Assembly (NCBI GenBank): GCA_013306675.1
Contig: JABLUY010000235.1
Span: 1-57,296 of the forward strand
Direction of reading: 5' to 3'
From: Thraustochytrium sp. TN22
Lineage: Eukaryota > Sar > Bigyra > Thraustochytrida > Thraustochytriidae
Length of the DNA stretch: 57,296 nucleotides
The notes under the pieces were generated by a model. It saw only the letters and a list, made by a program, of their open reading frames with translations, did no database searches and had not been told where the DNA came from. The number at the start of each line of letters is the position of its first letter. Position 1 is the stretch's first letter. Positions 1-57,296 of this stretch are shown here, piece by piece. A program made the position numbers and the translations under genes.

Positions 1-50
1 TTGACGGCCTCAGCAGCCTTGACGGCCTCAGCAGCCTTGACGGCCTCAGC

Positions 51-54
<4 letters not shown>
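1..54. repeat. 18-bp tandem repeat, 3 copies at the left edge
   Basis: Units begin at 1, 19 and 37 (TTGACGGCCTCAGCAGCC, the third with one change) and run into a GGC trinucleotide tract at about 55-83. In frame 3 the repeat encodes (LDGLSS)n. Confidence 0.9.
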
Positions 55-82
<28 letters not shown>

Positions 83-608
83 CAGCTCGGGCAAAGTAAA
101 GTGCGAGGAGGCCGGCAGCGTGGAGGCGCGGCGCGAGGGCGGCCTCGCGGCGGCGAGCGCGCGGCGGCGGCCCAGTGACATGGCGGCGAGGGACGCGCGC
201 GGCGAGGAGTACGTGGTGAGCGTGAGGATAGAGCGTATTAGCCGCGACGGCGAGGGCGACATGGCGCGCAAGCCCTGGCAGACGCCTTACGAGGACGTCA
301 TCGTGCATAACGAGTGCTCCGTCTCGAGCGTCAACCTGAACGGCCTGGTGCTCTTTGCGTGCGTGCTCGTCACGGTGAGCTGGCTCCTGGACGAGCTCTG
401 GGACGCCTTCCACGCGCCGGGCGCCTATGACGGCGCGCTCGCCAGCTTGCTGGCGCCGCGCGCTGGCCACGCCTCGCTAGCCTTTGTGGCGCGCTGCGGC
501 CTGGCGGCCTGCGTGTTCTTCGTCATCGCGATCTGGAGCACCTCGGCCTACATCAAGTTCAGGTACCTGACGCCGCAGGCCAAGGACAGGCCATGCCCCC
601 ATTGGTAG
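3..608 (+). CDS. Small two-helix membrane protein, 5'-partial or starting near 180
   Basis: The frame is open from the left edge to the TAG at 606-608. The edge part encodes DGLSSL repeats and a glycine run, so the gene may begin outside the window. If not, the first ATG is at 180 (142 residues), with another at 261 (MARKPWQ). The C-terminal 115 residues hold two hydrophobic segments, around SVNLNGLVLFACVLVTVSWL and LAFVARCGLAACVFFVIAIW, separated by about 30 residues, with a short polar tail ending PCPHW. I do not recognise the family. A two-helix membrane protein is the most that can be said, and the reading frame itself is only moderately secure because GC-rich DNA gives long chance ORFs. 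Confidence 0.45.
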
Positions 609-1037
609 GCGGCATTGGCTGCCATGCGCGTACCCCACCCATAGCACACCAAGAGCAAGCAAGCCAGCCGCGAGGAGCGCCTGGCTGGCTTGCCTTCTTG
701 CTGCTGATGTAACCTGAGCATGCGAGCGTGCACGCGTGCATACGTACGTGTCAGCGAGCCGGTGAGCGAGCCCAAGGGCCATGTGGTCGCTTGAAGCGAC
801 ACACTTGGTTTTAGTTCATGGATGCCTTGCCAGCCATCGCTGCACTTCACCACAGATGTGCGACACTGGAGAACGAAGAAACGCGGTCGGTCGCGTGTTT
901 GCGAGCCCTGCCACTCGTCATGCGTCGTGATCCCGGTAGACTTTTCGTACACGATACGACACCAAGAGAGAGAAGAAGAACGAAACCTATGTTACGATGT
1001 CCTCTGATTCTGCATGAAGCCTTGATGCGAAGATGCA

Positions 1038-1147
1038 ACCTGGATTTTTAAAGGGTCGATGCGGGAGAAGGCGACCTGGATTCAAAAGGGTCGATGCGGG
1101 AAAAGGCGGCCTGGATTCAAAAGGGTCGATGCGGGAAAAGGCGACCT
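1038..1147. repeat. 35-bp tandem repeat, about 3 copies
   Basis: GGGTCGATGCGGG recurs at 1053, 1088 and 1123, a period of exactly 35 bp. Units differ by one or two substitutions, and a partial unit (ACCTGGATT) precedes the array at about 1038. Confidence 0.9.
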
Positions 1148-2537
1148 CATCTTGCCGCTTTGAGGTGTCCACGCGGAAAGACGACAAGGCAGAGCGCACT
1201 TGGTGCCGTACAGTGATGCCGCACAGTGATCAGGGAATGCGAGGCGATGCAGCAATACGGCAACACAGAGCGCTGGCGATGTGGCCAAACCAACGCTATG
1301 CGGCGAAATCTAAAGACAGAGCGCGGAGAGCTCCGCTCAAAAAGATGCGCCCGAAGGGAGAGTATTGCTAGCGGCTAGGGCTGGCACGGCATCCTCGCAG
1401 TCCAACTTGCTTGCATAGGCGAAGCAACGTTGATGAAAAGAAAAGCTCAAGAACCTGAGGCATACAGGGCATTTTGCCTGCATCAAGCCTGCCAGCCAGT
1501 GTGGTATGTGGACTCGGAACTCCGCTTCACTTGCAATGAATGCAACAAGACAACTCTTCGCATTCACAGGTCAAACACAACAATGACAATGCGCAGCAAA
1601 AGCTTGCGGTCCTCGGTTTCCTCGCAGCCACGGTCCGACTTGCACAGGCGAAAGAAATTGCGACGGTCAAGACCAAGCCTGGCAGTGGCACTGCCAGTGT
1701 GGCCGCTTTCCTTTGGAGTGCCAGGCCTGGCAAGCAACTAATGTAAACTCCTGCGAACTTCGAGCCAAGTTACCCCCCAAGCTGGTGCACGCGCTGGTGG
1801 ACCGATCCTCGGCGGGTCACAACTAGCTGCTCACACTGCACTGCCTCACAGGCCAAGGCTTGAAGGCACCAGGCGCACGAATCTGACATGAGTCCACCGC
1901 CAACTCCAGCGCTCGCCGCCGTCTCAGCTCTGTCGTCTCACTCGCCGCTTCTCGCGCTGGCCGCGTCCTCCTCCTCGTGCAAGCCGCCGGACCGAGACGA
2001 CGCCCCCCGCCTGCCTGCCTGTGCCTGCGGGCCTCATCGCCGGCCACGCGGGCCACGGCGAGCCGCGAGCGCAGCTGCCGCGGCCAGCTCAGCTCAGCTC
2101 AGCCCCGCCCCGCCCAGCTCGGCTCGTCTGGCCGAGCCCCGCCTGCGAGCCCGAGGCCGCGCGCCGCCGCCGCGCCGCGCGTCAACCCGACCCGGGCTTG
2201 CCTGCCTGCCTCCTCTGCCTGTCATGTCAGTCACTGCAGTCAGTCTTCGTCAGTCTCTACGCCGCCGTGCCGCCTCCGTCGGGCCGGCGCGGACCGACGG
2301 CGCTCGGTCCGACTCGGCGCGCGGGCTGCGCGCCGCAGACCTGCATCGCCGCGCAGCGCCCGCCCGCCAGCGCCCGCCCGCGCGCGCGCCCGGAGCAAGG
2401 CGCGCCAGCTGCGAGCTGCGAGCGGCGAGCGAGCGAGCGAGCGAGCAGGGAAAGAGATTTCGGGCGGCGCGGCGAGGCGCGGCAGACGCGCAACGCAGCA
2501 GGGCGGAGCAGCGCCGGCCGCGGCGGAGGGACCAGCA

Positions 2538-2538
2538 G

Positions 2539-2582
<44 letters not shown>
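2538..2582 (+). repeat. (GCAG)n tract abutting the PEX11 start codon
   Basis: About eleven uninterrupted GCAG/GGCA units end directly at the ATG at 2583. It presumably lies in the 5' leader. The same motif, in sense orientation, precedes the glutaredoxin and calreticulin starts. Confidence 0.95.
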
Positions 2583-2586
<4 letters not shown>

Positions 2587-3405
2587 AGATGCCCAAGCTG
2601 TCGCCGGGGGCGCTCAACAAGCTGCACCGCTTCAATGAGATGCACATGAACGTGTAGGTTTGAAACTCAAGCGCGCGGCTGGCGATGGCAGGCGCAGCAG
2701 GGACCGGGGCGACTGACAGCGAGCGGGCGACGGCAACGCAGGCTGACGCTGGATAACCTCCTGCGGTTCGTGAGCTACACGGGCGTGGCGGTGGCGGACG
2801 TGATGACGGTGCTCAACGACGGCAAGCCGACGCCCAAGGCGCAGTTTCTGCTGGACTTCTTCATGAAGGTGTCTGGCGCGCGCTTCGTGAACCGGCTGTT
2901 CGGCATCCCCATGATGCTCGAGGCCATGCAGTACCCCGCCCAGGACCTGGCCTCGGCCATCATGAACTGGTCCATGGTGGCCTACTACCCGCTCGAGAAC
3001 GTCTGGTTCCTGAGCGTCCTGGAGCCCAACATCATCAAGATCAACTCGCCGCTCTGGAGCATGCTCTCGCTCCGCGCCTTCGCCATCTACGGCGTTGCCC
3101 TGGTCTACAAGCAGGTCACCGCCTCGGCCAAGCTCCTGGAGCAGATCAAGCAGCTCAAGGACTCCAAGACGGAGGACGGCGCCGACCGCGACGCTCAGGT
3201 CGCCGAGCTCAAGCGCGAGCGCCTCCTCACCAACCTCGGCGCCACCACGGCGTTTGGCGATCTCATTCTCGCCCTTCAGTATTCGCGCCCGACGCCCATC
3301 GTGTCGGACCGCGTCATTACCTTTATTGGCCTCTACGGCGGCCTCGTCAACCTCATCATCAAGTTCATGCGCTCGGCCCCCAAGCCCGAGAAGAAGTCGG
3401 CTTGA
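2583..3405 (+). CDS. PEX11: Peroxisomal membrane biogenesis protein PEX11
   Basis: Two exons, 2583-2653 and 2742-3405, with an 88-nt intron (GTAGGT...CGCAG). Without splicing, exon 1 stops at a TAG at 2655. The splice joins GT|G into a valine and keeps one frame of about 244 residues. The product begins MEMPKLSPGALNKLHRFNEM and then carries the PEX11-type segment LTLDNLLRFVSYTGVAVADV, a central amphipathic region, and a hydrophobic C-terminal segment (VITFIGLYGGLVNLIIKF) followed by a basic tail. PEX11 proteins sit in the peroxisomal membrane and drive its elongation before fission. Length and layout fit the family. A GCAG tract abuts the start and a minisatellite lies in the probable 3' UTR. 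Confidence 0.8.
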
Positions 3406-3416
3406 GAGTTTTCTAA

Positions 3417-3588
3417 GAATACATGAGCACCGTGTTGTGAGATGACTTGATTCTCCGCCGAATACATGAGCACCGTGTTGTGAGATGATTTGATTCTCCG
3501 CCGAATACATGTGCACCGTGTTGTGAGATGACTTGATTCTCCGCCGAATACATGAGCACCGTGTTGTGAGATGACTTGATTCTCCGCC
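3417..3588. repeat. 43-bp minisatellite, 4 copies, just after PEX11
   Basis: The unit start ACATG(A/T)GCACCG recurs at 3421, 3464, 3507 and 3550, a period of 43 bp with only one or two changes between copies. A degraded partial copy (GAGCAGCGTGTTGTGAG) follows near 3620. The array starts 11 bp after the PEX11 stop, so it is probably transcribed in the 3' UTR. Confidence 0.95.
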
Positions 3589-3989
3589 TCTTGTTCTCGC
3601 GCTCGGCGAAGCAACACTTGAGCAGCGTGTTGTGAGCAGCGTTGCGAAGCTTTGAGATGTGCGGTGACGACATAACACCGTCATGCAAGTTGGCAAGCTT
3701 GAGAGCATGCGAACCGTGACTCGTGATTGACAACCGCGCACGACGATGGACTTCTCAATCGCGGATTTCGGACTTGTACGAGCCTTGCCCGAGCCCAGCG
3801 CTTCGCGCGCATTGCTAGGTTTTCATCAGAACAAGCCTTGGCCGCCCTTTTCAGCCCCGCGGCGCGTCGTCCTCCCTTTTCAACCCCGCGGCGCCCCGCG
3901 GCGCCTCGTCCTCCCTTCTGAGCCCCACGACGCCTCGTCCTCCCTTCTCAGCAGACCTCGTCCTCGATCAAACTCACATCTTCTCCTTC
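3589..3989. other. Convergent spacer between PEX11 and the galactosyltransferase
   Basis: No gene seen. At about 3845-3955 there is a degenerate repeat of about 30-39 bp (CCCTTTTCAGCCCCGCGGCG-like, ending CTCGTCCT), three to four copies. Confidence 0.5.
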
Positions 3990-5498
3990 TTACTTGGGCT
4001 CAACATAAGGAGGATAGGCGAGCGCGTCGGCAGCCATGTTCTCGCGAAGACGGAGGATATAGTCCATGTACTCATACTGTGTGCTGCCAGGCGAGCCGGC
4101 GACATTGCGCTTCAACTCGAGGGTAGAACGAGCCGTGGTGTACAGGTAGGCTTCCATGCGCGCCATGCGGGAAACGTCCTTGTAGCCGTGGAATCCCCAT
4201 GCGCTCGCCGAACAGCAGTCGCGGCCCAAGCCGCGCGTCTTGGTCTTGCCGGTCCAGTACCAGTTCGTGGACGTGGGACTGCGGTGGAGACTGATGCTAC
4301 CAGGCAGACCGTAGGCGAGAACGTGCTCGCGCATGTTGTCCTCGAGCGCATCGTCGGCGTAGACGCCCATCTCTTGCAAACACTTGCTGGTGACGCGCTC
4401 CTCGGTGGCGCCGTCGCGGTCCACGCACTGGCCGTGCGAGTTCGGGAACTTGTCACGCGGGCCGTACTCGTGCTTGAGGTACTGCACGCGGGTGGCCAGG
4501 CGGATGATGGCCTCGTGGCTGAAGGCAGTCACAACGCCGGAAATGATGCGGTACGGCAGCTTCTCGATGATAATGGTGAAGCCAAAGTAGTGCGGGTCGC
4601 GGTGCGACCAGTTACGGCCGCGCACGAACTTGCGAAGGTTGCTAGGAATGAAGTAGGAGTCGTCGTCGATCTTGAGGAACCACTCGGCCTTGTCGATGTC
4701 GTGCAGGTAAACGTGGAGCCAGCTGCGCCAGACCTTTTCCCAAATGTGCCGGCACGGCCGGCCGTCGGAGCAAATGCCGTCCTTGCGCTTCATGGGCACC
4801 ACCACGAGCTCGGCACGCAGGTCCGTACCTTCCACACGGTACTCGGGCGGGATCTCCTGGTCCTCCTCGGGCGGGTCCACGAAGAACTTGAGCACATCGC
4901 AACGCGGGCCCCACGTGCGCAAGATGGTCTCGAACTTGTTCATGCGCGCCGGCTGGTACAAGGCCGGCACCATGCAGTACACGCGGTCGAGGCGACCCGT
5001 GACGAGCTGGTACGAGGCGGCGTCCTTGACCTCGATGCCGGCCCCCTCCACGAGCGCCGCCTCGCGGCTCATTTGCATAGTGCGCTCGCGCGCAAGCAGC
5101 TCCAAGGCGTTGGCATCCTGTCCAGCCAGCGCAGAGAGGTCGCCTAGGCCAGCCGCCGACGCCAGGCTACTCGCGAGGGCGCCTAGAAGTGAGGACGGCG
5201 CGAACGGCGTGGACGGCGTGGCCGCCGCCGTGGAACCCACCTCCGCGCCCTTGAGCGCCGGTACCCTCGTGGCGGTCGGATCCGGCGGCAGCGGGATCGT
5301 CTGCTGCGCCAGATCCTGCTGCGCGAGCGCCGTATCCTTCGCCGTCGCCGCCGCTGCCTCCGCCGCCGGGTCGTAGCGCAGCATGGCGAGGTTGGCGCGC
5401 AGGGAGCCGCCGAGGACCAGCACCACGCAGAGCGCAAAGGCCGCGATCGCCGCCTTGCGAGCCCGAGTCCCGGAGGGGCGCGCTCGCGCGGCCGCCAT
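3990..5498 (-). CDS. Core-1 (C1GALT1)-like beta-1,3-galactosyltransferase, GT31
   Basis: The product is about 502 residues from the ATG at 5498. It starts MAAARARPSG, followed by a basic flank and one hydrophobic segment (AAIAAFALCVVLVLGGSLRA), the layout of a Golgi type II membrane enzyme. A low-complexity Ala/Pro stem leads to the catalytic domain, which has RVYCMVPALY, ILRTWGPRCDVLKFFVD, WEKVWRSWLHVY and the metal-binding KIDDDSYF near residue 277. PHYFGFT and SGVVTAFSHEAI follow. These are Fringe/C1GALT motifs of family GT31, enzymes that move galactose from UDP-Gal to a GalNAc- or sugar-linked acceptor. The acceptor here is unknown. The frame is open further upstream, but that extension is Arg/Pro/Ser-rich and overlaps the divergent gene, so I reject it. 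Confidence 0.75.
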   Translation of the reverse strand: MAAARARPSGTRARKAAIAAFALCVVLVLGGSLRANLAMLRYDPAAEAAAATAKDTALAQQDLAQQTIPLPPDPTATRVPALKGAEVGSTAAATPSTPFAPSSLLGALASSLASAAGLGDLSALAGQDANALELLARERTMQMSREAALVEGAGIEVKDAASYQLVTGRLDRVYCMVPALYQPARMNKFETILRTWGPRCDVLKFFVDPPEEDQEIPPEYRVEGTDLRAELVVVPMKRKDGICSDGRPCRHIWEKVWRSWLHVYLHDIDKAEWFLKIDDDSYFIPSNLRKFVRGRNWSHRDPHYFGFTIIIEKLPYRIISGVVTAFSHEAIIRLATRVQYLKHEYGPRDKFPNSHGQCVDRDGATEERVTSKCLQEMGVYADDALEDNMREHVLAYGLPGSISLHRSPTSTNWYWTGKTKTRGLGRDCCSASAWGFHGYKDVSRMARMEAYLYTTARSTLELKRNVAGSPGSTQYEYMDYILRLRENMAADALAYPPYVEPK

Positions 5499-5805
5499 GG
5501 CGAGCGCGTGCGTACGGCAGCGCCGCCGCCGCCGCGCCAACGTTTTCGGTCTCCAGGTCGAGCGCCGCTGCGGTCGTTGCGAAGCCCCCCCGCCGCCGCA
5601 GCGAGGACTGCCGAGGACCACCGAGGACCTGGTGTGTCCGGGTTCGCGCTCGGGCGCGAACGAGTGCGCACCGCGCGAGCGCGCTGATGGTGATGGATGG
5701 AAAAATGCGATCAAACGCCGCATTGCGGACGCGTTGTGGCCGCCTGACAAAGCGCGCCCGTGGGCGGGCACGGCCCGCCTGGTGGCGTCGCCGCTCGATT
5801 CTAGC
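5499..5805. promoter_or_regulatory. Shared divergent promoter region
   Basis: About 307 bp separate the galactosyltransferase start (minus) from the preferred WD40 start (plus). Both transcripts must start in or near it. No clear TATA box is visible. The plus frame of the WD40 gene stays open through the whole interval. Confidence 0.5.
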
Positions 5806-8613
5806 ATGAGCATCTGCGCGCCGATCGAGCTCAAGGCGCAGCGCGTGGAGGATGTGCGCGAGCAGCGCCGATATGGCTTCCAGTTCGTGAGCGGTATGCA
5901 GCACGTGCACCGCGTGCGCGGTGCGTCGGGCGTCGTGGTGGCCGGTGGCGAGGGCGGCGGGGAGGCCGCCGCAGCACAGGTGCACGTGGCCTCGCTTGAC
6001 GCTCGGTCTCTGCGCGTGTGGCGTGGCGAGGCCGCCGCAAAGGCGGCTGGCGCCGCGACCCCCAAGGCAGACGAGCTGGCGCGCGAGCTGGCGGTGCAGG
6101 AGACGCGACGGCTCGTCTTCCCGGCGAACAAGTCCCACTTTTTGAGCGCCGTGCTGCACGTGCCGCAAAAGGGCGTCATCGTGGCGACGGCAGGCGATCT
6201 GGCGTGCAAATTTTACGACCTTCATACGCTGGAGCTCCTGGGGTCCGTGCCGCTGCAGCAGCGCGCCGTGTACGAGCTGCGGTTTCTGGCGCGCACGCAG
6301 GAGCTTGTGAGCGCCGGCGTAGACGGCGTGACGCTGTGGCAGTGGACAGAGCGCAAGACGGAGGTCTGGGACGCGCAAAGCCGGCTGTGGAAGTCGGTGA
6401 CCTTGCACGACCTCAAGGCGCGCTGCGTGCTGGCCGGCTCGCAGTGGGCGCGGCGCGTTGAGGTGGACCGGCCCGAGCGGCGGCTCTACGTATTGCAGGG
6501 GGACGACCTGTGCATCTTTGAGACGGCGACCGGGAGGCGCCTGCACCGACTCACGCAGCTGCACAAGCAGCCCGTGACGTGCTGCCTGGCGTACGAGCCA
6601 AGCCATTATTTGGTGACGGGCTGCGCGAGCGGCGAGGTCTGCGTGTGGTCGGACGCGCGCGACCACGCGCTCGTGCACACCTTTCGCGGGCACTCCAAGG
6701 CCATCACGGGGCTGGCGCATCACCCGGCGCGCAACGAGGCAGCCCTGCTGCTCTGCAGCTCGCTGGACGGCACGGTCAGTGTGCTGAGTCTGGACGCTCT
6801 GCAGGAGCGCTACCGCCTCATGCTGGGCGGGCCGTGCTCGGCGATGCAAGTGCTGGCGCCGCATAACCTGCTGCTGATCACCTTGGGCACCACCATGGAG
6901 CTGTGGCGCATCCAGCACCTGACGAGTCCATTCGCGCCGCAGCGTGCGCCGATTGAGCACCTGCACGCGCAGGACGGCGAGGTGCTGGTGCGCACGCGCG
7001 ATGGCAGCGTGCAGCTCCTGGACGCAACCTGCGGAGAGGCGCGCTCGCGCGTGGTGCCGGACAACAAGCTGGAGGCCGCGCGTCAAGTGGCGCTCTGGGC
7101 AGCACGGCGCCTCCTGTTCGTCTTGCTGGCGTCCAGCGAGGTCGCGGTCTATGACATGGCGCAGGACCCGGCGACGCTGCGCGCGCGTTGGCAGCACACC
7201 AAGCCGCACAAGGACGAGGTCCTTTCTATTGTTCTGGCGCCGCCGCTGCTCCTTGGCGGGTCGCGTCGCGGTGCGATTTTCATCTGGGACGCGGCCGGAC
7301 GCGGCGACCTTGTGCGGCAGCTGCCACCCATACACCCGGCGGGGGCGCCGGCGACGCAGCTGTGCCTGGCACGACCGCACCTGTTGCTCTCCGTGGCACC
7401 CTGCGAGGACAGGACACACGACGTGGTCTCGTTCTGGTCCCTTCCCAGCGCGACACACCTGGGCTCGCTTGAGCTGCGCGGCTGGTCCTCGGTCTCGTGC
7501 GTCGCCTGTAGCGACGAGCAGCCACTCGCTCTCCTTGGCTTGGCTTCTGGCGAAGCGCTGCTGGCTGACATCAACGCCCGCGCGCTCGTACCGCGCGTGT
7601 CGCAGGACCACGCGCACGAGGGCAGCTTGACGGCGGGCTACTTTGTCAATGCCCTGCGCGTGCTCCTCACGACCGGTTTGGATGGCAAACTCAAGGTGTG
7701 GGACGAGCGCAAGCGGCTCATTCGCGTTCTGGACGTCCACGCCGACCCAATCTTTGCCCTCACCGTTTTGGACCAAGGGCTCGGCGACGTGCTCATTGGC
7801 GATCGCCACGACGTTGTGCGCATCGCTGCGGACGATGTCTTCCCTGCTCGATTCCAGGCGCTGCGCAACGCGCATGACCTTGCGGAGGACTTGGACCAGC
7901 GTTCTGTGGCTTCGGACCTCTTCGAGGAAGTGGCGAGTGTCATCGTGCATGCGACGAGTAGCGGCGAGGAGGAGTCCGATGACGAGCTTCCGGCCATTTG
8001 CGAGGATGGAGAGCACGAGGAGGGCCGCGACGAGGACGAGGCCGCTTCGCATGGCGATTCGCACGAGCCACACTTTATTTCCGCGCATTCGCATGCGATG
8101 GAGCGCAAGGCTGCGGCACGCAACCTCGTGCCGCGGCCCATCACGTCGGGTCGAGAGCCGGTCGTCCACGATCTGGCGGCCTTGGAGCGTGCTGAGCAGG
8201 CTCAGCTGCAAGCAGCCGCAAGTATGCGAGCGGATAATTGCACGCTCGTACGTCTCGTCGACCTCAGCACCGGCAACTACCGTGTCGCCGCGAAGGCGTC
8301 GGCGCGTAGGCGAAAGAAGAAGCACGGGCGCAGGCGTGACTCCAAGAGAAGCCTTCGCAAGTTGCGGCCCAAGGTGCATGGCCTTCGCCCTCCGACTCTA
8401 GCCGATGGACGCGGCTCTCCGCTGCGTGCTGCTGCTTCCATGCACTCGCTGGCGAGCTCGTCCGCGTCCTCGTCCACTTGCACCAGTACCAGCACAAGCA
8501 GTACGACGACGCCGCACGCACCGCTTGAGCCCCGAAAGCCAAGGAGCACCGTGCGAAAGAACCCGCGCCTCGTGCATTTGCAAGCCATGATGGATGCTGC
8601 GTTGTCATCGTGA
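5806..8613 (+). CDS. WD40-repeat protein with acidic and basic C-terminal tail
   Basis: A 935-residue product from the ATG at 5806 (MSICAPIELK). Many WD40-like blades are visible, for example GVIVATAGDLACKFYD, LVTGCASGEVCVW, FRGHSKAITGLAHHP, LLLGGSRRGAIFIWD and LLTTGLDGKLKVWD, enough for at least two beta-propellers across about residues 30-680. The tail has an acidic stretch (about residues 725-765) and then a basic segment (RRRKKKHGRRR) and Ser/Thr runs. The blade pattern recalls large metazoan WD proteins of the WDR87/WDR97 kind, often flagellar, but that link is only an impression. The frame is open upstream to 5383, and an alternative start at 5497 would share a CCATGG with the divergent gene. 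Confidence 0.75.
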   Translation: MSICAPIELKAQRVEDVREQRRYGFQFVSGMQHVHRVRGASGVVVAGGEGGGEAAAAQVHVASLDARSLRVWRGEAAAKAAGAATPKADELARELAVQETRRLVFPANKSHFLSAVLHVPQKGVIVATAGDLACKFYDLHTLELLGSVPLQQRAVYELRFLARTQELVSAGVDGVTLWQWTERKTEVWDAQSRLWKSVTLHDLKARCVLAGSQWARRVEVDRPERRLYVLQGDDLCIFETATGRRLHRLTQLHKQPVTCCLAYEPSHYLVTGCASGEVCVWSDARDHALVHTFRGHSKAITGLAHHPARNEAALLLCSSLDGTVSVLSLDALQERYRLMLGGPCSAMQVLAPHNLLLITLGTTMELWRIQHLTSPFAPQRAPIEHLHAQDGEVLVRTRDGSVQLLDATCGEARSRVVPDNKLEAARQVALWAARRLLFVLLASSEVAVYDMAQDPATLRARWQHTKPHKDEVLSIVLAPPLLLGGSRRGAIFIWDAAGRGDLVRQLPPIHPAGAPATQLCLARPHLLLSVAPCEDRTHDVVSFWSLPSATHLGSLELRGWSSVSCVACSDEQPLALLGLASGEALLADINARALVPRVSQDHAHEGSLTAGYFVNALRVLLTTGLDGKLKVWDERKRLIRVLDVHADPIFALTVLDQGLGDVLIGDRHDVVRIAADDVFPARFQALRNAHDLAEDLDQRSVASDLFEEVASVIVHATSSGEEESDDELPAICEDGEHEEGRDEDEAASHGDSHEPHFISAHSHAMERKAAARNLVPRPITSGREPVVHDLAALERAEQAQLQAAASMRADNCTLVRLVDLSTGNYRVAAKASARRRKKKHGRRRDSKRSLRKLRPKVHGLRPPTLADGRGSPLRAAASMHSLASSSASSSTCTSTSTSSTTTPHAPLEPRKPRSTVRKNPRLVHLQAMMDAALSS

Positions 8614-8915
8614 CCGACGCAGACGACTTGGAGCCCCAAGCCCGCGGCTCCCTCGCGGCGATGTACTTTCTTCACGTCCAAATCCTTTCGCGCCCTCTTT
8701 TTATCCTTCTTCACCTTTTTTAAGCGACCACTTTCGTTCTCGGCTTTGCAAGAACCTGCAGTGTGCTCTGAGTTCGTCAGAATTCGCCGCCGAGCGCTGG
8801 CCGTGCCGTGCCGTGCCCGCGGTGCCGTGCCGGTGCCGCCCCGTGCCGCGCCTCATCAGACTCAAGACACTGTCATGTAACTTCAGAGCGGCAAGGCAAC
8901 CCCAAGCACAAGCCC
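8614..8915. other. Spacer between two plus-strand genes
   Basis: No gene seen. A pyrimidine-rich stretch at about 8660-8725 (CTTTTTATCC, CCTTTTTTAAG) is followed by GCCGT pentamer repeats at about 8799-8850, which probably fall in the leader of the Tudor-HNH gene. Confidence 0.5.
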
Positions 8916-9860
8916 ATGGAGCAGAACGGGGCGCAGGACGAGCAGCAGGCGGAGGAGCCGACGGAGCTGGAGCGGCTGGCCGCGCTGACGCTGCGCGTGG
9001 CCGCCGAGCGCGACGGCGACAAGCGCGGCGGCAGCGATGAAGCTGGGGACGAGGACGAGGACGAGGACGAGGACCTGCAGCAGGACGAGGAGCTGGTGAC
9101 GTCGCTGGCCATGTACGTGGCGGCGAGCCTGGAGGAGGCGGTGGAGGCGCTGCGCGAAAGCGAGCAAGGACTGCCGCAAGACTTGGAGACGTGGACGGCC
9201 AAGGCGCAGGAGTGGCTGCAGGAGAGCGACCCAGACGCGGCGGAGAGGGTGATGGAGAGCGAGGAGGCGCTGCGCACGCTGGCGGAAGGGCTGTTCTCGC
9301 AGTTCGTGCTGGGCGCCGGCGCTGCGACGGTCAAGTCCAAGTTCGGCGTGGGCGACCACGTGCTGGCGATCCTGGAGCAGGACGAGGAGTGGCACCCGGC
9401 CAAGGTGGAGAGTGTGCAGACGGTGGAAGGGCTGTCGCGCGCGCAGTACGTGGTACGGTTCAAGGAGTACGGAAACGTTCAGACGGCGACAGAGGCGCGC
9501 GTGGCGCTAGACAAGGCGTGCTACGCGTCGGAGATCCCACAAGGCCACTGCTGCCTGTGCACGCGGCCGTTGAAGCTGACCTTCCACCACTTGGTACCGC
9601 GCGAGACGCACAGCGCGCTGCTGCGCAAGGCAAAGTTCCCGGACGCGCTAGAGGCGGTATATCAGGCGCAGCGCGGCGGGCAGGGCCGCAAGATGTGGCT
9701 GAAGACGCACGGTGTGGACATTTGTAGGCAGTGCCACGCCCAGGTGCACCGCCTGGAGACAAATAGCAGCTTGGCGCTGGAGTATCACACGCAAGAGAAA
9801 CTCTTCGCACATCCCGGTATGCGACGATGGCGCGTGTGGGCAACCAAGCAAAAGGCCTGA
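8916..9860 (+). CDS. Tudor-like plus HNH (YisB-like) domain protein
   Basis: A 314-residue product starting MEQNGAQDEQ. Residues 1-60 are acidic, with an Asp/Glu run. Around 138-190 there is a Tudor/chromo-like barrel (FGVGDHVLAILEQDEEWHPA ... YVVRFKEYGNVQTA). A C-terminal HNH-type zinc module follows: CCLC at about 211, HHLVPRETH, CRQCHAQVH at about 269, and then NSSLALEYHTQEKLF...HP. This order of Cys and His motifs matches the YisB-like HNH family of bacteria and eukaryotes. HNH modules cut or nick DNA, and Tudor folds commonly bind methylated Lys or Arg, so a chromatin-directed nuclease or a structural derivative is a reasonable inference. It converges on the next gene, with 74 bp between the stops. 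Confidence 0.7.
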   Translation: MEQNGAQDEQQAEEPTELERLAALTLRVAAERDGDKRGGSDEAGDEDEDEDEDLQQDEELVTSLAMYVAASLEEAVEALRESEQGLPQDLETWTAKAQEWLQESDPDAAERVMESEEALRTLAEGLFSQFVLGAGAATVKSKFGVGDHVLAILEQDEEWHPAKVESVQTVEGLSRAQYVVRFKEYGNVQTATEARVALDKACYASEIPQGHCCLCTRPLKLTFHHLVPRETHSALLRKAKFPDALEAVYQAQRGGQGRKMWLKTHGVDICRQCHAQVHRLETNSSLALEYHTQEKLFAHPGMRRWRVWATKQKA

Positions 9861-9934
9861 GAGTCAGGAACAGAAGAAAAGTACAAATTCCATGTGTCGT
9901 GTGTGAGCGTGATATGTCATCTGGGTTCATTCAG

Positions 9935-10913
9935 TCATGGGTCCTGGGACGAAGACGTGCCGGCGGTAGAGTGTGTGGAGGAAAAGAAAGCCGACGCCGA
10001 GGTGAGCGACTCGCGCGGCAGCGGGGTGGCTTGTTTGATGGCGGCGAGGTAGGCCCTGTGCGCCTTGGCGAGGAGATCGAATTGCTCGGCGCTGGAGGGG
10101 GCACGCGGTGCCGTCGTAGAGGGCAAGTCTGCGACGACCTGCTCGCTGGGGGAGCTTTCTGGCCATCCTGGGTGGGAGTCACAGAGGCTAAAAGCGGCGA
10201 GGCGCTCCGCGATGGCCGGGTGACCGTGCTGTTTCGCGATAGTGATGGCAGCAGCAAGGTCGGGGTCCACGTGCGAGGAAGAGGAGGAGGAGGAGGAGGC
10301 GGATGGCAGCGGCGGCGAGGTCTCTGCGAGAATGGCGTCGACGGCGGCGAGCTGATTATTGACAATGGCCCATGTGAGTGTGCTGAGGCCGTGCTCATTG
10401 CAGGTGACGATGGCCCACTTGTCCTGCGGCGAGCAGGGGATGGACTGGAGCGCAGCACTGAGAATGGCGGCGCGGCCGAAGCGTGCGGCGAGGCGCAGGG
10501 CCCACCAGTTGTTGGTGCTGAGATCGACGCGCGGGTCGCGCAAGAGCACACGCACGACGTCGAGGTCGACAAGGTCGGCGCGCCAACTCATGACGGTCTC
10601 GAGCACATGAAGCACGACGTCGTGTTGTACCTGGAGGTCCCATGCAAGCGCCTGGCGCAGCTCGCAGGATCCTCTTCTGCACGCGTCGAGGAGACGGCGC
10701 GTCTGTGGGTGGGTCTCGAGCACCTCCGCGAAGTCCTCCTCGGGCGACTGCGCCGTGCCGCTGCTACTGTTGTCACTGCAGTCGTCAAGCTGCGCCTGGC
10801 CTAGGTCTGGCTGCCGTGACTGCTGCTGTTCTTCTTGGTTCTGGTGCTGGTGTTGTTGTTGCTGCTCGTGCTGTACCAGCGGGTACTGCTGCTGCTGCTG
10901 CAGGTACTGCAGG

Positions 10914-10956
<43 letters not shown>

Positions 10957-11056
10957 GCTTCATGACGGGCCCGTCGCCGTCGCCGGCAGCGCCCTTGACG
11001 TCAGCGCAGGCGGTGCGGGCGCGTGAGGGCGGCGAGGCCGAGGGCGGCGAGCTCAT
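9935..11056 (-). CDS. PolyQ protein with ankyrin-like repeats
   Basis: A 373-residue product from the ATG at 11056 (MSSPPSASPP). The N-terminus has a pure 12-Gln run and several broken Gln-rich runs (about residues 35-85, the CAG/CTG tract near 10855-10960). The centre carries ankyrin-like units such as VVRVLLRDPRVDLSTNNWWA, LRLAARFGRAAILSAAL and GLSTLTWAIVNNQLAAVDAI. A Ser-rich stretch and a helical C-terminus follow. The RVDLS..NWWALRLAA style is common in protist ankyrin families. Function unknown. The frame remains open upstream to 11821 through a GGC-rich, Arg/Pro-coding region that I take as leader. Confidence 0.6.
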
Positions 11057-11193
11057 GCACCTGCTGAGCAGCAGTAGCTCGGGCTGCTGCTGCTGGGAGC
11101 TCGCACGCTCGTAGCTGAGGCGGAGCTCGGCGATGCGGCGGCAGGCCGCTGGCGCGGGCCGACCGCCGTCCACCACCACCCCTCGCGCAGCGC

Positions 11194-11227
<34 letters not shown>

Positions 11228-12444
11228 GGGCACGCGAGCGAGCCGAGCGGCGCCGCGCGCGGTCGCGCGGGCGTCGAGCGAGCGATCGATCGTCGATCGG
11301 AGTCTGCAGGTCCACTGTGTAGCGTGCTGTGTGCCGTCACTGTGGCCGTGCCGCGCAACTTCCGCGTCGCAGTAGCGGGCGCAAGAGGGCGCAGGGCAGC
11401 GGCGGCGTTGAGAGAGGTCCCGCAGCGGCCGGAGCTGCGACCAGCTGTGTAGAGGGGGCGCTCCCCCCACTGCGGGTGTCTGAGGGCCTGGCGCGGGGCG
11501 GGCGAGGTGGGTGGAGGGCGGTGGAGGTAGCGAGTGCAAGGTGGAGGGGCCCTCAAAGCGCCGGGCAGCGCCGAGCGACGGGGGAGGGGGAGGGCGGCGG
11601 GCGGAAGCGCAGCGAAGCGAGACCCTCGGCACGCCACCGCGCAGCCCAGACTCGAGGCCGTCTGGCCGCGGGCGGGCGCGCGGCCAGGCGCGCGCCGGCC
11701 CTGGCAGGCTGGTAGAGGCGGACTTGGCGGATCGGGGGCAGGGCCTCCTCGGCTGGTTTTCGGCTGCGGGGAACGCTGTGGCGGTTGTGGTAGGTTGGGT
11801 TGGGGCAGGAAAGATTGCCAACTAGCAATTGGTGTTGCGCAGCTGTTGCGCGATGTCCGAGCGAAGTCGCGAGGCTCTGGCGCGCGCGGGGGAGGAAGTC
11901 CAAAGAGCGTCCACGAGCAGCGGTGAGCGGCGCGTCCCCCGACCGGGCCACTGCATCATGAATGGTGAAGGTATATTCGCAGCCAGTGCAGTGGCGGTAA
12001 CCAACCCAGAGTCGGGAGGGCTTGGCGTGTCACATACGGTGCCTCACGCTGGCTGCCAGGTCGTTCGGAGGCTCTGAACTGAAGCTCGGCGAACACCTCC
12101 AGCACCGGCCTGGGGGGGATAGGAGCGCTACGAGGAGCCAGGACTCCGAAGCGCCAAAAGGGCTGTAGCTTGTACTTTGCCACGCCCTGGTGGTGGCTTG
12201 CAGTGCTTAGCGACGGCTGAGCTGAAGCAGCAACGTGGCCAGCTAGCCAGACATAGCAGTGTCGGCAGCCATGGCCACAGAAAAGCCAGCCAGCTAGCCA
12301 GCTATCAGCGGCACTCGAAATGCTTCAGCACAGCAAGGAGAGCAGCCTGAGCCTGGCCATGAAAAACACGCAACGCCAAGCACACAAGCACACGCAGAAA
12401 CTCTCAAGAGTTTCTCAGGCTAGCCACGAACGGTCGTCCAGAAC
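11057..12444. other. Gene-free spacer between two minus-strand genes
   Basis: No convincing gene. A GGC tract at about 11195-11226 lies upstream of the polyQ/ankyrin start. Near 12240-12310 there are AGCCAGCTAGCC repeats. The 3' part is probably downstream sequence of the ABC transporter. Confidence 0.45.
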
Positions 12445-14541
12445 TTAGGTTTGCTTCTGCTTTTGCACGCGGTAGAGGCGCGCGTAGGCGCCGTTCTTGG
12501 CGAGGAGGTCGTCGTGCGTGCCCATCTCGACGATACGGCCCTTGTCGAGCACGACAATGACGTCAGCGTTCCGAATGGTGGTGAGACGGTGAGCGATGAC
12601 AATAGTGGTGCGCTTCTTCTCCTGGAGCAGGCGGTCGAGGGCCGCCTGGACGACGCGCTCAGACTCTGAGTCGAGCGCGGAGGTGGCCTCGTCGAGGATG
12701 AGCGTGGCAGGGTCCTGGATGATGGCGCGCGCGATGGCGATGCGCTGTTTCTGGCCGCCGGAGAGCAGGGCACCGCGCTCGCCGAGCTCGGTGTCGTAGC
12801 CGTCGGGGAAGGCTTGAATGAAGTCGTGCGCATTGGCAGCCTTGGCGGCGCGCTGGACGTCCTCCATGGTGGCGTCGGGGCGACCATACATGATGTTCTC
12901 CTTGATGGTGGTGCTAAAGAGCGTGGGCTCCTGCGAGACGACGCCGACGATGCGGTGGAGCGCCTCCGGGTGGAGGTCGCGCACGTCAACGCCGTCGATG
13001 GTGACCTGACCGCCGGCGACATCGTAAAAGCGCTTGAGCAGCGCGCCGATGGTGCTTTTGCCGGAGCCGCTGGCGCCGACGAGCGCGACAACCTGGCCGG
13101 TGTGCACGTCGAGGCTGAAGTGGTCGAGCACGGTGACAGACGGGCGCGACGGGTAGGCAAAGGAGACGTCGCGGAAGGCGACATTGCCATGGACCGAGGC
13201 CGGGTCCGGGAAGAGGCCCTTGCCACCAGCGGCGGTGTTGACAAGCGGGACGTCCTGGATGGCGTCGAAGATGTGCTGCGAGGAGCGAAAGGCCTTGACG
13301 AGCTGCGCCGACACGATGGAGAGGCGCGACATGGAGCGCTCGAGAATCTGCACCTGCGTGACGATGGCCGCAATGCCGCCGCGCGTGAGGTCGCCGTTGG
13401 CGACGAGCTGGCCGCCGTAGCCACAAATGAGCAGCGTGATGAGGTTGATGCCGAGGTGCAACATGGAGTAGAAAGAGCCGGCGGTCAGCGCCATGGTGCG
13501 CTTGAGGTCGGAAACGCGTGTGAGCTCCTCGCTGTAGCGCTGCAGCTCGCGGTCCTCGGCGCCAAAGGCGCGCACCGTGTGAATGGCGCTGAGCGCCTCG
13601 TTGGCGATGCCCGTGGCGCGGTTGCTGGCCCTGCGCAGGCGGTCCGACAGGCCGCGCAGCATGACGCCCAGCACGTGCGCGGCCGCAGAGACGACGGGCA
13701 AAATGGAGAACATGGCGACGGCCAGCTGCGGCGACGCCATGTACAGGTACACGCTGCCGGAGATGATGGAGGTGACGCCCTCGACGCCGCGCGAGAAGGC
13801 CGTGCGCACCGAGGTCTGCAGCGCGCCCACGTCCTGCGTAAGCTGATGCGTGATCTCGCCCGAGCGCGACTCGTCGAACTTCTCGATGTCTTTGCGCAGC
13901 GTCGCGGCATAGAACTCTACGCGCAGCCGCCGGCCCAGCTCGGTCGTTGCCACGGCCAGCGCGAAGGATGACACGAATGAGAGTGCCGCCTGCGAGAGGA
14001 AGAGGCCCAGCAGCTGCTTGAGCGGCTCCACGAGCGTGTTGAAGTCCTTGGACCCCATCGCGTCAAAGAGCTGGCCCACCACGCGGCTTTGCGCGCTCGC
14101 GGCCAGTGAGCTCAGCACCGACGCCATGGCCGCCAGCATGTAGTACCACTTGTCCTTGGCCATGAGGCCCAGGAGCAATGCCCAGCGGTCGCGGTCGGAA
14201 GACTTCGAAGACGGAGAGGAGGAAGCGGAGGACGACGACGACGTCGCGGAGGATTCCTCCGCGCGCTTGGCTACGCGCACGCGGGGCGTGTCGAGACGCT
14301 GGAGCTGCTTGGCCGGCGGCGCTTCGCAGTGCGCCACGGCTGCGCCGCCCGTCGCCGCGAGCGCCAGCAGGCCGCCAGCCCGCGCCCAGACGGCAGGCGA
14401 AGCCCATGGCGCGGGCGCCGTCGCCGCCTTGGTCGCCACGGTCGACGCGCGGCACGAGGTCGACGAGAGCCGCGGCAGCAGTCGCAGTCGCGGCTGCAGC
14501 AGCGCCGCGCGCGCCGCGCGCGCCTGAGCCGCGCTCAGCAT
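12445..14541 (-). CDS. Mitochondrial ABCB-type half-transporter
   Basis: A 698-residue product starting MLSAAQARAARAALLQPRLR, an Arg/Ala-rich, acid-free N-terminus typical of a mitochondrial presequence. One ABC transmembrane domain (about residues 130-440, with EFYAATLRKDIEKFDESRSG) is followed by one nucleotide-binding domain: Walker A GASGSGKST near 488, signature LLSGGQKQR near 591, Walker B TLILDEATSALD near 610 and the switch His in IAHRL near 648. This is the ABCB8/ABCB10/Mdl1 half-transporter layout, which acts as a dimer in the mitochondrial inner membrane. The exact subfamily and substrate (peptide, haem precursor or other) cannot be decided by eye. A GCAA tract in sense orientation lies 37 nt upstream of the ATG. 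Confidence 0.85.
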   Translation of the reverse strand: MLSAAQARAARAALLQPRLRLLPRLSSTSCRASTVATKAATAPAPWASPAVWARAGGLLALAATGGAAVAHCEAPPAKQLQRLDTPRVRVAKRAEESSATSSSSSASSSPSSKSSDRDRWALLLGLMAKDKWYYMLAAMASVLSSLAASAQSRVVGQLFDAMGSKDFNTLVEPLKQLLGLFLSQAALSFVSSFALAVATTELGRRLRVEFYAATLRKDIEKFDESRSGEITHQLTQDVGALQTSVRTAFSRGVEGVTSIISGSVYLYMASPQLAVAMFSILPVVSAAAHVLGVMLRGLSDRLRRASNRATGIANEALSAIHTVRAFGAEDRELQRYSEELTRVSDLKRTMALTAGSFYSMLHLGINLITLLICGYGGQLVANGDLTRGGIAAIVTQVQILERSMSRLSIVSAQLVKAFRSSQHIFDAIQDVPLVNTAAGGKGLFPDPASVHGNVAFRDVSFAYPSRPSVTVLDHFSLDVHTGQVVALVGASGSGKSTIGALLKRFYDVAGGQVTIDGVDVRDLHPEALHRIVGVVSQEPTLFSTTIKENIMYGRPDATMEDVQRAAKAANAHDFIQAFPDGYDTELGERGALLSGGQKQRIAIARAIIQDPATLILDEATSALDSESERVVQAALDRLLQEKKRTTIVIAHRLTTIRNADVIVVLDKGRIVEMGTHDDLLAKNGAYARLYRVQKQKQT

Positions 14542-14954
14542 GCCGCCGCCGGGGTCGGAGCACGAGTGAAAAGGTCTGCTGCTTGCTTGCTTGCTTGCTT
14601 GCTTGCGTGCGAGCAGCGCGCACGTCGCGCTTGCGCTGCGCTGTGCTTGCGATCCGGTCACGGGCGTAATGCGCAACATCAGCCCCGGCAACAGCGCGCA
14701 ATAACGTTACCCTCCGAGTCTTCTTTCGTTTTGGCAGCCATGGTAGCATCCCCAGACTTCCAACCTTGAAATAGTTACGGTGTTGGAGAAAATCATCGAC
14801 TGTGAACGTCTTGGTGGCATTTTACTAACTATCGCGCGCCGTACAGGATGTGGAACTTCCAGTGCAGCATTGACAGCAACAACAACAACAACAAATACTA
14901 CTTCGTTTTTCTTCTCTCATGGTCCGTCTTTTCTCTCTTGGCTGTCATTTTGTA
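14542..14954. other. Spacer upstream of the ABC transporter
   Basis: Holds the sense-strand (GCAA)n tract at 14579-14610 and, towards the kinase stop, an (AAC)n run at about 14877-14895. No gene seen. Confidence 0.6.
14579..14610 (-). repeat. (GCAA)n tract 37 nt upstream of the ABC transporter ATG
   Basis: About seven units, reading GCAA on the transcribed minus strand. It matches the tracts upstream of the SMR and gamma-glutamyl phosphate reductase genes. Confidence 0.9.
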
Positions 14955-16880
14955 CTACACGCCCTTGTTACGGTAATGGGCGATCTCCGCGAAGAGCTTA
15001 TCCTTGAGATCTTGGCGAGAAAGCTCATCAAAACTCTTCAAGACGAGACCTGCAGGTGCAACCTCCTCGAGGGTGCGGTCACGAACAGGACGCAGGAACG
15101 GATGGTCCAGTGCTGCATCGACAGCAATGCGCTCCCTCGGATTGAAGACGAGCATGCGCGCGAGCAGGTCGAGCGCCTCCGGCGTGGCGGCCTTGAATTT
15201 TTGCCCAAAGTCGACCGGGTTCTTTGGTGGGAGGCGGCCGAGATAATGCTTGACCTCGCCAAGGTGCTCGATCTCGTGGGCTGCCGGCGTGCCGATGGTG
15301 CGGAAGATGACGTTGAGCTGGTCGAGGCGGTCTTTGTAGGTTTTGTCATGCTCTGCGGAGAGCGGAAAGCACGACTTACCGGGGAAGAGCGGCGTGCGAT
15401 CCTTGAAGGAAGCGACGCTCTCCTTCTCCATGCCGAGCAGCTCGGCAAAGATGCAGCCGACCGACCACATGTCGACCGCGTTGGTGTACTCCTGCAGCAA
15501 GATGAGTTCCGGAGGTCGATACCAGCGCGTGACAACGTGCTTGGTGAGCTGGCGGCGCAAACGACGCGGCTCCTCAACGTCATCCTCGGCGCCACCAGCA
15601 GCGGAAGCATCAGCATCGGCGTCGGCGTCGGCGTCGGCGTCGGCATCAGCATGGGCGTCAGCGTCAGCATCGGGGTCGCCAACAGGCGCGTCCGCCGCGT
15701 CGGCAGCGGCATCCGTGGAGGAGGTCGCAGAGGCGTTAAGGTCCTGATCGTCGCCGCGGCGCGATGCCTTCTTGTGCGGCGTGGACGCTGCGTCGGAGAG
15801 ACCGGAGGTGGAGCCAAGACTGCCAGAGCGGGGGCGCTTGCGACGGGCACGCGCCGTCGCCTCGGCGTGCTTGGCCATGGCCGTGGCGCCGCCCACGAAG
15901 CGATCCGAGCTGACGACGCGAGCCAAGCCAAAGTCGCAGACCTTGAGCATGCAGTCCTCGGAAATGAGAATGTTGGCTGGCTTGATGTCGCGGTGGATGA
16001 CGAGCGACGAGTGGATGTACTTGAGCGCGCAGAGCATCTGGTACAGAAAGGTGCGCACGTGGTCCACCGTCAGGTACTGCGGGCTGTTGATGAGCTTGTG
16101 TAGGTCGGTGTCGACAAAGTCAAAGACCAGGTAGACCTCGTTAAAGTCATCGCCGCAGCCGGCCGGCGTCACGATGTTGAGCAGCTTGATGACGTTGCGG
16201 TGGTTGAGGTGGCGCAAGATGTACGCCTCGCGCAGGATGCGCTTGGTGTCGATCTCCTGGTCGAAGACGTTGTGGATGCACTTGATCGCCACGCGCGTGT
16301 TGGTCTCGCTGTCGACCGCCTCCGCCACCTGCCCGTAGCTCCCATGGCCCAGGATCTTGACGACGCGGTACCGCTTGCCTACTTTCCAGTTCTCGAAGGA
16401 GTCCTCCATGAACGAGGCCACGTGCATGCCAAAGGCGGACGGCGCAGGCGTCGCCACTGCAGACTCGCTGCGGGACGAGCTCGATGCAGGCGTGACCGGA
16501 GCGCCCGACCCATCTCCAGCGCCTACGCCCGCGCTTGCGGCCGCCACGGCCACGCGCGGCGTCGGGGCCGCGCGGGGCGTCTCCATGTCCTCCTCCTCCT
16601 CCTCCTCCTCCTCCTCCGCGTCGTCCAGCACCTGCGTGCTCCCCACGGCCGCAGGCGCGGCGCGCTTCTTCTTGGCGCCGCTCTCGTCCGTCAGGCACTC
16701 CGTCACGCACGAGTCCTCCCGCGCGCGTTGCTGTTGTTGTTGTTGCTGCTGCTGTTCTTGTTGCTGCTGCTGCTGCTGCTCCTGTTGCTGCTGCTGGTTA
16801 TCCTGGTCCTGCTGCACCTGCTGCGCCGCGGTCGAGGCAGCCGCTGGCACCGGCGGCGTCTCCGCGTCCGGCGACGCCAT
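14955..16880 (-). CDS. Atypical MAP kinase with TKH motif and activation-loop insert
   Basis: A 641-residue product from the ATG at 16880. Residues 1-165 are low complexity: a Gln-rich tract (about 21-51), an acidic run (about 88-99), then Ala/Ser/Pro. The kinase domain has the Gly loop GHGSYGQV (178-185), VAIK (Lys200), HRDIKPAN (296-303) and DFGLARV (316-322). About 120 residues then interrupt the activation loop, including a DADADA run near 403-425. The domain resumes at LTKHVVTRWYRPPELILLQ and continues with PLFPGKSCFPLS and IGTPA. A canonical TEY/TxY is absent; Thr-Lys-His stands at 446-448. TxH plus the LFPGxSCFPLS insert resembles the apicomplexan MAP2 class. Catalytic residues are intact, so it is probably an active CMGC Ser/Thr kinase. 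Confidence 0.85.
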   Translation of the reverse strand: MASPDAETPPVPAAASTAAQQVQQDQDNQQQQQEQQQQQQQEQQQQQQQQQRAREDSCVTECLTDESGAKKKRAAPAAVGSTQVLDDAEEEEEEEEEDMETPRAAPTPRVAVAAASAGVGAGDGSGAPVTPASSSSRSESAVATPAPSAFGMHVASFMEDSFENWKVGKRYRVVKILGHGSYGQVAEAVDSETNTRVAIKCIHNVFDQEIDTKRILREAYILRHLNHRNVIKLLNIVTPAGCGDDFNEVYLVFDFVDTDLHKLINSPQYLTVDHVRTFLYQMLCALKYIHSSLVIHRDIKPANILISEDCMLKVCDFGLARVVSSDRFVGGATAMAKHAEATARARRKRPRSGSLGSTSGLSDAASTPHKKASRRGDDQDLNASATSSTDAAADAADAPVGDPDADADAHADADADADADADADASAAGGAEDDVEEPRRLRRQLTKHVVTRWYRPPELILLQEYTNAVDMWSVGCIFAELLGMEKESVASFKDRTPLFPGKSCFPLSAEHDKTYKDRLDQLNVIFRTIGTPAAHEIEHLGEVKHYLGRLPPKNPVDFGQKFKAATPEALDLLARMLVFNPRERIAVDAALDHPFLRPVRDRTLEEVAPAGLVLKSFDELSRQDLKDKLFAEIAHYRNKGV

Positions 16881-17594
16881 GCTGCGCTCGCGACGCGCGC
16901 GGCCTGCCAGCCCGCGGGGCGCAGCCCGCGCGTCGCGTCGCGCTGCGCCGCCTCCGCCGCCTCGCGCCCGCCCGGCCGTCCGCACGCACCCCGCGCGCGC
17001 CGCGAGGCCAAAGATAGATTTTTGGCCGCGAGCGCGCCGCGGCTTGGAGCCGAGAGAGCGCGGCCAGACCAGAGAAGCAAGCTTAGCGAAGCAACCAACT
17101 GCGCCTTGGAGCCTCTAGAACTTGACGCAGACAGACTCCGAGCTGCCGCTGGCCGACAGCCTGCCTTCCTGCAGTGCCTGCCTGGGCGAGCGCGCAGACG
17201 CGGGGCGGAGAATCGGGCTGTACTTTACTCCTCGTTGGCTTGGCTTGGCTTGGCTTGGCCGGACCAACAGCCTTCTGTGGCTTGTGCGGGTTCGCTGCGA
17301 CACGATTCTCAACCACCGCAAGGGAGCGCGCCGCGCAAGCGCAAGCGCAAGCGCACCGCGCCGCGCGCCGTGATCTGTCCGAGGCTGGTCAACCTGCTCC
17401 ACCATGGCCTCAGCAACTTGAAGCCAGCCTGGTGGGCGCCTGAGCGGGGTACTGGGAGTTGGATTCGTTCTCTTTGCAGAAGTATCCATCGAGAATCATT
17501 CACTCACAGTCAGTTCATCGAGATCTCGCGGGGAGGCCCGCGCTGCGATCACGAGCGGCCGCCAAAAAGCAATCTCGGCGCGAGCCTGCGCTCG

Positions 17595-17648
17595 GAGCAT
17601 GCGCTCGGGCGCGAGCATGTGCTCGGGCGCGAGCATGCGCTCGAGCGC
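17595..17648. repeat. 18-bp tandem repeat, 3 copies
   Basis: GAGCATGCGCTCGGGCGC occurs at 17595, 17613 and 17631 with one substitution in each of the later copies. Each unit has GAGC and GCTC arms around a 4-base centre, so each could form a small hairpin. Confidence 0.9.
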
Positions 17649-18443
17649 TCGTCACCACTTGCGCGCAAACTTCGCCCTGCAATCAGGACGGTCGGCGACG
17701 GTCGGTCTCCCGTCCCAAAGCAAAAAGAAACGTTGGTCGGAGACCGAGACATGCGGACGTGATTCCGAATCGGATACCTAGTGGGCGTTATGGACGAGCT
17801 GACGGCGTTGACATGCTTCCGCTGCTCTATTGCTAGCCTGACGGGTTCCGCCGTTCTTTAACTACCGTTCCTCCCCTGTTGCCAGAAGAGGGACTGCAGG
17901 ACGTCGTCTCTGCATCCGCACCCTCATCGATGGCACTTCATCGGTATCCGCATTCCCCCGGAGCCCTCCCGTTGACAACCAGCCGAAGCTTTACAGGCCA
18001 CAGGGCCCGGCAGTCGAGTTTCTCCTAGCCGGAGCTAAAGTTCGTCATTACCGCCGCACCGCCGCGCCTGGCTTATATGCCCCCGCGGGGGGATGCAATC
18101 GCCGCGGCCGGCGCTTTTTTTTTTCTTCGCCGACGCCGAGCGCGACGGCGCGAAGCGGGCGCGCGGCTGCGCTGCGCTCGCGACGCGACGCGAGGCGAGG
18201 CGAGGCGCGCGGAGCGAGGCGGCAAGGAGCGCCCCTCCCCGCCGCTCGAGCCGGGCTGCACCCCCGCGGCCGGCAGCGCGGACGAAGCCTGGAGGCAACG
18301 CTGCGGTCAAAGGGGCGCGGCGGCAGCGGCACGACCGCAGACGCAGCGCCGCTCAGCTCCCAGCCAGGCGGAGGCGCGCGCGACAGGCAGACCGCGATCG
18401 GCGCGGAGAAGCGCACGGCGCGGCGAGGCAGCGCGGAGCGGCG

Positions 18444-18444
18444 G

Positions 18445-18479
<35 letters not shown>
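18444..18479 (+). repeat. (GCAG)n tract 7 nt upstream of the glutaredoxin ATG
   Basis: About nine GCAG/GGCA units in sense orientation, followed by CAGGAGG and the ATG at 18487. Confidence 0.95.
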
Positions 18480-18486
18480 CAGGAGG

Positions 18487-19280
18487 ATGCAGCGCGCGGC
18501 GGCGATGGCGATGGCGCGCGGCGCGCGCGGCGGCCTGGCGCGGCGCGCGGGCGGCAGCATGCTCGTGGCGCGCGGCGCAGGCGCGACCGCGGCGCGCTGC
18601 GGCGCCTGGCGCGCGCTCAGCGGCAAGATCTCCGGCGAGGACTCGCACTCGGACTTCGCGCCGCAGTCCAAGATTAAGTCCTCCGGCGGCGACGGTGGCG
18701 ACGGCGAGGATGACGTGCTCGAGTTTCTCGGCAAGGTACGTGTCGTGTCGCGTCGTGCGGCCTTGCATCGCCACAGCAGCGAGAAGAAAACAACCTGAGA
18801 AAAGGGAACAAAGCGGGCAGGCATGCATGACTAACCCCTGACGAATCGTTCGCGCGCGCGCACGCAGGCCGTCAAGGAGCACGACGTGCTTCTGTTCATG
18901 AAGGGAACGCCCAACAACCCGCAGTGCGGCTTCAGCGCCAAGGTTGTCGGCATCCTCCAGCAGGAGGGCATCGACTTTAGCAGCGCCGACGTGCTCTCCT
19001 CTGCGGAGGTCCGCCAGGGCATCAAGACCTTCTCCAACTGGCCCACCATCCCCCAGCTCTACGTTGGCGGCGAGTTTGTCGGTGGCTGCGACATCATCTG
19101 TACGTGGGAAATTTAGCAACGAATGCGACGCGCGTGCGAAATCCAGCAACGAAGAAGATGTACTAACCTCGAGACGCCTGCTATTGTACCAACGCAGCGG
19201 ACATGCACGGCTCTGGCGAGCTCACGGAGATGCTTGCCCCCTACAAGGCGAAGCAGGATGAGGCTGACAAGACCAAGTGA
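18487..19280 (+). CDS. GRX5: Monothiol CGFS glutaredoxin, mitochondrial Grx5 type
   Basis: Three exons, 18487-18735, 18868-19099 and 19198-19280, give 187 residues. Both introns begin GTACGTG and end CGCAG; intron 2 carries an exact TACTAAC near 19161 and intron 1 a GACTAAC near 18828. The N-terminus ([20 protein letters not shown]) is a mitochondrial-type presequence. The core has [20 protein letters not shown] with the single active-site Cys of a CGFS glutaredoxin, then [20 protein letters not shown] and the exon-3 part DMHGSGEL that completes the glutathione site. Grx5 proteins carry a glutathione-bound 2Fe-2S cluster from the mitochondrial scaffold to later assembly steps. Splicing is needed for the SGEL end, so the gene model is well supported. 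Confidence 0.9.
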
Positions 19281-19990
19281 TTGACTGACTGACAGCCAGC
19301 AGATGAAGGAGAAGGACAGCCAGAAGATGAAGGAGAAGAAACAATTTGACGTCACGATCTAATTTGTTTCCACACGATGGATTGCACTTGTCTAAGTCTG
19401 AAGCCTACTTGTTTTCACAAGCTGTCTCTGGCGCTGTCCCTGGCGCTCTCCCTGGCGCTGTCTCTGGCGCTGTCTCTAGCGCTGCCTCTGGCGCTGCCTC
19501 TGGCGCTGCCTCTGGCGCTGCCTCTGGCGCTGCCTCTGGCGCTGCCTCTGGCGCTGCCTCTGGCGCTGCCTCTGGCGTTGCCTCTGGCGCTGCCTGCCTT
19601 CTACTTGTTTCCACCCGATTCGGACGCGTTGTTTCCACCCGATTCGAACGCCCAGTCAGCTTGTTTTGGGAAAAATAAGAGAAGAGCAGCCCAGTTATTA
19701 ACTGCGACTGTGTTGCTCAGGCCCAAAGAAACAAAGAGGACGTGTAGCTGCAAAACAAGCTGGAGCGCGGCTGAACGCAGTAGTCTCCAGCCCAACCAAA
19801 CGCACTTACCATCGAGCAAAGATGTCACTGGGCGCCAGCTTCATCACACGACACTGAGCTCGAGCTCAAGCTGGACCTCAAGCTGGAGCGCGAGCAAAAG
19901 CCTGAGAACAGGCTCGAGCTGAAGCGTAGCATGAGCTGACGCAGCTTTTGGCCCCGTTGGCCCAAAAAGATGCAAAAGAAAAAAAAACGC
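19281..19990. other. Spacer with minisatellite downstream of glutaredoxin
   Basis: Contains the 12-bp array at 19426-19593, a doubled GTTTCCACCCGATTCG (about 19609 and 19638) and a CTCAAGCTGGA repeat near 19865-19888. ORFs through it encode repeat peptides only (Ala-Ser-Gly-Ala or Leu-Pro-Leu-Ala), so I do not call a gene. Confidence 0.6.
19426..19593. repeat. 12-bp minisatellite, 14 copies
   Basis: CTCTGGCGCTGC is repeated 14 times without indels. The first four or five units are more diverged (CCCTGGCGCTGT and similar). It lies about 145 bp after the glutaredoxin stop. Confidence 0.95.
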
Positions 19991-20086
19991 AAGTGCTGGC
20001 GGGGATCGAACCCGCGGCTTCTGGATACCTAAAAGGGAGACTATCCCGTTTCGAAGTCCAGCAGACTGCCACTGTCTCACAGCACC
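19991..20086 (-). tRNA. tRNA-Arg (anticodon TCG) with 24-nt intron
   Basis: Read on the minus strand from 20086, a full cloverleaf can be drawn: acceptor GGTGCTG/CAGCACT (six Watson-Crick pairs and one G-T), D-arm AGAC-AGTGGCA-GTCT, anticodon stem CTGGA/TCCAG, and T-arm GCGGG-TTCGATC-CCCGC. The two anticodon-stem halves are separated by a loop that makes sense only if 24 nt are removed between positions 37 and 38, the canonical nuclear intron site. The spliced loop is CTTCGAA, so U33 is followed by TCG, which reads CGA arginine codons. The mature length is 72 nt. The G-T first pair and T73 are slightly unusual for tRNA-Arg, so isotype confidence is lower than gene confidence. Part of the gene's A box and the B-box-like GGTTCGATCC are present. 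Confidence 0.75.
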
Positions 20087-20269
20087 CCTTCTGGGGCTAG
20101 TGGGGCCTTCGCATTTGACGGTCAGGCCAGCGGCGCTCCAGCCGTCGCCCGCCGCGCGCTGCGCTGCGCTGCGCTGCGCTGCCCGCGCTCCGCTCCGCTG
20201 CGCTGCATAGGCTGCGCTCCGCGGCCGCCAGCCGGAGCCGCGCCGCCTGTGCCGCGCCTTGCAGCAGCA

Positions 20270-20304
<35 letters not shown>

Positions 20305-20622
20305 GCGCGTGACTCGGAGCGGCGCGCGCCGGCGGCGGCCCGGCGACGCAAAAAGGGTTGCGCAAAAGACACAGTCAAAGTGGAGGAGCCAGGCTGGAAG
20401 GGGAGCCGGCCGCGCTCGTACTGGCCGAGCTAAGTTGGTTACAGTGAAATTAGTCCCGTCCAAGTGGTCGCGGTGACAGTAAGGCTAGGTATTTTCAAAG
20501 TTCTCGAAAACAACGGCGGCGCGCGGGACGGCGTGGATCGATGAACCAAACAGATTTCGAATCGAGCAGGCAAGCAATTGGTCGATCAATCGCCGCGCGC
20601 GGTCGGTCGGCGGTCGCTCCCT

Positions 20623-20649
<27 letters not shown>
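20087..20649. other. Spacer between the tRNA and calreticulin genes
   Basis: No gene. It holds a GCTGC pentamer run at about 20157-20182, a GGGCGC hexamer run at about 20271-20303 and the GCAG tract before the calreticulin ATG. Confidence 0.6.
20623..20649 (+). repeat. (GCAG)n tract abutting the calreticulin start codon
   Basis: Six to seven AGGC units end directly at the ATG at 20650, the same arrangement as at PEX11. Confidence 0.95.
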
Positions 20650-20654
<5 letters not shown>

Positions 20655-21894
20655 GGGCGCGCTGGTGGCGCGCGTGGCGGCGCTGGCGGCGGTGGTGGGC
20701 CTGGCGTGCGGCGATGTGTTCCTGAAGGAGACCTTCGAGGACGAGGCGTGGCGCGAGCGCTGGGTGGACTCCAAGTGGAAGGGCGAGCAGATGGGCGAGT
20801 GGGAGTGGAGCGCCGGCGAGTGGTTCGGCGACGAGGTCAAGGACAAGGGCATCCGGACCAAGGACCGCGCGCGGTTCTATGGCATCTCGCGCAAGCTGGA
20901 GGAGCCCTTCTCGAACAAGGACCAGGACCTGGTCCTGCAGTTTAGCGTCAAGAACGAGGGCCGCACCTCGAGCTTCTGCGGCGGCGGATACATTAAGCTG
21001 CTGGGCTCGGATCTGGACCAGGAGAACTTCGGCGGCGACACGCCCTACAAGATCATGTTTGGCCCGGACCTCTGCGGCTATGACGTGTCCCGCATCCACC
21101 TCATCTTCAACTACGAGGGCAAGAACTTGCTCAAGAACGAGGACATCAAGCTCGAGTACGCCGACAAGAACGAGTTCACGCACCTCTACACGCTCGTCGT
21201 GCGGCCGGACAACACCTACACGGTGTACCTGGACCAAAAGGAGAAGAGCTCGGGCTCCATCGCCGAGGGCTGGGACGTGCCTTCCGCCACGATCGACGAC
21301 CCGGAGGACTCCAAGCCGGAGGACTGGATCGACGAGCCCATGATGCTCGACCCGGACGATGTCAAGCCCGACGGCTACGACGATATCCCCGAGGAGATTC
21401 TCGACCCGGAGGCCACCAAGCCGGACGACTGGGACGACGACGATGACGGCGAGTGGGAGGCCCCGCTCGTGCCCAACCCGGACTACAAGGGCCCCTGGGT
21501 GCAGAAGAAGATCAACAACCCGGACTACAAGGGCCCCTGGAAGCCGAAGCAGCTCCCCAACCCGGACTACAACCCAGACGTCTACGCCTACGAGGACATT
21601 GGCGCCGTCGGCTTCGAGCTCTGGATCGTCGACAGCGGCTCCATCTTCGACAACATCTACCTCGGCAACAGCCTCGACGAAGCCTTTGCCTTCGCCGCCG
21701 AAACCTTTGAGGTCACCAAGGAAGCCGAGAAGACCGCCAAGGAGGCCCTCGACGCCAAGACCGAGGCCGAGGCCGCCGCTGCGGAGCTTGAGAGCGCCAC
21801 CGCGGACGACGACGACGAAGACGACGACGAGGAGGAGGAGGAGATTGAGGTCATCCCGGACGCCGAGATTGCCGCCGAGAAGGAGGAGCTTTAG
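20650..21894 (+). CDS. Calreticulin
   Basis: A 414-residue ER lectin chaperone from the ATG at 20650. Residues 1-20 are a signal peptide (ALVARVAALAAVVGLACG). The lectin domain follows, with FLKETFEDEAWRERW, a Cys pair (FCGGGYIKLL and DLCGYD) and YKIMFGPD. The proline-rich arm has three type-A repeats (PEDSKPEDW, PDDVKPDGY, PEATKPDDW) and type-B NPDYKGPW units. GFELWIVDSGSIFDNIY then leads to an acidic, calcium-buffering tail with an Asp/Glu run, ending KEEL, a KDEL-like ER-retrieval signal. No membrane anchor is present, so this is calreticulin and not calnexin. It binds monoglucosylated N-glycoproteins and Ca2+ in the ER lumen. A GCAG tract abuts the start. Confidence 0.92.
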
Positions 21895-22286
21895 AGGGTA
21901 GTACGCGCGCTCGCTTGATTTGATTTTTGCTTTGTCTTTTTCTTTCTTGCAGGCCGCGGGGGCTGGATCGTGGTGGGAAGAGAAGGTGATGAGGACCAAA
22001 AGGAGCACCAGCAGCAACTGCAACTGCAGCCAAAACCCAAAACAAGAGGCCATTTCACTCGAGGTTTCTCACGACGACATCCGAGGACAAAAAGGGGCAT
22101 CACACAGAGGATGCCGAGATCACTGACAAAACCTTCTCGAGATCACGAACGGGCTTGCGGCCAAGAACGGAGCACGCAGGGCCAAAGCCTCTGTTCAAAA
22201 TCAAAATCATGTCTGTGATTTTCCCTGTCGAGACTCGCTCCACCATCCTTGCTTTTGCATTTTTGCATGTGCTTCGCTGCCTCATC
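21895..22286. other. Convergent 3' spacer, possible 3'-UTR intron
   Basis: Starts with GTAGTAC or GTACGCG at 21898/21901 and contains a strong polypyrimidine tract ending TTCTTGCAG at 21952, looking like a 52-55-nt intron just after the calreticulin stop. The rest is unremarkable. Confidence 0.4.
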
Positions 22287-24074
22287 TCATGACAAACGGG
22301 TAAAGCCAGCGAGACCAATGGAAGAAGCGGATGCTGCAGAGGCGCCAGGCGGCGCGGCGTAGAGGCCCATGGCCTTGTACGCCAGACCCATGCCGCGCAC
22401 CATCTGCTCGGTGTCCTCATCGAGAAAGTCGCCCTCCACGAGGCGCTTAAAGGCAATGTAATGCGCCACCTGCTTGTCCTCGTCGTCGGTGGCCTGAATG
22501 AGGGCTGCCACGCGGTGCTCAATGCCCAAATTGCGCAAAAAGTCACCCTGCGTCACCACATCCGAGATGTGGACCGGGTTGTCCAGATCCTTGGCCACGC
22601 GCTCTGCGGCCTGGCGCAGAAAGCTGAAGTCTACGTCGGCTGAGAGGTCCACCTCGCCTGGTTCCGCGAGCGGGTGCACGAAGGCGTGCTTCTTGATGCC
22701 GCGCAGACTCGTAAACGCGGGCCCGTTGTCGCCGTAGTCGACGATGACGGCCGCACCGCCGCCACGCGAGATCTGCTTGGCAAGGTCCTGGATGAGGGCC
22801 GCGCCGATCGCGCACACCTCAATGGCATCGCCCTCGTCAAAGGCAGCAGGCGCAGGCTGCTGCGGCTCGGTCGGCGCTTGCTGCGGGTTGGCCGATGTCT
22901 GCGTCCGCTCGTGCATGTTGAGCAGCATGCGTGCAGCAGGCGTCGGCTGCCGCGAGAGCACGAAGCGAAAGTGGTGCAGCTTGCGTACGACGTCGTCGGG
23001 CCCAAGCTCCGCCTCGGTCGCGTTGGCCTCGAGCGGCTCGATGTCCACCATGCGCTCAACCCACTTGCCGCGGTGGTTGTACTGAAACTGGTGAATAGGC
23101 AGGGCGTCAAAGAGCTCCTGGGCGACCGCCAGCAGCGGCGTCTCATCGTCCTGCTTGACCACGTCGCCGAACTCACGCATCCACTCGACACGGACGCTGC
23201 GACTGTCCATGCTGCCGTGGCGGCGGCCAGGCAGAGGGGCGCGCATCACAAGACGGCCAGCTTCCCGAGCAGCCTCCCAGACGTCGTCCACGTGAGCAGC
23301 CTCGCCACCGCGCGACAAGGGCCCATCCACCTCGTACGAGGTGGGGCGCGAGCCGCTCGTGTGCGTGCAGCGTAGCGTGCGTTGCTGCAAACGCCGCAGC
23401 ACAGGGCTGGTCTCGATCATGCGCACGCCACCACCGGCCTGGAGCGCCGAGACAAAGTCCGGGAAGGAGCTCACAGCACGCAGCAGATCCATCATGAGCG
23501 TGCCGCGGCCCGGGCCCAGCTCCACGACGCGCACCTTGGCGGGTGATCCCATCGCCTGCCAGTTCGATACGCACCACACGCCCATGAGCTCGCCAAACAC
23601 CTGCGAGATCTCGGGCGACGTCGTAAAGTCGCCGTCCTCGCCAAAGGCATCGCGCGTCATGTAGTACCCGTACAGCGGGTGGCCCAGCGCCACCGTCATG
23701 AACTCGCTCACGCTGATTGGCCCGCGCGACGCGATGCGCAGGGTCAGCTCGTTCACCAGCGCGCTGCGTGCCGACTTGACCACGCGCTCGTTCGCGCCCA
23801 GGGCGCCCGCCTCGCCGGGCGCCGGCTCCACAGCCGTCGCTGGCACGTTCACGAGCCCCGACCGGTCCACCTCGATCGCGCGCAGCCGCTCCTCCACGCT
23901 ATCGCCCACGTCCTCGCGCGTCTGCGCTCGCACGCGCCCGCCGCCGCCGTCGCCGCCTGCTGCGTCCTGCTCGGCACCGCCCATGCCCAGCCCCGGCGGC
24001 GGCCGCGGCGCGCGGCCGCCGCTGCCGCTTGACAGCCACCGCCGCGCCGCGCGCACCGCTCCTGCGCGCAGCAT
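22287..24074 (-). CDS. NDUFAF7: NDUFAF7/MidA-type mitochondrial methyltransferase
   Basis: A 595-residue product from the ATG at 24074 (MLRAGAVRAARRWLSSGSGG), an Arg/Ser-rich mitochondrial presequence. After a Gly-rich linker come the conserved MidA motifs: FMTVALGHPLYGYYM, GDFTTSPEISQVFGELMGVW, the SAM-binding VVELGPGRGTLMMDLLRA, ETSPVLRRLQ, AQELFDALPIHQF and VIVDYGDNGP. NDUFAF7 dimethylates an arginine of the NDUFS2 subunit and is needed for respiratory complex I assembly in the matrix. The protein is longer than the usual 400-440 residues because of the N-terminal linker and inserted low-complexity loops (for example PQQAPTEPQQPAPAA). An open extension upstream to 24242 is rejected because the presequence fits 24074. 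Confidence 0.88.
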   Translation of the reverse strand: MLRAGAVRAARRWLSSGSGGRAPRPPPGLGMGGAEQDAAGGDGGGGRVRAQTREDVGDSVEERLRAIEVDRSGLVNVPATAVEPAPGEAGALGANERVVKSARSALVNELTLRIASRGPISVSEFMTVALGHPLYGYYMTRDAFGEDGDFTTSPEISQVFGELMGVWCVSNWQAMGSPAKVRVVELGPGRGTLMMDLLRAVSSFPDFVSALQAGGGVRMIETSPVLRRLQQRTLRCTHTSGSRPTSYEVDGPLSRGGEAAHVDDVWEAAREAGRLVMRAPLPGRRHGSMDSRSVRVEWMREFGDVVKQDDETPLLAVAQELFDALPIHQFQYNHRGKWVERMVDIEPLEANATEAELGPDDVVRKLHHFRFVLSRQPTPAARMLLNMHERTQTSANPQQAPTEPQQPAPAAFDEGDAIEVCAIGAALIQDLAKQISRGGGAAVIVDYGDNGPAFTSLRGIKKHAFVHPLAEPGEVDLSADVDFSFLRQAAERVAKDLDNPVHISDVVTQGDFLRNLGIEHRVAALIQATDDEDKQVAHYIAFKRLVEGDFLDEDTEQMVRGMGLAYKAMGLYAAPPGASAASASSIGLAGFTRLS

Positions 24075-24456
24075 CCTGCGCGCGCCGCGCCCGCGCCCGC
24101 GCCCGCTGCGCCCGCTGTTCAGTCTTTGTCGTCGGCGCGACGTCCTGCCATCCACGAAGACCACCACCGTCACGTCGCCCACAAGCGCCCCGCGCACGAC
24201 GACAAAACTCAAGCAAACGCTCACAGTCAGGTCCCACGCCAACCTCTCGGCCAGTGCCGGGCGACACGCTCGACCCGAAGCTTCAGGCTCTCCTCGACAT
24301 GTGCCAGCAGTAAGTAAGAAGCGTATAAATCATGCGCCTCATCCTCTTGATCGTGATAGTGCAGGCCAGTTGTCGCGCAAGTCGATCTGCGTCATAGCGC
24401 GCGGGCATTGCGCGCGGACGGCGCGCAAAACCTGAACGCCAGCACTCTCTATGGCG
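24075..24456. other. Spacer upstream of NDUFAF7
   Basis: No gene seen. It presumably holds the NDUFAF7 promoter. A TATAAA-like GCGTATAAATC at about 24319 reads on the plus strand. Confidence 0.4.
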
Positions 24457-24752
24457 ATGACACGTCGGCCGGCGTTGAGCGCCAGCGCAGGCGAGTCTAG
24501 GACGACGTCGACGTCGACCACGGCCTGCACGACCATAACCACGATAAGAACAACAAGAAGGATGACGACAAGAACGACGACAAGAAGGACTTCAAGAACG
24601 ACGCCAAGCACGACGACGAGAACCACCGCTCAGGCTCTGCATCCTCGTCGAGTCCGGGTCGCACGGCAGTAGCACTTTCGACAGCTGCTGATGGCGGCTC
24701 AAGCTGGCGGCTCGCTCGTTCGGCGTGCAGTCTGAAACGGTGTACCTCTTCA
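24457..24752 (+). repeat. Left terminal direct repeat (296 bp)
   Basis: Identical to 26677-26972 except for one base. Its centre is a lysine/asparagine/aspartate-type low-complexity segment (GACGACAAGAAGG). Confidence 0.95.
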
Positions 24753-25028
24753 TAGGCCATCTCAACCTTAAGTGTACCACCAAAACGGGCGGAAAATCGA
24801 ATTATCGATTCTCGTGCGATGGCTTTCTGCTCGCCTGGGCGTGCGTAGGGAAGCCGACCCGGCCAGGATCTCGCCCACCAAGTGGCTTGGACGTAGCTGG
24901 CTTGGTCGTTGAGAACGAGCGACTTGAGCATGCTGGTGACGGGCTCGAGCACGGTGTCGAGCAGGCCGGATTAGAGGCGCGCGACGGCGGCGCCACGCGC
25001 TGGAGGCGCTAGGGGCTCCCCTGGGAGC

Positions 25029-25939
25029 TTGCAGACGGCGAAACAGGCGCTGGGCTGCGCTCTAGGAGGCGGGGCGCCCCACCAAGGATGGCTCATCTCC
25101 ATCAGATGTGAAGGCGGGGACAAGGGCAACGACGAGGCGCGGGACGGCGCGAGCAAGGGCGACGACAGCGGTGGCACGCTGCATTATAGAGGCGGGCGCA
25201 AGCCTGGTGGACAGCCTGGCAAGCGCAAGATCCTGCAATTGCCACCGCGGTCGAAGCGTCATCGTGGCGCAGCGCTCGAGGCTTCACAGGCGATCAGGGC
25301 AGACGCGGCGCCGAGCGTGGAGCTGGAGGACAATGCGAAGGAGAGGGGCAAGGACGATCGTCTCATCAAGGACATTCCGGACCTTCTTGCAGCCTTTGGG
25401 TTTGGAGAGAGCTTTCGCAAGAAGCCGCCCAGCAAGAAGGACCGTGAGGAGGGAGAGCTGCCGGAGGACCACTCACGGGTGCGAGCGGTGGTCAGCGACG
25501 TCTTGGCCGCGACCGTGCGAATGACGGAGCTCATGTATCCTGGCAAGACGGGCATCATTCAGCCGCTTGCTGGCCAGAGGCTCACTGGCGTCGGCGAGAA
25601 GTCCCGCGAGCTGTGCAGCCTGATCGAGGTGGCAACCACGGTCACCAGGCAGCCTCGAAACGCTCAAGTCAAGGCCGTACCGAGCGGGCGTTGCTCGTGA
25701 AAGGTGTCCTAAGGAAGACGCCGGAGGACTTGCGCAAGGCAAGAGAGGTCATCCTTAGCGGGAAGACTCGGCCAAAGGCGCAACATCACAACCTCGCGTG
25801 CGCTAATGGCGAGGTCCTTGCCACGGTTGAGCGCAGGCTGGAGAGCTTCGACAAAGACGCACGCGTCGCCGTCCGCTTCATGCTGGTGGCAGAGAATGTC
25901 GGCACCATGGTCTGGGGTGCGAGAGACGTGCGCGCCTGA
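25029..25939 (+). pseudogene. Gag-like or other element ORF, frameshifted
   Basis: Frame 25029-25700 encodes a basic and then charged protein with plausible structure (IKDIPDLLAAFGFGESFRKK, VVSDVLAATVRMTELMYPGK, SRELCSLIEVATTVTR). Near 25680 the protein-like reading appears to continue in the frame of 25613-25939 (RALLVKGVLRKTPEDLRKAR, EVLATVERRLESFDKDARVA). This suggests one polypeptide broken by a frameshift. I do not recognise the family. Its place between the terminal repeats suggests an element-borne, gag-like protein. Confidence 0.4.
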
Positions 25940-26676
25940 CCAGGTGAGATGGTCGAGTCGCCCGTCCTGGTCCACAAGCAGACCCGAGAGCATCCTGTAC
26001 GAGGACTACTGCACGTGGGCAGGGAGCACAGAGACAGATCAGAGCGATCTTCGCCGACCTCATCGGCGTGAACAGCAAGAGCATGACCGACTCGCGGCTC
26101 AAGAACGCCTCGACGCTGCTAGGAACAGGCACCAGGTCGCCACCTGACAGAACACGATTGTCCCATGAACGTCTCACTTCTCCACGAGCATGCACCATGT
26201 CCTTGAGGCTAGGAAGCCTCGGAGCTGCGCGCAGCGTGAGCTGGCGCACGTTCCTACCGCTTGGAGCCGCCTTGACCGCGCCGCGGCCCTCTGTGTCGGT
26301 CTCCACCTCCCCGTCGCATCCACATCTCATTGCGCCATCGCCCGGATCGACACTCAACGCTCTCTTCCCGCGCTTTCCAGCCATCAAGCAAGGCTCTAGA
26401 AGGTGCCCGGGGCCTGCCCGAGGCTCCCCACGGTCTGGCGTGGCCTGTCGCAGCTCTCCGTCGCCTCCAGCCGCTTCTGCGAGAGGCGACTTTGGAGGCC
26501 TCGTTCTCGCCGACCATGCCGCCGTCGACCGAGGAAGAAGCGGCCAGAGGGCCTCCTCCGTGTCCCCTAGCCCCCCCACGCCCGGATCACGCGAGGCGTT
26601 TCGCACAAGAGTCGATGTATGCAAGGACCCGCCCGTTCTGAGGCCTGTTTTGGACCACTTGAGGGGGAGATGGCCT

Positions 26677-26972
26677 ATGACACGTCGGCCGGCGTTGAGC
26701 GCCAGCGCAGGCGAGTCTAGGACGACGTCGACGTCGACCACGGCCTGCACGACCATAACCACGATAAGAACAACAAGAAGGATGACGACAAGAAGGACGA
26801 CAAGAAGGACTTCAAGAACGACGCCAAGCACGACGACGAGAACCACCGCTCAGGCTCTGCATCCTCGTCGAGTCCGGGTCGCACGGCAGTAGCACTTTCG
26901 ACAGCTGCTGATGGCGGCTCAAGCTGGCGGCTCGCTCGTTCGGCGTGCAGTCTGAAACGGTGTACCTCTTCA
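26677..26972 (+). repeat. Right terminal direct repeat (296 bp)
   Basis: Partner of 24457-24752. It ends 229 bp before the SMR gene ATG, so it may overlap that gene's promoter. Confidence 0.95.
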
Positions 26973-27113
26973 GAGATTTCCAGCGCGCCGCGTGCAGTGG
27001 CGGCTCTGACACCAGTCACGGTGCGAGCTCAGGCTGTGGGTCTCTCGGCCACGGACCCAAACGAGGCGACTGGGTCCGTGCAAACCAACAAACAACAATC
27101 ACAATCACGCTCA

Positions 27114-27139
27114 CAAGCAAGCAAGCAAGCAAGCAAGCC
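27114..27139 (+). repeat. (GCAA)n tract 62 nt upstream of the SMR gene ATG
   Basis: Six CAAG units in sense orientation. Confidence 0.95.
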
Positions 27140-27201
27140 TTGCAGCGGACTCGGCGCGGTGGACGGCAGGCAGCGCAAGCGGCAGGCGCGCGTGCGGCGA
27201 C

Positions 27202-28875
27202 ATGGACTACGCGGAGGCGCAGGCCGCCGCGCTGGCGCTGGAGCGCCAAGAGGAAGAGGCAAGCCTCGCGCTGGCGCGCATGCTCATGGAGGAGGAGCAG
27301 CGTGAAGCTGCAGAGGCGAAATCGCGACGGGAGCGCGAAGACGAAGAACTTGCGCGACGACTGCAGGAGGAGATGCAGGCGGAGGGAGGCAGCAGACGGA
27401 CGGCGCCCAGACCGTCGCAGAAGCAGAGGCAGATCGACCACCATCGTGCGCTGCAGCAGCAGCACCGTCCCCGACAGCAGCAGGCCTGGGCTGTACCTGC
27501 ACCTCGGCCCAAACTTGCGACGGGCATCGACAGCTGGCAATCGGACCGTGACCTGGCCTTGCGGCTGCAACAGGAGAACCCGTCGCCCATTCGCAATGCC
27601 GAGGACTCCCATGCCAGCAGACGCCAGCGCAGCAACGACAGCTGGCAGTCAGACCGCGAGCTTGCTTCACAGCTCCAGGCCCAGTTTGAACAGGCAGTCG
27701 TCGACAACGGCGCCGCGTTGTCTTTGACCTCTTCGGAGGAGGAGAAAGACGCCACCAGACACCACCACGGCAAAGACAGCTGGCAGGCTGACCATGAGCT
27801 TGCTTTACAGCTTCAGGCCGAATTCGAGAAGACCGTCACGTCCTCCTCCTCCTCCTCCTCCTCCTCCTCTCCCCCCTCTTCCTGGCAGGAGGACCACGCG
27901 CTCGCCTCAACACTCCAGGCTGAGATGGAGGCGGCGGCCCGGCAGGCCGAGGAGCAAGACGCCGAGTTCGCTCGACGGCTCCAGCAAAACCAAGAGGACA
28001 TGAAGAACGAGACCATGGACAGCGTCATGGACCTTCTCCAGCTGCAAATGAACGACGAGGGTCTGGCTTTTCAATTGCAAGCGCAAGAAGATACCGTCTT
28101 GGCGAAACAGCTCGAACAGGAGGACCGTGACGCCAGCTTCGCACGTAAGCTGCAGGAAGAGCTCAACCCTTCTGACGACGCCGACCTCGAGCTCGCCAAG
28201 CAGCTCCAGGACAACCTCAACACGCTGCGCTTGCCGCAGTCGTCGTACGCCGCGGTCACCGCGAGCCAAAAACCGAACCCCGATGAGAACGCCGGAGCGG
28301 CCACCACCACCGCAGCCGCCTCGCCCGCCTGGCAGCAGATCACAAAGCCGCAGCCCCGAGAGCGCCGCGCGCACGCAACCGAGGGCTGGCTCACCGACTG
28401 TCTTCGCCAGCAAAAGCCAGATCCCGAAGCGGCGCGCGCACTGCGCGTCAGCGCCTACTCGCGCCTCAACCAGCTGCACCTCATGGCGCCAGGGGCGCGC
28501 GCGGACCAGGGAGGACGCGCGCAGGCCCTCAACTGGCAGGCCGCTAGCATCATCTTTGCGTCGAACAACGCAGCGCTTGCCAGCGCCGTCCTCCAGCGCA
28601 GCCGCGATCTTGACTGCGTCAAGGTCGACCTGCACTACCTGCTCGTGCACGAGGCCATTGAGTTTCTCGACGCCGTCCTCCACATGGCGCGCGCGCTCAG
28701 CTGGCACCAGGTCTCCGTCGTCTGTGGTGCCGGCTTCAACTCGGCCGACGGCCCGCGCATCGCGCCTGCCGTCGACCGCCGTCTTGGCGAGCTCCGACGC
28801 CAGAAACGCCTCGTCCGCTCCTATCTGGACATGGGTTTTGGCAATTTTGACGTCACCATCCGCCTTGGCATGTGA
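27202..28875 (+). CDS. SMR-domain protein with UIM-like repeats
   Basis: A 557-residue product starting MDYAEAQAAA. Residues 15-350 contain about ten degenerate copies of D-x-x-hA-x-x-LQ-x-E (EELARRLQEE, RDLALRLQQE, RELASQLQAQ, HELALQLQAE, LELAKQLQDN and others), several preceded by SWQ(S/A/E)D. They look like ubiquitin-interacting-type amphipathic helices. A Ser run and an Ala/Thr linker follow. The C-terminus has a DUF1771-like helical segment (AYSRLNQLHLMAPGARADQG) and an SMR domain with VDLHYLLVHEAIEFLD and VVCGAGFNSADGPRIAPAV. In typical SMR domains the motifs are LDLHG and TGxGxHS; here they are VDLHY and CGAGFNS, so nuclease activity is uncertain. Eukaryotic SMR proteins act in ribosome rescue or nucleic-acid cleavage, and the repeats suggest recruitment to ubiquitin. 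Confidence 0.75.
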   Translation: MDYAEAQAAALALERQEEEASLALARMLMEEEQREAAEAKSRREREDEELARRLQEEMQAEGGSRRTAPRPSQKQRQIDHHRALQQQHRPRQQQAWAVPAPRPKLATGIDSWQSDRDLALRLQQENPSPIRNAEDSHASRRQRSNDSWQSDRELASQLQAQFEQAVVDNGAALSLTSSEEEKDATRHHHGKDSWQADHELALQLQAEFEKTVTSSSSSSSSSSPPSSWQEDHALASTLQAEMEAAARQAEEQDAEFARRLQQNQEDMKNETMDSVMDLLQLQMNDEGLAFQLQAQEDTVLAKQLEQEDRDASFARKLQEELNPSDDADLELAKQLQDNLNTLRLPQSSYAAVTASQKPNPDENAGAATTTAAASPAWQQITKPQPRERRAHATEGWLTDCLRQQKPDPEAARALRVSAYSRLNQLHLMAPGARADQGGRAQALNWQAASIIFASNNAALASAVLQRSRDLDCVKVDLHYLLVHEAIEFLDAVLHMARALSWHQVSVVCGAGFNSADGPRIAPAVDRRLGELRRQKRLVRSYLDMGFGNFDVTIRLGM

Positions 28876-29662
28876 AGAAACAAGCTCTTCAGCTGAAACG
28901 CTTGAATGCACATGGAGCACGATCCCATTGTATGTAAATGCATGACTATGTAAAAGGAGCAGTATCTGGCTGATGCCGGTTCGTAGCCGAACCAGCGACA
29001 TGACGCCGAGAGGTAGTAGCTGCGCGCCGAGCCTCCTGGCAGCTGAAGCGACAATCGTCACGCTGGTCACTGGCCTTTCGGACCCCCCGCTGCAGCTTGA
29101 GGGTCGCCTGAACAGTATGGAGTCGTCTCACTGGTCGGCCGCCAGTCGTGCGAGGCGGCCTCCAATGCTGCATAGCGATGGTGGAAGCCACCATCATGCC
29201 GGGCGGTCATGCCTGGCGACCTGCACATGTACTCGGGTGCCTCGTGGGCAAGCGCGGGGGTGAAATTCATCACTGCCGCCAAGAGACGTCGCTGCTTGGT
29301 ACAGGTCATGCTCGATACAAGCAAAGCCCCAAACTCTTTTCATGAGGATGGTTGCGCCTGGGCAGCGATCTTTGTCGGCGCTGTTGGCGACAACACCAAA
29401 GAGCGTGCAGCGAAGGTCATCGCAGGTTTGGACGCGCGGCACTCGATGGTGAGGTGTCATCCTCCATCACGTCATCCGCGTCGGTCTTCTTGCCGTTGTC
29501 GCCGTCCTTGTCGTCGTCGTCCTCGCCGTTATTCTCGTCGCCTCTGACCGTCCTGATCGTTCTCATCGTCCTCTTCTTCTTGATCGTCTGAATCGTCTTG
29601 TCTGTCATACCCGTTGAAAGTGACACCAGCAGACAAGAAAAGTAAAGGAACCTAAAAATCAG
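28876..29662. other. Convergent spacer with a possible ORF remnant
   Basis: ORF 29209-29547 begins with a protein-like stretch (GVKFITAAKRRRCLVQVMLD) but has no recognisable family, and its end runs into a GTCGTC-rich low-complexity region at about 29480-29590. It may be a decayed coding fragment. I do not call a gene. Confidence 0.35.
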
Positions 29663-31282
29663 CTAGCTAGCGGCCTGCCGCGACGCGGCCGGGCGGTCCT
29701 CCCCCTGGCTGGCCGCTCCTGTCCGCACCGACGCGTCATCTACCGGAAGCGGGACGCCGTCTTCGGAGGGGAACTCATCGCCCAAGGAGCCCGTGTCCTC
29801 CTCCTCCAGTCGTTCCCTTGCCGCACCGAGACCGCCAGTTGTTGCCGGCGGGGGCGTCTCTGGCGCTGGGACCGGGTGCGAGTCGTCCTCGTCGCCGTCT
29901 TCGCCGCCGTCCTTCTCGTCCGCTGCATCGCCGCCACCACGAGACGGCACCGGCGCCTGGGCCTCGGCGAGCGAGAGCTCGATCGCATGGCGAAGCATGG
30001 CCTCCTCGTAGACATCGTCGCCGGCGCCACCGCCACGAGGACCTCCGTCGCCGTCGTCCAATACGCTGCCCTGGCGCGGCGAAGCAGCCATGGGCGGCGG
30101 GATTGTGTAGTTGAGCGCAAAGTCGAAGCGGCGCGGGTCCGCGTGACCAAGCACATCTGATGCCTGCGTGGTCGTTGTGATCATCGTGTTGAGCAGAAAG
30201 ATCGACACGGACGTGTGAAAGAAGTCAGGCCGCACTGATGAGTGGTCGCCCTCAAAGAGAATCAGGTTCTTGTCGCCGGCGTACGCCTCGTACAGCTGCC
30301 GCGAGTGGTGCGGCTGGATGAAGCTATCCTGCTCGCCGTGACCGAAGAGCGCCGGGATGAAGGAGGTCTCGGCGTGCCGCACAGGCTCCAGCTTGAAAAT
30401 GTCAAAGTGCGCGCGTGAGCGCACGCTGCTGCGCACCATGCGCAGCGCCACGCCCATGAGCAGCGGGGGCACGTTCACCTCGGAGCTGAGTTCTTTGCAC
30501 AGCTGTTTCAAAGACGCGAACGGGCTGTCCAGGACCATGGCCGCGATGCTCGGGTCGCGCTCGGCGAACATGAGGGCCGTAGCCGCGCCCATGCTGCGGC
30601 CCCAGAGCCCGATCGTACTTGTGTTGCCCGTCGCACGCAGGTGCGCCACGGCCGCCTCCAGATCCTCGCGCTCGAACCATCCCAGCGAGATGAAGTCGCC
30701 TTCCGAGTGGCCCGACCCAGCAAAGTCCAGCGCGAAGAGCGTCATGCCGCCCGAGAGCACCAGCGGCAGCGCCTCGAGCGCCTCCGCGCGGCAGCTCGCG
30801 TTGCCGTGCAGGTAGATGACGCACGGCATCGGGTGCGCCTCGCCCTCACCGCGCCGCCTCGGCCGCCAGTGCGAGCATGCCAGCTGCTGGCCTGACTTGT
30901 TGCGCAGCGTCAGGTCCTCGCGCTCGAACACCACGCCGTCCACAGTAAACACCTCCGGCCCCAGCACCGCGTCTGCGTACTGCGCGCGCGGCGGCCGGAT
31001 GATGGCGTTCACCAGCTCCTCGTAGCCGCCTCGCACCAGCTGCCACGCGCTCGGCCGCGGCGCTTGCTCTCGCAGGGCCGCGTCCGCGTCCGAGTCCTCG
31101 CCGCTGCTGTTGCCGCCGTTCGCCCGCGCGCCCGCGCCAGAGGCCCCGGCCGCAGCCGCGGCCGCCGTGTGCGCCGCCGCCGCGCTCGCCTCGCTCGCGC
31201 CGGGCTCATCGGACGCGCTCGACCCGCGCTGCCGCCGCCGCGCGCGCGCGCCGCCGCTCGCCTTGCTCGCGCGCGACCCCAT
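29663..31282 (-). CDS. Alpha/beta hydrolase with N-myristoylation motif and UIM
   Basis: A 539-residue product from the ATG at 31282. It starts MGSRASK, which fits the N-myristoylation consensus (Gly2, Ser6), followed by a basic, Ser/Ala-rich linker. The hydrolase core has PCVIYLHGNASCRAEALEAL (oxyanion region), TLFALDFAGSGHSEG and the nucleophile elbow GRSMG (Ser near 228). FGHGEQDSFIQPHHS supplies a candidate catalytic Asp and GDHSS the candidate His (near 346). This resembles the ABHD17/S9-like hydrolases of unknown or depalmitoylating role. At about 424-442, EEAMLRHAIELSLAEAQ is a good match to a ubiquitin-interacting motif. The tail is acidic and disordered. Membrane attachment plus ubiquitin binding is inferred. 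Confidence 0.75.
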   Translation of the reverse strand: MGSRASKASGGARARRRQRGSSASDEPGASEASAAAAHTAAAAAAGASGAGARANGGNSSGEDSDADAALREQAPRPSAWQLVRGGYEELVNAIIRPPRAQYADAVLGPEVFTVDGVVFEREDLTLRNKSGQQLACSHWRPRRRGEGEAHPMPCVIYLHGNASCRAEALEALPLVLSGGMTLFALDFAGSGHSEGDFISLGWFEREDLEAAVAHLRATGNTSTIGLWGRSMGAATALMFAERDPSIAAMVLDSPFASLKQLCKELSSEVNVPPLLMGVALRMVRSSVRSRAHFDIFKLEPVRHAETSFIPALFGHGEQDSFIQPHHSRQLYEAYAGDKNLILFEGDHSSVRPDFFHTSVSIFLLNTMITTTTQASDVLGHADPRRFDFALNYTIPPPMAASPRQGSVLDDGDGGPRGGGAGDDVYEEAMLRHAIELSLAEAQAPVPSRGGGDAADEKDGGEDGDEDDSHPVPAPETPPPATTGGLGAARERLEEEDTGSLGDEFPSEDGVPLPVDDASVRTGAASQGEDRPAASRQAAS

Positions 31283-31681
31283 CGCGCCGCGCCAGGCCAC
31301 GCCGACCCGCGCCGACCCGCAGCGCAGCGCCCGCCGCCGCGCGCGCCCGAGGTTCTTCTTTGCGGAGCTGCCCTGCTGCCTTCTTGCGCCTCTGCCCGCC
31401 TGGCCCACCTCGCTCTGGCTGTCTGTTGTGTTGCCCTAGGCCTACTACGAGGAGAGCGCGCGAGAGAAGGTAGGCTGGGCTGGCTGGCGCCCGTGCCTGG
31501 CGTACGCTGCCAGCCAGGAGCACCGCGCCGTCGCCGGCGAGCGCAAGCGGCAGCAGCAGCAGCTTCGAGTTCATCCATCTCTTCGTGTTCATCTTTTATC
31601 TATACCGGCAAGGAGGCGAGGTCTCGGCGCCGCCGCCCTCGGCGGCGCCGGGAGGCAGCAGGAAGGCAGGAAGGGAGGGGT
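31283..31681. other. Spacer between the hydrolase and MED21 genes
   Basis: GC-rich, no gene seen. It must hold the hydrolase promoter and the MED21 3' end. Confidence 0.5.
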
Positions 31682-32233
31682 CTAAAAGTCGAGCGCGCCA
31701 GCAGCCACGCGGCGCTGCATGTCCGCGACACGAGACAAGAAGGAGTTCGCGTCCGCGACGGCCTGCTCGAGGTCCTGGTGCGCGGCGGCGTTCTGCGCAG
31801 CGAGCTCCTCGAGCTCACGGACCTGGTCCTCCTCGGAGCGGTCCACGCCGTTGTCAGCCATGAGCGCGCCCACGGCGCGCACCACGTCCACCATGTCGCG
31901 CGCCTTGCCGCGCAGCTCCTCGCGCGGCCCATCCACGCCCGCAGACGCCTCGCCCTGCTCGAAGCCGCGCGTCGCAAAGCTCTCGCGCTGCTTGCGCCAG
32001 AAGTCCTGATAGTACCGCGCCGGGTCCGTGCCCGGCGGCGGCGGCGGCACGTTCTCCGGGGCGTGCATCTGCAGCACCTCCTCCAGCACGCCCGCCAGCC
32101 CGTCGCCCAGCCGCACCAGCTCGTCCTGCAGCCGCGTCACGCTGTCGGCCACCGCCATGGTGCCGGCGCCGGCGCCGCCGGCCGCGCCGGCGCCGCCGCC
32201 CGCAGCCGCCGCCTCACCGGCTGAGCTCGCCAT
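31682..32233 (-). CDS. MED21: Mediator complex subunit 21
   Basis: A 183-residue product from the ATG at 32233 (MASSAGEAAA). After an Ala/Gly leader, the MED21 core appears: DSVTRLQDELVRLGDGLAGV, a loop with APENVPPPPPGTDPARYY, then a long coiled coil (KARDMVDVVRAVGALMADNG, VRELEELAAQNAAAHQDLEQ, ADANSFLSRVADMQRRV). MED21 is a small helical subunit of the Mediator middle module that pairs with MED7 and links transcription factors to RNA polymerase II. Length and helix pattern fit. An alternative start is MAVADSV, 25 residues further in. Confidence 0.75.
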   Translation of the reverse strand: MASSAGEAAAAGGGAGAAGGAGAGTMAVADSVTRLQDELVRLGDGLAGVLEEVLQMHAPENVPPPPPGTDPARYYQDFWRKQRESFATRGFEQGEASAGVDGPREELRGKARDMVDVVRAVGALMADNGVDRSEEDQVRELEELAAQNAAAHQDLEQAVADANSFLSRVADMQRRVAAGALDF

Positions 32234-33312
32234 CGCACCCGCGCGCCTGCTGCGCGCGCAGCGAGCGCAGCGAGCGCCGGCCGCGCGTGCGGAGCGGAGC
32301 TGCGGCTTCAAGGTCTGCCTGCCGCGCGTGGCAAGCCTCCTCGGCTAGAGCTAGCAACCACGGCGCGGGACTCGTAGCCAGAGCAGCTGCTCTGCTACCA
32401 CCAGCCAGCCAGCCAGCCAGCCAGCCGCCACGGGCGCCGCCAGGTGGCAGCAGCACGGAGAGGGCTTCTCCTCTGGCTGCCTGTCTTCGTCAATGACTTG
32501 GCTGCACCGTGATCGCGATGCTTCGTCTGCTGCAAGGCTCGTCTCTACTACATTGCGCTGCGGTCGAGGCCTCGACCACGCCAACCAAGCGCCCGACGCG
32601 ACGACGTCAGCAAAGCCGATCGCATGCTTCTTATTTGGCAGAGGCTGCTGATCACGATCGTCTGTGCCGGGTGCTTGTTCTCGATGACCCCCCTCGACTC
32701 GGAGGACGTCGACAAAAAGCCAAGCCATGCCCTGCTGAGCGTGACTGCGAAGGAGAAGAAGTTGAAGAAGGCGGCATGAATGCTGGCGCTGCTGGAGACG
32801 GCGACGGAGCCGCGGTCCCTCTGGGCGAGGCCCAGGCCCAGGCCCAGGCCGAGCGTGGTGGACGACTCGGGCTGGAAGCTGAAGCAGGCCCGGGCCAGGT
32901 CAGCGTCGGCGAGCGGCGGCAGACGCATGCTTATTTTTTGGCAGAGGCTGCTGATCACGATCGTCCGTGCCGGGTGCTTGTTCTCGATGACCCCCCTCGA
33001 CTCGGAGGACGTCGACCTTGAGCCGCCAGCCCTGCCCTGCTGAGCGTGACTGCGAAGGAGAAGAAGACGGCCGCCCAGGCGACATGAAGGCTGGCGCTGC
33101 TGGAGATGGCGACGGAGCCGCGGCCCCTCTGGGCGAGGCCCAGGCCCAGGCCCAGGCCGAGCGTGGTGGACGACTCGGGCTGGAAGCTGAAGCAGGCCGG
33201 GGCCAGGTCAGCGTCGGCGAGCGGCGGCAGACCCAGAAGAGCCGAGGCGCGCGGCGAAGCGCGCGGGGCGCGGCGGCGGCGGCGCGGCGCGCGGCGCGCC
33301 TGCGGCGGCAGG
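32234..33312. other. Divergent spacer containing a tandem duplication
   Basis: Holds a CCAG tetranucleotide run at 32400-32427 (GCTG on the MED21 sense strand) and the 303-bp duplication at 32621-33234. ORFs through the duplication encode Pro/Arg-rich noise. It contains the promoters of MED21 and the E2 gene. Confidence 0.6.
32621..33234. repeat. Tandem duplication of about 303 bp
   Basis: CGCATGCTT at 32621 and 32924 marks two copies, offset 303 bp, about 90-95% identical by eye with small indels. Both contain GGCTGCTGATCACGATCGTC, GTGCTTGTTCTCGATGACCC and a CAGGCCCAGGCCCAGGCC run. The second copy ends about 80 bp before the E2 start. Confidence 0.93.
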
Positions 33313-33810
33313 ATGATGGCGATGAAGCGGCTGCTGGTGGAGTACAAGGAGCTGACGCTGCGGCCGCCGGCGGGGGTGGTGGCGGGGCCGGCGGGGGACG
33401 AGAGCAACATGCTGGAGTGGGAGTGCGTGTTCCTGGGCCCCGAGGGCACGCCGTACGACGGCGGGTGCTTCCACAGCACGCTGACGTTCCCGCGCGACTA
33501 CCCGCTCAACCCGCCGGAGATGCGCTTCACGCAGCCGCTCTGGCACCCGAATGTGTACGCGGACGGTAAGGTCTGTATCAGCATCCTGCATGAGCCGGTG
33601 GAAGACAAGACCGGCTACGAGTCCGCGTGCGAGCGCTGGTCACCCGTGCAGAGCATCGAGAAAATTATCCTCTCTGTGATTAGCATGTTGGCAGAGCCCA
33701 ACGACGAGAGTCCGGCCAATATTGACGCGGCCAAGATGTGGCGCACGGACCGTGAGGCCTTCAACGCCAAGGCGGACGAGTGTGTGCGTCGGTCTCTGGG
33801 CTGGGCGTGA
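33313..33810 (+). CDS. Ubiquitin-conjugating enzyme E2, UBE2G2/Ubc7 type
   Basis: A 165-residue product from the first of two tandem ATGs at 33313, exactly the length of UBE2G2. It has MKRLLVEYKELTL, the E2 core FPRDYPLNPPEMRFTQPLWH and the HPN motif, then the active-site Cys88 in GKVCISIL. The acidic-loop insertion that marks the Ubc7/UBE2G class (HEPVEDKTGYESACERWSPV) follows, and the end is SMLAEPNDESPANIDAAKMW. Ubc7-class enzymes pass ubiquitin, mainly K48 chains, to ER membrane ligases in ER-associated degradation. The longer frame from 33106 adds only low-complexity sequence from the tandem duplication and is rejected. Confidence 0.93.
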   Translation: MMAMKRLLVEYKELTLRPPAGVVAGPAGDESNMLEWECVFLGPEGTPYDGGCFHSTLTFPRDYPLNPPEMRFTQPLWHPNVYADGKVCISILHEPVEDKTGYESACERWSPVQSIEKIILSVISMLAEPNDESPANIDAAKMWRTDREAFNAKADECVRRSLGWA

Positions 33811-33832
33811 CGTGGCCTTTAAAATGTTTATA

Positions 33833-33838
33833 AATAAA
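33833..33838 (+). promoter_or_regulatory. AATAAA polyadenylation signal
   Basis: Lies 22 nt after the E2 stop codon in an A/T-rich patch (TTTAAAATGTTTATAAATAAAA), the only clear canonical signal I found in the window. Confidence 0.6.
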
Positions 33839-34133
33839 ACTGAAGCAAGGGACCGGGCCATGTCTGTCCTTTACTTAGACCCGCCACTTGGTGCCCAGCA
33901 CCTTTGGCTGCTCACGCACTTGCCGGAACGACCGTGCTCCTTTCGATCTCGAGTCCTCTTCCACTGAGCCCCGCGTCGCTGTGACGCAAGCCTGGCCTCT
34001 TGCCTGCGAAGCCGTGGGTCCAGGCTGCAGTAGCAGGTTCGGCTGCCGGACACATTTTTCAACGGACAATGTAGGCCCCGGCTGGTGATCAGAGAGTGCA
34101 GGAGGCGAACAAAATTGAAAGAGCGCAGCCGGC
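33839..34133. other. Spacer between the E2 and membrane-protein genes
   Basis: About 300 bp; nothing beyond the flanking 3' end and promoter is recognised. Confidence 0.5.
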
Positions 34134-35573
34134 ATGGCGGCGGTGTCGCCAGCGCTCGCGCCGCCGGCGGACGCGGTGGTGGAGAGTTCCTCGGCACCAA
34201 ATGTTGAAGAGAATGTGACGCAGTCTCCGTCGACGCCGGTCGAGCAAGGGCGCGTGGGTTTTCTCACCTTGCCTCGGGATTCGGCAGACCGCAGCTGGAG
34301 CAAACCGCCCTCGCGCACTGTCCAGGCGGTCTCGCGTGCCGTAATTGGCGCATCGGAACGGCGCGACTCGTACGTATCCCGGCCTGCCCTGCGAACGCAG
34401 CAGCTGAGGATGCGCCAGTGGGAAGCATTGCGCTTCGCGAGCACGGTCATGCTCGTCTACATGCTCGTCTCAGCCCTTTACACATTATTCATCGTTCTGG
34501 CTGAGCTCCAGCTGCTCGGTGAGGTGCAAGTGTTCCGTAGTGCGGAGACCAGTAGGGCCGCAGACGTTGTGCATGATCTTGTGCTGCAAATGGGGTCCTG
34601 TTTCGTCGTGCTCATTGGCGTCAGCTTTATGGCGGCATGGACGGACCGCGTGGAGCGCATGCTCCTCGCCCGGATCGTCGCATACGTAATCTTTTGGTGG
34701 CTCTTCCTCCACCTATGTTGGGATCAGGCATGCGGCGCGCAATTGGCGTACGCACGATTCTATTCACCCGGTCTCGTGGCGGTGCTCGCGACGATCAAAA
34801 TCAGCAAAACGAGGCCGACGCCTCTGAGCTTGTTGCGGCGCGCCATGCTGCCGATTCTCTCGCTCTCGATCTTCGCATTGACATCGCTCTACATTCCGCT
34901 GTCCCGCCATGTCAGCAATCTTCATAATTCCGTGGCCGAGATTGGTATCCTCGGTGTCCTTGTTCCAACATGCCACGCTGCGCTGCGACTCGCGAGTGAG
35001 CGCCTCGCGCAGTTGTACATTGGCGTTCGCCTTAACTCCGAGCGCCGCCAAAAGTATCGCTTCCAGCGTGTCATCAATATCGAGACCTGCATCATTGCGC
35101 CGGCGCGCCTGGCGCTATTGCTTAACCCCAAGCGCCAAACCTTTCTCGTCACGGCCGTCACCACCTATTTAATCGAGGTGGGCGAGACCATGGCCACCAT
35201 CCGTCTACGGCAAATTACCCATCTCACGACGCTCGAAATTCTCTCCGAGTACATCATCTACGCGTCCATCGCCGAGAAGCTTGCGCTTTGTGTCGCCGGC
35301 ACGGCAGGTCTCTCCATCTGGTACGAGGAGCCGCTCGAGGTCCTTTGGCGCTTTGCCTACCTGCTCACGCTTGAAAGCATGGCCTCGGCCTGCCGCGAAG
35401 CCCTCTGCTTTGTCCGTGGCTACCCGATTTTTAGCGCTGGTCCTCAGCGTCTGCCCTGGCTTCCATGGTTGTCCATTTGTTTGACCTGTGTGCTCTCAGG
35501 GATGGTCATGTCTAGAGCGTACGAGACCAATTTTGGTCTTTGGGATGATGCCGCGAATGGTGCAACAAGATGA
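34134..35573 (+). CDS. Multi-pass membrane protein of unknown function
   Basis: A 479-residue product starting MAAVSPALAP. Residues 1-95 are polar. About eight hydrophobic segments follow, for example TVMLVYMLVSALYTLFIVLA, MGSCFVVLIGVSFMAAW, IVAYVIFWWLFLHLCW, MLPILSLSIFALTSLYI, IGILGVLVPTCHAAL, ALCVAGTAGLSIWYEEPL and LSICLTCVLSGMVM. The loop after the centre is basic (LNSERRQKYRFQR). Codon use is less GC-extreme than in neighbouring genes. I recognise no family; a transporter, sensor or other integral membrane role is all that can be offered. Confidence 0.65.
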   Translation: MAAVSPALAPPADAVVESSSAPNVEENVTQSPSTPVEQGRVGFLTLPRDSADRSWSKPPSRTVQAVSRAVIGASERRDSYVSRPALRTQQLRMRQWEALRFASTVMLVYMLVSALYTLFIVLAELQLLGEVQVFRSAETSRAADVVHDLVLQMGSCFVVLIGVSFMAAWTDRVERMLLARIVAYVIFWWLFLHLCWDQACGAQLAYARFYSPGLVAVLATIKISKTRPTPLSLLRRAMLPILSLSIFALTSLYIPLSRHVSNLHNSVAEIGILGVLVPTCHAALRLASERLAQLYIGVRLNSERRQKYRFQRVINIETCIIAPARLALLLNPKRQTFLVTAVTTYLIEVGETMATIRLRQITHLTTLEILSEYIIYASIAEKLALCVAGTAGLSIWYEEPLEVLWRFAYLLTLESMASACREALCFVRGYPIFSAGPQRLPWLPWLSICLTCVLSGMVMSRAYETNFGLWDDAANGATR

Positions 35574-35790
35574 TCATTATGTACAGTTCTTTCCCTTGGC
35601 TGGCAGGCCTTTGCGGTCCATTTGTCGCCATTTCCCGCCATTTGCTGCCATTTGCTACACACAATTCCGTTCCAGTACACACATGAAGCAAACTTTTGCC
35701 AGGATGGTTCGCTTTTCTTGGCCAAGCCAAGTCAAGCACCAGGATCATTGTCGGCGAACAAAGCCTGAGCGCTCGCCAGCGCGCACTGGA

Positions 35791-36624
35791 ATGGAGGGGG
35801 CGAGCCTGGAGGAGCTGGAGCGGCGCGAGGCGGAGCGGCGCGCCGCGGCACAGGCCGAGGTCGATGATCGCAAGGCGCGCGTCGCCGAGGCGCGCATGTC
35901 GGTGAACCAAGGCGACGACGACTCCGAGGCGGAGCGCCGCGAGCGCGAGGTTGCGCACAGCCTGCTCGCGGCGCTCGACGACCCGTGCCCCTTCAAGGCG
36001 GTGCGTGCGGATAACCTGGACGTGCTGCGTGCGCATCTGCTGGTCTACGGCACGGCGCACGTCTTGGCATTGCGCAGTGGTGCCCCTGAGGATGGCGGCC
36101 GCACGCTGCTGCACATGGCGGCCTTTTGGGGCTCCACGGGCTGCCTTGACTTGCTCCTCGACGTCGGCGCCAGTCTGGATGCTATCGACTCCACGGCGTC
36201 TCGCATCACGCCGCTCCTCGAGGCTGCCCGCGCTGGACACCTCCAAGTTTGCAAACGCCTCTTGCAAGAAGGCGCCCGCGTCGACTGTCAGGACGCCGCT
36301 GGCGACACGATCTTCCATTGGTGCGCGCGCAAGGGCCGTGGTAGCATGCTGCGGCACCTCCTGCACATGGCGGAACGAGCGAGCACGGGCAGCACGCGCG
36401 AGGTTCTGGGCATTACCAACCTTCGGGGTCGCCGAGCCATTGACCTCGCGGCTAACCCGAGTGTACTCTATCATATTCAGCAGGAGACTGAGGCCATTTC
36501 CCGCACGCGTGCAAGCGCAAGCATCAAGTTGCACAAGGGCTTGGCCAAGGCTCGCATCATTGGCGACAAGGTGGAGAATGCGCATCAGCTCAAGGTTCAG
36601 AAACGACGATACCACAAGAAGTAA
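35791..36624 (+). CDS. Ankyrin-repeat protein
   Basis: A 277-residue product from the ATG at 35791 (MEGASLEELE), preceded in frame by a divergent, non-protein-like stretch. Residues 1-55 form a charged coiled coil. Ankyrin repeats follow: GGRTLLHMAAFWGSTGCLDL, ITPLLEAARAGHLQVCKRLL and GDTIFHWCARKGRGSMLRHL, then NLRGRRAIDLAANPSVLYHI. The C-terminus is basic (VQKRRYHKK). Ankyrin repeats are protein-binding modules; no specific partner is suggested. It is 218 bp after the membrane-protein gene on the same strand. Confidence 0.7.
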   Translation: MEGASLEELERREAERRAAAQAEVDDRKARVAEARMSVNQGDDDSEAERREREVAHSLLAALDDPCPFKAVRADNLDVLRAHLLVYGTAHVLALRSGAPEDGGRTLLHMAAFWGSTGCLDLLLDVGASLDAIDSTASRITPLLEAARAGHLQVCKRLLQEGARVDCQDAAGDTIFHWCARKGRGSMLRHLLHMAERASTGSTREVLGITNLRGRRAIDLAANPSVLYHIQQETEAISRTRASASIKLHKGLAKARIIGDKVENAHQLKVQKRRYHKK

Positions 36625-37001
36625 TTTTCATTGCCCTTGCCAGTGGGTTGAGACGTACCTACCACCAAAACAGATTCTCATTCTCGCGACGAGATGAGGG
36701 CCAGCGGCCAATTGCTCAGCGGGGGAGTGGTATGTTATTAATTTTAGCCATTTTTTTCGCCTTTGGTGACGATTTTTGTCCTCGCCAGTCGTCTTTCGAA
36801 ATACTTCTTACATTGTCACAAAGATTGTAAAGATTCACAACACGCTCGCTGGCTTCCCCGCTTGATTGCTGGCTAGCTCGCTGGCTGGCTCGCTCTCTCA
36901 CTTCATCAATGCACTGATTGTGAGCGGGGACGGTGAACGCCGCTATCACGGGATACGCACCCAACCTCAGGACCCAGGACGCAGCACGCAGGGCACAGGA
37001 C
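36625..37001. other. Convergent AT-richer spacer
   Basis: Lower GC than the rest, with ATTAATTTTAGCC and CATTTTTTTCGCC near 36735-36763 and CTGGCTAGCTCGC repeats near 36870-36895. Probably two 3' UTRs. Confidence 0.5.
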
Positions 37002-38933
37002 TCAGGACTCGAAGAGAGCCTGCCAAGCCTCGTAGTTGATCTTCTTGGACATGCGCTTGTTGGTCTCGGGAATGGTGCGCTGCGCCGAGTTGTCAAGGCC
37101 TGCCTCGCCCTCGCGCCCGGCCTTGGCCTTGCGCTTGCGCTTGCGCTTCACCTTGCCGTCTAGTCGGTCCTGCCGCTCCTTCTCGAGGTATGCGCGGTTC
37201 TGCACCTGCCAGAGCACCTTCTTCATGCGCGACTCGTTCGGCTTGAGCAGGAGCGCGTCCACATCGTCGCGAAAGAGTTCGTCATCCTCTGCTTCGGTGT
37301 TGGGCACGGCCGCTTCACTCGCGTCCGCAACCGGGACTAGGGCGCCGCCCGCGGCCTCGACACCGGTAATCTCCTCCTCCTTCTCTTCTTCGTCCTCTTC
37401 CTCGCCCTCCCCTTCGTCTTCGCGCTCCTTTTCCTCCTGTTCCTCCTCTTCATCTTCACCCTCTTCATCGTCTTCCTCATCCGGCTTGTCCGCGGCCTGG
37501 TTCTCTGGCTTGTCCGCGGCCTCGGGCTGCTCCTGCGCGGCCTCCAGCTGCTCCTGCTCCGCCTGCGTCGCCCCGGCCGCCTGCGTCGCCTGCGTGTCCT
37601 GCTCGGCAAGCATCCGCAGGCGCTCCTGCTCCTCCTGCTCCTCGAAGCTGCGCAGGCTCTGCTCAAGTTCGCGCTCCAGAGACGAGTACAGCAGCTTTTG
37701 CGCACGGGCGCGCTCCGCCTGAATCTCGGCACGAGTCCGCTTGCGCTTCGTGCGAGCACGCCCGTTCCCGTCTTGAGCGTCGCCCGCCCCCTCCTCCTCG
37801 TCCATGTCCTCCTCGGGCGGCGGCGGCGGGACGTCGTCGTCGTCGTCGTCGTCGTCTCCGTCGGAGCCGTCGTCGTCACGCGTCGACGACGCCTCAGCCA
37901 GAAGCGCCAGCGGCACGGTGTCATCGCGGTCGGTCACAGCAAGGCGCGCCTCGTCCTCAAGCTGCTGCTGGGCCTCGGCCTCGCGGCGCCGGTTGCGCGT
38001 GAAGGACGGCGGGTTCGCCTCCTCCGGCAGCTCAACCTGTAGAAACTCCTCCACCGTCAGGCTGCCCGAGGGCGTCGCCTCGAACTCCACGAGCCGCTTA
38101 CGCAGCGTCTCCTCGCAGATCTTCATCACGTTCACCACCTCGCGCTGCGTGCGGTGGAAGCCGTGCATGCGCGCCGCGATGATGAGCGCCGCGCCGCACA
38201 CGCCCGACGGCCGCCGGCCAGTCTGGATCCAGTCGCGCTTCATGCGCGCCACGAGCTTGTGCGCCGTCTTGGCGACCTCGTGCGTCTTGTCGTCGAACTC
38301 GAGCTTGGCGGCGAACCGGTCAATGTAGTGCGCCGGGTCGATGGCCGGCAGCTGCAGGTTGAGCAGCCGGCGGAACTTGAGGAAGCAGTTGCCCAGCACG
38401 TACACGTTCGTCTGGAGCACGTCCGAGAAGTCGATGAGCAGGTGGGGCGCCTGCCGCTGGCGGCATACAATGTACAGACACGCCGCCACCACCGTCGTCG
38501 TCTTGCGGCCGTGCACGAAGTTGCGCTGCACGGCCGACAGGAAGAGTCGGTGCGCCGCGTCCACGAAGTGGTTCAGCTGCAGCGCCGCCGCCAGCTGCTG
38601 GATGCGCTTCTTGCCGTTGGCGATGGTCACCTCGCGCGACTCGCGGCTGTACCCGACGCCGCCGCTGGACGAGAACCTGTACGGCGTCGTGCACATGTTG
38701 CTCACGAACTGCCCGTTCATCGACCGCGACCCATCCTGGTTGTCCGTGAACGAGACCGACAGGTCGAACGAGCTCTCCTCGATCACCGTGCCGCAGTCCG
38801 CGCAGAAGATGCCCTCGCTCGTCGCCTCCGTGTTGAACGACCCGCACCGGCTCGACGGGCACTGCCGCCGCCCGCCGCCGCCGCCGCCGCCCGCGGCCCC
38901 GCCCGCGCCCGCGCCCGCGCCCGCCGCGCTCAT
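37002..38933 (-). CDS. BRF1: TFIIIB subunit BRF1 (TFIIB-related factor)
   Basis: A 643-residue product from the ATG at 38933. A Gly/Ala leader precedes a zinc ribbon with Cys25, Cys30, Cys44 and Cys47 (QCPSSRCGSF...IFCADCGTV). Two cyclin folds follow, at about 90-290 (RIQQLAAALQLNHFVDAAHR, RKTTTVVAACLYIVCRQRQA, RPSGVCGAALIIAARMHGF). The C-terminal half has long acidic and Gln/Glu runs and then the Brf homology segment (DVDALLLKPNESRMKKVLWQ, QNRAYLEKERQDR) and a basic patch (KRKRKRKAK). BRF1 joins TBP and BDP1 in TFIIIB and recruits RNA polymerase III to tRNA and 5S genes. The C-terminal homology makes this BRF1 and not TFIIB. The frame is open upstream to 39884, but that part is low complexity. 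Confidence 0.88.
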   Translation of the reverse strand: MSAAGAGAGAGGAAGGGGGGGRRQCPSSRCGSFNTEATSEGIFCADCGTVIEESSFDLSVSFTDNQDGSRSMNGQFVSNMCTTPYRFSSSGGVGYSRESREVTIANGKKRIQQLAAALQLNHFVDAAHRLFLSAVQRNFVHGRKTTTVVAACLYIVCRQRQAPHLLIDFSDVLQTNVYVLGNCFLKFRRLLNLQLPAIDPAHYIDRFAAKLEFDDKTHEVAKTAHKLVARMKRDWIQTGRRPSGVCGAALIIAARMHGFHRTQREVVNVMKICEETLRKRLVEFEATPSGSLTVEEFLQVELPEEANPPSFTRNRRREAEAQQQLEDEARLAVTDRDDTVPLALLAEASSTRDDDGSDGDDDDDDDDVPPPPPEEDMDEEEGAGDAQDGNGRARTKRKRTRAEIQAERARAQKLLYSSLERELEQSLRSFEEQEEQERLRMLAEQDTQATQAAGATQAEQEQLEAAQEQPEAADKPENQAADKPDEEDDEEGEDEEEEQEEKEREDEGEGEEEDEEEKEEEITGVEAAGGALVPVADASEAAVPNTEAEDDELFRDDVDALLLKPNESRMKKVLWQVQNRAYLEKERQDRLDGKVKRKRKRKAKAGREGEAGLDNSAQRTIPETNKRMSKKINYEAWQALFES

Positions 38934-38976
38934 CCTCGCGCGCAGCCCAAGCCCGTCTGCCGCCGCTCTTCCCCCG

Positions 38977-39015
<39 letters not shown>

Positions 39016-39760
39016 CTCCTCGTCCTGCCTCCACTCGTCGTCCAGCCAGCGCGAGCTGGCGCCCAGGGACGAGCCCGGCGCGCCGCGCGCCCGCCCTGCG
39101 CCGCGCGGAGGACGAGGACGAGGACCCGCTCGCGCCCCGCCCGGGCGCCCGTGCGGCGCTTTGCGCGCGCGACGAGGCTTTGACTGCGATTTACATTTAC
39201 GTTTACATTTACATTCGTGCGAGGTGATACGCGCGAGTTCACGGACAGCACGACCTCGGAACCGAGCTTCAGGGGCCGAGCTGGGCCCCTGGAACGCAAT
39301 GCAACGCAACGCAACGCGACGAGCAGCACGCGAGGGCCGCGCCATGCGCCAAGCCTTGGCCGGCCGCCTACAGCGCGGAGGCGGAGGCACTGCATTCGGC
39401 GAGAGAACCCCGCGCAGCGCCGCGGAGTGCAGCGTAGTCGTGCGCCCCGAGCAAAGTTCCTCGCGCTCGCCTTCGAAGAACTCCTCGCTCGTCGCGGTCC
39501 GGCGGTCCTCCGCGCGGCGCAGGCAGACGGCAGACGGCAGACGCGGCGCTTGCTTCTCTCCGCTCCTCCCCGGCCCGAGCTCGCGAGCGAAAGGCTCGAG
39601 TCGAGCTGCGCTTGAAGGTCAAGTCGAAGTCGCTGCAGGAGTAGTAGTGGTGCGTCGTGGTCGACGAGGTCGTCATCGTGGACCTCGATCCGGCCGGGAC
39701 GGCCAAGGCGCGGCGCGCGCAGAGGCGAGCGGAGGCGCGCGGCAGAGCGCGAAGCGGCGC

Positions 39761-39803
<43 letters not shown>

Positions 39804-39904
39804 GGAGCCGAGCGGCGGCGGCGCGGCGGATTCGGGTGGCCAGGACCGCGGCGGCGAAGCGGCAGGCAAGCAAGCAAGCAGCAAGGCAAAGCGCCGAGAG
39901 CGCG
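38934..39904. promoter_or_regulatory. Divergent promoter region BRF1 / gamma-glutamyl phosphate reductase
   Basis: Nearly 1 kb. It has a (TC)17 tract at 38979-39012, which is GA on the BRF1 sense strand; TTTACATTTACGTTTACATT near 39190-39211; GCAAC pentamers near 39300-39316; a GGC tract at about 39762-39801; and a GCAA tract at 39864-39889. No gene is seen. Confidence 0.5.
39864..39889 (+). repeat. (GCAA)n tract 15 nt upstream of the reductase ATG
   Basis: AGGCAAGCAAGCAAGCAGCA, then AGGCAA, in sense orientation; slightly interrupted. Confidence 0.85.
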
Positions 39905-41410
39905 ATGACGAGCGGCGGCGCGAGCGGCGGCGGCGCGGCGGCAGCCAGGCACGGGCTGAAGGACGTGGCGGAGCGCGCGCGCGCGGCGTCGCACGTGCTG
40001 GCGTCGCTGTCGCGCGAGGCCAAGGATGCGGCGCTGCGGGAAGTGGCGCGCGAGCTGGAGGTGCAGAGGCTGCGCATCCTGGAGGCGAACCAGGAGGACA
40101 AGCGCGCGGCCGCGCGCGACGAGCTGTCGACGGCGCTGCAGAAGCGGCTGAACCTGGAGGGGGACAAGTTCGAGACGCTGCTGCAGGGCCTGCGCGACGT
40201 CGTCGAGGTGGCCGACCCGGTCGGCCGCGCCACGCTCGCCACGGAACTGGACGACGGCCTCGAGCTGTACCGCGTAACCTGCCCCATTGGCGTGCTGTGC
40301 ATCATCTTCGAGTCGCGCCCCGAGGCGGCCGTGCAGATCGCCTCGCTCGCCATCAAGTCGGCCAACGCCGTCATCCTCAAGGGCGGCAAGGAGGCGCTGC
40401 GCTCCAACGTGGCGCTCGTCGCCGCCTTCCGCGTGGCGCTCGACCGCGCCGGCCTGCCGCCCGACGCCGTGCAGCTCGTGTCCACGCGCGAGGACGTGCA
40501 GGAGCTCCTCAAGCTCGACCAGTACATTGACCTCGTCATCCCCCGCGGCAGCAACCAGCTCGTCCGCAGCGTCATGGACAACACCAAGATCCCCGTCATG
40601 GGCCACGCTGACGGCATTTGTGCCGTCTACGTTGACCGCGACGCCGACCTCGAGCGCGCCGTGCGCGTCGTCGTCGACTCCAAGACCCAGTACACGGCTG
40701 CCTGCAACGCCGCCGAGACGCTCCTCGTGCACGCCGACTGCGTCGAGTCCATGCTGCCCGTCATCGGCCGCGCGCTCCAGGAGGCCGGCGTCAAGCTTCA
40801 CGCCGACGCCGATAGCCTGCCCTTTCTGCCGCCCGACTGCACCGTGCCTGCCACGGAGGACGACTTCATCAAGGAGTACCTGGCCCTCGAGATGGCCGTC
40901 AAGGTCGTCCAGGACGTCCACGCCGCCATCGAGCACATCAACACCTGCGGCTCGCAGCACACCGATGCCATCGTCACCGAGAACGGCGCCACCGCCGAGA
41001 TCTTCATGCAGGGCGTCGGCTCCGCTGGCGTCTTCCACAATGCCTCGACGCGCTTCGCCGACGGTTTCCGCTTCGGCTTTGGCGCCGAGGTCGGTGTTAG
41101 CACCAACCGTATTCACGCCCGCGGGCCCGTGGGCCTCGAGGGTCTCGTCATTTACAAGTATAGGCTCCACGGCCACGGCAACGTCGTCAGCGAGTACGGC
41201 CTCGCGCCCGGCCAGCGCCAGTACAAGCACCGCAGGATCCGTCTCGCCGGCGACGACCCGCACGCCCCTCGCCTTGATGCTCCTGCCTCCACCTCTATTC
41301 TCGCCGCGCCGCGCTGGGCTCTCGCCACAGCTGGCCTGGTGCTCGCCGGCGCCGCCGTCATCGGCGTCGGCCTCGCTCGCAACAACAACATCAACAACAA
41401 CAACAACTGA
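39905..41410 (+). CDS. PRO2: Gamma-glutamyl phosphate reductase with C-terminal anchor
   Basis: A 501-residue product from the ATG at 39905 (MTSGGASGGG). It is a stand-alone ProA/Pro2 domain of the aldehyde dehydrogenase superfamily, which reduces L-glutamyl-5-phosphate to the semialdehyde with NADPH in proline synthesis. Seen motifs: CPIGVLCIIFESRPEAAVQI, NAVILKGGKEALRSN, DLVIPRGSNQLVRSV, the active-site Cys in SKTQYTAACNAAETLLVH near 266, and GSQHTDAIVTEN. It lacks the N-terminal kinase domain of plant and animal P5CS, as in fungi and bacteria. Unusually, about 75 residues are added at the C-terminus, with one hydrophobic helix (WALATAGLVLAGAAVIGVGL, about 471-490) and an Asn-rich tail. That is a tail-anchor layout, so membrane attachment is inferred. 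Confidence 0.9.
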   Translation: MTSGGASGGGAAAARHGLKDVAERARAASHVLASLSREAKDAALREVARELEVQRLRILEANQEDKRAAARDELSTALQKRLNLEGDKFETLLQGLRDVVEVADPVGRATLATELDDGLELYRVTCPIGVLCIIFESRPEAAVQIASLAIKSANAVILKGGKEALRSNVALVAAFRVALDRAGLPPDAVQLVSTREDVQELLKLDQYIDLVIPRGSNQLVRSVMDNTKIPVMGHADGICAVYVDRDADLERAVRVVVDSKTQYTAACNAAETLLVHADCVESMLPVIGRALQEAGVKLHADADSLPFLPPDCTVPATEDDFIKEYLALEMAVKVVQDVHAAIEHINTCGSQHTDAIVTENGATAEIFMQGVGSAGVFHNASTRFADGFRFGFGAEVGVSTNRIHARGPVGLEGLVIYKYRLHGHGNVVSEYGLAPGQRQYKHRRIRLAGDDPHAPRLDAPASTSILAAPRWALATAGLVLAGAAVIGVGLARNNNINNNNN

Positions 41411-41558
41411 TCTGTTCTGTCGCTCTCAGCTCATGATTTACAAACGCGCTACCTCTAGCTCTAGCTAGCTAGCTCTAGCTAGTACTCGAGCGTTCTTTTC
41501 TTGTGTGTACACGACGACTTTTCACCCGGTGGCTTTCGAGGTCAAAGTTCAAAGAGAA
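41411..41558. other. Short convergent spacer with CTAG repeats
   Basis: 148 bp between two stop codons, with AGCTAGCTAGCTCTAGCTAG at about 41457-41480. Confidence 0.7.
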
Positions 41559-41957
41559 TCAAAAGTCGGACTCCTGCTCCACGTCCGCAAGATGCACAGT
41601 AGTCACGTGTGGGTGCTGGTCCGGCACTGATGATAGCTCATCCAGCAAGTGCTGCGGCACCTGCGCATACGAGGACACTGTCGACTCTCGCCCGTCGTAG
41701 TCCATGGACAGCGGCGCAGATGTGCGCAGCCGTGTCTCGCCGATGTCCATCAGGAGCAGGCCCTCGTTCGCCGGCTCCTCGTCGCCTGCCTCCGACAGGC
41801 ATGTATCCTCTTGGAAGCCCACAAAATCCTGCAGCCCTCCTGCCGATGAAGGCGACAATGAATCGCCGTCCTCGCTCGCATGGCGTTGCTGCTTTTGCTT
41901 TTGCTTTCGCTCTTGCTGCTTCTTTTGCGCTTGCGCTTGCTCTTGCTGCGTTTGCTC

Positions 41958-41994
<37 letters not shown>

Positions 41995-44900
41995 ACGAGT
42001 GCATCGCAGTGTTGGTCGGGCACCAGCACAAGGCCATCCCTGTCCTCCTGGTGACGTGGCGCTCTCAGCAACGGACCATCGGACCCAGAATCCTGCTCCT
42101 CCTCATCATCGTCGTCCTGCTCGTCCTGATCCTCCTCTCTGCCCTCGCCACGTGGCCGCACCACCACAACCCTCGACCGACGGCAGAGCACGTGCTGCAC
42201 CAGAGCCACAAGCACCTGCATGCCCAGAGTATCCACACAGACCGCGGCCACGAAAAAGCCGACGAACGTCTTGACCTCCGCATCGCTAAGATCTTGGGCG
42301 CGGGAGAGGGGCAGCACCCAGGCGGCAACCCAGACCACCGCGCACACCAACAAAACCGGGATCCATCTCATGCTCGCAGAGGTGCGCGACGCAGCAGCTA
42401 GGGCCGGGTTCGCCACAAAGTCGCGCGCCGCGATGGCCTTACCATGCGGGTGCAGCAGCTCCAGCGAGACGGGCTGGCACGACTCGTGCGTCTCGCGGAC
42501 AGCCAAATTGCCTTGTGCTGCTCGCACCTGCTCAACCAGCCGTGCCACGGTGTCCACCTCCGTCCCCTCCTTCTTGAATGGCGTCGCGTCAGCCACCTCC
42601 ACGCAAGTCTCCGTCTCGTGGATGGGCCACGCCTCCGGAATGTCTTGTACCGGGCCAGCGGGTTCCTCGTGGATGCGCGCGCCCGGAGCCCCCTCAGCAT
42701 CCGGTTTGGCGGCCTCAGGTTCGCAGCGCCACGACGGCGCGCGCGGGACGCGAAGCAAGAGCGCTTGAAGCAGCAGACTCAGGGGCAGCGCCACGAGCCC
42801 AGGAAAGCACCACCACCCATGAGCACGTCGCGCGTCGCGCACGAGGACAAATGAAATCAGCAGGTCGACGAAGAGGAGAGTTCCCACCACGAGACCGCAG
42901 CGCACCCGCGAGCGAAGCGGCGAGGAGGGAACCCGCTTCTGGAGCATGCCAAATAAGGGATGATAACGAGCCACGGCGAGCCCGAGAGACGCCCTGGCCT
43001 TGGCCAGCATTCCTCCACCCGCGCCGCGACGCGACGCGACGAAGCGATGCGCCTTGGTCTCGCACACAGAGGCCACCACAGGCGGGCACTCGTTCACCGG
43101 GACCGTGGTCAGCGCACTGCGACGGCAGAGGCGCAGCCGGGCCGCGCGCAACCGGCGGAGCTCCAGCAGGGCACGGCGCTGCAGCATGCGATCCATTTGC
43201 GCACTGCGCACGGCAAGCAGGAAGATCGCGCGGCCACGACGCTTGGCCTCGCGGCCGTCGCGGCGCCACGCCACGACCAGCAGGGTCGTCCACACCGTCA
43301 GGGTCCCGAGCAGAACGGCGGCGACGCGCCACGTCGTGTCAGGAGCAGCCGGCGCCGGTCTCGACAGCTCGTCCGGATCGAGCGTCCACACGCCAACAAA
43401 GCCCTGGCCGCGGCACGCGCACTCCACTTGGGTCACCGTGGCGGCCGTCGTCCGCGTAATGGAGGATACGTGGCAGGCGTCTAGTCGGACCTCGCCGGCG
43501 CGGAACTCGGTCTCCGGCGCGGACGACGCGTTCAATGGGTCCCACAGCCCGCACACCAGCAAACGCGGCGGCCCGTAGCCCACCTGCACCGTGAGCGAGG
43601 CAGCCTGTGTCTCGGCGAACTCCGACGGCGCCACCACCACGCAGTCGTCGCGCAGCGCTAGACTCACTGTGGCCCGCGCCGACTCGAGCCCGCTGTCCTG
43701 ATCTGGTGGGCGCGGTGGTGACTCCTGGGACAACGAGGCAAAGACGTGGGCATGCAGCGACACCGCGTCGCGCGAGACCAGCTGCAGGGCGCCCACATCG
43801 CCAAAGAGCGAGTCGGCGTCCGCAGACGCCCAGCGACAGAGCGAGACGTCGAGGAGGATAAAAGGCGAGGCGGGGTCGATGCCGAGCGCCGCGGCGACGG
43901 AGGCCAGGCCGCGCGTCTCCGAGAGCTCCAGGCCGAGCGCGAGCGCCTCCTGCGCCATCTCCGGCATCCATCGCGAGGTGCGCCACGACGCGCACGCAAA
44001 GGCGTCGGTGGTCAGCAGAACGGGCCGGCGGTGTTCCAAGGCATCGCCCAGCGCCGCCTGCGAGACCGCGCTCACGACGCCGAGCGCCGAGATGCCCATG
44101 CCGCTCTCGAGGCGGTGCGCGAGCTGCGAACTGTTCGTCGCCACGGCGTCATCCACGAGTGGAAGCAGGTCGTCCACCTGCTCGCACAACGGGTCCAGCA
44201 GCACGTGCGCCCAGGCCGGCATGTCGCCCAGACCGCCCATACAGGTCGCCACGACCGCGTGCGCCTGCGAAAGCGCGCGGTCCTTGGCCAGCGCGGCGCC
44301 GAGCGCGTCCGAGAGCGCGTGCGCCGCGTGCGCCGCCAGGCCCGCGGCCGGACTGGGCGCCGCGACGACGCCCGCGCGCCACATGGCTGCCAGTACGTGC
44401 AGCGCGGCCACCGAGGCGGCGCGCGCCGGTGCGCACGTATCGGGCGTCGAGGAGAGCACGGTCCAGACAGGGCCCGTGGCGTACAAGACAAAGGTCGATG
44501 CCTCGGAGGGCTCGACGTAGCTCATGGACAGCGCCGTGGCCAGGCGCCGCCACACGGCCGTTTCGAGGGCGCAGACCAGGTCGTCACGGCCCACAGCGCG
44601 CAGCTGACGCGCCACCTCCTGCAGCGCCAGTACGTTGGTCACCTCCAGCAGCGTGTCCACGGTGTCTGCCAACTCGTCCGAAACGAGCCACTTCTCAATC
44701 GCGACGGGCAGACGCAGGCCGCCCTCGGGGCGTGCCGCCCAGGCCGGCCCGCGCTGCTGCGTCGTGCCCAGCACGAGGAGGACTGGATCGCCCACTGCTG
44801 CCACCGCGCCGTCGGCGTCCGTGGCCACCGCCGTCATCTCGATCATCGAGCCACCCACCACGGGAAAGCTCACCAGGCGCTGCGCGCTGCGCGAGGCCCG

Positions 44901-47813
44901 CGTCGACAGCACCATGCGGTCGCTGACCAGCGGTGCATCCACATAGACGAAGTGGAAGGCGAAGCGCAGGTCGGCACGCGCCGCACCGTCCGCGTCGCGC
45001 CACTGCCACGTGCTGGCCAGCGCCGTCGGCCCGCTCGCGCCCGACTCGGTGGTCGGCACCGACACGAGCAGCTTGCCGCCCGAAGGCGCCTCGTTCACCG
45101 GGATGCTCGCGCTCGCGGCCCCGTCGCCACGCTGCTGCGGGTCCTCGCACGCAAAGACAAAGGTCACGGCGCGCGCCCCGGGCACGAGGCGCGCCAGCAC
45201 GGCAGTCGTATCCAGCGCTAGCAGGTGCCCGTCCGCCCAGGTCGCGAAGAGAGCACCGCGATCCTCCTCCTCCTCTGCGGCCGCTGCGGCCGCGGCTGCG
45301 GTCGCCGCCTCGTGCAGCCACACGGTCGCGTTCGCCTCGGCGTCGGCGTCGCGCACGCCCCAGCGTGGCGCAGCGCCGGCCGGCCGGCCGGCCAGCGCCG
45401 CGGTCGCGGCCTCCAGGACGCCCGAGGAGGGGTCGGCACCGCCGTTGTTGGCCGCGTCGCCATTTGCGCCGCGGCGCGTGCCGACGAGATAGTCGCGCGT
45501 GGACCCGGGCGAGAGCACGGAGGGCGCGAGGACGATGTCGGCCGTCGCCTTGGCCGAGGCGGCTAGCTCGACCCGGATGGGCCTGGGCATCGCGCGGGCG
45601 CGATCTGGGACACCGCTGTGCAGCGTGAGCCCAAACAGGAGCGTGGTCTCTGTGGCGGGCTCCTCGTGCCGGAGCAATTCCAGCACGGGCTCGGCGGCGC
45701 TGGCGGCGACCGCGTCGTCACCGGGCAAAAGGGCCCATTCCACGCCACGCAGGCTGCCGCTCCGGCCGCGCGCTCGAGGCGTGAGCGCGAGGCAGGCGCG
45801 TACTGGCTCGCAGCGCCACTCAAAGCGTAACTTGGCCGCCTCGCTGTCGAGGGCCCAGGCGTCCGGATCGCTCGAGGCGCTTGCGTCCAGCGCGAAGGAG
45901 CTTGCGCGCGCCGCGACGGTGCGATTCGCGCCGGCCACGCGCACGTCGAGGTCCGAGGGCGCGACCTCCACCGCGAACGTGAAGGTGGCGGGCGCGCCCC
46001 CGCGCGCGAGCGCCACGGTCGCCTTGACGAGCACGGTGTGGCCCAGGATTTGGGCCACGCCGGCGCGCGCCGGCGCGAGCTGCACCACGAGCGGGTCCGC
46101 CGTTGGCAGGAGGATCCCGGACAGATCTGCTGTGAAGGCGGCCGAGGGCTGGCTGACCTCCCAGTAGACGTCGAGGTCGGGGTGGTCAAAGGGCGAGAGC
46201 GCGGCGCCGTCGCACGCCGCCACACTCACGCGCACCGCGCGCATCTCGTTGAGCGCCATGAGGCTCCAGCTGGGCTGGTCCACGGTGATGCGCGGCGCGT
46301 CGGTGGCGTAGACGTGGATGGGCCGCCACGGGGTTTGGTCCGCGGCGCCAAAGACGCTACGCACGCTCAGCGCCACCTCGACCTGGGCGGGCGGCGCGTC
46401 GAGCGCGGCCAGGTCCAGGTCGCAGAAGAGGTCGTCCAACGTGGGCGCTGCGTCGGCGTCGTCAAAGTCGCACGCCGACAAGCGCTTCACCACGGTGCCC
46501 ACGCGGTACAAGAAGGCGATCTCATTGAGCAGCGCTGTGTTGAGTGTCCGTGAGGCGTCCAGGCGCGCCACGGTGCTGGTCGCCTCGAATGCGCGGCGCT
46601 CCGCAGCGCACTCGAGCGAGACCGAGGCTGGCGCATCCAGCGCGGGCCAGGTGCGGTTGAGCGCCGCGGGCAGTAGCACGCGCACGGCGTGCGCGCGCGA
46701 CGGCGTTGGGTCCGCGCGCAGAGCACCCGCGGCGAAGCGCAGCTCGTCCACCGCGCCGCGCGTCTGTGGTGATGGCTCGACCAGCAGCGAGCGCGCGCCG
46801 CGCGCCCACAGGCAGCGCGCGCCCGCGCCGCTCTCGTGCAGCCAAAGCGCGCTGCAGTCGAACCAGTCCTCCTGCGGGCGCACGCCGTGCCACGCGGGCT
46901 CGCTGAGGGTGACCTCGATCGCGAAGCCGTCTCGCACATAGGTGGCCGCCACGGCGCGCGGGGCGCCAGGCGAAGCGGCCGTCGGCGCGGCCGTGGGCGG
47001 TGGCGGCGCGGGGGAGGGCGGGTTTGTCACGACGGACGGCGCGTCGGTGCTCATGGGGGCCAGAGCGCAGGCCGCCGCATCGCAGCGCGCGGTGACTTGG
47101 AGCGCGACGGGCCGCGCGCGGTTCTCGGGCGTGTCCACGAAGCACCGCGGGGCGCCGCTGCCCTCGAGGTACGCGCAGTGCTCCGAGACGACGGCCCCGC
47201 TGCCGGCCGCCATCTGCTGCACGTGCTCCTCCGAGAGCCTTTGGCATGGGAGGCCCTCGCTCGAGGCGCAAATGCCGCAGGCGCGCGGGTTGCAGTAGCC
47301 CCACCGCTTGCGCACCTTGGGCACCTCCGTCGAGTACTCCTCGTCTAGCGCGCACCAGCGCGCGTGGTCCGCTTGCAGCGCAAAGTCCAGCTGAGGCGCC
47401 TTGGGCTCCTGGTTCTCCCCCAGGTACGGCACGGCCTCGTGTATCGACACGCACCCCGAGTAGCTCGCGCCGTTGAAGACGAACTCCGGCGCGCACGTGG
47501 CGTTGTACGCCGCGTAGCCGCCGTCCACCGAGCACTCGCTGCTCGGCGCAGCCCCGCGCGCGTACGTGAGCGCGAGCGACGCCAGCACGAGCCCGCTGAG
47601 GCGCCGCCACCTGCTGCGCTCGTTGCGTCGTGCTGGCACGGACGCGGGCGCGGGCGCGGGCGCGGGTGCGGGCACGAGCAGCATCGCGGGCTCCGGCTCG
47701 GGCGACGATGCCGCCTCCGCCGTCGCCCACGCAGCGGGGCGCGCGCGCCGGCGCCGCGAGGTAGGCGTGAGGAGCCCGGACAGGACCTCGCCGCTGGCCC
47801 GACTGGCCGTCAT
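41559..47813 (-). CDS. Polycystin/REJ-like receptor with degenerate GPS
   Basis: A 2,084-residue product from the ATG at 47813. A signal peptide or anchor lies at about 71-87 (RLSGLVLASLALTYARG). Cys-rich sequence with a fibronectin type II-like pattern follows (FVFNGASYSGC ... HARWCALDE ... RWGYCNP), then a Pro linker and a long REJ/PKD-like ectodomain (about 300-1450). VECACRGQGFVGVWTLDP near 1460 looks like a GPS Cys-box without the HL/T cleavage site. The first following helix is AAVLLGTLTVWTTLLVVAW, then YHPLFGMLQKRVPSSPLRSR before helix 2, as in polycystin-1 relatives, and about three more helices. No channel domain and no clear PLAT domain is seen. The cytoplasmic tail is acidic with a polyQ run (about 41960-41995). 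A cell-surface adhesion or sensing receptor is inferred. Confidence 0.7.
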
Positions 47814-47921
47814 GCCGCGACGTGCGGACCGGCCGCGCCGACGGGGCTCGCGTGTTCGCTCTCGTGCGCTGCGCGCTGCACCGGCGTCGCGCCGCGCCGC
47901 GCCGCGCAGGCGGCGGCGGCA

Positions 47922-47952
<31 letters not shown>

Positions 47953-50457
47953 AAAAGACTTTTATTGCCACGCGACGCCGTCTCGAAATGAAATCCAGAC
48001 ACGCCGCACGTCACAGTAATGTGACAGTATGGTACTGGTACGAGACGAGGGTCGCAAGGGTCGCAAGGGTCGCAAGAAGAAACGAACTCGGCCACGCTGG
48101 CCTGGTGGCCATGGTGGGCGTGAACTGAGAAGTCTCCCCGTGGTAACTAGTCTTGAGCCTGCTGCCAGTGAAGGATCGTGTCCGAGTCATGCCAGTGGCG
48201 GTCATGGTGGAAAGGAACAGGGGTGACTTGATGCGGTGATCCTGCCAGTGGACTGGACGGTGTGCGAATATAGGCCGCTTCCCGCGCATGGGCGCGGCCA
48301 GTTTCCTGTCCCAGGACCGGCTGCTCAGTGGGACCGTTGCGGCATTTCAAGTGCTCTCGCAAGTGCCGGAGCTTTTGCGCTCGCCGTGCCAGTGGCCAGC
48401 CAGCTGCCTGGCTGCAGTGGTGGGCCATCACTGACAGCCAGCAGCCGCTGCCAGCCTAATGAGTTACAAAGGAGGCGATCGAGCGTGGCCAGGGCCCAGG
48501 GGTGGCCAGGCGTGGCGCAAGCGGGAGTTCTCGCTGCGCTGAGCTCGGGCGCGTGCGTGGCCCAGCGTGCCGTGGCCCGTGGGAGCTCTTGACAAGTTTG
48601 ACCGCGGCGAGGGCACAAGCAAGGCCGAGCTCGTGGTGGTGGCTCCCGCGCGAACCCAGTGTCGGGCGGAGCTACAGCTTGCCTTGCGCGCGAGTCAAGG
48701 TCCGAGCGCCTCCCTGGGCCGCCGGTGCCACGCTCATCCGGGCTCGCAAGCGCAACGAGCGCCTCAGTGACACAGTCAGAAAGGGCCAGAAAGGAGAGAG
48801 AGGCTCCGCCTCGGCGGTTCGACGCTGCCGCGTTGGGCTCCCCGCGTTGGCTCCCCGCGTTGGTTGGCTCGCCGACCTCCCTCTGGTTGGTCGGCATCGG
48901 CTCGGCATCGGCGTCGGCGTCACGGTCGGCTCGGCTCGGCGGCCGCGCGCACGCTCGCTCGCTCGCTCGCCCGCTCGCACTTGGCGCGGGAGGCGGCCGG
49001 CCGCTGCCCCGCGCGCGCGGCGTCGCGCCGCCGCCGCCGGCGAGCAATCGATCGCAGCGCGCCTTCACCCCGCGCCCGCCAAGGTTCTGGCGTGTTTTCA
49101 ACAGTGATCCACACCCTCTCCACCAGCTCGTTGGCCAGCTAACTACCAGGCGATGCGATTTCGAATCGCGAGGGTCCCGCCTTGACTCGCGCGGCGGCCG
49201 GCTCGCAGCCCGGCGCGACGCCCGCCCGCCCACGCGCGCGCTCGCTCGCCGCTCGCCGTCGCTCGCCCGCGCTCGCCGAGTCTCGCGAGCGTGCCGCCGC
49301 GTTCGGCCCTCGCGTTCACGCCGCTCGCCGTGCAGTGCCCGCCCCGCGGCGCGCCTCCGTTCCTGTTAGCCATGTTAGCCAGCCGCCTCGCCGCGCCTCC
49401 GCCGCTCGCGCCGCGCTCGGGCAGGCTCCGCGCCTCGCCGCCTCGCCGCGCCCGCCTCGCCTCGCCTCGCGCTCGCCGCGCCGCGCCGGCCGGCCCCGAC
49501 CGGCGCTTGCCTTGCCTTGCCTGCGATCACCAGTGGCGGCGCGGCGCTGCGCTGAGCCGCATCTGCGCGGCGCCAGCCATCGGCGGGGTCGAGGACGCGG
49601 CGCGCGGCGCGGTCGGCGCTGGCCGCGCGGCGGCGGCGGGAGGGCGGGCGGGCGCCTGGCGAGCTGGCCGTGCCTCGGCCGCGGCGGATTCGAAGGAGAA
49701 ATCGATTCGAGGAGGCCCGGTCCGGAGGAAGGAAGCGCTGGCAGTGGCCGCCGCAGGGACTGGCTGGCTGCGCGCAGCCCCCCTCGCCGCTCTCGCTCTC
49801 TCTCTCTCTCTCTCGCGCGCCCGCGCGCCGCAGCCAGCCAGTCCCAGCACGGCGCACGCGACGGTGCGCGCCGCTCGCCCGGCTCAGCTGCCCGCGCCGC
49901 GCCGCCTGCGCTGGCCAGCGCGCCGAGCCTTGCCCTTGCCTTGGTTTGCAGCGTGGCAGCGGCGGCGCCGAGGCCGCGGCGGCTGGGATTCAATTCAAAA
50001 TTCAAATTCAAACGCGCGGTGGCTGGCTGGCGGGCGGCCGCAAAGAGGAAACGAGGCGGGCGACGGCGCGCGGCGCGGCGCGCGCTCGGCTCGGCTCGGC
50101 TCGGCTCGATAGAGGCGCGCGGCGCGAGGAGCGGGCTTCAGGCCGGCGGAGGTGCACGTAAGCTGCGCCGCGCGCTCGCGAGGGCCCCCCTGGAGGCGAG
50201 TGCGAGTCGGCTGGCAGGGCAGGCCAGGGGTCAGTCAGCCGGCGCTGCAGGTAGACTCGGCTTCCCCCTCCCTCTTCCGTCTACTACCTACGGTCTGGGC
50301 AGCTTGAAGAACAAACCACAGGCGGCCGGTGGAGCACAGCAGCGCTGAGCGCTCGGGTGGGTCGCAGCGGTCTCGGTCTGCGTGCGCGCGGGTGCAGAGC
50401 TCCAAGGCGCGCGCGGCGGGCCGAGGCAGCGGCGCAAGCGGCACGGCAGCGGGCGAA
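47814..50457. other. Long GC-rich gene-free region
   Basis: About 2.6 kb with no recognisable gene; the many overlapping ORFs are Arg/Ala/Pro-rich in all frames. It contains a GGC tract (47909-47951), GTCGCAAGG triplicates (about 48047-48077), GCTC runs near 48953-48972, a CT tract at 49796-49814, an isolated AT-rich patch (ATTCAATTCAAAATTCAAAT, near 49988) and a GGCTC pentamer run (about 50085-50107). It includes the promoters of the REJ-like and ATP-grasp genes. Confidence 0.5.
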
Positions 50458-51987
50458 ATGGCGGCCATGAGCGCGGAGGCTGGGCGCGTGGCCGAACTGC
50501 TGGCCAAGAACGCGGCGGATGCCGAGACGCAGGAGGCGCGCCTGGAGGCGCTGCGCGGCAAGGCGGTGCTCTGGGTCTGCGCGCCGGGCGTGCCCATGAT
50601 TAGCGCGTCGCTCGCCTCGCGCGTGCGCTGGGTGCGCGAGCGCGGCGTGCGCGTGGTGGCGCTCGTGGCGTCCACCGAGGAGAAGCTGCTGCCCGTGATG
50701 CAGCAGCAGGGCCTCATCGACGACTTCGTCGCGGCCAGCATGGACGGCGACGACGTCGGCCCGCGCGTGGAACGCGCCCTCAAGGAGGCCGGCATCACCG
50801 TGGACGGCGTGCACAGCCCCTACGAGCAGGGCATCGTCACGGCCGCCGTGGTCGCCAACCACCTCGGCCTGGCCGGCAGCCCCGCCAAGGCGCTCATCAC
50901 GGCGCGCGACAAGAGCGCCACGCGCGAGGCGTGCCGCGCGCGCGGCATCCCCATGCCCCGCTCCGGCGTGGCCGCCTCGGCCAGCGAGCTCGAGGCCGTC
51001 ACGCGCCACGTCGGCTTCCCGCTCATCGTCAAGCCCTCCAGCGGCGCCGGCTCGTGCGGCGTCTTCCGGGCCAACTCGCTCGACGAGGCGCTGGACGCCT
51101 TCGCCAAGATCGAGGATGACCTCAAGAACAACTGGGCGCTCTCCTCCATCGGCATGCGCAATACCGTGCTCGTCGAGCAGCTCCTCGTCGGCCCCGAGTT
51201 CGACGTCGACGCCATCATGGCCGACGGCGAGATTCGCTTCATGTCCACCACCGACAACTGGGAGTGCGTCGCGCCCTACTTTCTCGAGACCGGCTCCAAC
51301 TGCCCGTCCGTGTTTTCCCCGGAGGACGTCAAGGCCCTCGAGGTCTACTCGGCCGACGTCATCAAGGCGCTCGGTTTCACCCAGGGCGCCTTCCACGTCG
51401 AGTCCATCCTCACAGCCGAGGGCCCGCGCTTGATCGAGTGCAACGCGCGCGTCGGCGGCGGCAGCGTCCAGCTCTTCCAGGAGAACGTCTACGGCGTCGA
51501 TATGTTCGCCAACTCCTTCCTTCTCGCCATGGGCGTGCCCGTCAACCCGCCCGTGGCCGACCCGCGCTGCGGCATGGCCGACTTCTCCTTCACCTGCGAG
51601 CGCACCGGCGTTATCCAGGACGTCTCCTATGCGGACCGCCTGCGCGAGCACCCCGGCGTCATGATCGCCCAAAGCTTTTACAAGCCCGGTGATCACGTCG
51701 TTGGCTTCGACACCGGCTTCCCCGTATGGCTGGGCGAGGTCGTCGTCAAGACCGACACCGCCTCCGACGCTGTCGACCTCATCCGTCGCCTGGTTGCCGA
51801 GACCACCTTTGACATTCGCCCGGTTCACTCGCGCTCCGACTCGGTGGTCCACGAGCGCAAGTCTAGCGACACCGAGTCCGAGATCGCCGGTCCTCTCGCG
51901 GAGGTCTCCCTCGACTCCTCCTCCTCCAAGAACTTCAAGGTCGACTCCAATCCGGCCACCGATTCCAAGGAGGCCACCTCCGACTAG
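50458..51987 (+). CDS. ATP-grasp ligase, carnosine-synthase-like
   Basis: A 509-residue product from the ATG at 50458 (MAAMSAEAGR). A Rossmann-like N-terminal domain (VLWVCAPGVPMISASLASRV) is followed by an ATP-grasp fold: PLIVKPSSGAGSCGVFRANS, VEQLLVGPEFDVDAIMADG, NWECVAPYFLETGSNCPS, GFTQGAFHVESILTAEGPR and the metal-binding LIECNARVGGG, then YGVDMF. These motifs match the carboxylate-amine ligase branch that includes carnosine synthase (CARNS1) and bacterial L-amino-acid ligases. Such enzymes activate a carboxylate as acyl phosphate with ATP and join it to an amine, usually making a dipeptide. The substrates here are unknown. The C-terminal 60 residues are Ser/Asp-rich and probably disordered. 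The upstream frame extension (50329) is low complexity. Confidence 0.75.
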   Translation: MAAMSAEAGRVAELLAKNAADAETQEARLEALRGKAVLWVCAPGVPMISASLASRVRWVRERGVRVVALVASTEEKLLPVMQQQGLIDDFVAASMDGDDVGPRVERALKEAGITVDGVHSPYEQGIVTAAVVANHLGLAGSPAKALITARDKSATREACRARGIPMPRSGVAASASELEAVTRHVGFPLIVKPSSGAGSCGVFRANSLDEALDAFAKIEDDLKNNWALSSIGMRNTVLVEQLLVGPEFDVDAIMADGEIRFMSTTDNWECVAPYFLETGSNCPSVFSPEDVKALEVYSADVIKALGFTQGAFHVESILTAEGPRLIECNARVGGGSVQLFQENVYGVDMFANSFLLAMGVPVNPPVADPRCGMADFSFTCERTGVIQDVSYADRLREHPGVMIAQSFYKPGDHVVGFDTGFPVWLGEVVVKTDTASDAVDLIRRLVAETTFDIRPVHSRSDSVVHERKSSDTESEIAGPLAEVSLDSSSSKNFKVDSNPATDSKEATSD

Positions 51988-52339
51988 ACCAAGGAAAGGC
52001 AGCAGCAGCAGGAGGAGAAGGAGAAGGAGCTCGCGAGCCAGTTAGCCCCATGAGTCGGCGGACTCTACTTTCGTTTCACCGCACGTACACGCACAGATGC
52101 CAACTCAGGCAACACATCCCACCCAGAGAAAAAGAGATCAACAAGAAAAAAAAGATGATTGTAACTTTACCTGAAACGATGACCTGCTCTGGTGACCCGC
52201 AAGGACAGGATAACTTGACCTGCGGGGATTGGCTCGCTTTTGGCGGGACAAAAGCCGGTGCGTCGGGTGCGAGTTGCGCATGACTCGGACGCCGAAAAGA
52301 GGAAAAAAGAGAAAGCGCGCATGAAAAGGAAAGCGTGCT

Positions 52340-53276
52340 TCACAGTCCCATCACTTTTTTATGCGTGAGGCTGATGTAGTGATTGATGCTCTCTGGGCCA
52401 AAGGCTGATCCAACTTGTGATGGCCAGGCCAAATCGCGAATCGAGGCCAAGACCACTGCAAGCGAGCAGAACACGACAGGCGCCCATTGCGAGCTTACGG
52501 CATTCGTGAGTCTGGGCTCAAGGGCATCTCGGCCAGGAGGGGTGCATGTCGGCCACAGGCATTTCTGGCCGGAGTGCTTCGCACGCTCGGACAAGAGCGT
52601 CCCTGCCCCTGGCCCGGACTCCACAGACTGTCTCACGCCGGCCCCATCCGGAGCAGCACGCGCTGACAAGCCATCTCGCGGCCTTTGTCCACAACCTCGT
52701 GAAGAGTCGCCGTATCGACGCTGCGCGTGACGGTCCTGGCAACAGCCCAACGCCCGAGAGCACGATGCGAAGTACGAGTGCGTGTCGCGGTTTCGGCCGC
52801 CGTGGGCGTCCACATGCTGTTCGCGCCATCCATGACGATGTAGAGCTTGACAGCACTTTTCAGAGCTTGCCATAGCACTTTTTCAGCTGCTTGACCACAT
52901 CCATCAGACGCCTCACGACAGCAGGAGAGAAGCATCCAGGGCTCTGCAATTGCTCGCGCACGGCATCCACGCTCTTGTACGCCGCAAAGGCGGCACCGAA
53001 GTCGAAGACGATGCGCACCTGATCGATCGGCTTTGTTCAGAAGTCCGTCAACGCCGATCGAGGCGCATACTTGCCGATCAGCTCTCCAAAGCGCGAGACG
53101 CACATGATTAGCACCTCCACGCGCGCGTCGACCAAACAACCCTCCCCTCCCTCGCCTCCGCCGCCGCCGCCTAAGCCCGCGAGGGCGCCCGATAGGCCTG
53201 GCGCGTTTGCCTCTCGCGCCTCGATCTCGCGCCTGTGATCCTGAACAGACGCATGTTGCGCGAAGCATGTAATCAA
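52340..53276 (-). pseudogene. Broken ORF of unknown family
   Basis: Protein-like stretches appear in succession on the minus strand but are separated by stops or frame changes. One piece ends RFGELIGKYAPRSALTDF at a TGA (53037-53039); the same frame continues KPIDQVRIVFDFGAAFAAYK and VVRRLMDVVKQLKKCYGKL to a second stop. Further along, another frame ends SINHYISLTHKKVMGL. This looks like a decayed gene or element protein. I cannot name the family, and part may be chance ORF. Confidence 0.35.
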
Positions 53277-53382
53277 GTCCGAGGATACATAGGCGTCAAG
53301 CAGGCGGGAAGATCAACCTTACTGGGCGCTTGGCTGCCCCTGGTAAGTTACTCGCAACAATTGGGACTTACTAATCATGCAT

Positions 53383-53416
53383 TGTGCACTGCACAGTCTG
53401 GTCTGTGCAGTGCACA
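53383..53416. repeat. Perfect 14-bp inverted repeat with 6-nt loop
   Basis: The arm TGTGCACTGCACAG pairs with CTGTGCAGTGCACA around a TCTGGT loop. A second weaker pair, CATTGTGCA near 53380 and TGCACAATG near 53446, surrounds part of it. Confidence 0.9.
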
Positions 53417-54436
53417 CTGCACTGCACGACACTGCACGACAGCATGCACAATGTGCTGGTGCGGCACGCGCGGTGCAGGCTGTGCGGCCTGTGCGTGCGT
53501 GCAGTGCCTGCTGCCACTGGCCGCGGCGCATTAGCCGTGCCGCGCGGCGCAACGCGGCGCAGCCTGAGAGGGGCGTGTTGCGCTTACTGCAATCTCCCGG
53601 CCGTCACCGCCATGGCCGGCGACCCCCCGCCCGCCGGTGGACGTGGACTCATACTCGGAGGTCGGAGTGCACCGTGACGGTACGGCCCGAGGCCGCGGCG
53701 CATCATGAAGGAAGAGTGCTCGATGAGGCAACTTGCAGTTAAAGTCGGAGGCGGGGGGTGCACTGGCACGCCTCAGGCTCAGGTTGTAGTTCACGGCCGC
53801 GCGGCGGGCTGGCCGCCGGCGGTCGGCGGCCACGGAAATCAGCGCGTAAGTGCGCGCGCCGCGTCGGCCGGGGGGGACTCGGCCCACGTCGCAGCGCAGC
53901 ACAACCCAAGCAGCTTGCGCAGGCTGAGACCGTGCAGTGACTCTAGCTAGCACTGGCACTTCCGAGTCCCTGTCAGTTAGTTGAAAGTTACCGCGCAACT
54001 CCGAGGCGAGTCGAGTTGAATCTCAAGTCAGACGCACTGTGGCAGCGTGCAATCCGAGTCGAGTCAAGTCAGAAGCAGCGCAGCTGCGCAAGTGCCACTG
54101 CAGTGGCAGCCCAGCCCAGCCAGCGGCCCGGCCCGGCCGAGCGAGGGATCGAGTCGGATGGAAGGGTACCCGTCGTCAAGGATGGACGTGCGCCCAGTGT
54201 TTCGCTGTGGCCGGTCAGCTGCAAAGAAGCCTGCGGACTCGGCCCGGGAGCGGCTGCAGCACGTGTCCTGCTTGCGTGCGCTCGCCAACTCGTGCAAAAC
54301 CGCAAGGTCGAGTGGCGCGAGCTCTGGCGCGAGCTTCTGCGAGCTCGTGCCCGGCCTGCCGAGCAGGGCCGGCGTGACACACAACTAGGAGAATCCGGAG
54401 CACGTGCAGCCCCCACCTTGGGAGAGGTCGAAGACC

Positions 54437-57296
54437 ATGTCGGCGTTCGGCCTCGCGGTGCTCTTTGTGCTGGTCGTACTCGTTGAGGTGCCCGTGCTGG
54501 TGCATGGAGCTGCGCAGAATGTGCCGGATGTAGGGTACGGCAATGGCAACCCGTACCCTCATCCTGGATGCATGCTGGTCAACAAGAAGAAGATCAGGCA
54601 ATTCCAGTACTCCGTGGATTCTTCCCTTTCCGACGCAGGCGCCTGTCGTGCGTTGTGCGCGACCGATACTTCTTGTGCGGCCTGGGCATGGGCAAGCAGC
54701 TCATCAGAGTGCTGGAGCCACAACTCGCCTCCCGATGATTGGCAGTCGAGCAGTAATTCCTATGTCCAGCCTCTTCAGGCGCCAAACTACGTGTCAGGTC
54801 TCAAAAACTGCAATGGTGACTCCGACGCGCTGAATATCTGGGCGAAGGCTGTTGGCGGCCAGGGCTGCATGCTGGACGATTTCAACCCGGTCAACTACGA
54901 TATCAGCTCGTCCCTAACCGACACCGCGAACGTGCACGACTGCCGTCGCAAGTGCCACGAATTCGACAACTGTGAGCTTTTCACCTTTCGCCATGGAGAC
55001 CATAGATGCTGGCTGAAGAGTCATGAAGCCATCGAGACACTCCAAAATCCTCTCGGAAGTGCTGCGCATCTGGGTCTTACTAGTGGGGCCAAGCACTGTG
55101 CAACGTGCAAGGAGGGGTTTTACATCGACACGACGCGCCCAGAGTGGGACAAGTGCGTCCCGTGCCCGGCTGACTCCGTTTGCGACAACAACGAGATCCT
55201 CTTCCGGTGCCCTGCTGCGTGGGGATCCACTGGTGAGGTCTCTGTGGATGGCAAAAGCTGTGTGTGCCGCTCCGGCTACACCGGCGTTGACTGCAGTGAG
55301 CTTTCTAGCGGCTGCGGTATCTGGTCGCTGGACGGCTTCATCAACGACGGCGCGCATAGTAGCTGTGGCTGCCTGGATGGCACGAGCGGGATCACCTGTG
55401 CGACGTTCACTTACGTCAACAACGAGGCGGAGATGGACAGCTTCTGCGACGCACTGCTGGCCGAGGACCTGGACGAGCGCTGCCCGTGCGGCCATGTACG
55501 GAATGGCAATGGCGACTGCGTCGCGCCCTCGGCCGCTGCCACGCCGGAGCTCACCTGTCCGCTCGGATCTGTGCGCGTCGGCGACTCCTGCCTCTTCGTC
55601 GGCGGACTCCCGAACTCCAACGCGGATGCGCGCGCCGTGTGCAAATCGCTGGAGATGACGCTCGTCACTGCAACGCCGGACATCGTCACCGACCTGACGA
55701 CCCTCTTCGAGACGGCCAAGGAGACCTCCGGTGCGGAGGCACTCGCCGGGGCGGAACTGCTCTGGCTTGGTCTGCGCTGGACGGGCATCCTCCATCCGCT
55801 CACGCAAAGTCTCCCCCAATACAACGGCTTGGACGGCATCCTCCTGGAGACTGCGGCGTGGGACGACGGGACGGTCTTCGCCGCGGCCGACGCGCGCTTC
55901 GCACCGGGCACCAGCGTCCTGGACGACAGCGGAAACCGCACGTGTCTGGCGCTCAACATTACCGACGGCCTCTGGTACGCGCGCGGATGCGCCGAGGCGC
56001 TCGGCACGGTCTGCCAGACCCCTGCGGTCTACGGCGAGTGCACGAGCGGCTACGTCTTCGACCCTCTTGCGGGGCTCTGCGTACCGCTTGACCTGCGCAC
56101 GTCGCCGACCTGCTACGCGGGCTGGACGGCGATGCGCGATGGTTGCGTGAAGCTCGAATCGACGTCTAGTTTGACATTTGAAGAGGCAGAGGTGAGCTGT
56201 GCGGACGCCGGAGGCCACCTCGCCTCGGTGCTCGACGCCAGCGAGATGGACATCCTCCAGTCCTTGTCCAACAGCGCTGCCAGCGACGCATGGGTCGGCC
56301 TCGTCTACAGGACTGATGCGACCGGAACGTGGAGTGACGGCTACAAGGCGAACGCGACTCTTCTTGGCCTCGCGTCGGATGGCTGCCTCTATGTGTCAGG
56401 CTCCAGCTGGGTGGTGGACTCTGACTGCGGAAATACGCGGCCTTTCGTTTGCATGCAGGACCAGCCGCGCTACTGTGCGGCCAACGCGTACCTGGTCAAG
56501 GCCTCTGACGGGAGCTTCGTCTGCGAGAGGCTCGGTACGGAGCTCTACACGAGCTATCTCCAGGAGACGTACTGCGCCAAGAGCGCGCTGGAGTCTAGCG
56601 ACGCGACGCGCCGGGCCGCGGGTGCCGCGTTGCTGGACTCGACCGCGCGCTGCACCGAGTCTGCTGCGGATCAGAGGTCGACTGCGTTTCCGGCGCAGCT
56701 CGCGCAGCTCGCCAAGATCGGCCAGAGCGCTCTCGCTGCGGCCTACTTTGATGCCGAGCACGCGCCGATCGACGAGGACTACGAGCCGGCGGACAACGCG
56801 ACCATGTACGACCTGTACAGGACGTCGGACTCGTTCTACTACGCCACCACCTCGGTGCTGCTCGATGGCCTGGCGCGCTATGGACCGGGCCTCGCTTCGT
56901 ACCGCCCGGTGCCGCTGACCTCGGACGTGCAAGCCTTCCTCAAAGTCAACATGCCAGCCTTTGGCGCCTGCCGGCGTATGCCGTGCCCATGCGGCCAGGT
57001 GCGCTCCACGGGCAACGAGTGCTACGAGATCGACGACTCCGATGCTGGCCACTATGCGCGCATGCAGCTAGAGCTGTACGCAGCCTACGCCCGGTGCGCG
57101 CTCGTGCCGCGTGACCAGCGCCGCGCGTCCCTCACCTTCGTCCCCATGGACCAGTACTTCTCCCGCGCGATCTTCTGTCTGCGTGGCATGGACACCAGCG
57201 AGGAACACCGCGTCGACGCCGACAGCCAGCTGGCTGCCGTCGAGGTCATTCTCAACATGATCGAGCTGGACGCCTCGGCGTACGGTAACACCGACC
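54437..57296 (+). CDS. Secreted PAN/EGF/C-type-lectin protein, 3'-partial
   Basis: The frame is open from the ATG at 54437 to the right edge, 953 codons with no stop, so the gene is truncated by the window. Residues 1-25 are a signal peptide (FGLAVLFVLVVLVEVPVLVH). Two PAN/apple-like Cys modules follow (GCMLVNKKK..., CRALCATDTSCAAW, about 45-105; GCMLDDFNP..., CRRKCHEFDNCELFTF, about 145-200). Next are Cys-rich/EGF-like pieces (CATCKEGFYI at about 222; CVCRSGYTGVDC at about 275). Two C-type-lectin-like domains come last: about 374-525 (CPLGSVRVGDSCLF, ending GTVCQ) and about 558-672 (CYAGWTAMRDGCVKLES, WVGLVYR, CGNTRPFVCM). Only the second keeps a clear WVGL core. Extracellular sugar or matrix binding is inferred; a membrane segment may lie beyond the edge. 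Confidence 0.8.
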   Translation, partial: MSAFGLAVLFVLVVLVEVPVLVHGAAQNVPDVGYGNGNPYPHPGCMLVNKKKIRQFQYSVDSSLSDAGACRALCATDTSCAAWAWASSSSECWSHNSPPDDWQSSSNSYVQPLQAPNYVSGLKNCNGDSDALNIWAKAVGGQGCMLDDFNPVNYDISSSLTDTANVHDCRRKCHEFDNCELFTFRHGDHRCWLKSHEAIETLQNPLGSAAHLGLTSGAKHCATCKEGFYIDTTRPEWDKCVPCPADSVCDNNEILFRCPAAWGSTGEVSVDGKSCVCRSGYTGVDCSELSSGCGIWSLDGFINDGAHSSCGCLDGTSGITCATFTYVNNEAEMDSFCDALLAEDLDERCPCGHVRNGNGDCVAPSAAATPELTCPLGSVRVGDSCLFVGGLPNSNADARAVCKSLEMTLVTATPDIVTDLTTLFETAKETSGAEALAGAELLWLGLRWTGILHPLTQSLPQYNGLDGILLETAAWDDGTVFAAADARFAPGTSVLDDSGNRTCLALNITDGLWYARGCAEALGTVCQTPAVYGECTSGYVFDPLAGLCVPLDLRTSPTCYAGWTAMRDGCVKLESTSSLTFEEAEVSCADAGGHLASVLDASEMDILQSLSNSAASDAWVGLVYRTDATGTWSDGYKANATLLGLASDGCLYVSGSSWVVDSDCGNTRPFVCMQDQPRYCAANAYLVKASDGSFVCERLGTELYTSYLQETYCAKSALESSDATRRAAGAALLDSTARCTESAADQRSTAFPAQLAQLAKIGQSALAAAYFDAEHAPIDEDYEPADNATMYDLYRTSDSFYYATTSVLLDGLARYGPGLASYRPVPLTSDVQAFLKVNMPAFGACRRMPCPCGQVRSTGNECYEIDDSDAGHYARMQLELYAAYARCALVPRDQRRASLTFVPMDQYFSRAIFCLRGMDTSEEHRVDADSQLAAVEVILNMIELDASAYGNTD

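Follow-up and report, generated by a model that had tools for sequence, protein, structure and literature searches.

Human promoter microsatellites are reported to cluster at gene starts, and some of their G-rich motifs prefer the coding strand (59% for CCG/CGG and 60% for CCCG/CGGG; PMC3566118). In plants, CT/GA and CTT/GAA microsatellites of 5′ noncoding regions are described as enriched upstream of coding sequences, with conserved copies and candidate regulatory roles (PMC1781443, citing Fujimori 2003). The tetranucleotide tracts described here lie in a window of 57,296 nucleotides from Thraustochytrium sp. TN22. They resemble the human repeats, as presented in PMC3566118, in their location at gene starts and their coding-strand preference, but the motifs are GCAG and GCAA and the bias is stronger near start-like ATGs, the human set being measured from transcription starts and ours from start codons. 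With the plant repeats, as described in PMC1781443, they share the 5′ noncoding location, whereas the motifs differ. In addition, a shift of phase turns (GCAG)n into (CAGG)n, the repeat of myotonic dystrophy type 2; the tracts of that disease are reported as intronic CAGG/CCTG arrays of 75 or more units, in contrast to the 5–11 units found here upstream of starts, and the hairpins and slipped strands reported for CAGG repeats fit an expansion by slippage (PMC10849350). Judged from sequence, the window tracts would belong to a known kind, the genic 5′-leader microsatellites, with leader placement taken relative to start codons.

The window contained exactly six runs of at least five GCAR units (GCAG or GCAA), all in sense orientation and 0–62 nt upstream of a plausible ATG. 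These tracts, together with two shorter runs, are the following:

2538..2582, plus strand: PEX11 tract, (GCAG)11 G, adjoining ATG 2583 (0 nt)
14579..14606, minus strand: ABC transporter tract, (GCAA)6 GCAG, 37 nt from ATG 14541
18444..18479, plus strand: glutaredoxin gene tract, (GCAG)9, 7 nt from ATG 18487
20623..20649, plus strand: calreticulin tract, AG(GCAG)6 G, adjoining ATG 20650 (0 nt)
27114..27139, plus strand: tract of the gene with a sub-threshold Smr match, (GCAA)5 plus partial units, 62 nt from ATG 27202
39862..39889, plus strand: tract of the aldehyde-dehydrogenase-family gene, interrupted GCAG/GCAA, 15 nt from ATG 39905
20566-20577, plus strand: 3-unit GCAR run
2198-2209, minus strand: 3-unit GCAR run

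Re-reading of the sequence bore out the coordinates, strands and ATG distances that the first-pass annotation had given for the six tracts, the distances of 0, 7, 0, 15 and 62 nt being read directly from the window. All six are noncoding, lie upstream of a start codon and are perfect or near-perfect tandem arrays of a 1–6 nt unit. A noncoding site and strand taken at random in the window has a probability of 0.043 of being in sense orientation and no more than 100 nt away from a called start, so that six sense tracts out of six cannot be put down to chance within the window, and the earlier claim of a non-random orientation stands there.

Pfam matches exceeded the curated cut-off for five of the host genes, namely those of PEX11, an ABC transporter, a glutaredoxin, calreticulin and a protein of the aldehyde dehydrogenase family, whereas the gene previously called SMR gave a match below the cut-off (22.6 vs 25.7 bits). 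The aldehyde-dehydrogenase-family protein (ATG 39905) fits gamma-glutamyl phosphate reductase, its putative name. In PEX11, a first exon read by eye from ATG 2583 is followed by an intron to about 2741, and the Pfam match falls in the second exon; the second exon of the glutaredoxin gene likewise carries the domain (18835-19113). Since CAG seems to form the end of the PEX11 intron, a role of the tract as a 5′-leader splice acceptor (CAG/G) was considered, but the low T content of the leaders speaks against it. A coding N-terminal extension was discarded for the calreticulin tract: the frame is open upstream, yet there is no in-frame ATG between the preceding stop and position 20650. Scanning viral and prokaryote contigs with calreticulin revealed no relative.

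Analysis of base composition revealed that the sense strand is T-poor and G-rich along the 100–200 nt before called start codons. In 77 leaders, T decreased from 15.6% at −200..−161 to 8.7% at −40..−1, and it was 10.5% in the 59 leaders outside the window, a small sample drawn from 20 stretches. A purine was present at −3 in 69 of the 77. ATG triplets were also depleted toward the start (14 in −100..0 vs 50 in −200..−100), a drop steeper than that of five letter permutations of ATG, and the same drop was observed for out-of-frame ATGs alone (11 vs 40), a count that is not favoured by the choice of starts.

Words of the GCAG and GCAA type were commoner than their complements in leaders. In the 59 leaders outside the window, GCAG outnumbered CTGC by 130 to 35 in the last 100 nt, whereas at −200..−150 the two were nearly even (38 vs 30, about 1.3:1). 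This fading of the bias with distance from the ATG is more in line with a leader than with a promoter. A promoter motif acting at the DNA level, either around the transcription start or further upstream, would agree with the location of some tracts 150–450 nt upstream of the start; given that the GCAG bias peaks in the last 100 nt, and that antisense copies occur upstream of starts in the stretches L014 and L022, we consider such a motif highly improbable.

Other repeats also leaned to the sense strand (140:28 for three units of CGG, 43:2 for three of AGC and 60:12 for two of CGCGG). The sense bias is therefore not special to GCAR, but is common to other T-free, purine-rich repeats, and follows leader composition. 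The composition-matched reversed repeat yielded 22 matches as compared with 4,869 for (GCAG)3, a scarcity in line with the frequencies of the seed words in leaders (22.0 per kb for GCAG vs 5.6 for GACG). Regarding GCAR pairs, five were observed in the 59 leaders outside the window, against Markov-simulated values of 2.6 (order 1) to 4.0 (orders 2 and 3), so that there is no enrichment beyond leader composition outside the window; when the window leaders were included, 28 were observed against simulated means of 4.1–8.6. Runs of at least three units within 200 nt of the start were present in only one of the 59 leaders, and runs of at least five in none of them, as compared with four of the 18 window leaders analysed.

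The source genome (37.9 Mb in 453 contigs) was searched for long runs. Outside the window, 14 runs of at least five units with flanking sequence were examined and assigned relative to the nearer gene: eight were sense, five antisense (8:5, p=0.58) and one had no called gene. Of those located up to 300 nt ahead of a start, six were sense and two antisense (6:2, p=0.29). Distances to the start varied from 1 to over 1000 nt. Five 4-unit runs from the same set were excluded here; three of them were sense, at distances of 96, 267 and 891 nt, another lay 3′ of a gene on the same strand, and for the last no gene was called. A count of run starts with a preceding C or T gave 211. Neither position nor orientation is fixed genome-wide, and orientation is a bias rather than a law: the first-pass statement that tracts are always sense is valid for the window but not for the genome, and its observation that they are absent away from starts does not extend beyond the window. 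In the 20 sampled 10-kb stretches, runs of at least five units were absent and only two 4-unit runs were found, both in L034; the window is tract-rich relative to these stretches.

Strand bias was also determined next to start-like ATGs. With any ATG accepted, the control trinucleotide GTA leaned to the sense strand as well (141 sense vs 99 antisense overlapping matches), and among the matches listed the lean in distinct places was not significantly stronger for ATG than for GTA (51:27 vs 20:13, p=0.67). Because this control weakened the loose test, a stricter one, (GCAG)3-N0-30-RNNATGG, was used; it was picked after the loose result had been seen, and it slightly favours a tract whose repeat adjoins the ATG. 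It returned 229 overlapping matches genome-wide, and its antisense form 41. Merging overlapping listed matches by hand, hence over the range of contigs C1-C156 outside the window, gave 45 sense and 17 antisense distinct places (p=0.0005), and 36 vs 15 (p=0.005) when places with a nearest gap below 4 nt, read by hand from match coordinates, were left out. A purine at −3 is a mark of real starts, and 40 of 51 sense ATGs had one, as compared with 27 of 55 antisense ATGs. On the other hand, pure GCAA next to any ATG showed no strand bias (108 sense vs 112 antisense). From the average noncoding density of RNNATGG, about 246 adjacent matches are expected by chance for the 4,869 (GCAG)3 matches, so the sense form is at par and the antisense form about six-fold low. 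The strand bias predicted earlier for the whole genome is thus seen for GCAG near start-like ATGs but not for pure GCAA, and the predicted enrichment near starts does not appear as an absolute excess of (GCAG)3.

The scarcity of antisense copies relative to both the sense and the expected values would agree with selection on transcript orientation, in which CAGG-sense repeats are tolerated in RNA and CCUG-sense repeats harm expression, so that transcribed leaders lose their antisense tracts. Such an effect is reported for a yeast URA3 intron, where expression was possible with (CAGG)100 and impaired with (CCTG)100 (PMC10849350); that case, however, involves about 100 units inside an intron, and not 5–11 units. 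Since non-GCAR repeats share the bias, a CCUG-specific cost is not needed, and the even strands of pure GCAA also speak against this explanation, which we regard as unlikely.

The sense bias near start-like ATGs, the −3 purine difference and the three window tracts within 7 nt of an ATG could alternatively reflect a functional 5′-leader element, whose GCAR repeats would be recognised by a factor or maintain an open leader for efficient initiation at the next ATG. Against such an element, runs of at least three units occur in only one of 59 unbiased leaders, and the tracts vary in distance from 0 to several hundred nt and include antisense and 3′-side copies; nor does it agree with GCAR pairs at the level given by composition, with the same bias in other repeats or with host genes that seem to have no evident common pathway. 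Predicted folds of the six window leaders did not reveal a common RNA structure as compared with shuffled sequences (z-scores −2.3 to +2.2), and a structured RNA element was discarded because these leaders were not consistently better folded than shuffles. The dedicated 5′-leader or promoter element suggested by the first-pass annotation is unsupported by these data, and a leader element of this type seems very unlikely.

Altogether, the tracts are probably ordinary tetranucleotide slippage microsatellites of T-poor, G-rich leaders, with their orientation a by-product of composition and purifying selection. Chance GCARGCAR seeds in T-poor leaders would expand by strand slippage, and the resulting tracts could persist in leaders because a 4-nt repeat would break the frame inside genes. 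A T-free leader tract would add no upstream ATG, and one adjoining the start in GCAGG-ATG or GCAAG-ATG phase would leave an A at −3. Antisense copies (CTGC/TTGC) would introduce T with each unit, contrary to the composition of leaders, and selection may eliminate them. The one-way orientation would thus result mostly from leader base composition, and it likely does not stem from a dedicated signal. It has to be noted that composition does not predict the cluster of long runs in the window, and that the agreement of GCAR pairs with the Markov simulations holds without the window leaders, whereas with them the observed number exceeds the simulated ones. It is conceivable, though highly improbable, that short GCAG repeats immediately preceding the ATG serve the initiating ribosome as a portable T-free landing strip, with slippage providing the −3 A and an ATG-free leader and repeat number tuning expression.

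The slippage explanation implies that a six-of-six orientation in one contig can be accounted for by leader composition and slippage. T-poor, ATG-depleted leaders are a useful cue for locating start codons in this genome, which would also constitute a natural test of the repeat orientation that transcripts tolerate if part of the bias comes from selection against CCUG-sense repeats.

Across the window's 57,296 bases (66% GC), tandem GCAR (GCAG or GCAA) reaches five or more units in exactly six runs; two further runs have three units. The coordinates and strands proposed in the first-pass annotation match all six longer runs, and in six of six cases a plausible ATG lies 0-62 nt downstream, with GCAR on the sense strand of the gene. 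A simple gene caller based on codon usage, with the window and 20 sampled 10-kb stretches as its training set, gave five starts: 14541 (ABC transporter, minus strand), 18487 (glutaredoxin), 20650 (calreticulin), 27202 (sub-threshold Smr gene) and 39905 (aldehyde-dehydrogenase-family gene). The PEX11 ATG at 2583 was read by eye, the first exon being below the caller's size and the second matching PEX11. For a noncoding position and strand picked at random within the window, the probability of lying in sense no more than 100 nt from a called start is 0.043, so that the six-of-six placement is well beyond chance inside the window. Neighbouring features are as follows.

3417-3588: tandem repeat, 43-nt unit x4, 96% matches, directly 3' of the PEX11 stop codon
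19421-19595: tandem repeat, 12-nt unit, 14.6 copies, 94% matches, ~300 nt 3' of the glutaredoxin exon
19989-20087, minus strand: tRNA-Phe (GAA), probably intron-containing, 99 nt, located between the glutaredoxin and calreticulin genes
24457-24755 and 26677-26975: direct repeat of 299 nt, 2,220 nt apart, 99% identity, both copies containing a 12-nt tandem array; probably a recent local duplication
55319-57295, plus strand: protein with a C-type lectin domain, at the end of the window

Across the source genome (37.9 Mb, 453 contigs, the window being positions 1-57,296 of contig C150), counted as overlapping matches in one assembly, (GCAR)5 gave 2,953 matches vs 6 for the reversed control, and (GCAG)3 gave 4,869 vs 22. 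A hand count found 45 distinct tracts in the first 100 (GCAG)3 matches listed, and the genome total of (GCAG) runs of at least three units is very roughly 2,200. Fourteen runs of at least five units outside the window, all on contigs C1-C6 and first among the matches listed, were analysed with their flanks, five 4-unit runs from the same output being excluded. Relative to the nearer gene, eight were sense and five antisense, while one was without a called gene. Of those no further than 300 nt upstream of a start, six were sense and two antisense; neither ratio is significant taken alone. The antisense runs include three GCAG tracts (sequences L013, L023 and L028, ~1501-1528 in each) that lie 38-76 nt past the 3' end of an opposite-strand coding segment and read CTGC in the sense of the adjoining gene, possibly a mirror image of the 5' pattern.

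The proposed genome-wide strand bias held for GCAG before start-like ATGs; pure GCAA showed none before ATGs of any context, and for GCAG in that loose form the bias was not separable from that of a control trinucleotide. For (GCAG)4-N0-30-ATG, 407 overlapping matches were sense vs 217 antisense, or 51 vs 27 hand-merged distinct places in C1-C86 (p=0.009). With GTA in place of ATG, the values were 141 vs 99 matches and 20 vs 13 places; the two leans did not differ significantly in C1-C86 (p=0.67), so that the loose test alone fails to link tracts to starts. Among the loose matches listed, a purine at -3 preceded 40 of 51 sense ATGs, some of these purines being contributed by tracts abutting the ATG, vs 27 of 55 antisense ones; for reference, the share is 55.5% for ATGs as a whole and 69 of 77 for called starts. 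Pure (GCAA)4, taken in the loose form, showed no bias (108 vs 112).

The strict form, (GCAG)3-N0-30-RNNATGG, a context found at 36 of 77 called starts vs 16.6% of all ATGs, gave 229 sense vs 41 antisense matches; the GTA control applies to the loose form. Distinct places in C1-C156 minus the window numbered 45 vs 17 (p=0.0005), and 36 vs 15 with a nearest gap of at least 4 nt (p=0.005). The noncoding density of RNNATGG averages 1.63 per kb, predicting ~246 chance matches for the 4,869 (GCAG)3 matches; sense is thus at par and antisense about six-fold low, and the asymmetry owes as much to missing antisense as to surplus sense. Because the 229 matches overlap and include chance ATGs, only a minority of runs of at least three units lie within ~35 nt of a start-like ATG.

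We analysed 77 leaders (100-200 nt ahead of called starts), 18 from the window and 59 from the sampled stretches. T content fell from 15.6% at -200..-161 to 8.7% at -40..-1. ATG counts fell from 50 at -200..-100 to 14 at -100..0, more than those of the five letter permutations; the start rule favours upstream in-frame ATGs and hence depletes these by construction, but out-of-frame ATGs alone fell from 40 to 11. In the 59 outside leaders, GCAG:CTGC per 50-nt bin towards the ATG was 38:30, 36:19, 70:20 and 56:13. Their last 100 nt held five sense and no antisense GCAR pairs vs 2.6, 4.0 and 4.0 simulated with Markov orders 1, 2 and 3 of the same leaders, so that GCAR in tandem shows, at the pair level, no enrichment over composition. 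Adding the window leaders gave 28 pairs vs simulated means of 4.1-8.6, an excess due to the window's long tracts. Within 200 nt, at least two, three and five GCAR units occurred in 7, 1 and 0 of the 59 outside leaders vs 6, 4 and 4 of the 18 window leaders, making the window atypical of the sample. Counted as positions, some from only two or three leaders, other repeats lean to sense as well (CGG x3, 140:28; AGC x3, 43:2; AGG x3, 23:0; AGCG x2, 34:14; CGCGG x2, 60:12); the lean is opposite for some, CTTT and CCTCT among them, in one or two leaders each.

The leaders thus show a skewed composition, ATG depletion and a motif-general strand bias, with no excess over composition in the unbiased ones, and the orientation of the tracts is probably a by-product of leader composition and selection. 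Tracts would expand by slippage, aided by hairpins and slipped strands such as those reported for CAGG repeats (PMC10849350); T-free tracts ahead of an ATG would be tolerated and antisense ones removed. The same source reports that CCTG, not CAGG, repeats impair expression in a transcribed yeast intron; harm by CCTG-sense repeats is a possible extra cause of orientation, though not one that the present results call for.

Plants are already known to carry microsatellites upstream of genes (PMC1781443), and some G-rich ones prefer the coding strand in human promoters (PMC3566118). No title or abstract among the top-ranked search results, which took in few subscription papers, matched GCAG/GCAA leader repeats. 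The GCAR leader tracts are a fresh instance of an already known phenomenon.
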